Positions 1-22,532 of a stretch of 22,532 bases of DNA are shown piece by piece. Source of the stretch: a virus. Numbering within the stretch: position 1 is the stretch's first letter; every line of letters starts with the position of its first letter. Where the stretch lies: IMG/VR virus record IMGVR_UViG_3300033993_003109, positions 1-22,532 of that record. One strand, 5' to 3'. A program made the position numbers and the translations under genes. The notes below the pieces were generated by a model. It saw only the letters and a program-made list of their open reading frames with translations, had not been told where the DNA came from and ran no database searches.

Positions 1-276
1 GGCGGAGTTGAAATGCAGCTCGATGGCTGCTGTGGCGCCTGCCTCTTTGAGGTGCCCGGCCAGCCAGCGCATGGCAGAGCTGTAGCCGCCCCCCTGGTAA
101 TGCGAGACAATAATGCTGCGCACGCGGAAGTCCGAGAGCCGGCTGGCGATGCGCTCGGCCAGTGGCAGGTTGTAGTCCCACTCGCTGATGCCACCCACAC
201 TGACAGCCCCGCCGTCCCGGCGCGCACCAATGAAACGGCTGTGGCCAACACACAGTGCGATGAGCGGGGATTTCAT
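1..276 (-). CDS. N-acetylmuramoyl-L-alanine amidase endolysin (Amidase_3-like), 3' part cut by window edge
   Basis: This frame starts at an ATG (274-276) and stays open to base 1, so 92 codons are visible and the C-terminus lies outside the window. The translation begins MKSPLIALCVGHS and shows the pattern of zinc-dependent Amidase_3 enzymes, which cut the amide bond between N-acetylmuramic acid and L-alanine in peptidoglycan. The histidine of GHS near residue 12, the glutamate of the SEWDYNLPLAERIASRL stretch, and the histidine of AIELHFNS near the edge match the three zinc ligands of the family. There is no signal peptide, so export would depend on a holin or similar. It follows the fibre genes by 17 bases in the same orientation, a usual place for a lysis gene. 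The family call is from motif recognition; the missing C-terminus could hold a cell-wall-binding domain. Confidence 0.8.
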   Translation of the reverse strand, partial: MKSPLIALCVGHSRFIGARRDGGAVSVGGISEWDYNLPLAERIASRLSDFRVRSIIVSHYQGGGYSSAMRWLAGHLKEAGATAAIELHFNSA

Positions 277-293
277 ACGGGCTCGGGTGTGGG

Positions 294-716
294 TTATTCT
301 TCAGTCAGGGCAGCGACAGCCTCTTGCATCGCATCCTCGAAAGTGTGGGGCGGCTCGGCCCATGACACCTTCGGAGTAGGGTCGGCAAGGAAAGCGGCAA
401 CGATGCCGTCGATCCACTGGCGGATCGCAGCGAGCTTCGGGCTGGATTTCTCAGCCGCCGCGAGCTTGTGCTCCATATCCTGAAGGGCGACCACCCGCAT
501 CGCTGAAAAAGAGCGGGCAATCCATTCTTCGGCGGAATAGACGGTGCTTTCAGGCTGAGGCTCTGGTGTGACCAGCAACGTGAAGTCATCCGGATTTACC
601 AGCGCCGTGATTGGCTCCACGGTCACCGTGTCGGGGTAAGATTTCAAGTTTCCTCGGACACCATCGCTGTTGCGGGTGTGGGAGCCTTTAGGGTCGGTTT
701 GGAATACGTATTTCAT
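294..716 (-). CDS. Hypothetical protein, possible tail-fibre assembly protein
   Basis: A 140-residue acidic protein lying between the leucine-rich fibre gene and the endolysin gene. The first third reads like a small beta-rich fold and contains prolines; the last 70 residues look helical, including a Q-D-M-E-H-K-L-A-A-A-E-K stretch followed by an I-R-Q-W-I-D-G-I motif. I do not recognise a family. A small protein directly after a fibre gene is often a fibre-folding chaperone (the lambda Tfa or T4 gp38 position), and that is the only basis for the suggested role. The ATG at 716 is 24 bases after the fibre stop codon, and no Shine-Dalgarno site is evident. Confidence 0.7.
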   Translation of the reverse strand: MKYVFQTDPKGSHTRNSDGVRGNLKSYPDTVTVEPITALVNPDDFTLLVTPEPQPESTVYSAEEWIARSFSAMRVVALQDMEHKLAAAEKSSPKLAAIRQWIDGIVAAFLADPTPKVSWAEPPHTFEDAMQEAVAALTEE

Positions 717-740
717 TGGGGTGTTATGTGTAAGTTATGA

Positions 741-2291
741 TTAAGGGGTAACCGTCCCAAAGGCCAGCGTCCAGCCACCGGCGATCATTGCAGTTCGTTT
801 CGCTCCCGAAGCGGCAGACGGCAGGAATGAATCGTTCGGGTCCCAAGTCGAATCCCAAAAGCCCGCGTTGTCATCAGCCGCCGCCGGAAGACTGTTGAAA
901 GCGGCATCGTGTGCGGCTTGACTTAGGTAGTGCTGCCTCATGCTAACATAATTAAGAGAATTAAGCCCAGCCAAAGAAACATTGGTCAACCCAGTAGCAT
1001 CAAGAACAAGTCTAGTCAGCGAGACTGCCGAAGATAAAGAAAACGTGTTTATTATGCTGTGTGTCAAATCTAGTTCTCGTAAGTTGATAAAACCGGTAGT
1101 AGGGAAACTGGTCAACCTGTTACCGCCAAGAGATAGGATTTGTAAATTATTGGAAAGCGGACCACCGAGCAAGTTACCAACTTCAGAGAGATTGTTATTG
1201 TGTAAATACAACTCTTGCAAAGAAGGCTGGCCAGAAAATAAAAAGCTCGTTAACTTATTATCGCCAAGATGGAGATAAGTAAGATTTGAAAGACCGGTTT
1301 GATCAAAAGTTACCAGATAATTGCCATCGAGATTTAAGTAAGTGAGAGCCGACAGACTATTTACTTTGATTGCGGTTACTTGTTTCGCAAAAATGGTGAT
1401 TTCGGTGATACTTCCAAATATAGCTCCCGCTGAATTACATGACAATACGCCGTATGCGCGATGCCCGCCAGCCGCAGGGATTGTCAGTGTGATGGTGCCC
1501 CCAACAGCAGCCACCACCGAGCCCAATGATCCGTTCGCATTGATGAGGCGGGCATAACCGGATGTCGTTTTGACGGTGAATGAACCCTGATTAGCTCTAG
1601 TAGTGGCAAAATGGAATATCCCTGATGTTCCCGCATACACACTTTCTAGCGATTCAATCAGTGATTCACCAACCGCCGCCCCCGTTATATCGGAATCAAG
1701 GCTTCCCGGTAGGTATTCAAGACCGATCCGTGAAGGATCGTTCTCCGCGCCTTGCAGCGCCTCTAAAATTGGGCTGGTCTGCGCGGAGAGCCATTGCTCG
1801 GGTGTTGGCAGGGCGAGTGGCGTGTCTTCGTCTCCTCGGAAGACGTCATTGAGGACGCGGATTCCGAATGTTCGGCTGGTCGTTGGGCCTGCGTCGCCGG
1901 TGGCCTGCCAGGTGAATTCGGCCATGATGTCCACGAATGGCGGGTCGTTGTCCGGGTCTGCGTCGATGTCGAATAGCGCATTGAGCTCTACGGTGTTGAA
2001 GGACGGAGCGCCGGTCCAGTGCGGGTCCGAGTCCGGGGCCGGGGCGGTTGGGATGGCGCTTTGTGCGAAATCGTCGAAAAGCGAGACAGCGGCGGCGTCG
2101 AACTTTCCATTTTCTTTGGCCGCAAAAGTCAGCACGGTGGACGCCCCCAGGCGGACCGGAAGGCCGGCGCGCAGAAAGCGTATGGTGAATGGTGAGTGGT
2201 CGCCGCGCTTGATGTCGAGGCGGCTGACTGTCCTGCGGTCGGTCGGCGATTGGATGAGCGTCAGGGTGTCGAGGTCGATGTAGATATTCAT
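741..2291 (-). CDS. Tail fibre or receptor-binding protein with a leucine-rich repeat domain
   Basis: A 516-residue protein built in three parts. Residues 1-150 look like a beta-rich baseplate-attachment domain of the BppU or fibre N-terminal style (MNIYIDLDTLTLIQ... then a region rich in Asp and Pro). Residues 200-310 form a glycine- and alanine-rich beta region. Residues 316-455 hold about seven leucine-rich repeats, mostly 21 residues long, with the pattern LxxLxLxxNxLxxF (for example LTYLNLDGN, LTYLHLGDN, LQELYLHNN, LQILSLGGN, LRELDLTHS). The C-terminal 60 residues, rich in Trp, Asp and Ser, may cap the solenoid. The likely role is host-surface binding at the tail tip. The DNA encoding the repeats (about 930-1650) is clearly more AT-rich than the sequence on both sides, which suggests the domain was acquired separately. 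The gene follows the DUF1353-like gene by 12 bases. Confidence 0.85.
   Translation of the reverse strand: MNIYIDLDTLTLIQSPTDRRTVSRLDIKRGDHSPFTIRFLRAGLPVRLGASTVLTFAAKENGKFDAAAVSLFDDFAQSAIPTAPAPDSDPHWTGAPSFNTVELNALFDIDADPDNDPPFVDIMAEFTWQATGDAGPTTSRTFGIRVLNDVFRGDEDTPLALPTPEQWLSAQTSPILEALQGAENDPSRIGLEYLPGSLDSDITGAAVGESLIESLESVYAGTSGIFHFATTRANQGSFTVKTTSGYARLINANGSLGSVVAAVGGTITLTIPAAGGHRAYGVLSCNSAGAIFGSITEITIFAKQVTAIKVNSLSALTYLNLDGNYLVTFDQTGLSNLTYLHLGDNKLTSFLFSGQPSLQELYLHNNNLSEVGNLLGGPLSNNLQILSLGGNRLTSFPTTGFINLRELDLTHSIINTFSLSSAVSLTRLVLDATGLTNVSLAGLNSLNYVSMRQHYLSQAAHDAAFNSLPAAADDNAGFWDSTWDPNDSFLPSAASGAKRTAMIAGGWTLAFGTVTP
936..1346 (-). repeat. Leucine-rich repeat coding array
   Basis: Seven consecutive units of about 63 bases encode the leucine-rich repeats of the fibre protein (residues 316-452). 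One unit is about 25 residues long; the rest are 21. The units resemble each other in protein pattern more than in DNA, so they are diverged repeats, not a fresh expansion. Confidence 0.8.
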
Positions 2292-2303
2292 GGCAGGCGG
2301 TGG

Positions 2304-2807
2304 TTATTTCAGGACGGTGGAGTATTCGCCGTTGCGCGGCCGCTTGGCCCAGCTTCCGAATTTCCGGACAGCGCCGTGGTAAATGGCCGCCAGCTCTTCC
2401 TCGCCATGCATGGCGATGGTATGGAAAAACAGCGCGTCTACTTCCGAGCGAGTCAAAGGAAAGTGAGCTGTGCGGGCGAACTGGTAGTGGATGTCGTGGC
2501 AAAGGCTGGCCAGTATGGTCGCCGCGAAGTCCGGGGTTCCCAGCCAGCCAAGCGGCCAGATCCAGCGTTTCGGGCTGCAGCCGTTCCACGCGTAGCCTTC
2601 TTCAATCCGTATCCCGAAAGCATCGTGCTGCGCCCAAATTTTGCCTGTTGCGTCATGATAGCGGATCGTCTCGGTGGTGCCACGATACGCGAGACGCACT
2701 GTGCGGCTCGTTACGAATCGCCAGCGCCGGCCGCCTTCGCGGGTGGGGTGGAGTTGGCGGTATTCCATTCCTTCCCGAAATGCTGGCAATGGCTGCTGCG
2801 GAATCAT
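2304..2807 (-). CDS. DUF1353-like phage protein, possible lysis-module protein
   Basis: A 167-residue protein, counted from the ATG at 2807 that overlaps the TGA of the holin-like gene in an ATGA. Longer readings upstream run through the preceding gene and look non-coding. The body follows the DUF1353 pattern: a beta-rich first half, a G-Y-A-W-N-G-C-S-P segment near residue 71, a conserved L-C-H-D-I-H-Y near 102, an acidic helix with S-E-V-D-A-L-F near 121, and a closing A-V-R-K-F-G-S-W motif near 146. DUF1353 proteins are common in phages and their biochemical role is, as far as I know, not settled; the His-Asp-His cluster would suit a metal site. The translational coupling to a membrane protein suggests lysis or tail function, which is inference. 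Confidence 0.75.
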   Translation of the reverse strand: MIPQQPLPAFREGMEYRQLHPTREGGRRWRFVTSRTVRLAYRGTTETIRYHDATGKIWAQHDAFGIRIEEGYAWNGCSPKRWIWPLGWLGTPDFAATILASLCHDIHYQFARTAHFPLTRSEVDALFFHTIAMHGEEELAAIYHGAVRKFGSWAKRPRNGEYSTVLK

Positions 2808-3184
2808 GGGCGGCGCTGCGGGTCGTGGGTTGGGCAGCGCTCGATCGCCTGGCGTACGTCGCGCATTATTTGAGTGGCTGCGGTCGCCACTGAGTTGGAG
2901 TCGCGGATGAGCGACATGAGAGTTTCTGTGGTCGCTTTGCGGTCTGCTTCGCGTTCGATGCGGCGGGCCTCTTCGCGGGCCTCTGCCGCATTCAGGCGGC
3001 GCGACATCCAGTGGAGGGCCAGCAGGACCCCGATCAGCGCACCAAACGGGCCGAGGATCCATTGCATCCATTCGGGCATTTGCGATGCGCCGGCCACGGC
3101 GACCAAGGATCCGAATTTTGAGCCCGCAATCGCGGATAGGATGGTTGAGGCGGCGCTGGCGAAGGTTTCGATTTGCTGGCTCAT
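2804..3184 (-). CDS. Holin-like membrane protein
   Basis: A 126-residue protein starting at ATG 3184 (MSQQIETFASAAS). An upstream in-frame start at 3211 would run into the tape-measure stop codon and is less likely. Residues 1-35 are mildly hydrophobic, residues 40-60 form one clear membrane segment (W-M-Q-W-I-L-G-P-F-G-A-L-I-G-V-L-L-A-L), and residues 62-90 are a highly charged helix rich in Arg, Glu and Ala. The remaining C-terminus is polar. One membrane segment followed by a charged coiled coil just after the tape measure and before the endolysin region fits a holin or holin accessory protein, but a tail-associated membrane protein is also possible. It is coupled to the next gene by an ATGA overlap. 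Confidence 0.7.
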   Translation of the reverse strand: MSQQIETFASAASTILSAIAGSKFGSLVAVAGASQMPEWMQWILGPFGALIGVLLALHWMSRRLNAAEAREEARRIEREADRKATTETLMSLIRDSNSVATAATQIMRDVRQAIERCPTHDPQRRP

Positions 3185-3206
3185 GGCGTGCGAAAAAACT
3201 GTGGGT

Positions 3207-3211
3207 GTCAA
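3207..3211 (-). promoter_or_regulatory. TTGAC motif before the holin-like gene
   Basis: The minus strand reads ATTATTGACACC, where the TGA also ends the tape-measure gene. The distance to ATG 3184 is 22 nt, longer than at most sites. Confidence 0.35.
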
Positions 3212-5559
3212 TAATCCGAGATTGGGGTTTCGGGGGAGCGGGCGAGGATGTGAGATAGCAGTGTCACCATTTGTTGTTGCAGATCGGTTTGTTGGCGTGC
3301 GATATCCAGACCGCTGCTGACCACGCCGCCGCCGCCGCCGATGCGCTGCATGTCCGAGGCGCGGCCGATGGACGATTGGAACTGCATGTTGTCCGCGCGA
3401 TTTCGGAGCGAGGTGAGTTTTTCGAGGTCGGCCTCGTTGGCGGCGATATTGCGGGCCTCATCGATCCCAAGCCCGGATTCGCCGGCGATTTCCTGGGCGC
3501 GTTTTTCCTGCTGGCGGGCCGCCACGGCGTCTGGGCCGGCCATGGTGGCGGCGGCATCGGCGATCAGACCTTGGCTGCGTTGGCGTGCCTCCTGGCGGCG
3601 TTCTTCGGCCTCGGCTTCCTTCTGCGCGGCGTCGGCGCGGGCGCGGGCGTCCACCAGGCGTTCCGCGCCGGTGCGGGCGTCCTGGGCACTGAAGCCCGCG
3701 GCGGTGAGGCGGGCGATTTCGGCGCGGATTTCCGCCTCGCGCTCGAGGGCTTTGACCTTTTCCTGGTTGCCGGCAAGCTGTGCGTTGAGAATCCGCATTT
3801 CTTCCTCCCAGTCGGCCAGTGCGGCAGCCTTGGACTGGCGGATTTTTTCTTTCTCGTCGGCGAGGCGGGTTTGCAGGTCGGCACGGCGTTTTTCGATGGC
3901 CTCGAGCTTGAGCGCTTGTTCGAGATCGGCGGTTTTTCCGGTGGAGTCATCCAGCTGGTCGAGGCGGCCGATGATGTCCCCGGCGCTGCCGGTGCTGGCG
4001 GTGGTGGTGATTTTAGCGCGGATGGCGGCTTCGGCCCGGGCCAACTCGGCGAGCTGGGCGGCGGCGCTGCCAGTGCCGCTGAATTGTTCGTCGGCCTCTT
4101 TGATTCGGCGGTCGAATTCGGCGCGCTTGGTGGCGTAGGCCTTGGCGGCCTCCTCGGTGGCCTTGGCGGCGGCGGCCTCCGCCTCGGCAGCGGCGCGGGC
4201 GGCGGCATTGGCGGCGAGTTGTTGGTCAGTGGTGGCGCGGAGTGCCTTGGTCTTGAGGTCGAGCAGGCGGGTGGTGGTCTGGGTGTCCGCCATAATGCGC
4301 TCGCGGGTGTCGGCATCGTCGGTGCGCTGCATCTGAGCCATGGCGGCGTCTTCGATGGCGGCTTTCTCGGACTCGATGGAGGCGATGGTTTGCTCGATCT
4401 CCGCCCGGCTGGCGACTTGCGCCTGGATGGCACCCACGTGGAATTTTTCCATGGCCGCATTGCCGCGGTCGTAGGATTCTTGCATGGCGGCATTCGCTTC
4501 GGCGAGGTCGTTGGCGTAGTTCATGGCCAACTGTGCGCCGATGCCGGCGACGACCAACGCGGCACCGCCGCCGATCATGCCCGCGCGGCTGGGTCCTTTA
4601 CCAGCGGTGGCCCCGGCGGTGGCGTTTTCGCGCAGCGCGGCGGTGTTGGCCTTGATGGCGGCGGTCTGGGTCCACCACTCGCGGGTCTTGTTGGCCATCA
4701 GGCCGAGGAACGTGGCGATCTTGAGCGCGGCCATTCCTGCGCCGATGGCCACCAGGTGCGGGGCGATGGCGACTAGGCCATTGACCAGCCCGCCGATGGC
4801 TTTGCCGACGGCGGTGAGGTCCATGGTGGCGAATTGCGCGGTGATTTTTTCCAGCGCCGGGAGGATGGCCACGGCGGCGGATGCGCCGATCTGTTGCCAG
4901 CCGGTGCCGAGGTTGCCGAGACGATCGGAAACGGCGTCGAGCTGGCTGGCATTCTGGGCCAGCGTGGCGGGCAGCGCGCCGAGTTCGCGGCGGGCTGTTT
5001 CGAAGCCTTCGACATCGGAAAACGCGACGAGCGCCTCCGCGCCGGTGCGGCCGAAGATGCGCATGGCCAGCGCGGTGCGCTCGGCCGGGTCTTGCACGGC
5101 CATGATCGCCTTGCCGAGCGCTTGGAAGGCATCCACCGGGTCCATTTCCCGCAGGCGGCCCATATCCACGCCGAGCACGGCGAAGGCCTCGCTGGTGGTC
5201 TGCATGTCCTCGTTTACGCCGGCCAGCGAGCGCTGCATCAAGCCCAGCAGGCGGGTGGTGGACTCGCCAGCCATCCCGGCGTTCTTGAGCACGCGCTCCA
5301 TCACCACGAGGTTCTCGCCGGAGGCCCCGGTGCGGGCCATTTGATCCGAGAGGCGGCCGCCGGCATCGATGGCGGCGCGGATGGCGTTGGGTAGCGAGTT
5401 GGCGGCCTGGATTAGGCCGTCGAAAAGGCGTTGGCCGATGCGTTGCTTGAAACCGTTGGCGATTTTCTCGGCGGTGCTTTCCGCCTTGCGTTGCAGTCCG
5501 TCCAATACGGTGACGGCTGCACCCGCGTTGCCGCTTACATTTACGGAGACCCCGGACAT
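3208..5559 (-). CDS. Tail tape measure protein
   Basis: A 783-residue protein, the longest in the window, placed right after the frameshifted tail chaperone as in lambda-like phages. Residues 1-250 match the usual tape-measure N-terminal region (for example the M-R-I-F-G-R-T-G-A-E-A-L motif near 166). Residues 255-290 and 326-347 are hydrophobic and may insert in the membrane. Residues 350-720 are a long Ala/Glu/Arg-rich coiled coil. The C-terminus carries S-D-M-Q-R-I-G-G-G-G-G (735-745), a glycine motif I associate with tape-measure C-termini, followed by a short amphipathic helix. The ATG at 5559 has no Shine-Dalgarno site but an AATTGAC motif 15 nt upstream. The length suggests a tail of medium length, about 0.1 micrometre, if the usual 1.5 angstrom per residue holds. 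Confidence 0.92.
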   Translation of the reverse strand: MSGVSVNVSGNAGAAVTVLDGLQRKAESTAEKIANGFKQRIGQRLFDGLIQAANSLPNAIRAAIDAGGRLSDQMARTGASGENLVVMERVLKNAGMAGESTTRLLGLMQRSLAGVNEDMQTTSEAFAVLGVDMGRLREMDPVDAFQALGKAIMAVQDPAERTALAMRIFGRTGAEALVAFSDVEGFETARRELGALPATLAQNASQLDAVSDRLGNLGTGWQQIGASAAVAILPALEKITAQFATMDLTAVGKAIGGLVNGLVAIAPHLVAIGAGMAALKIATFLGLMANKTREWWTQTAAIKANTAALRENATAGATAGKGPSRAGMIGGGAALVVAGIGAQLAMNYANDLAEANAAMQESYDRGNAAMEKFHVGAIQAQVASRAEIEQTIASIESEKAAIEDAAMAQMQRTDDADTRERIMADTQTTTRLLDLKTKALRATTDQQLAANAAARAAAEAEAAAAKATEEAAKAYATKRAEFDRRIKEADEQFSGTGSAAAQLAELARAEAAIRAKITTTASTGSAGDIIGRLDQLDDSTGKTADLEQALKLEAIEKRRADLQTRLADEKEKIRQSKAAALADWEEEMRILNAQLAGNQEKVKALEREAEIRAEIARLTAAGFSAQDARTGAERLVDARARADAAQKEAEAEERRQEARQRSQGLIADAAATMAGPDAVAARQQEKRAQEIAGESGLGIDEARNIAANEADLEKLTSLRNRADNMQFQSSIGRASDMQRIGGGGGVVSSGLDIARQQTDLQQQMVTLLSHILARSPETPISDY

Positions 5560-5574
5560 GGTTTCAGGTCACCT

Positions 5575-5579
5575 GTCAA
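5575..5579 (-). promoter_or_regulatory. TTGAC motif before the tape measure gene
   Basis: The minus strand reads ATAATTGACAGG here. Fifteen bases separate TTGAC from the ATG at 5559. It lies in the non-coding leader between chaperone and tape measure. Confidence 0.5.
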
Positions 5580-5619
5580 TTATCTTGCGAGGCACGCCAG
5601 GACATGGCATGGTGGCGTC

Positions 5620-5802
5620 GTGAGGGAAAAGAAATTGGACGTTTATCCACGGTATGAGGACGACGGCTATTATGTCGGCGGGCCATCGGAGCCGCACGCG
5701 CTGTGGTTCTTTTTTTTCCGGATTTTCTTTTTCCTGTTCGGCCTATGGGTTCTCACGAAGGTGGGGGATTTGATTTACCACTGGCTAGATCTCGGGCCTT
5801 GA
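5620..5802 (+). CDS. Candidate small membrane protein on the opposite strand
   Basis: A possible 60-residue protein from a GTG at 5620, reading M-R-E-K-K-L-D-V-Y-P-R-Y-E-D-D-G-Y-Y-V-G-G-P and then a strongly hydrophobic, phenylalanine-rich segment (F-F-F-F-R-I-F-F-F-L-F-G-L-W-V-L) ending with D-L-I-Y-H-W-L-D-L-G-P. The first third is acidic and tyrosine-rich, giving the look of a real single-pass membrane protein. It fills the 193-base gap between the chaperone stop (5753) and the tape-measure start (5559), and its last 50 bases overlap the chaperone extension on the other strand. No Shine-Dalgarno site is obvious and the GTG start is a choice of convenience. If it is not a gene, the gap is the tape-measure leader. 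I do not recognise a family. Confidence 0.4.
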   Translation: MREKKLDVYPRYEDDGYYVGGPSEPHALWFFFFRIFFFLFGLWVLTKVGDLIYHWLDLGP

Positions 5803-6420
5803 TGTCCGCGATTTCGCGGTCGAGTTCGCGGTCTTCGTAGCCGCCGTTCTCGGGTTCCATGCCGTTGGCCCACGCCGAGCAGGCCGTGAGGGCGAGGAGT
5901 TGGCAAATCGGGATGTCGTGGATCGCGCGGTCTGGCGGCCAGCGGTAATCGCGGCAGGCCCCTGAAATCACCGAGAGCCACCAGCCGAAGCCCGCTTTTT
6001 TTTTGAGCTGCCGTCCGGATGTGGGGATTTCATGGCGACGGCGGTGGCGCGGGCGCGAATCCAATGTGCCATCAGCTCGGCCGCGGCATGGTTGAGGACT
6101 CCGACCGGGATATCATCGAGGAATTCGTAGAGTGCTGATTCAAACGAATCATCATCGATCATGCGGAACAGCTCGCGGGATGACCGGGTGAAGGCAAACA
6201 GCGCTGTTGCCACATCGTATGCTCCCCAGGCTGCGCTGCCCCCGGTGGCGAGCGGGTGTTTTACCCTGGCGAGGAACAGGTCGTGCCCGGCGGTGATCGG
6301 GACTAACGGGAAGGGCCCGATCTTGGCCCCCACAGGGCAAAACGCATCGATGACTTCCAGCGGGGTGCGGCCGCGGGTGTTTTCGAGCGCTTCGGCGAGT
6401 TGGTCGAGGGTGGCGGCCAT
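5753..6420 (-). CDS. Tail assembly chaperone, -1 frameshift fusion product (GT-like)
   Basis: The same start as the shorter chaperone, read through a -1 slip on the A9 run at 5996-6004. After the slip the frame continues as K-K-A-G-F-G-W-W-L-S-V-I-S-G-A-C-R-D-Y-R-W and stays open to 5753, giving about 222 residues. The extension contains the segment I-H-D-I-P-I-C-Q-L-L-A-L, which resembles the T domain of tail chaperones that binds the tail tube protein, and an acidic E-D-R-E-L-D-R-E-I-A-D-I-K-A end. In lambda the equivalent gpGT recruits tube subunits to the tape measure. The position, directly between the tube candidate and the tape measure, is exactly that of G/GT. The frameshift is inferred from the slippery run, reading-frame continuity and synteny. 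Confidence 0.75.
5968..6420 (-). CDS. Tail assembly chaperone, unshifted product (G-like)
   Basis: A 150-residue protein from ATG 6420 (MAATLDQLAEALENTRGRTP). Starts further upstream would reach into the tail tube gene, so 6420, 13 bases after the tube stop codon, is preferred. The body is mostly helical and acidic (D-D-D-S-F-E-S-A-L-Y-E-F-L-D-D near 89-103). The end is a short basic tail, S-S-K-K-K-R-A-S-A-G-G-S-R, translated from the A9 run and ending 24 bases after it. In lambda-like phages the short product outnumbers the fused one and both coat the tape measure before tube polymerisation. Sequence similarity to a named family is not obvious; the call rests on gene order and the frameshift arrangement. 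Confidence 0.75.
   Translation of the reverse strand: MAATLDQLAEALENTRGRTPLEVIDAFCPVGAKIGPFPLVPITAGHDLFLARVKHPLATGGSAAWGAYDVATALFAFTRSSRELFRMIDDDSFESALYEFLDDIPVGVLNHAAAELMAHWIRARATAVAMKSPHPDGSSKKKRASAGGSR
5996..6004 (-). other. Programmed -1 frameshift site (A9 run)
   Basis: Nine consecutive A residues on the minus strand. In the chaperone frame the codons are TCA AAA AAA AAG, so the heptamer A AAA AAA permits tandem slippage by -1 into CTC AAA AAA AAA GCG. The unshifted frame stops shortly after, while the -1 frame is open for about 80 codons. Confidence 0.75.
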
Positions 6421-6433
6421 GATGGTCCGGCTA

Positions 6434-6826
6434 TCAGGCCCCGTCCGCACCCATGATTGGGTAATGGTGGATTGTGATCGAAACCATTGTCGATTCGTTG
6501 CCCTTGTAGGTGATTTCCGACGATTCGACAAAGCAGCGGCCCGTGTTGAGCGCTACTCCGTCCACGGCCGCGCTGAATGTCACGGCCGCGCCTTTGGCGG
6601 GTAGAGTGACGGTGCCGGTGCAGCGGGTTTGAAGTGTCACGGTGTTTTTCGCACCATGCTCGACTCGGGTCACGATGTCTCCATCCTCGTCGGTGATGTC
6701 GGTGGTGTTACCGCCGATGGCGATTTTCACGTCTTCGACGATACCGGTGACGAGTGAGTCGGAGGCGGTTTTGACGGTGGCTGGGATTCCCCAGGAAACA
6801 GTTTTGCCTTTGATTGCGACGGCCAT
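6434..6826 (-). CDS. Candidate major tail tube protein
   Basis: A 130-residue protein from ATG 6826 (MAVAIKGKTVSWG). An ATG nine bases upstream (6835) is also in frame, but 6826 puts the upstream TTGAC motif 17 nt away, closer to the spacing at other genes. The protein is almost entirely predicted beta strand, rich in Thr, Val and Gly (G-G-N-T-T-D-I-T-D-E-D-G-D, K-G-A-A-V-T-F-S-A-A-V), as expected for a tube or decoration fold. It sits immediately before the tail chaperone, where the major tail protein is found in lambda-like phages. No sheath gene is present, so a non-contractile tail is inferred. A minor tail or decoration protein remains possible. Confidence 0.72.
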   Translation of the reverse strand: MAVAIKGKTVSWGIPATVKTASDSLVTGIVEDVKIAIGGNTTDITDEDGDIVTRVEHGAKNTVTLQTRCTGTVTLPAKGAAVTFSAAVDGVALNTGRCFVESSEITYKGNESTMVSITIHHYPIMGADGA

Positions 6827-6843
6827 AGTGACCATGGCGCGGT

Positions 6844-6848
6844 GTCAA
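6844..6848 (-). promoter_or_regulatory. TTGAC motif before the tail tube gene
   Basis: The minus strand reads TGATAATTGACACC, just after the stop codon of the preceding gene. The distance is 17 nt to ATG 6826 and 8 nt to ATG 6835. Confidence 0.5.
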
Positions 6849-6851
6849 TTA

Positions 6852-7259
6852 TCAGGCGGCCGGGGCCGCGATCAGGCGGAACCCTTGGAAGTGCTGCCAG
6901 CGCGTTTCGTCCCGGCCGGCCTCTGAGGTGAGCGGCACCCACGCGGATGCCACTACGCCTCTGCTGTGCAGATACGCGATCACCGCGTCGGGATCGTCCA
7001 GGGTGCTGAACAGCCCGGCGGCATCTTCTTCCGCCGCCTCAATGGTGGTGGCGTCCGCGTCATTCATCACGGCGACGATCACATTGAAGTCCCAGATGTC
7101 CGCTTGTCCCATGCCGTAATCCTCTCCGCTTCCGATCCGGACGATTGCGTATGGAGGGAAAACATCGTCGTCCCCTTCCTGGCACAATATTTGAATCGGG
7201 CCGACGTAGTGAGCTTGAAGGTAGTCTTGAAGGGCTCGGATGACCTTGGAGCGAAGCAT
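6852..7259 (-). CDS. Candidate tail terminator or tail completion protein
   Basis: A 135-residue protein (MLRSKVIRALQDYLQ). It opens with an amphipathic helix, then has a hydrophobic strand region with P-P-Y-A-I-V-R-I-G-S-G-E-D-Y-G-M-G, a strand W-D-F-N-V-I-V-A-V-M, a helix rich in Ala, Glu and Asp, and a closing strand W-Q-H-F-Q-G-F-R-L-I-A. This order of an N-terminal helix, a central sheet around a helix and a short size is like lambda gpU and related tail terminators. It lies between the gp10-like gene and the tube candidate, as tail terminators do. The assignment is from layout and fold impression, not from a clear motif. Confidence 0.68.
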   Translation of the reverse strand: MLRSKVIRALQDYLQAHYVGPIQILCQEGDDDVFPPYAIVRIGSGEDYGMGQADIWDFNVIVAVMNDADATTIEAAEEDAAGLFSTLDDPDAVIAYLHSRGVVASAWVPLTSEAGRDETRWQHFQGFRLIAAPAA

Positions 7260-7274
7260 GTGACTTTGCGGCTA

Positions 7275-7279
7275 GTCAA
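7275..7279 (-). promoter_or_regulatory. TTGAC motif before the 7259 gene
   Basis: The minus strand reads GAAATTGACTAG; its TGA is also the stop codon of the upstream gene. Fifteen bases separate it from the ATG at 7259. Confidence 0.5.
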
Positions 7280-8052
7280 TTTCCCATCTTGGCGTTGGCT
7301 TTCGAACTGCGGCGTTCGATCATTGCGGCAAGGGCTTTCCGCAGCCCTTCAGTCCGCCGGAAAACCGCGCGCTGGATCCGCACGTCCATGTCCTTCGGAA
7401 AATAGGGCATGCGGTTGTAAACGGTGATGCCAAGTCCCTCGGTGGTCCGGATAATCGAAACGCCGCCGGGTTTTTTCCCGTGGCGCGTGATCCATACCGG
7501 AGTGGCCCGCGCTGCGGTCTTGAGTTCGGCGGCGGCATGCAGCCAGCCGGCGGCGAGCAGGCCCACATTTTTGATCGCCCGGCGGGTGTAGGCTCGGCGG
7601 ATGTTGGCGCGGGTGACGGCCATCAGTTGTCCTGTGCTGCCGGTGCGCACGCGGCCACTGGCCGGCGAGCGGGAAAACTTGTGGATTCGCTCCAGGTCTG
7701 CTTCCGTTTGCGCGAATTCGCGGATGGTTTTTTTGCCCCGCCCGGTGCCCCACTCAAAGCCGGCATCGATGAGGCCGAAGACTTTCTCGTCTTTCAACTT
7801 GGTGGTCGGGAACAGCGCCGCGATGTCGGCGGCAATCCGCGCCTCGCCGCGCTTCTTGGCACTAAGATCGATTCCGCCGCTATCCGTCATGGCCTGTCCC
7901 TTGCTGGCACCCGGTGGTGTCATGGCGATTAGGTGACCGACGATGATGCCGGCTTGCTGGCGCACCACGGAATCGAGGTCTTTGCGCGCCTCTCGCGCGA
8001 ATTCCTGCATGGCAGCATTCAGGCGGCGGGTATCAATGCGGATGTCGAGCAT
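7276..8052 (-). CDS. Candidate tail completion protein (HK97 gp10 or gpZ-like)
   Basis: A 258-residue basic protein. It starts M-L-D-I-R-I-D-T-R-R-L-N-A-A-M-Q-E-F-A-R-E, a pattern common at the start of gp10- or gpZ-like minor tail proteins, where a strand is followed by a long helix. Other features are a basic linker with K-K-T-I-R-E-F near residue 107, a Arg/Ala-rich helix A-N-I-R-R-A-Y-T-R-R-A-I-K, and near the C-terminus M-P-Y-F-P-K-D-M-D-V-R-I-Q-R-A-V-F-R-R. Such proteins help join the head and tail at the connector. The position next to a tail-terminator candidate supports the call. Family membership is a judgement from pattern only. Confidence 0.68.
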   Translation of the reverse strand: MLDIRIDTRRLNAAMQEFAREARKDLDSVVRQQAGIIVGHLIAMTPPGASKGQAMTDSGGIDLSAKKRGEARIAADIAALFPTTKLKDEKVFGLIDAGFEWGTGRGKKTIREFAQTEADLERIHKFSRSPASGRVRTGSTGQLMAVTRANIRRAYTRRAIKNVGLLAAGWLHAAAELKTAARATPVWITRHGKKPGGVSIIRTTEGLGITVYNRMPYFPKDMDVRIQRAVFRRTEGLRKALAAMIERRSSKANAKMGN

Positions 8053-8073
8053 TTCGGATGCTTGGTCAGGGGA

Positions 8074-8078
8074 GTCAA
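8074..8078 (-). promoter_or_regulatory. TTGAC motif before the 8052 gene
   Basis: The minus strand reads CGTATTGACTCC in the short gap after the preceding stop codon. The distance to ATG 8052 is 21 nt, longer than at most sites. Confidence 0.35.
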
Positions 8079-8085
8079 TACGGCC

Positions 8086-8802
8086 TCACGCGCCTGGGCC
8101 GCCATTGGCGGGAGCTCCTGTGGTCGCATTCCATGCCGGTGCGCCGGATTTGGTCGCATAGGTCCACCATTCGGTCACCTCGATTGAGCACGATGCGTCC
8201 TCGACGACGATTTCTGGATCACCACCTGTTTCTAGCAGGATCACTTTTGCCGGGATTTCGTAATTTGTTCCGAGGATTTCAAAATTTGCGCTGATTGGAT
8301 ACCCGCTGCTGCTTTCCTGGGCAATCAAGACTTTGCTAGGGGCAGTGGTTTTCTCTTCGGACAATGCATAGACACTGGCTGCCAGATACCACTGGCCATC
8401 GTCTAGGTATGGGCGCGAGGCGAAGGTCACCCCGTTTCCGTCTTGATCCTGATAGTAATTGTAGGTGTAGTTCTGCAGCAGCTCGATTTCATTTTCCACC
8501 GGCACGTCGAACCCCGCGTCGCGCATCCGGACTAACTCAATGTCGATTGAGGTGGTGACGGATTGAAGATAGGGCGGTTCTTCCGGGTATGGATTGATTT
8601 CCTCCTTGTGGTTGATTGTGGCCCGCAGCCGCAGTTTTTTTGCGCGGTAAAGCAAAGCTGCGATGTCCTTGGCGGCCCACGGTCCGCTGATGTTTTCCTC
8701 TGGGAGCGGCTCTATCTGGTAAAGCCATGGGGCATCAAAGCGGGCGTGATCGAAAACCACTTGGGCAAGCGACCGGATTCTTCCTGTGATACGTATTCCC
8801 AT
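8086..8802 (-). CDS. Phage structural protein of unknown function
   Basis: A 238-residue protein from ATG 8802 (MGIRITGRIRSLAQVVF), four bases after the preceding stop codon. A start further upstream would overlap the previous gene. The protein is acidic and mostly predicted beta strand, with many aromatic residues (Y-T-Y-N-Y-Y-Q-D-Q-D-G-N-G, W-Y-L-A-A-S-V-Y-A-L) and a C-terminal tail rich in Gly, Ala and Pro that looks flexible. I do not recognise a family. It is the last of three unknown structural genes placed between head completion and tail completion genes, and could be a minor tail or tail-tip component. Confidence 0.75.
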   Translation of the reverse strand: MGIRITGRIRSLAQVVFDHARFDAPWLYQIEPLPEENISGPWAAKDIAALLYRAKKLRLRATINHKEEINPYPEEPPYLQSVTTSIDIELVRMRDAGFDVPVENEIELLQNYTYNYYQDQDGNGVTFASRPYLDDGQWYLAASVYALSEEKTTAPSKVLIAQESSSGYPISANFEILGTNYEIPAKVILLETGGDPEIVVEDASCSIEVTEWWTYATKSGAPAWNATTGAPANGGPGA

Positions 8803-8806
8803 TGGC

Positions 8807-9427
8807 TCAGGCGGGGATGAATGGGGCAGCTTCAAACACCCGCACTGGGTAGCCGTTGATAATCCCATGGATCAGCCGCTGAGCGGTCATCACGGATTGG
8901 TTGGCTTCTGCGGTGGCAGGTGAGCCGGAAAATTTAACTCGCCCGATGAGCAGACGTGCGTGGGTTTGCTCGCCATCCACAAATACCGCCTCGTCCCGGT
9001 TGTCCACGGCGGCCAATGTCCAGTTGGAAGCGGCCCACCCACCGTCGATTTGGCATTGAAGGACGATCCATTTGGTAGATGCGATGGTGGTTTTGACTCC
9101 GAATTTGATCGCGCTGCCTGACCATCCAGACCCGCTGGATCCCAGATCAATGAGGTTTCCGTTTAGCCCGTCCGTGACGCTGGATTTATCCTCTGATACT
9201 TCCCATTTCCAGTTGCTCTCCACTTTGCTTACCGAGAGGAAAAATGGGCCGCGCGCGGCGGGGCTTGATGAGCCGGGCTGCGGGCTTGTGCTCAGCATTG
9301 TCCCTGCCGAGCTGCGAGACATGCGCAGGCCGTGCCCGGCAGTCACAGCGCTCGCGCGCAGGTGGGTTTTCAAGGCCGCCCATCGCGCCGGTGTCGGCGG
9401 CCAGCGGAAAATTTCGCTCAGGTCCAT
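8807..9427 (-). CDS. Phage structural protein of unknown function
   Basis: A 206-residue protein starting two bases after the stop codon of the preceding gene. The N-terminus is M-D-L-S-E-I-F-R-W-P-P-T-P, followed by a basic helix and a Ser/Gly/Pro-rich linker near 40-60. The middle has tryptophan-rich beta segments (N-W-K-W-E-V-S, W-I-V-L-Q-C-Q-I-D-G-G-W). The C-terminal 45 residues look helical then beta (V-M-T-A-Q-R-L-I-H-G-I-I-N-G-Y). No known motif is visible. Tight spacing links it to the genes on both sides, so it belongs to the tail or connector set. A CTGAC sequence lies 11 nt upstream of the ATG, one base different from the motif seen at other starts. Confidence 0.75.
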   Translation of the reverse strand: MDLSEIFRWPPTPARWAALKTHLRASAVTAGHGLRMSRSSAGTMLSTSPQPGSSSPAARGPFFLSVSKVESNWKWEVSEDKSSVTDGLNGNLIDLGSSGSGWSGSAIKFGVKTTIASTKWIVLQCQIDGGWAASNWTLAAVDNRDEAVFVDGEQTHARLLIGRVKFSGSPATAEANQSVMTAQRLIHGIINGYPVRVFEAAPFIPA

Positions 9428-9429
9428 GA

Positions 9430-10140
9430 TCAGTAAACGTCAGAGTCCCAGCCGCGGGGACCGGAAAGTTTCCATGTTTTGGTGATTTGGTAAATGTGCC
9501 CCCGTTTTTGGTAGGTATTTGACCAGGCCAGCCATGAGCGGCCTCCAAGAGACGGGTTGGGGCCGGATGGGCTTTGAATTTTTCCCAGGTTGTTCAGCGA
9601 TGACGGGCGGCTTGTGGAAAATGAAATTTCGCGCCATTCCGCGCCTGGCACCAAGTAGCTTTCGAGCCCTCCTTTGGGGTTGGCCGCTCCGGATATTGTG
9701 GCGGCGAATTCCCGGAAAACACCTTTGGCGTCGTCGGTAGTCGGCAGGAAGGTGTTTGGATCGATGAAAACCGCTCCGTTTTTCGCGTCGGATGGCTTGC
9801 CGGCGATTTTGGACACGAAATCGGGATGCGCCTGGATCGGCTCCTGATCGAGGCTTCCTTGCAGCTCGTAGTAGGGCTCCGGCATCTCGAAAAGAAATCC
9901 TTCGAAGACGTATGAAACAGTCCAAAACCGAGGTTTTGTCCGCGTCCCGGATCGGCGGCTGAGCGCCATAGCCGAGAACCTAGGATGCAGGCTTCCGTTC
10001 GGTGCGATGGCGCCTGGAAACAATGCGTCGGGAATTTCCACGGTGAGTTGGATTGTATCAACTCCAAAGCGATCCGTTTCGAACCGCTCTTCCACTTGGC
10101 GGATCACTTGGCTGTTGCGTCCTTGAACATCTGCTGGCAT
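9430..10140 (-). CDS. Phage structural protein of unknown function
   Basis: A 236-residue protein from ATG 10140. It starts M-P-A-D-V-Q-G-R-N-S-Q-V-I-R-Q-V-E-E-R-F-E and is rich in Pro, Gly, Ser and aromatic residues, with segments such as W-T-V-S-Y-V-F-E-G-F-L-F and W-L-A-W-S-N-T-Y-Q-K-R-G, suggesting a beta-rich structural fold. I recognise no family. It is the first minus-strand gene after the plus-strand cassette, and its start lies only nine bases from the start of the divergent exported-protein gene, so its leader, including the TTGAC motif, lies inside that gene. A minor tail or baseplate-like role is possible. Confidence 0.75.
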   Translation of the reverse strand: MPADVQGRNSQVIRQVEERFETDRFGVDTIQLTVEIPDALFPGAIAPNGSLHPRFSAMALSRRSGTRTKPRFWTVSYVFEGFLFEMPEPYYELQGSLDQEPIQAHPDFVSKIAGKPSDAKNGAVFIDPNTFLPTTDDAKGVFREFAATISGAANPKGGLESYLVPGAEWREISFSTSRPSSLNNLGKIQSPSGPNPSLGGRSWLAWSNTYQKRGHIYQITKTWKLSGPRGWDSDVY

Positions 10141-10149
10141 GCTTCAGTC

Positions 10150-10452
10150 ATGCGGAAGTCAATTATCATCATGATGGTTTTGCTCGCACTGCCCGCGATA
10201 GCGGATGACGCGAAAATCGCCGCCGAGTGGCAGCTCCTCCGTGAGGAGCTCCGCAAGCAGGGATACCCGGTGGCCTCACGGGTGGAAGGGCGGCGTGAAA
10301 TCGCCGCGGACATGGAGCGAGTGCGGCGTGAGATGCAGCGGCGGGCGGGCAAGGCACCTGTTTCTGATATGCAGCGAATTGGGGGCGGCGGCGGGCCTGT
10401 GATTGTTCATCCTCGCCCTCGGGGACTACAAATCGGATCATTACGCAAATGA
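10150..10452 (+). CDS. Small exported protein sharing a motif with the tape measure
   Basis: A 100-residue protein from ATG 10150. Residues 1-19 form a classical signal peptide, M-R-K-S followed by a hydrophobic core and A-I-A just before D-D, so export to the periplasm is likely. Residues 20-65 are a charged helix rich in Glu and Arg. Residues 72-82 read S-D-M-Q-R-I-G-G-G-G-G, identical to residues 735-745 of the tape measure, and a short Pro/Arg-rich tail follows. It is first in a three-gene plus-strand cassette linked by ATGA overlaps. Function is unknown; a spanin-like, superinfection-exclusion or tail-interaction role can be imagined, and the shared motif suggests a common partner or descent from the same sequence. 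Confidence 0.7.
   Translation: MRKSIIIMMVLLALPAIADDAKIAAEWQLLREELRKQGYPVASRVEGRREIAADMERVRREMQRRAGKAPVSDMQRIGGGGGPVIVHPRPRGLQIGSLRK
10158..10162 (-). promoter_or_regulatory. TTGAC motif before the 10140 gene
   Basis: The minus strand reads ATAATTGACTTC, 17 nt before the ATG at 10140. It lies inside the first codons of the divergent plus-strand gene. Confidence 0.5.
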
Positions 10453-10820
10453 GAACTGGCTGGGAAAACGGATCACGGGTGCCTGTCACAGACGGGCGCG
10501 AGGGCGGGCGCGAATCCATGCAGTCCCGCCGCGCTGATCCGGCGGCGCTCATTATGGCTCGGCGCTTGGTAGGTTTTATGCTGGCGGACGCCAATCCGGC
10601 GCTCGGCATCGAGTGCCTGGCACTGGTGACTGGCATCGGCTATGACGGCGCGAGCGAGGCGGCCATTGCGCGGCGGCACCGCGTGACCAGGGCGGCGGTA
10701 AGCAAGCGCTGCGTGGAATTGTGCGAGGCTTTCGGCATTCCCCCGGTCCGGGCTATGCGGCCGGAGAAGTGCCGAGATCATTGCCGCAAGGCGCGAGTCC
10801 GCGAAATGCTTTCGTCATGA
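10449..10820 (+). CDS. HTH DNA-binding protein, probable phage regulator
   Basis: A 123-residue basic protein starting in an ATGA overlap with the exported-protein gene. Residues 68-95 (A-S-E-A-A-I-A-R-R-H-R-V-T-R-A-A-V-S-K-R) form a clear helix-turn-helix of the sigma-70 region 4 or MarR-like type. The C-terminal 25 residues are Arg/Cys-rich (R-P-E-K-C-R-D-H-C-R-K-A-R) and could bind metal or DNA. The gene is followed by a ParB-like gene, again in an ATGA overlap. A regulator of phage gene expression or of partition is plausible, but the family is not identified. Confidence 0.72.
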   Translation: MRTGWENGSRVPVTDGREGGRESMQSRRADPAALIMARRLVGFMLADANPALGIECLALVTGIGYDGASEAAIARRHRVTRAAVSKRCVELCEAFGIPPVRAMRPEKCRDHCRKARVREMLSS

Positions 10821-11533
10821 AGTCGCTTGTTTCTTTTGACGTGCAAGCGCCGTGTATGGAAATCATTGCGCCGTCCCGTCCGCTTCCGTCGTTTATCGAG
10901 GCCACACCCGTGGGCCTAAAGCTGTCCAAGGACCTTACGTTCGAAGAATGGTCTGCGATCGCCAGCAGCTTCGGGGTCGCCCTCCAGACAGCCGCCTGGT
11001 GCATCGGCGATTGGATGGTGTATGGCGAGCGCAAGTGGGGCCGGCAGTTGCTCCTCGATGGCGAGGAGTTTGATCCGGCGAAGCCGACGCGCATTCCCTC
11101 CCACGTTTATGATGCGGCCGTTGAATCTACCGGTCTGGATCGCAACACCCTGAGCAATTATGCCGGAGTCTGCCGAAAAATCCCCATGGAAGAGCGGCGG
11201 ATCAATGTTTCGTTCGGGCATCACCGCATTCTGGCGCCGCTGCCACCTGCCAAGCGGCTGGAATGGTGGTCGCTGTTGGATTCCGAATCCAAGAAGCTTC
11301 CCACTGTAAAGCGGCTGGCGCTTTCCGTGCGCTGCGTCGAAGGGGAGGCCCGGATTGTCACTGACAAGGAGCTAGAGCGCCGCGGGGCTCAGGCAGGGCA
11401 CGACAATTATGTCCCGCACCTGACTCGGCTTCTGACTTGCCTACGCAAAACAGTGCCTCTCATGGATGAGGACCAGCGCGAGGCCCTGCGGCAGGATACT
11501 GCCCAGCTTATCGATCTTCTGGATAGTTTGTGA
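10817..11533 (+). CDS. ParB-like or LmbU-like DNA-binding protein
   Basis: A 238-residue protein starting in an ATGA overlap with the HTH gene. Residues 39-70 (D-L-T-F-E-E-W, then W-C-I-G-D-W-M-V-Y-G-E-R-K-W-G) match a module I know from phage, plasmid and LmbU-type proteins. It is followed by a HTH-like part (T-G-L-D-R-N-T-L-S-N-Y-A-G-V near 105-118), then V-S-F-G-H-H-R-I-L-A-P-L and P-T-V-K-R-L-A-L, which resemble ParB/KorB-style DNA-binding helices. The last 35 residues are an acidic helix. It likely binds a specific DNA site, either for regulation or segregation; the site was not found. The gene ends 153 bases before the stop codon of the convergent head gene. Confidence 0.7.
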   Translation: MKSLVSFDVQAPCMEIIAPSRPLPSFIEATPVGLKLSKDLTFEEWSAIASSFGVALQTAAWCIGDWMVYGERKWGRQLLLDGEEFDPAKPTRIPSHVYDAAVESTGLDRNTLSNYAGVCRKIPMEERRINVSFGHHRILAPLPPAKRLEWWSLLDSESKKLPTVKRLALSVRCVEGEARIVTDKELERRGAQAGHDNYVPHLTRLLTCLRKTVPLMDEDQREALRQDTAQLIDLLDSL

Positions 11534-11686
11534 GCTGCGGATTTTCCAGCCCTCCCCATTCCTGACGCCGGAGAACGTAGGGGTGGATTGCGGACCATTG
11601 CCTAACGGGACGCGCCCCGCTTCGGTTGTCTCTCGGTTTCTGGTGGTTCCAACCCCCGCCGGGGCGGTGTGCACCGCTGGAAAAAA
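11534..11686. other. Convergent intergenic gap, no clear gene
   Basis: The plus-strand cassette and the minus-strand head genes end facing each other here. I see a short hairpin (gcggt/accgc, loop gtgc) at 11664-11677 next to an A-rich stretch. It has no T-tract suited to a strong intrinsic terminator on either strand. No open frame is convincing. Confidence 0.4.
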
Positions 11687-12001
11687 TTACCGCCTTGCCG
11701 GGCGCAGCGTTAGCTCCCCGATCAGCGCTCCCGGTTGGAATGCGACCCGCGCCACGCGCATCGGACGGTCACGGTAATGCGCCGCGGTGCCGATGGATGG
11801 AAGTGCGGGAAGCTCGGATAGTAGCACCTTGCACTCGACGTCGCCGTCGTCTGCAAATCCCCCCTCCATGAGCTCGCGCCCGAATGGCGATTCGTTGACC
11901 ACGGCCGAGATAGTGGTTTCCCCGATCTGCATTGAAACGCCAAACGCCTCCCGGAGCTCCCGGAAGGCGTCGGCGATGGTGTTGGCTGTGGCCGCATTCA
12001 T
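11687..12001 (-). CDS. Candidate head completion or head-tail joining protein
   Basis: A 104-residue protein coupled to the gene before it by an ATGA overlap. It opens with an amphipathic helix (T-I-A-D-A-F-R-E-L-R-E-A-F-G-V), followed by beta-rich segments (T-T-I-S-A-V-V-N-E-S-P-F-G-R-E-L, then H-Y-R-D-R-P-M-R-V-A-R-V-A-F-Q-P-G-A). Length, order of elements and position just after the capsid gene are like lambda gpFII and related connector proteins that seal the head-tail joint. There is no diagnostic motif, so this remains a positional call. Confidence 0.68.
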   Translation of the reverse strand: MNAATANTIADAFRELREAFGVSMQIGETTISAVVNESPFGRELMEGGFADDGDVECKVLLSELPALPSIGTAAHYRDRPMRVARVAFQPGALIGELTLRPARR

Positions 12002-12213
12002 TTGGCGGATTTGCCTTTTTTCGGTTCTGGATCCCGGGTTGAGACTTCCGGGTCGGGGATGACGATTTCGTCGGAGGCGGCAGCTACAATTTCGGCGCGG
12101 CCACTGGTAAGTAACTCGGCGGCCAGCTCGTTTGGCGTGTTCTTCAAAATGGTTCCGGATGGCACGTGGTCGCCTTTTACCAAGCAGTCTTCGGTGATGC
12201 GGATGTTTTTCAT
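11998..12213 (-). CDS. Small unknown head-region protein
   Basis: A 71-residue acidic protein. The first 40 residues (M-K-N-I-R-I-T-E-D-C-L-V-K-G-D-H-V-P-S-G-T-I-L) look like a small beta fold of the SH3-like or FI-like kind, and the C-terminal third is Lys-, Glu- and Pro-rich and likely disordered. It lies between the capsid and the 104-residue candidate connector. Lambda has a small protein, gpFI, in this location that helps packaging, but no sequence similarity is visible here. It is coupled to the next gene and separated from the capsid by 71 bases containing a strong hairpin. Confidence 0.65.
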   Translation of the reverse strand: MKNIRITEDCLVKGDHVPSGTILKNTPNELAAELLTSGRAEIVAAASDEIVIPDPEVSTRDPEPKKGKSAK

Positions 12214-12240
12214 TTCATGATGAGATTTGGGCCAATGATG

Positions 12241-12279
12241 CGCCGGGGTGGAGGGAACCCAAAAACCTCCACCCCGGCG
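12241..12279. other. Perfect 14-bp hairpin downstream of the capsid gene
   Basis: Two perfectly complementary 14-base arms (12241-12254 and 12266-12279) flank an 11-base loop that contains a run of five T on the minus strand. It lies five bases downstream of the capsid stop codon. No T-run follows the stem on the minus strand, so a simple intrinsic terminator is unlikely. It could stabilise the capsid mRNA 3' end, attenuate read-through, or be an RNase-processing signal. Confidence 0.6.
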
Positions 12280-12284
12280 AGGGC

Positions 12285-14273
12285 TTACGCGGCAAGTGCG
12301 TCGAGCATGGCCGCGAACGATTTCGGACGACGGACTCCGCCGTCGTAGTAGGTGTTTGCGACCAGCGTGTGCAGGCCCAGCTTGGCATTCGCGCTGTCGC
12401 GAATGAGCTCCAGGTTGAGGCCGCCCCAGTAACCGATCACGTAGTCAGCGAAGTTTCCGAAGAAGATCGCGGAGCATACGGCGCCAGACCCACCCTTAAC
12501 CAGCGTGCGGCTGATTGCGTTGGTGAACGCGGCGCGGTAGCCGTTGAGGGTGTTTGGCGCGAGATCGCTCAGGATGAAGTTTCCTTCGATGCCCGATCCT
12601 TGTTTCGGGGTGAGCTTGAGCTTCTGCCGGACTTGTCCGTTGGTGGCATAGGCCAGGCTTCCCATGATCGCGTTTTGCGCGTCCACTTTTTCTTCAAGGT
12701 TCACAATGTGGCTGTAAGTGGGAGCCGCGCCTGCTGCGCCCCCTGCCACGCTGCCGATGCCGGAGGTGCCTGCGATGCCTTGGGCTTCGTTGGTGCCTCC
12801 GCCATGGAAAAACGCGGCTTCTTGAGTGGCGAGCATTTGGGCGGTGAGGTGGCCGCGGATCATCGCCTCAATGGCCGGGCTGGACTGCATGAGCAGTTGG
12901 TCCGACAGGTCGATGAACGCCGGAAGGCGCTTGGGCCGCAATGCCAGCTGGGCAGTGGTGGGATTGACCTCGTCCGCTCCGGCATTCTCGGCTTTTGCGG
13001 CAGCAGCGGTGCCAGCGACCAATCGAGGCACGTCGAGGTTGCCGGTGAGGCCGGTTAGCACGGTGGCACCGAGGCTACGCATGATCGACGCGTTGAAGAA
13101 GTCGTCGAGCAGGCCGGCCTTCTGGGTTGCGATTGCCATTCCGCCCTGGTCGCCAGCAACGCTGGTTTGTCCGGTGGCGGTCATGTCGCGCTGAACGAGG
13201 AAGCTCGGCAGCATGATTCCGGCGGAGCGCCCGAGGCCTGCGGCGGCGGCTTCACGGAAGCCTTCGTCGCAGAGTTCGCGCTCGATGCCGTCCAGGGCAT
13301 TGCCGGAAACCAGCGAGCGAAGCGCGACTCCGAGGTCGAAGCGCGAGACGTCGGACCGCTCGGAGCGGCTCAGCGTTGGCACGCCTGGCGTGTAGGATTG
13401 CTGGCGGCTGACGAGCGTATTGAAAACCGCCTCGCGGAATTGCTCCGGCGATTGACCGTCACGCACTGCGGCGCGGGCGTCCACGGTGATGCCTTGGCGC
13501 TGGGCTTGTTCGGCAATAGAAGTGATCGCATCGACGCGGCGGCGCTCCAATTCCACGGCGCTGCGGGCAGCGGCTGCGGGATCAGCAGGAGGTGCTTCGC
13601 GCACGATTTCCAGCGAGCGCTGGGGCGGCTGCGGGGTGGATTCCGCACGGGTGGCGGATTCAGCAGGGGCGGCAGGGGCCGCGGGTGGTTGATTGGTATT
13701 CATGGATGTTTCATTTTGTAAATTCGGTGCCGTTGTCGGATTTCCCATTGCCCTGCCAACTCCAACGGAATCGTCGGCCGGGATGCTCACCAGGCTGAGT
13801 TCGAAGGGCTCCCAGTCAGTGGCTCGAATGGTTTCCACGCCACCGTCGCCTTTGGTCACTTCTTCTTTGTGGATCCGGTATCCGACCGAAACCAATCGGC
13901 GGATTCCGTCTTTCACGTCCTGGAAAATTTCTTCGGCGCGGGCCGACTTGCCAAACCGCACGATGGCGCGGCCGCGCTTGTCGTCGTCGATCCACGCTTT
14001 GACGACGACCCCGATTTGATCGCGGCGGTCGTGTTCTACCAGTAGCGCGCCGCCATTGTTGAGGCGGCCCAGGCGCACGTTTTTCTTTTCGTGGGCGAGG
14101 ATTTCGCTGCCGAAGTAGCGAGTTACCGGTGCTTCACTGGAAAAAGCAATTTCCACGGTGCGGGCCGCGTCGTCGATTGCCGCGCGGTCGAGTTCGACCG
14201 AGCGATGAAGCATCTCATCTTCTGCGGCGGCGGCGCGTGTGCGGAGAAAGGGGTTGTGCAGGGTGCTGCGCAT
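12285..14273 (-). CDS. Prohead protease-major capsid protein fusion (HK97 type)
   Basis: A 662-residue protein that combines two usually separate genes. Residues 1-175 are an HK97-type (U35) prohead protease: L-L-V-E-H-D with His81, R-R-L-V-S-V-G-Y with Ser129, and the typical E-L-S-L-V-S-I-P-A-D-D-S-V-G end near 158-171. Residues 191-300 are a Pro/Ala-rich linker and an acidic helical delta-like scaffold. Residues 300-662 are an HK97-fold capsid, with A-L-R-P-K-R-L-P-A-F-I-D-L-S near 445 and a long loop in the middle. The protease would cut itself and the delta region away after assembly. Residue 191 is an in-frame ATG at 13703, which could give a capsid-only product, but no Shine-Dalgarno or TTGAC motif precedes it. 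Start and stop spacing fit the operon, with two bases before the portal stop. Confidence 0.88.
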   Translation of the reverse strand: MRSTLHNPFLRTRAAAAEDEMLHRSVELDRAAIDDAARTVEIAFSSEAPVTRYFGSEILAHEKKNVRLGRLNNGGALLVEHDRRDQIGVVVKAWIDDDKRGRAIVRFGKSARAEEIFQDVKDGIRRLVSVGYRIHKEEVTKGDGGVETIRATDWEPFELSLVSIPADDSVGVGRAMGNPTTAPNLQNETSMNTNQPPAAPAAPAESATRAESTPQPPQRSLEIVREAPPADPAAAARSAVELERRRVDAITSIAEQAQRQGITVDARAAVRDGQSPEQFREAVFNTLVSRQQSYTPGVPTLSRSERSDVSRFDLGVALRSLVSGNALDGIERELCDEGFREAAAAGLGRSAGIMLPSFLVQRDMTATGQTSVAGDQGGMAIATQKAGLLDDFFNASIMRSLGATVLTGLTGNLDVPRLVAGTAAAAKAENAGADEVNPTTAQLALRPKRLPAFIDLSDQLLMQSSPAIEAMIRGHLTAQMLATQEAAFFHGGGTNEAQGIAGTSGIGSVAGGAAGAAPTYSHIVNLEEKVDAQNAIMGSLAYATNGQVRQKLKLTPKQGSGIEGNFILSDLAPNTLNGYRAAFTNAISRTLVKGGSGAVCSAIFFGNFADYVIGYWGGLNLELIRDSANAKLGLHTLVANTYYDGGVRRPKSFAAMLDALAA

Positions 14274-14275
14274 GA

Positions 14276-15724
14276 TTATTCGTCGCTGTCAATTTCAGCC
14301 TTGAGCGGCGCGGGCCCTTGGGGCGGCGTAAGACTCAGCCCCAGCGAGGCGGCCAGCTCCTCGTCCGCCTTGGTGGTGCGCAGCACGTCAAAGATGTCGC
14401 CGCCGTTTTCCGCGATCACATCGCGCAGTGGTTTCATGCGATTCCCGACCGCCATGATGGCTGCCTCCATGTCTTTTTTGGGGTCCACCCACGCCCACCG
14501 GCGGCCGCGAAATTCCGGTGCGTTGAACTTCCACATTTTTTCGTATGGCAGCCCGAGGCGTCCGCTAAGCAGCTCGAGCGTCAACCACTCTTCGAATACG
14601 GGCACGCAGAAGTGCTCGATCATAAATCGCTGCAGCCCGCGCCACACTTCGCGCTCTTCGAGCAGGCCGGCGCGGATCGAGCTGTAATTGACCCCCTCAA
14701 GGTCGCTGGCCAGTGTGTTGTAGCTGATCCCCAGCGATGTCGCGACGCCGCGCAGGCAGGATTTCACGAAGTCTCCGTAACCGCTGTTCGGATGATTTGT
14801 ATCCCATGCCTTGAAGTCCACGCCAGGCGGCAGCTCCTCGATGGTCCCGGGGCTGGCGTCCATGGCTAGGTTTCCGTCGCCGTCGATTTCGCCTGTCCAG
14901 CCTTCCGGCGTCGATTTGGTGAAAAATCCCATCTTTGCCGCGCCGGTGCGTGCGGCCATCACTTCGGCCTCGGCATATCCGTCGAGCATTTTGAGCCGCT
15001 GCATCGAGGCGACCAACCACGGCAGCCCACGCGTTTGTTCCGGCCGTTCCGTGCGGAACAAGTGAATGATGTCGCCAGCCGGGATACGCGTGCGCAGGCC
15101 GGGCGCGGACCCTGTCCACATGGTGTCGCCTGGGTGGCGGTTGAGCAGGTGATAGGCCACCGGCCGCCGATACGCGTCCAGCTCCACCCCAAATCGGATG
15201 TCGTTACCGTTTTCGGCCCGCCGGTTGTCTTCCGCATCCAGCAAGTCCGCCTCGATGATTTGAAGTGCAAGCACGCCGCCGCTACGGATTTTACGAACCA
15301 GAACCTCGCCGTCTCGCGCCATGCAGCGCAGCACCAGTCGCTGCACGTCGCACCACGAATAGCGGCCGGTCACGTCGCAGCGTCCCGGGCGGCCCCATTG
15401 GTGGAACGCCAGCTCGATCCGGTCATTGGCCACTTCGTCAAAACGGCCACCGGTTTCCTGCACGCGCATTTGCAGGCTGATTCCGTTTTCCCCGAGCACG
15501 TTGTTTTCCAGCGCGCGCAGGAACCCTCGCACCCATTCGTTGTTACGCTCAAGGTCGCGGGCCCGTGTGCGGATCGCCAGCAAGTGGCCGCGCATCGCTG
15601 AGTCCGACGACAGCGGCGAAACGATCCAATCGAGTGTCGCCCGGCCGATTTTTGACGCCGTAAAGTTACGGGCCGACGATTTCCCTTTCGGCCCCCGGAA
15701 GATGTTTCGAAAAGATTTTAGCAT
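14276..15724 (-). CDS. Portal protein (lambda family)
   Basis: A 482-residue protein with the pattern of lambda-type portals. The N-terminal part has R-T-R-A-R-D-L-E-R-N-N-E-W-V-R-G-F-L near 52-69, followed by a basic segment. The middle has R-L-V-L-R-C-M-A-R-D-G-E-V-L-V-R, then I-I-E-A-D-L-L-D near 157 and G-D-I-I-H-L-F near 217, which are characteristic. The C-terminal half carries helices typical of the stem and crown (G-I-S-Y-N-T-L-A-S-D-L-E-G-V-N-Y-S). The portal forms the ring through which DNA enters the head. The gene overlaps the gpW-like gene by seven bases, as is usual in this cluster. Confidence in the family is high. Confidence 0.9.
   Translation of the reverse strand: MLKSFRNIFRGPKGKSSARNFTASKIGRATLDWIVSPLSSDSAMRGHLLAIRTRARDLERNNEWVRGFLRALENNVLGENGISLQMRVQETGGRFDEVANDRIELAFHQWGRPGRCDVTGRYSWCDVQRLVLRCMARDGEVLVRKIRSGGVLALQIIEADLLDAEDNRRAENGNDIRFGVELDAYRRPVAYHLLNRHPGDTMWTGSAPGLRTRIPAGDIIHLFRTERPEQTRGLPWLVASMQRLKMLDGYAEAEVMAARTGAAKMGFFTKSTPEGWTGEIDGDGNLAMDASPGTIEELPPGVDFKAWDTNHPNSGYGDFVKSCLRGVATSLGISYNTLASDLEGVNYSSIRAGLLEEREVWRGLQRFMIEHFCVPVFEEWLTLELLSGRLGLPYEKMWKFNAPEFRGRRWAWVDPKKDMEAAIMAVGNRMKPLRDVIAENGGDIFDVLRTTKADEELAASLGLSLTPPQGPAPLKAEIDSDE
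14288..14292 (-). promoter_or_regulatory. TTGAC motif before the protease-capsid gene
   Basis: The minus strand reads GAAATTGACAGC, at the 3' end of the portal coding sequence. Fourteen bases separate it from the ATG at 14273. Confidence 0.45.
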
Positions 15725-15963
15725 GCAGGGAAGTGGATTTTGATGGTCCGTCGTTTCGTCCCTCCGGCGATGAGGCTTTCCAGTGCGCGTTCTTCTTCGC
15801 GCAGCTTATCGCGCAGCCGCATCAGTTTTTCGACGTCGGCAAGGGTGTAGCTCTGATCCCCGAATGAAACGGACTGGCTTGTTTTCCCAAGCAGGCTCGT
15901 GATCGATGAGCTGCACGCAGCCAACATGGCTTGCACTTCCACCAGGCGTTCTTCGTTGCTCAC
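15718..15963 (-). CDS. gpW-like head-tail connector candidate
   Basis: An 81-residue protein with a GTG start at 15963, 22 bases after the large-terminase stop. It has a first helix (E-E-R-L-V-E-V-Q-A-M-L-A-A-C), a short beta hairpin region (Q-S-V-S-F-G-D-Q-S-Y-T), and a second long helix (D-V-E-K-L-M-R-L-R-D-K-L-R-E-E) before a basic C-terminus. This helix-hairpin-helix arrangement and the position between terminase and portal match lambda gpW, which prepares the packaged head for tail joining. Small size makes the identification tentative. Confidence 0.7.
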   Translation of the reverse strand: MSNEERLVEVQAMLAACSSSITSLLGKTSQSVSFGDQSYTLADVEKLMRLRDKLREEERALESLIAGGTKRRTIKIHFPAC

Positions 15964-15978
15964 GGCATGGGCCGCGCT

Positions 15979-15983
15979 GTCAA
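15979..15983 (-). promoter_or_regulatory. TTGAC motif before the gpW-like gene
   Basis: The minus strand reads GAGGTTGACAGC directly after the large-terminase stop codon, 15 nt before the GTG start at 15963. Confidence 0.5.
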
Positions 15984-15985
15984 CC

Positions 15986-17839
15986 TCACCAGTTATTTAC
16001 CCAGCCACTGCGGGAGCGCGGTGGTTTCGCGGATTTTTCCCCACTTTTACCCGGCTGCGGATCGGATTTTTTTTCGGGCACGAACGACGCGGCCAGCCGT
16101 TCCCAGTTCACATTGAGAAGTTGCAACGCTGCCAAGGCATAAACGCGGATGTCGAGCGCTTCGTTTCGCGCTTTTGACGGGTTTTCAAAACGCGAGTATG
16201 GCACGCCGTTTTTGTAGCGCGTCACCTTTGTCTCCGCAGTCAACTGCCGGAACCATGTTTCGTCGCGATTGGAGGGAAAGTGCATGTAACCGGGGCCCAG
16301 GTCGGCCGATTGCAGACGCGAATAAATGATCTCCTTGGCGGTGTCCGTTCCAACCGAGAACAGGGCGGCCCGCGCTTTTCCTTGCCGGGTCGGTCGGCTC
16401 AACAATGGCACTGAGGGCCCGCCACGGCCCTTGCATGCGTAGATTTTCCGGCGTTCCCGTTTTTTGGTGTAGTCATAAACCGACCGCGATTTATGACCGC
16501 TGTCCACCAGTGCGGCCGTTACGCGCATGATAGTTCCGTTCGGGTGCTCCCATGTGCGGTCCAACTGCTGGTCAAGCTCAGCCTGCACTTCCGGTCGGTT
16601 GAAATCGCCCATGATTACGACGTAGTCAATCGACCAGCTTTCTTCGCCGGGGCCCCATCCCACGAATTCCATCTCGATCCGGTCGCCCTGAATGTCGATC
16701 CCCGCGGTGACCAGCAGCGCGCCGGGCGGGAAGTCTCCCCAGTTTTCGCGCCGCTGCATGAGCGGTTCCCAGGCTACGGATTCGCCTTCGTCTTCCCATG
16801 TCTCAGCCAGGAACGTGTTCACCCAGGTGCGCAGCACTTCTTTCCCTTTACGCTTGGCCGATATGTGATCGGCGACCATCTGGTGAAGGCGGTTTTTGTA
16901 GCCCCGCTTGTGCCGGAAAAGTGAGGCCAGCCCGTTGAGGTGATAGCCTCGCAGCGTCCGCTCGGGGAATTCCGGCCGCCACTCTCCGCGGCGAACCATC
17001 ATCCGCCGGTCATCATCTGAAATGGGCGCTTCGCATCGGTCGCACACATACACGGCGTCGCTGCCGTCGCCCTCCGGATCGTAGCGTATTTGCGCCCATT
17101 TTAATGTTTGGTAGCCGCCGCACTTCGGGCATGGGCACCACAGCCGCCTCTGGTCGCTTTCCTCAAAGCGTGCTTCGATCCGCGAAATCCCTTTCACCGT
17201 TGGCGTCGAGGTTTCGAAGATCACCGGGTTCCAGAATGTCTCCGTCCGCCGAATCGCCAGCGAGGCCGGGTCACCCTCGCTTCCAGCGCTGGTCGGAAAG
17301 CGGTCTTCCTCGTCGAGCAGCACCACGCGCCGCGGGCGGCTGGCCAGTCCGCTCGGTGCATTGGCCCCGGCCATGGCGATGTTGCCGCCCGGGAAAATCT
17401 TGTGCAGCAGGGTGTTTCCGCTGTCGCGGGATCTTGGGTCGCTAACCTTGTCGCGAAGGGCCGGCGTGTCCCGGATCATCGGTGCCAGGCGTTCCTTGGA
17501 CCAGCTCTCGGCCAGATCGATCGTCGGCTGCACCATCAGGATCGGCGCGGGCTCGATGTCCATGAAATAGCCGACCACATTGTTGAGCACTTCGGTTTTC
17601 CCGAGCTGGCTGGCCACCATCAGAATGGTCCCGGAGGCAGTTGGATCGTTCACAGAGTCCATCCATTCCACCGCATACGGCGTCATGTCGGATGAGTATT
17701 TTCCCGGGTTGCTCGAGGCCTCGGCGCTCAGGTAGCGGCGCTCATTCGCCCACTCTGAAACCGTCATCCGCGGCGGCGGCCGGAAGATCTCGAACCAGTG
17801 TCCGGCGATGGTTTGCAGCGCGTCATTCATCGGCACCAT
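15986..17839 (-). CDS. Terminase large subunit (GpA family)
   Basis: A 617-residue packaging motor of the lambda GpA type. Residues 74-83 (M-V-A-S-Q-L-G-K-T-E) form the deviant Walker A, and residues 172-179 (V-V-L-L-D-E-E-D) the Walker B with its catalytic acid. Residues 235-240 and 266-269 contribute five cysteines (C-P-C-P-K-C and C-D-R-C) of a zinc-binding region seen in this family. Residues 378-396 (T-A-G-I-D-I-Q-G-D-R-I) start the RNase H-like nuclease domain with Asp382. The C-terminus ends in a Lys/Ser/Pro-rich tail. The ATG at 17839 is in frame with another at 17830, and the choice is uncertain because neither has a good Shine-Dalgarno site. The start overlaps the HAD gene by 17 bases. 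Confidence 0.93.
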   Translation of the reverse strand: MVPMNDALQTIAGHWFEIFRPPPRMTVSEWANERRYLSAEASSNPGKYSSDMTPYAVEWMDSVNDPTASGTILMVASQLGKTEVLNNVVGYFMDIEPAPILMVQPTIDLAESWSKERLAPMIRDTPALRDKVSDPRSRDSGNTLLHKIFPGGNIAMAGANAPSGLASRPRRVVLLDEEDRFPTSAGSEGDPASLAIRRTETFWNPVIFETSTPTVKGISRIEARFEESDQRRLWCPCPKCGGYQTLKWAQIRYDPEGDGSDAVYVCDRCEAPISDDDRRMMVRRGEWRPEFPERTLRGYHLNGLASLFRHKRGYKNRLHQMVADHISAKRKGKEVLRTWVNTFLAETWEDEGESVAWEPLMQRRENWGDFPPGALLVTAGIDIQGDRIEMEFVGWGPGEESWSIDYVVIMGDFNRPEVQAELDQQLDRTWEHPNGTIMRVTAALVDSGHKSRSVYDYTKKRERRKIYACKGRGGPSVPLLSRPTRQGKARAALFSVGTDTAKEIIYSRLQSADLGPGYMHFPSNRDETWFRQLTAETKVTRYKNGVPYSRFENPSKARNEALDIRVYALAALQLLNVNWERLAASFVPEKKSDPQPGKSGEKSAKPPRSRSGWVNNW

Positions 17840-18131
17840 TGCTCAGGGACCGAACCACGCGCGTCCATTTGATCCATGACCAGGCGCGGTCATCCACGAC
17901 GTAGCCAGGTTTGGCCAGGATTGCCTCGAACAGCTCGCTGCACTCAAAGAGTTCTGCGGCCGCCCGGGCATGCGCTTGCCCGCGGGCGGACCAGAGCACC
18001 AGTCGGAATCCATCGGCCTTTTTTGCTTGGAGCCACTCCAAAAGCGATTCATTCGGCAGGCCACCCAGCGACAGGGTTCCGTCAACATCAACGTAAATCC
18101 ATTTTGGCGGCGGTGGCGGGCGGCGGCTCAT
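17823..18131 (-). CDS. Miniature HAD-superfamily phosphatase between terminase genes
   Basis: A 102-residue protein that has all four HAD motifs in a very short, capless form. Residues 15-20 (D-V-D-G-T-L) are motif I with Asp15 and Asp17, residues 44-50 (L-V-L-W-S-A-R) motif II with Ser48, Lys74 of A-K-P-G-Y motif III, and Asp80-Asp81 of V-V-D-D motif IV. It should hydrolyse a phosphate ester; the substrate is unknown. In a packaging operon a 3'-phosphatase acting on DNA or RNA ends is conceivable, but nucleotide or sugar phosphates are possible too. The start is an ATGA overlap with the small terminase and the end overlaps the large terminase, so it is translated with them. A proline-rich stretch (residues 5-9) precedes the fold. 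Confidence 0.82.
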   Translation of the reverse strand: MSRRPPPPPKWIYVDVDGTLSLGGLPNESLLEWLQAKKADGFRLVLWSARGQAHARAAAELFECSELFEAILAKPGYVVDDRAWSWIKWTRVVRSLSNGADE

Positions 18132-18628
18132 GCATTCCGGGTCCAGTCAATTTTTTCGAGGCCCATGAGTTCCGCCAGGCACTTGTCTTTTTCCTCATCG
18201 GTGAGCGGCATGTTGAGCAGGCGGTTGCGGATCGCCACCATCACCTTTTCGCCAAGCTTCTTCACCGCAGCGATCTCGACCAACTCTCCGCGTGCGCGGC
18301 TGTTTGCCAGAGCCAGCTTGTCCGCTTCCTCCCGAGTTTTCCGCAGGCGCTCGGCTTCGTATTCTCCGCCGCCTATTGCCCGGTAGAGGTCGCCGATCCG
18401 GTAGAGTTTTGCGCCGGCGGCCCTTCCGGCCGCGTCTCCAACTGGCTGCGCTTTGGCTTCGGTGAGTCGTTTCATCACCGAGTGGCGCTCGGTCCCGGTT
18501 TCGCGGCACCATTCAGCCACGGTCAAAGCGCTGACGTGCTGCGCGGCGGCGGCGGGCTCCGGTCTGGCTATTTTTTTTGCGGTCTTTCTGGCGGCGGCCG
18601 CAGCGTGTTTTTTGAGCTCACTGAGCAT
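18128..18628 (-). CDS. Terminase small subunit (Nu1-like)
   Basis: A 166-residue protein. After a basic Ala/Lys-rich N-terminus, residues 34-55 (A-L-T-V-A-E-W-C-R-E-T-G-T-E-R-H-S-V-M-K-R-L) form a winged-helix-type DNA-binding motif. Residues 76-85 (Y-R-I-G-D-L-Y-R-A-I) follow, and the rest is a long charged helix (E-A-E-R-L-R-K-T-R-E-E-A-D-K-L-A-L-A-N-S) with a final helical bundle. This matches the Nu1 or DUF1441 type of small terminase, which recognises the packaging site and recruits the large subunit. It overlaps the previous gene by 11 bases. A TTGAAC sequence lies 16 nt upstream, one base longer than the motif found at other starts. Confidence 0.82.
   Translation of the reverse strand: MLSELKKHAAAAARKTAKKIARPEPAAAAQHVSALTVAEWCRETGTERHSVMKRLTEAKAQPVGDAAGRAAGAKLYRIGDLYRAIGGGEYEAERLRKTREEADKLALANSRARGELVEIAAVKKLGEKVMVAIRNRLLNMPLTDEEKDKCLAELMGLEKIDWTRNA
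18146..18150 (-). promoter_or_regulatory. TTGAC motif before the HAD gene
   Basis: The minus strand reads AAAATTGACTGG within the 3' end of the small-terminase gene, 14 nt before the ATG at 18131. It coincides with an Ile-Asp codon pair near the terminase C-terminus. Confidence 0.4.
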
Positions 18629-18989
18629 AGAGGGACAGTAATTTGTTCAACTCCTTCTGGATCGCCAGGCATGCTTTGAAGTCCTGGATTGTGGCCGAGT
18701 TCTGGAACAGCATGTTGAGCCTTGCGACGGATTTTCCGAATTCCAGCTCCGGATTGTAGTCCGCCACGTTCCGGAAATATTCCGCGATCAACTGCCAACC
18801 CTCTGCTTTCTTGGCGGCGGGCCAGTCCTGCATGTGTTCGGCCAGTGTCGTTTCACTGACCCCCACCGTCATCATTTCGATGAGCTGCTTGCCTTCCGCC
18901 ATGCTCAGCCCGGGCGGCGGCGATTGGGCGATGTTTTTTGACTTACTCGAGCGCGAAGACTTCTTCGATCCATTTTTTGTGGTGGGCAT
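18618..18989 (-). CDS. Unknown protein upstream of the small terminase
   Basis: A 123-residue protein, taken from the ATG at 18989 (MPTTKNGSKKSSRSSKSKN). This start overlaps the PLD-like gene by 47 bases; an internal ATG at 18902 (MAEGKQLIEM) would avoid the overlap. The basic Ser/Lys-rich N-terminus could bind nucleic acid. The remainder is helical, with N-P-E-L-E-F-G-K-S-V-A-R-L-N-M-L-F-Q-N-S near 80-100 and a C-terminal helix A-I-Q-K-E-L-N-K-L-L. I recognise no family. Its position just ahead of the small terminase in the operon suggests a packaging accessory role. Confidence 0.68.
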   Translation of the reverse strand: MPTTKNGSKKSSRSSKSKNIAQSPPPGLSMAEGKQLIEMMTVGVSETTLAEHMQDWPAAKKAEGWQLIAEYFRNVADYNPELEFGKSVARLNMLFQNSATIQDFKACLAIQKELNKLLSLYAQ

Positions 18990-19560
18990 AGAGTAAGGCG
19001 GAACGTGCGATAATGTTCTGTTCGATGCGCGGGTTTGCGGTGAAATTGGCGGAGCCTTCCATGATGAATCCGGAGTCGCCGAAATTGAGGATGGCCACCT
19101 TGGCGTGATTTTCCAGACAGCGGATCCGGGATCCACGCTCGGCGAGGCCGTTGGCGATGGTCGCATAGACGGCGGATTCCCGGCGCTTGAAATAGGTCCC
19201 GGTCAGTAGGTGGATTTTCGACAGCCTTCCGTCGTCGAGCATTTCTAGCATCTCGAGCGCGTTGGGTCGATTAAGCGTCCACGTCGAGGCGTGCAATTCC
19301 GCGCCTTGGATCCCGGCCATCTCCACAATGATGGGCACCAGCGACCAGTAATCGAATTTTCCATCCGACACGATGTGGAAAAATTCCCCCTCGGATGGCA
19401 GCCGCTCAATCAGCTCCCGCGCCGTGGCTCGCTTGCGGGCGTCGATGCATTTCCGTTTCCCCTCCATGCGCACCATTCGAGGTGTGATTGTCTCACGCGT
19501 TTCGACTCGCGCGTCGAATTTCCGGAAACGGAACAGTTCGGCGGTGTCCATAGGCGGCAT
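18943..19560 (-). CDS. Phospholipase D-like (HKD) protein
   Basis: A 205-residue protein with one PLD-type motif. Residues 151-182 read N-H-A-K-V-A-I-L-N and then E-G-S-A-N-F-T-A-N-P-R-I-E-Q-N, giving His152, Lys154, Ser170, Asn172 and Glu180. In the classical HxKxxxxD motif the last acid is replaced by Asn159. Proteins with one motif normally act as dimers, as in the nuclease Nuc and BfiI, so this may be a phage nuclease or a lipid-modifying enzyme. The preceding 150 residues are a mixed alpha/beta domain with W-S-L-V-P-I-I-V-E-M-A-G-I-Q-G near 72-86. It is first in the packaging operon, divergent from hicA. The start at 19560 has the TTGAC motif 15 nt upstream. Confidence 0.8.
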   Translation of the reverse strand: MPPMDTAELFRFRKFDARVETRETITPRMVRMEGKRKCIDARKRATARELIERLPSEGEFFHIVSDGKFDYWSLVPIIVEMAGIQGAELHASTWTLNRPNALEMLEMLDDGRLSKIHLLTGTYFKRRESAVYATIANGLAERGSRIRCLENHAKVAILNFGDSGFIMEGSANFTANPRIEQNIIARSALLYAHHKKWIEEVFALE

Positions 19561-19575
19561 GATCTCTGTGGCGGA

Positions 19576-19580
19576 GTCAA
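19576..19580 (-). promoter_or_regulatory. TTGAC motif before the PLD-like gene
   Basis: The minus strand reads TTTTTTGACTCC, 15 nt before the ATG at 19560, in the divergent intergenic gap. Confidence 0.5.
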
Positions 19581-19662
19581 AAAACCTGTCGCTAGGGTTT
19601 TGTTGGGCGGCAGATGACTCCAGAGAGAGCCCTCCCGGAAGGACCCGTCGTCACGATGCATC

Positions 19663-19708
19663 AATTTTTGTTCATTCTGCTTGCCTTGAACGAATTTTTG
19701 TTCATTCT
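19663..19708 (+). repeat. Direct repeats, possible HicB operator
   Basis: The 16-base sequence aatttttgttcattct occurs twice, at 19663-19678 and 19693-19708, with a 30-base period (about three helical turns). The second copy also sits in an inverted repeat, tgaac-N8-gttca, at 19687-19704. It lies just upstream of the hicA start at 19715. HicB proteins with a C-terminal HTH usually repress their own promoter, so this is a likely operator. Confidence 0.55.
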
Positions 19709-19714
19709 TCATGC

Positions 19715-19945
19715 ATGAGCAAGGCCGACAAGCTGAAGGCGAAGATCATGGATCCGGACCAAGTCCACAACGTGACCTTCGATGAAGCTGTGAAGTCTTT
19801 GGAGCATGCAGGGTTCGTGTGGGATCTGGGGCGCGGCAGTCATCAGGTGTATCGGCACCCGGACGGCCGCCGCATCACGCTTCCAAAACACGGATCAAAG
19901 ATCAAGCCGGTCTATGTCCGCCACATACGGGAACTTATACAATGA
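19715..19945 (+). CDS. hicA: HicA mRNA interferase toxin
   Basis: A 76-residue toxin with the double-stranded RNA-binding-like fold of HicA. Residues 41-49 (G-S-H-Q-V-Y-R-H-P) carry the catalytic His43, and the following D-G-R-R-I-T-L-P-K-H-G matches the family. The C-terminus K-P-V-Y-V-R-H-I-R-E-L-I fits the conserved end. HicA cleaves mRNA when HicB is depleted. The ATG at 19715 has no Shine-Dalgarno site, and the gene ends in an ATGA overlap with hicB. It is on the opposite strand from the phage operons and next to the replication cluster, consistent with an addiction or defence module carried by a prophage. A full active site is visible, so the toxin is probably functional. Confidence 0.9.
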   Translation: MSKADKLKAKIMDPDQVHNVTFDEAVKSLEHAGFVWDLGRGSHQVYRHPDGRRITLPKHGSKIKPVYVRHIRELIQ

Positions 19946-20304
19946 ACACCACCATGAAATATCTTGTGAAAATCTACTGGTCTGAAGAGGACGCGGCCTA
20001 CGTCGCTAAGATTCCTGCATTGCCTGGATGCATTGCTTACGGTGAGAGCTACCATGAAGCCGCCGAAATGATCGAGGAAGCCGCCGCGCTGTGGCTTGAG
20101 AGCGCGGCGAAGCATCACGATCCAATTCCTGAGCCGGATCTCGCGGCGGAGGAAATCCGCCGGTTGGCCCCGCTCCTCAACGTCAGTAAGCTGGCCAGGG
20201 CCGCCGGGGTGAATGGCCACACCTTGGCCACCAAGCTCAGGCGTGGCAGCCGGTTTAGCCAGGACGAGGCGAGCCGCATTCTGCGCGCGTTGGAGAGGGC
20301 GTGA
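19942..20304 (+). CDS. hicB: HicB antitoxin
   Basis: A 120-residue antitoxin starting in an ATGA overlap with hicA. Residues 5-60 form the partly degraded RNase H-like HicB fold (K-Y-L-V-K-I-Y-W-S-E-E-D-A-A-Y-V-A-K-I-P-A-L-P-G-C) with a helix that lies on the toxin. Residues 76-118 are a C-terminal HTH (N-V-S-K-L-A-R-A-A-G-V-N-G-H-T-L-A-T-K-L), the type that represses the hicAB promoter. It should neutralise HicA and bind the repeats upstream of hicA. A neighbour on the minus strand ends 66 bases after it in the convergent direction. Confidence 0.9.
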   Translation: MNTTMKYLVKIYWSEEDAAYVAKIPALPGCIAYGESYHEAAEMIEEAAALWLESAAKHHDPIPEPDLAAEEIRRLAPLLNVSKLARAAGVNGHTLATKLRRGSRFSQDEASRILRALERA

Positions 20305-20370
20305 GCTCGGCAGCGCACCAACGGCTCGGGCGGCATACAGTCCACAATTTGCTGGAATTCGCAGCCAACG

Positions 20371-20718
20371 CTATTGTCGCGGCTGTGCTTGAGGGGTCGG
20401 CAAAGAATCACCCCACCACCAGATTTCATCGCCGGGTTCGGCCTCGATGATGGCCCCGTGCTTTGCTGGATCGTATTTTACGCGGCTGCACAGCCCCGCG
20501 GCCTGAGCGAGCGGCAGAATGTCCTCGCTTATTTCCTCGCCGCAAAAATCGCCGCCAAGCTTGGTGATATACCTCCACATCGCCTCTCCGAAGTGGGCGA
20601 ATCGTGGATCGGTGGGCGGTGGCGTGTAGCGCTCGCATCTTGGGTGGTGTGGCGAGAACATATCTCGTCCATCACGGCACCAGTTGCGGCACTCGCAGTA
20701 TTCAACAGTATCACTCAT
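20371..20718 (-). CDS. Small cysteine-containing phage protein
   Basis: A 115-residue acidic protein from ATG 20718, chosen because GGAAGGAG lies just upstream at a good distance; it overlaps the stop codon of the preceding gene by eight bases. The N-terminus has Cys8, Cys10, Cys14 and Cys28 with His24-His25, a possible zinc site. The C-terminal half contains R-V-K-Y-D-P-A-K-H-G near 79-88 and E-I-W-W-W-G near 98-103. The pattern recalls small phage proteins of unknown function that accompany replication genes. No role can be assigned. Confidence 0.72.
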   Translation of the reverse strand: MSDTVEYCECRNWCRDGRDMFSPHHPRCERYTPPPTDPRFAHFGEAMWRYITKLGGDFCGEEISEDILPLAQAAGLCSRVKYDPAKHGAIIEAEPGDEIWWWGDSLPTPQAQPRQ

Positions 20719-21019
20719 TGCTACTCCTTCCACTGCGGTAAGGGGCTTGTCCGGCGTGTTCGTCATGGTCGCCGTATGCCTCGACCGCGCCTTCTGACCA
20801 CATCGCCAGTTTTGCGGCCATCTGCGAGAATCGGGTTTCGAGATTGGACAGGATTTCCAGCGCGTCCGATCCGCACATTTGTCCGCCGCCGAGGTTTCCG
20901 CTCTCCGTATCGTCCACGGCCTCTCGAAGCAGGCACATCGCGCTTCCGATGTCCTCAATGGTTTCGGCCAATTCGCGGCGCACTTCACGCGGCGGAGCGC
21001 TGGCAATTACATCACTCAT
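20711..21019 (-). CDS. Small acidic hypothetical protein
   Basis: A 102-residue protein from ATG 21019 with a strong Shine-Dalgarno site (GGGAGG). It begins in an ATGA overlap with the ATPase gene. Residues 11-45 are an acidic helix (V-R-R-E-L-A-E-T-I-E-D-I-G-S-A-M) and a second long helix spans about 55-85 (A-L-E-I-L-S-N-L-E-T-R-F-S-Q-M-A-A-K-L). The last 15 residues are polar. It looks like a small helical bundle that may assist the neighbouring replication genes. No family is recognised. Confidence 0.7.
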   Translation of the reverse strand: MSDVIASAPPREVRRELAETIEDIGSAMCLLREAVDDTESGNLGGGQMCGSDALEILSNLETRFSQMAAKLAMWSEGAVEAYGDHDEHAGQAPYRSGRSSNE

Positions 21020-21786
21020 TGCGCACCTCCCTTCTTGATTTCCAGCAGCGTGGTACGGTCCATCAGGCGGCCGATGATGGGCTCGCGGTTGAGGTCGCTC
21101 AGGCACAGTCCGAAGCCCTCCGGGTGCGCGTTGCTGGAAAACAGCAGCGGCAGCCGGTGGTTTTTGCGGTGGTCCAGGATCTGGAAAAACTGGCTCTCAA
21201 ACGCGCTGGTCCATTCGTTTTTGCCGAGGTCATCGATCACCAGGACGCCGGCATGCAGGCACTCGGCCAGATGCTCGCGGGCGTTGGCGGCGATGGTGCG
21301 GTCCCGGCTGGAGCGGTCGTGGGCGGCCTCGAGCAGCCGGTTGGCGGTGGTCCAGGTCACCCGGTTGCCGCGCAGGATGGCCGCCTTGGCGGCCAGTGCC
21401 AGGCAGCGCGTCTTGCAGCGCCCGGCCGGGCCGATGAGCCCCAGCCAGAACGCGCTGGCCGTAGGCCGCCACGCATTCACCGCCCGCCACAGCGGCCGGT
21501 TGAAATCCGGGTGGTGCTCGTCGGTGAGCAGCAGATCGGGCGGCAGCAGGGCCGTCACCCGCGCCGCACGTTCCTCGGCCCGGGCCTGCCGCTTGGCCGC
21601 TTCCACCGCGGCGTCGTTGGCCGCTTGGCAGGCCGGGCACAGCAGGCTCAGCGTGCGGCCGAAGTCATGCCCGGCGATCCAGATGCACTCGTATTGGATT
21701 TCCTGCTGGCAGTGCGCACACGGGCAGGTGGCGGTTTCCGGCTCATGCACCGGGGCGTCAAGGAGCTTGATGGCAGTCGTGTTCAT
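21016..21786 (-). CDS. DnaC-like helicase-loader ATPase
   Basis: A 256-residue AAA+ protein, counted from ATG 21786, which lies 20 bases after the upstream stop codon; an extension further upstream would overlap that gene. Residues 21-26 (C-P-C-A-H-C) and 50-53 (C-P-A-C) form an N-terminal zinc ribbon. Residues 119-126 (G-P-A-G-R-C-K-T) are the Walker A, with Cys124 where most loaders have Gly. Residues 181-187 (V-L-V-I-D-D-L) are the Walker B, and F-S-S-N near 216 serves as sensor 1. DnaC-like proteins load the replicative helicase onto single-stranded DNA at the origin. Its partner is the O-like gene directly upstream. Confidence 0.85.
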   Translation of the reverse strand: MNTTAIKLLDAPVHEPETATCPCAHCQQEIQYECIWIAGHDFGRTLSLLCPACQAANDAAVEAAKRQARAEERAARVTALLPPDLLLTDEHHPDFNRPLWRAVNAWRPTASAFWLGLIGPAGRCKTRCLALAAKAAILRGNRVTWTTANRLLEAAHDRSSRDRTIAANAREHLAECLHAGVLVIDDLGKNEWTSAFESQFFQILDHRKNHRLPLLFSSNAHPEGFGLCLSDLNREPIIGRLMDRTTLLEIKKGGAQ

Positions 21787-21806
21787 GGTCGTTGGGAGTG
21801 GGGTGT

Positions 21807-22511
21807 TCAAATGAGCGTATGGCTGGCCGGGCGGCGGCCGCCAAGGTCGAGCGTCTGCTGCGGCGCCCCGTTGCAGTGCGTGCCGGCGTTGCGCAGCCAC
21901 GTTTGCGGATCGTCCTCCCAGCGCCGGTGCCGGAAGAACTGGGCGGCGCTGGGCACGTAGGCATTGAGGTGGGCACCCGGCAGCCGCGCGATGGCCGCGG
22001 CGATGGCCTGAGTGCCGCTGCGCACCGCATCCAGGTCTGCACCCTTGCGCACATGCACCGCCAGCGCCTCGATGGCCTCGGCCACCTTCTCGCGCTTGGG
22101 GTATAGTGCCACCACATCCGGCAAATTGGTTTCCCCCTCACCCCCTTCCTTGATATCTCTGTCTCTTTCTCTTTCTCTTACCCCATGGCATGGGGGATCG
22201 ATGGGGGATCGATGGGGGATCATTTCAGATGGATTTTCCACCAACTCTGGATAGGCTGTGGAGAATGCTTTCAGCATGGGGGATGGGAGCCCCATCGCAT
22301 GCCGCACAGCAGCCACCAGCACCTTGTTTTTCGTTGATAGCTGGCCGCCTTTTCCGAATTGGTGGCGTAGGAAATGAGTCAGGAAATAGACGCCCCCGGA
22401 AAGCTTCTGGATGGAGGATGGAAGGGCCATCGATACCCCTTCTAAGGTTGATGGGGGCAAACCAGTCTCGAATGCGAACCGCTTGCTGCTCACCTTGACA
22501 AAACCGCACAA
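21807..22511 (-). CDS. O-like phage replication initiation protein (5' end uncertain)
   Basis: The frame starts at a TTG (22511), but it is open to the window edge, so the true N-terminus may lie outside. ATG 22430 with AAGGGG just upstream is a credible alternative. Visible are K-L-S-G-G-V-Y-F-L-T-H-F-L-R-H near 38-52, an Arg/Glu/Asp-rich low-complexity stretch near 110-130, and a C-terminal Y-V-P-S-A-A-Q-F-F-R-H-R-R-W-E-D-D-P motif near 195-211. The last motif resembles the end of O-like and other replication proteins that precede helicase loaders. The protein should bind origin DNA and recruit the loader. The low-complexity part coincides with DNA repeats that may be the origin. Confidence 0.75.
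   Translation of the reverse strand: MCGFVKVSSKRFAFETGLPPSTLEGVSMALPSSIQKLSGGVYFLTHFLRHQFGKGGQLSTKNKVLVAAVRHAMGLPSPMLKAFSTAYPELVENPSEMIPHRSPIDPPCHGVRERERDRDIKEGGEGETNLPDVVALYPKREKVAEAIEALAVHVRKGADLDAVRSGTQAIAAAIARLPGAHLNAYVPSAAQFFRHRRWEDDPQTWLRNAGTHCNGAPQQTLDLGGRRPASHTLI
22151..22221. repeat. Iteron-like repeats, candidate replication origin inside the initiator gene
   Basis: A pyrimidine-rich tract (22156-22180) is followed by a palindrome, ccccatg-g-catgggg (22181-22195), and 2.9 copies of an 11-base direct repeat, atgggggatcg (22190-22221). A related copy occurs at 22276. The elements lie within the coding region of the O-like gene. In lambda the origin lies inside gene O with iterons beside an easily melted tract, so this arrangement is a reasonable origin candidate. 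Confidence 0.45.
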
Positions 22512-22532
22512 GTCACGCGCCGGATTAGTGAT

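Follow-up and report, generated by a model that had tools for sequence, protein, structure and literature searches.

A start-codon-linked TTGAC box marks late genes in a group of Verrucomicrobia phages and co-occurs with a pair of putative phage regulators

The window analyzed here is a whole stretch of 22,532 nt of phage DNA in which a block of late genes, including those for the capsid, the head-tail adaptor and tail proteins, occupies the minus strand, and two genes for putative regulators, a small HTH protein and an LmbU-like protein, are encoded on the plus strand (Table 1). Ten copies of the pentamer TTGAC had been predicted upstream of minus-strand genes, and all ten are present where they had been placed; eight of the gaps to the start codon are 14 to 17 nt, and the two outliers previously pointed out, at 8074 and 3207, have gaps of 21 and 22 nt, respectively, the latter copy being perhaps a chance occurrence. 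For the box at 6844, the gap is 8 nt when counted from the first ATG and 17 nt from the second, and it is the second ATG that agrees with the relatives of this phage. The minus strand of the window contains 23 TTGAC in total, in line with the assumed chance rate of about one per kilobase, and all six minus-strand copies of the longer AATTGAC stand ahead of a gene start. The original set of copies was incomplete: an eleventh copy, TTGACGTGCAAGCGCCGTGTATG at 10836-10858, lies on the plus strand, with a gap of 15 nt, ahead of a conserved regulator gene.

Table 1. TTGAC copies and regulator genes in the window (gaps in nt)
Feature	Position	Strand	Context
TTGAC box	19576..19580	minus	Gap 15 to gene 18943-19560, first of the late block
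TTGAC box	18146..18150	minus	Gap 14 to gene 17823-18131; within the coding end of the small terminase gene
TTGAC box	15979..15983	minus	Gap 15 to gene 15718-15963 (head-tail adaptor), which begins with GTG
TTGAC box	14288..14292	minus	Gap 14 to protease-capsid gene 12285-14273; within the end of the portal gene
TTGAC box	10836..10840	plus	Gap 15 to LmbU-like regulator gene
TTGAC box	10158..10162	minus	Gap 17 to tail gene 9430-10140
TTGAC	8074..8078	minus	Gap 21 to gene 7276-8052, outside the usual spacing; gaps of 14-15 in orthologues
TTGAC box	7275..7279	minus	Gap 15 to gene 6852-7259; contains the stop codon of the upstream gene
TTGAC box	6844..6848	minus	Gap 17 to gene 6434-6826, counted from the second ATG
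TTGAC box	5575..5579	minus	Gap 15 to tape-measure-like gene 3208-5559
TTGAC	3207..3211	minus	Gap 22 to gene 2804-3184, outside the usual spacing; shares nucleotides with a stop codon
Small HTH gene, 123 aa	10449..10820	plus	Structural model best matches sigma-factor region 4 domains (weakly); may read the box
LmbU-like regulator gene, 225 aa	10856..11533	plus	ParB/Noc/KorB-type HTH fold in the structural model; co-occurs with the box

The clustering of these copies at one distance, originally judged to look non-random, departs strongly from chance: eight TTGAC are located 13 to 17 nt before late-gene starts compared with ~0.12 expected (Poisson p ~8e-13, assuming 23 genes and uniform placement of the 23 minus-strand TTGAC). 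An unbiased scan, for which the start codons were chosen without the use of the motif, ranks TTGAC first among all 1,024 pentamers at gaps of 14 to 16 nt in the window (5 ORFs vs 0.15 expected), and the same scan shows no TTGAC excess at the shifted control gaps of 8-10, 20-22 and 26-28 nt.

We identified 19 IMG/VR contigs that encode a related TerL, including one (L004) in which this protein is 100% identical. Among the relatives with 69-84% TerL identity, TTGAC again ranks first of 1,024 pentamers, preceding 56 of the 400 ORFs at gaps of 14, 15 or 16 nt, which predominate in this set, compared with 1.5 ORFs expected; the enrichment is thus wider than originally noticed. The counts for individual families, which are an illustration only because the motif helped choose the start codons (the enrichment itself rests on the scans and on the comparison of prophage regions below), place the box before the genes for the head-tail adaptor (15/15 orthologues), the capsid (13/15), the tape-measure-like protein (8/8) and the tail proteins of 237 aa (6/7) and 258 aa (5/7), and before none of the 15 portal genes and 3 of the 15 TerL genes, the starts of which mostly overlap the upstream gene by 4 to 7 nt. 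This pattern is general in that gene families overlapping an upstream stop codon mostly lack the box and uncoupled families mostly possess it. The box is retained even where the surrounding peptide or the reading frame shifts, as is seen upstream of the capsid and LmbU-like genes, and codon use therefore provides no explanation for it.

The conserved sites give the logo [AT]TTGAC[A]; the spacer behind it is GC-rich and T-poor (~67% GC) and contains no second element, and the spacers show no excess of hairpins over shuffled sequences or half-swapped controls. Immediately ahead of the gene that opens the late block, an alignment of nine contigs reveals a conserved leader of the late block (19576..19620, minus strand) that reads CTGYCGC..CAAAAC.CTAGCGAYAGG..TTTTGAC in the relatives. 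The box is essentially absent from the early genes of G390 and G391, and among relatives that have other hosts, it was not found in G396 (TerL identity of 48%) or in Roseobacter CRP-823, Exiguobacterium vB_EalM-137, AcaML1 and Pyei1. A literature search yielded no description of a TTGAC late-gene box. The start-codon-linked box is a late-gene-specific signal of a group of Verrucomicrobia phages and, together with the regulator pair, points to an undescribed phage late-gene switch.

A Verrucomicrobiota host for this group is supported by a relative with 70% TerL identity that is embedded, at position 495,558, in a G309 contig of 1.15 Mb whose GC content it matches; another relative (77%) was found in a Verrucomicrobia MAG, possibly through a binning error. 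The integrated copy within the 1.15 Mb contig also suggests that this particular relative is temperate. The box is not part of the expression signals of the host, as far as could be counted: no peak was detected among the own genes of either Verrucomicrobia genome (514-566 ORFs for G309 and 300-327 ORFs for G001), and in 289 genomes of the phylum, the counts of ATTGACN{13,16}ATG are about the same as those for a shifted control, so that a host-wide translation signal was rejected. A Shine-Dalgarno signal was rejected as well, given that the 16S rRNA gene of G309 contains no GTCAA, the complement of the box, and that the box lies at 14-16 nt from the start codon compared with 5-9 nt for Shine-Dalgarno sequences. 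Thus, from the original suggestion, which offered either an unconventional signal for translation or an RNA or DNA signal of late genes, late-gene specificity and the link to the start codon stand, whereas the variant that invoked pairing with rRNA is not supported.

The LmbU-like protein matches the NCBIfam model NF038070 with an E-value of 7.5e-22 and 78.1 bits, under the curated cut-off of 125, and thus, judging by sequence similarity, is a homolog of LmbU regulators that nevertheless falls short of formal membership in the family. It shares with the LmbU family (NF038070; PMC6510168) sequence homology and an HTH DNA-binding domain but is phage-encoded, and there is no enrichment of the palindrome published for LmbU, CGCCGGCG, around the boxes (13 vs 12.2 expected). 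The HTH domain of its structural model aligns with Noc, Spo0J and ParB with Z-scores of 7.1-8.3 over ~95 residues and with KorB with a Z-score of 5.6; a Foldseek search with the same model gave no significant match.

For the small HTH protein of the window, there was no Pfam match, and the best matches of its structural model are to sigma domain 4, with a weak Z-score of ~6 and LuxR/GerE-type HTH domains close behind. A single homolog shows a weak Pfam match to sigma-70 region 4 (E 0.011), and there is a weak match of a homolog to KORA (E 0.2). The predicted recognition helix is nearly invariant (R81 A82 V84 S85 K86 R87 C88), with residues that differ from those of sigma-70. Region 4 of sigma-70 is the domain that binds the -35 element, its normal target being TTGACA, and the small HTH protein, as modeled, is a plausible candidate for the reader of the box; however, it has no counterpart of region 2, and the box is nearer to the start codon than the usual sigma-70 geometry allows. 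The two regulator genes occur together, and are mostly adjacent, in 25 of the 28 regions that have either of them, and neither protein has a match in INPHARED (tblastn, E 1e-3).

The LmbU-like gene is present in 13 of 388 Verrucomicrobiota genomes, which allowed a comparison of 12 LmbU-positive prophage regions (11 around LmbU-like genes and one from the regions selected by portal) with 39 LmbU-negative, portal-bearing regions. The LmbU-positive regions are highly divergent, their TerL, where found, being only 22-25% identical to that of the window. The box precedes 41 of 478 ORFs in these regions (3, 2 and 2 at the control gaps) and 12 of 866 ORFs, near the background, in the LmbU-negative regions (10, 2 and 4 at the control gaps). 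The Fisher p-value for this difference is ~3e-10, which overstates its strength because the calculation takes every ORF as independent and the distant regions amount to perhaps five or six lineages. The spacing is again narrow, with gaps of 14 nt at 25 and 15 nt at 11 of 46 sites. An exception is L236, where the box precedes several genes and no LmbU-like gene was detected in the genome. With 12 regions from so few lineages, the box and the pair may co-occur through shared descent.

In the prophages of G129, G165 and G230, TTTTGAC(A)-like boxes form an array, three in reversed and three in direct orientation, within the ~150 bp that precede the small HTH gene. Several of them are invariant in six related prophage sequences; part of the array overlaps the 3' end of the coding sequence of a replication gene. 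Because the array boxes are on both strands and away from start codons, they suggest recognition of DNA, and, in conjunction with the co-occurrence of the box with the regulators, a DNA signal is favored over an RNA signal.

We therefore favor a late promoter or operator that is read by the phage-encoded pair; that the late regulon is controlled through TTGAC(A), as a DNA element at about -20 recognized by these two proteins, has, in our estimate, close to an even chance of being correct. Each translationally uncoupled late gene, as well as the LmbU-like gene itself, would have one box, to which the pair would bind and bring the host RNA polymerase; late transcription would begin on the start codon or no more than a few bases from it, and the late mRNAs would be leaderless or nearly so. 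We infer the binding of the pair, activation rather than repression and the point of transcription initiation, the last from the fixed distance between the box and the start codon. Two of the features expected of leaderless late promoters, the constant distance (14-16 nt) and the confinement to late genes, were observed.

The most explicit form of this scheme, in which the small HTH protein, as a sigma-region-4-like factor, and its LmbU/ParB-like partner would turn a lone TTGACA into a late promoter that lacks a -10 box, fires at the start codon ~20 nt downstream and yields leaderless mRNAs, with the -35 sequence by itself setting the point of initiation, is possible but rather unlikely to be right in full. 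Several findings weigh against the favored reading as a whole. A search of the spacer and of the positions 15-19 nt downstream found no -10 box, and there is no TANNNT at offsets 6-22 at 49 distant sites; the GC-rich, T-poor spacer makes melting by the polymerase there unlikely, and at the usual -35 distance, TTGACA would direct transcription to start within the gene. The lack of a detectable LmbU-like gene in L236 and of CGCCGGCG enrichment near the boxes also tells against it, as do the potential effect of shared descent and the derivation of the array evidence from six related prophages and, in part, from a coding end.

Alternatively, a factor of the phage or the host could bind UUGACA at -20 in the mRNA where the message leaves the 30S subunit, and the motif could thereby replace the Shine-Dalgarno sequence in late genes. 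The position of the box matches the edge of the ribosome footprint, its spacing to the start codon varies by only about one base among unrelated genes, Shine-Dalgarno-like sequences are scarce, and overlapping genes, for which reinitiation is possible, mostly lack the box, all of which is in accord with a role in translation. Nevertheless, we consider this unlikely, considering that GTCAA is missing from the G309 16S rRNA, that the motif is not used in host genes, that the spacer has no hairpin, that the proteins accompanying the box have HTH folds of the DNA-binding type and that, in one prophage group, boxes on both strands are found away from start codons.

Another possibility is that the boxes are operators without promoters, through which the pair keeps the late genes of the lysogen silent, acting, much as KorA/KorB of IncP plasmids do, as a roadblock or global repressor, with a single late promoter upstream. 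The analogy extends to the presence of two small HTH regulators in both systems, to the ParB/KorB fold of one of them and to the weak KORA match for a homolog of the other, and silencing would fit with the apparent temperate lifestyle of the integrated relative, with the arrays next to a regulator gene, as autoregulation would give, and with the conserved leader ahead of the first late gene. IncP KorA and KorB, however, act on palindromic operators, and the promoters that they repress lie at no set spacing from start codons. An exact distance is unnecessary for a repressor site, the boxes before late genes are in the sense orientation, and genes that overlap their upstream neighbor are mostly spared, which makes repression of this type quite unlikely.

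That the box is a host sigma-70 -35 element driving the downstream gene, as its identity to the consensus TTGACA might suggest, is highly improbable: as originally argued, the transcript would start within the gene, TANNNT is missing at the proper distance, and the common spacing to the start codon would be left unexplained. An artifact of stop codons, codon use or start-codon choice, prompted by the TGA within TTGAC, can be dismissed with near certainty given the unbiased scan with shifted-gap controls, the conservation of the box across frames and peptides, the near-background level in the 39 control prophage regions and the overlap of only two of the ten copies with an upstream stop codon.

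The favored DNA element read by the phage pair resembles several known systems in part. The leaderless promoters of Deinococcus-Thermus contain a TANNNT -10 motif that adjoins the ORF and is read by a host sigma factor (PMC12340547); a short element at a small fixed distance from the start codon and the absence of a Shine-Dalgarno sequence are common to both, but the element described here is TTGACA at -20, is not used by host genes and is tied to phage regulators. Similarly, short late-specific motifs precede many late genes of phages AR9 and phiKZ, which, however, encode their own multisubunit RNA polymerase and for which transcript starts have been mapped (PMC5312081), whereas no RNA polymerase gene was seen in the contigs examined here.

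These observations define a late-gene regulon, with two named candidate regulators, in phages of a phylum where phage gene regulation seems to have been little studied. If the boxes are leaderless late promoters, they would represent phage control of transcription by a -35-type sequence without a -10 box and would provide a simple rule for locating late genes and their true start codons in many uncultured phages; if the box functions in translation instead, it would represent a start signal that is particular to phages and has no relation to ribosomal RNA. In the window, the near matches noted in the original prediction, TTGAAC before the small terminase gene and one before the 9427 gene, are indeed present and can be regarded as candidate sites.

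Directly behind the capsid gene of the window, a single ORF in which the prohead protease and the major capsid protein are fused (PF04586 + PF05065), lies a strong, GC-rich inverted repeat (GGGGTGGAGG..CCTCCACCCC) that resembles a terminator; the gene next after it lacks the TTGAC box. The GTCAA of the box of the divergent tail gene falls in codons 4-5 of a small, signal-peptide-like ORF, the C-terminus of which (SDMQRIGGGGG) is similar to the end of the tape-measure-like protein. Close to the early/late boundary, on the other strand from the late genes, a HicB-like antitoxin (PF15919 in Pfam, E 1.5e-10) comes after an ORF that was labeled HicA-like by eye. Leucine-rich repeats were identified in a gene of the tail/fibre region (LRR_8, E 1e-12).

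Among the prophages of Verrucomicrobiota, one in genome G165 has boxes resembling TTTTGAC(A/G) that form an inverted array at a replication gene's 3' end, with equivalents in the prophages of G129 and G230; alternatively, these arrays could represent an origin with iterons. In L236, a box-carrying prophage region without the LmbU-like regulator gene, a ParB-like gene (452 aa, assigned by eye) itself has the box and is a possible regulator replacing the LmbU-like one.

Positions of the features discussed
Feature	Position	Strand
Leucine-rich repeat gene	741-2291	-
Tape-measure-like gene	3208-5559	-
Small ORF	10150-10452	+
Inverted repeat	12240-12290	-
Protease-capsid fusion	12285-14273	-
HicA-like/HicB-like ORFs	19694-20304	+
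Inverted box array, G165C34 region	L163-L164, about 19110-19280	
ParB-like gene	L236:15257-16615
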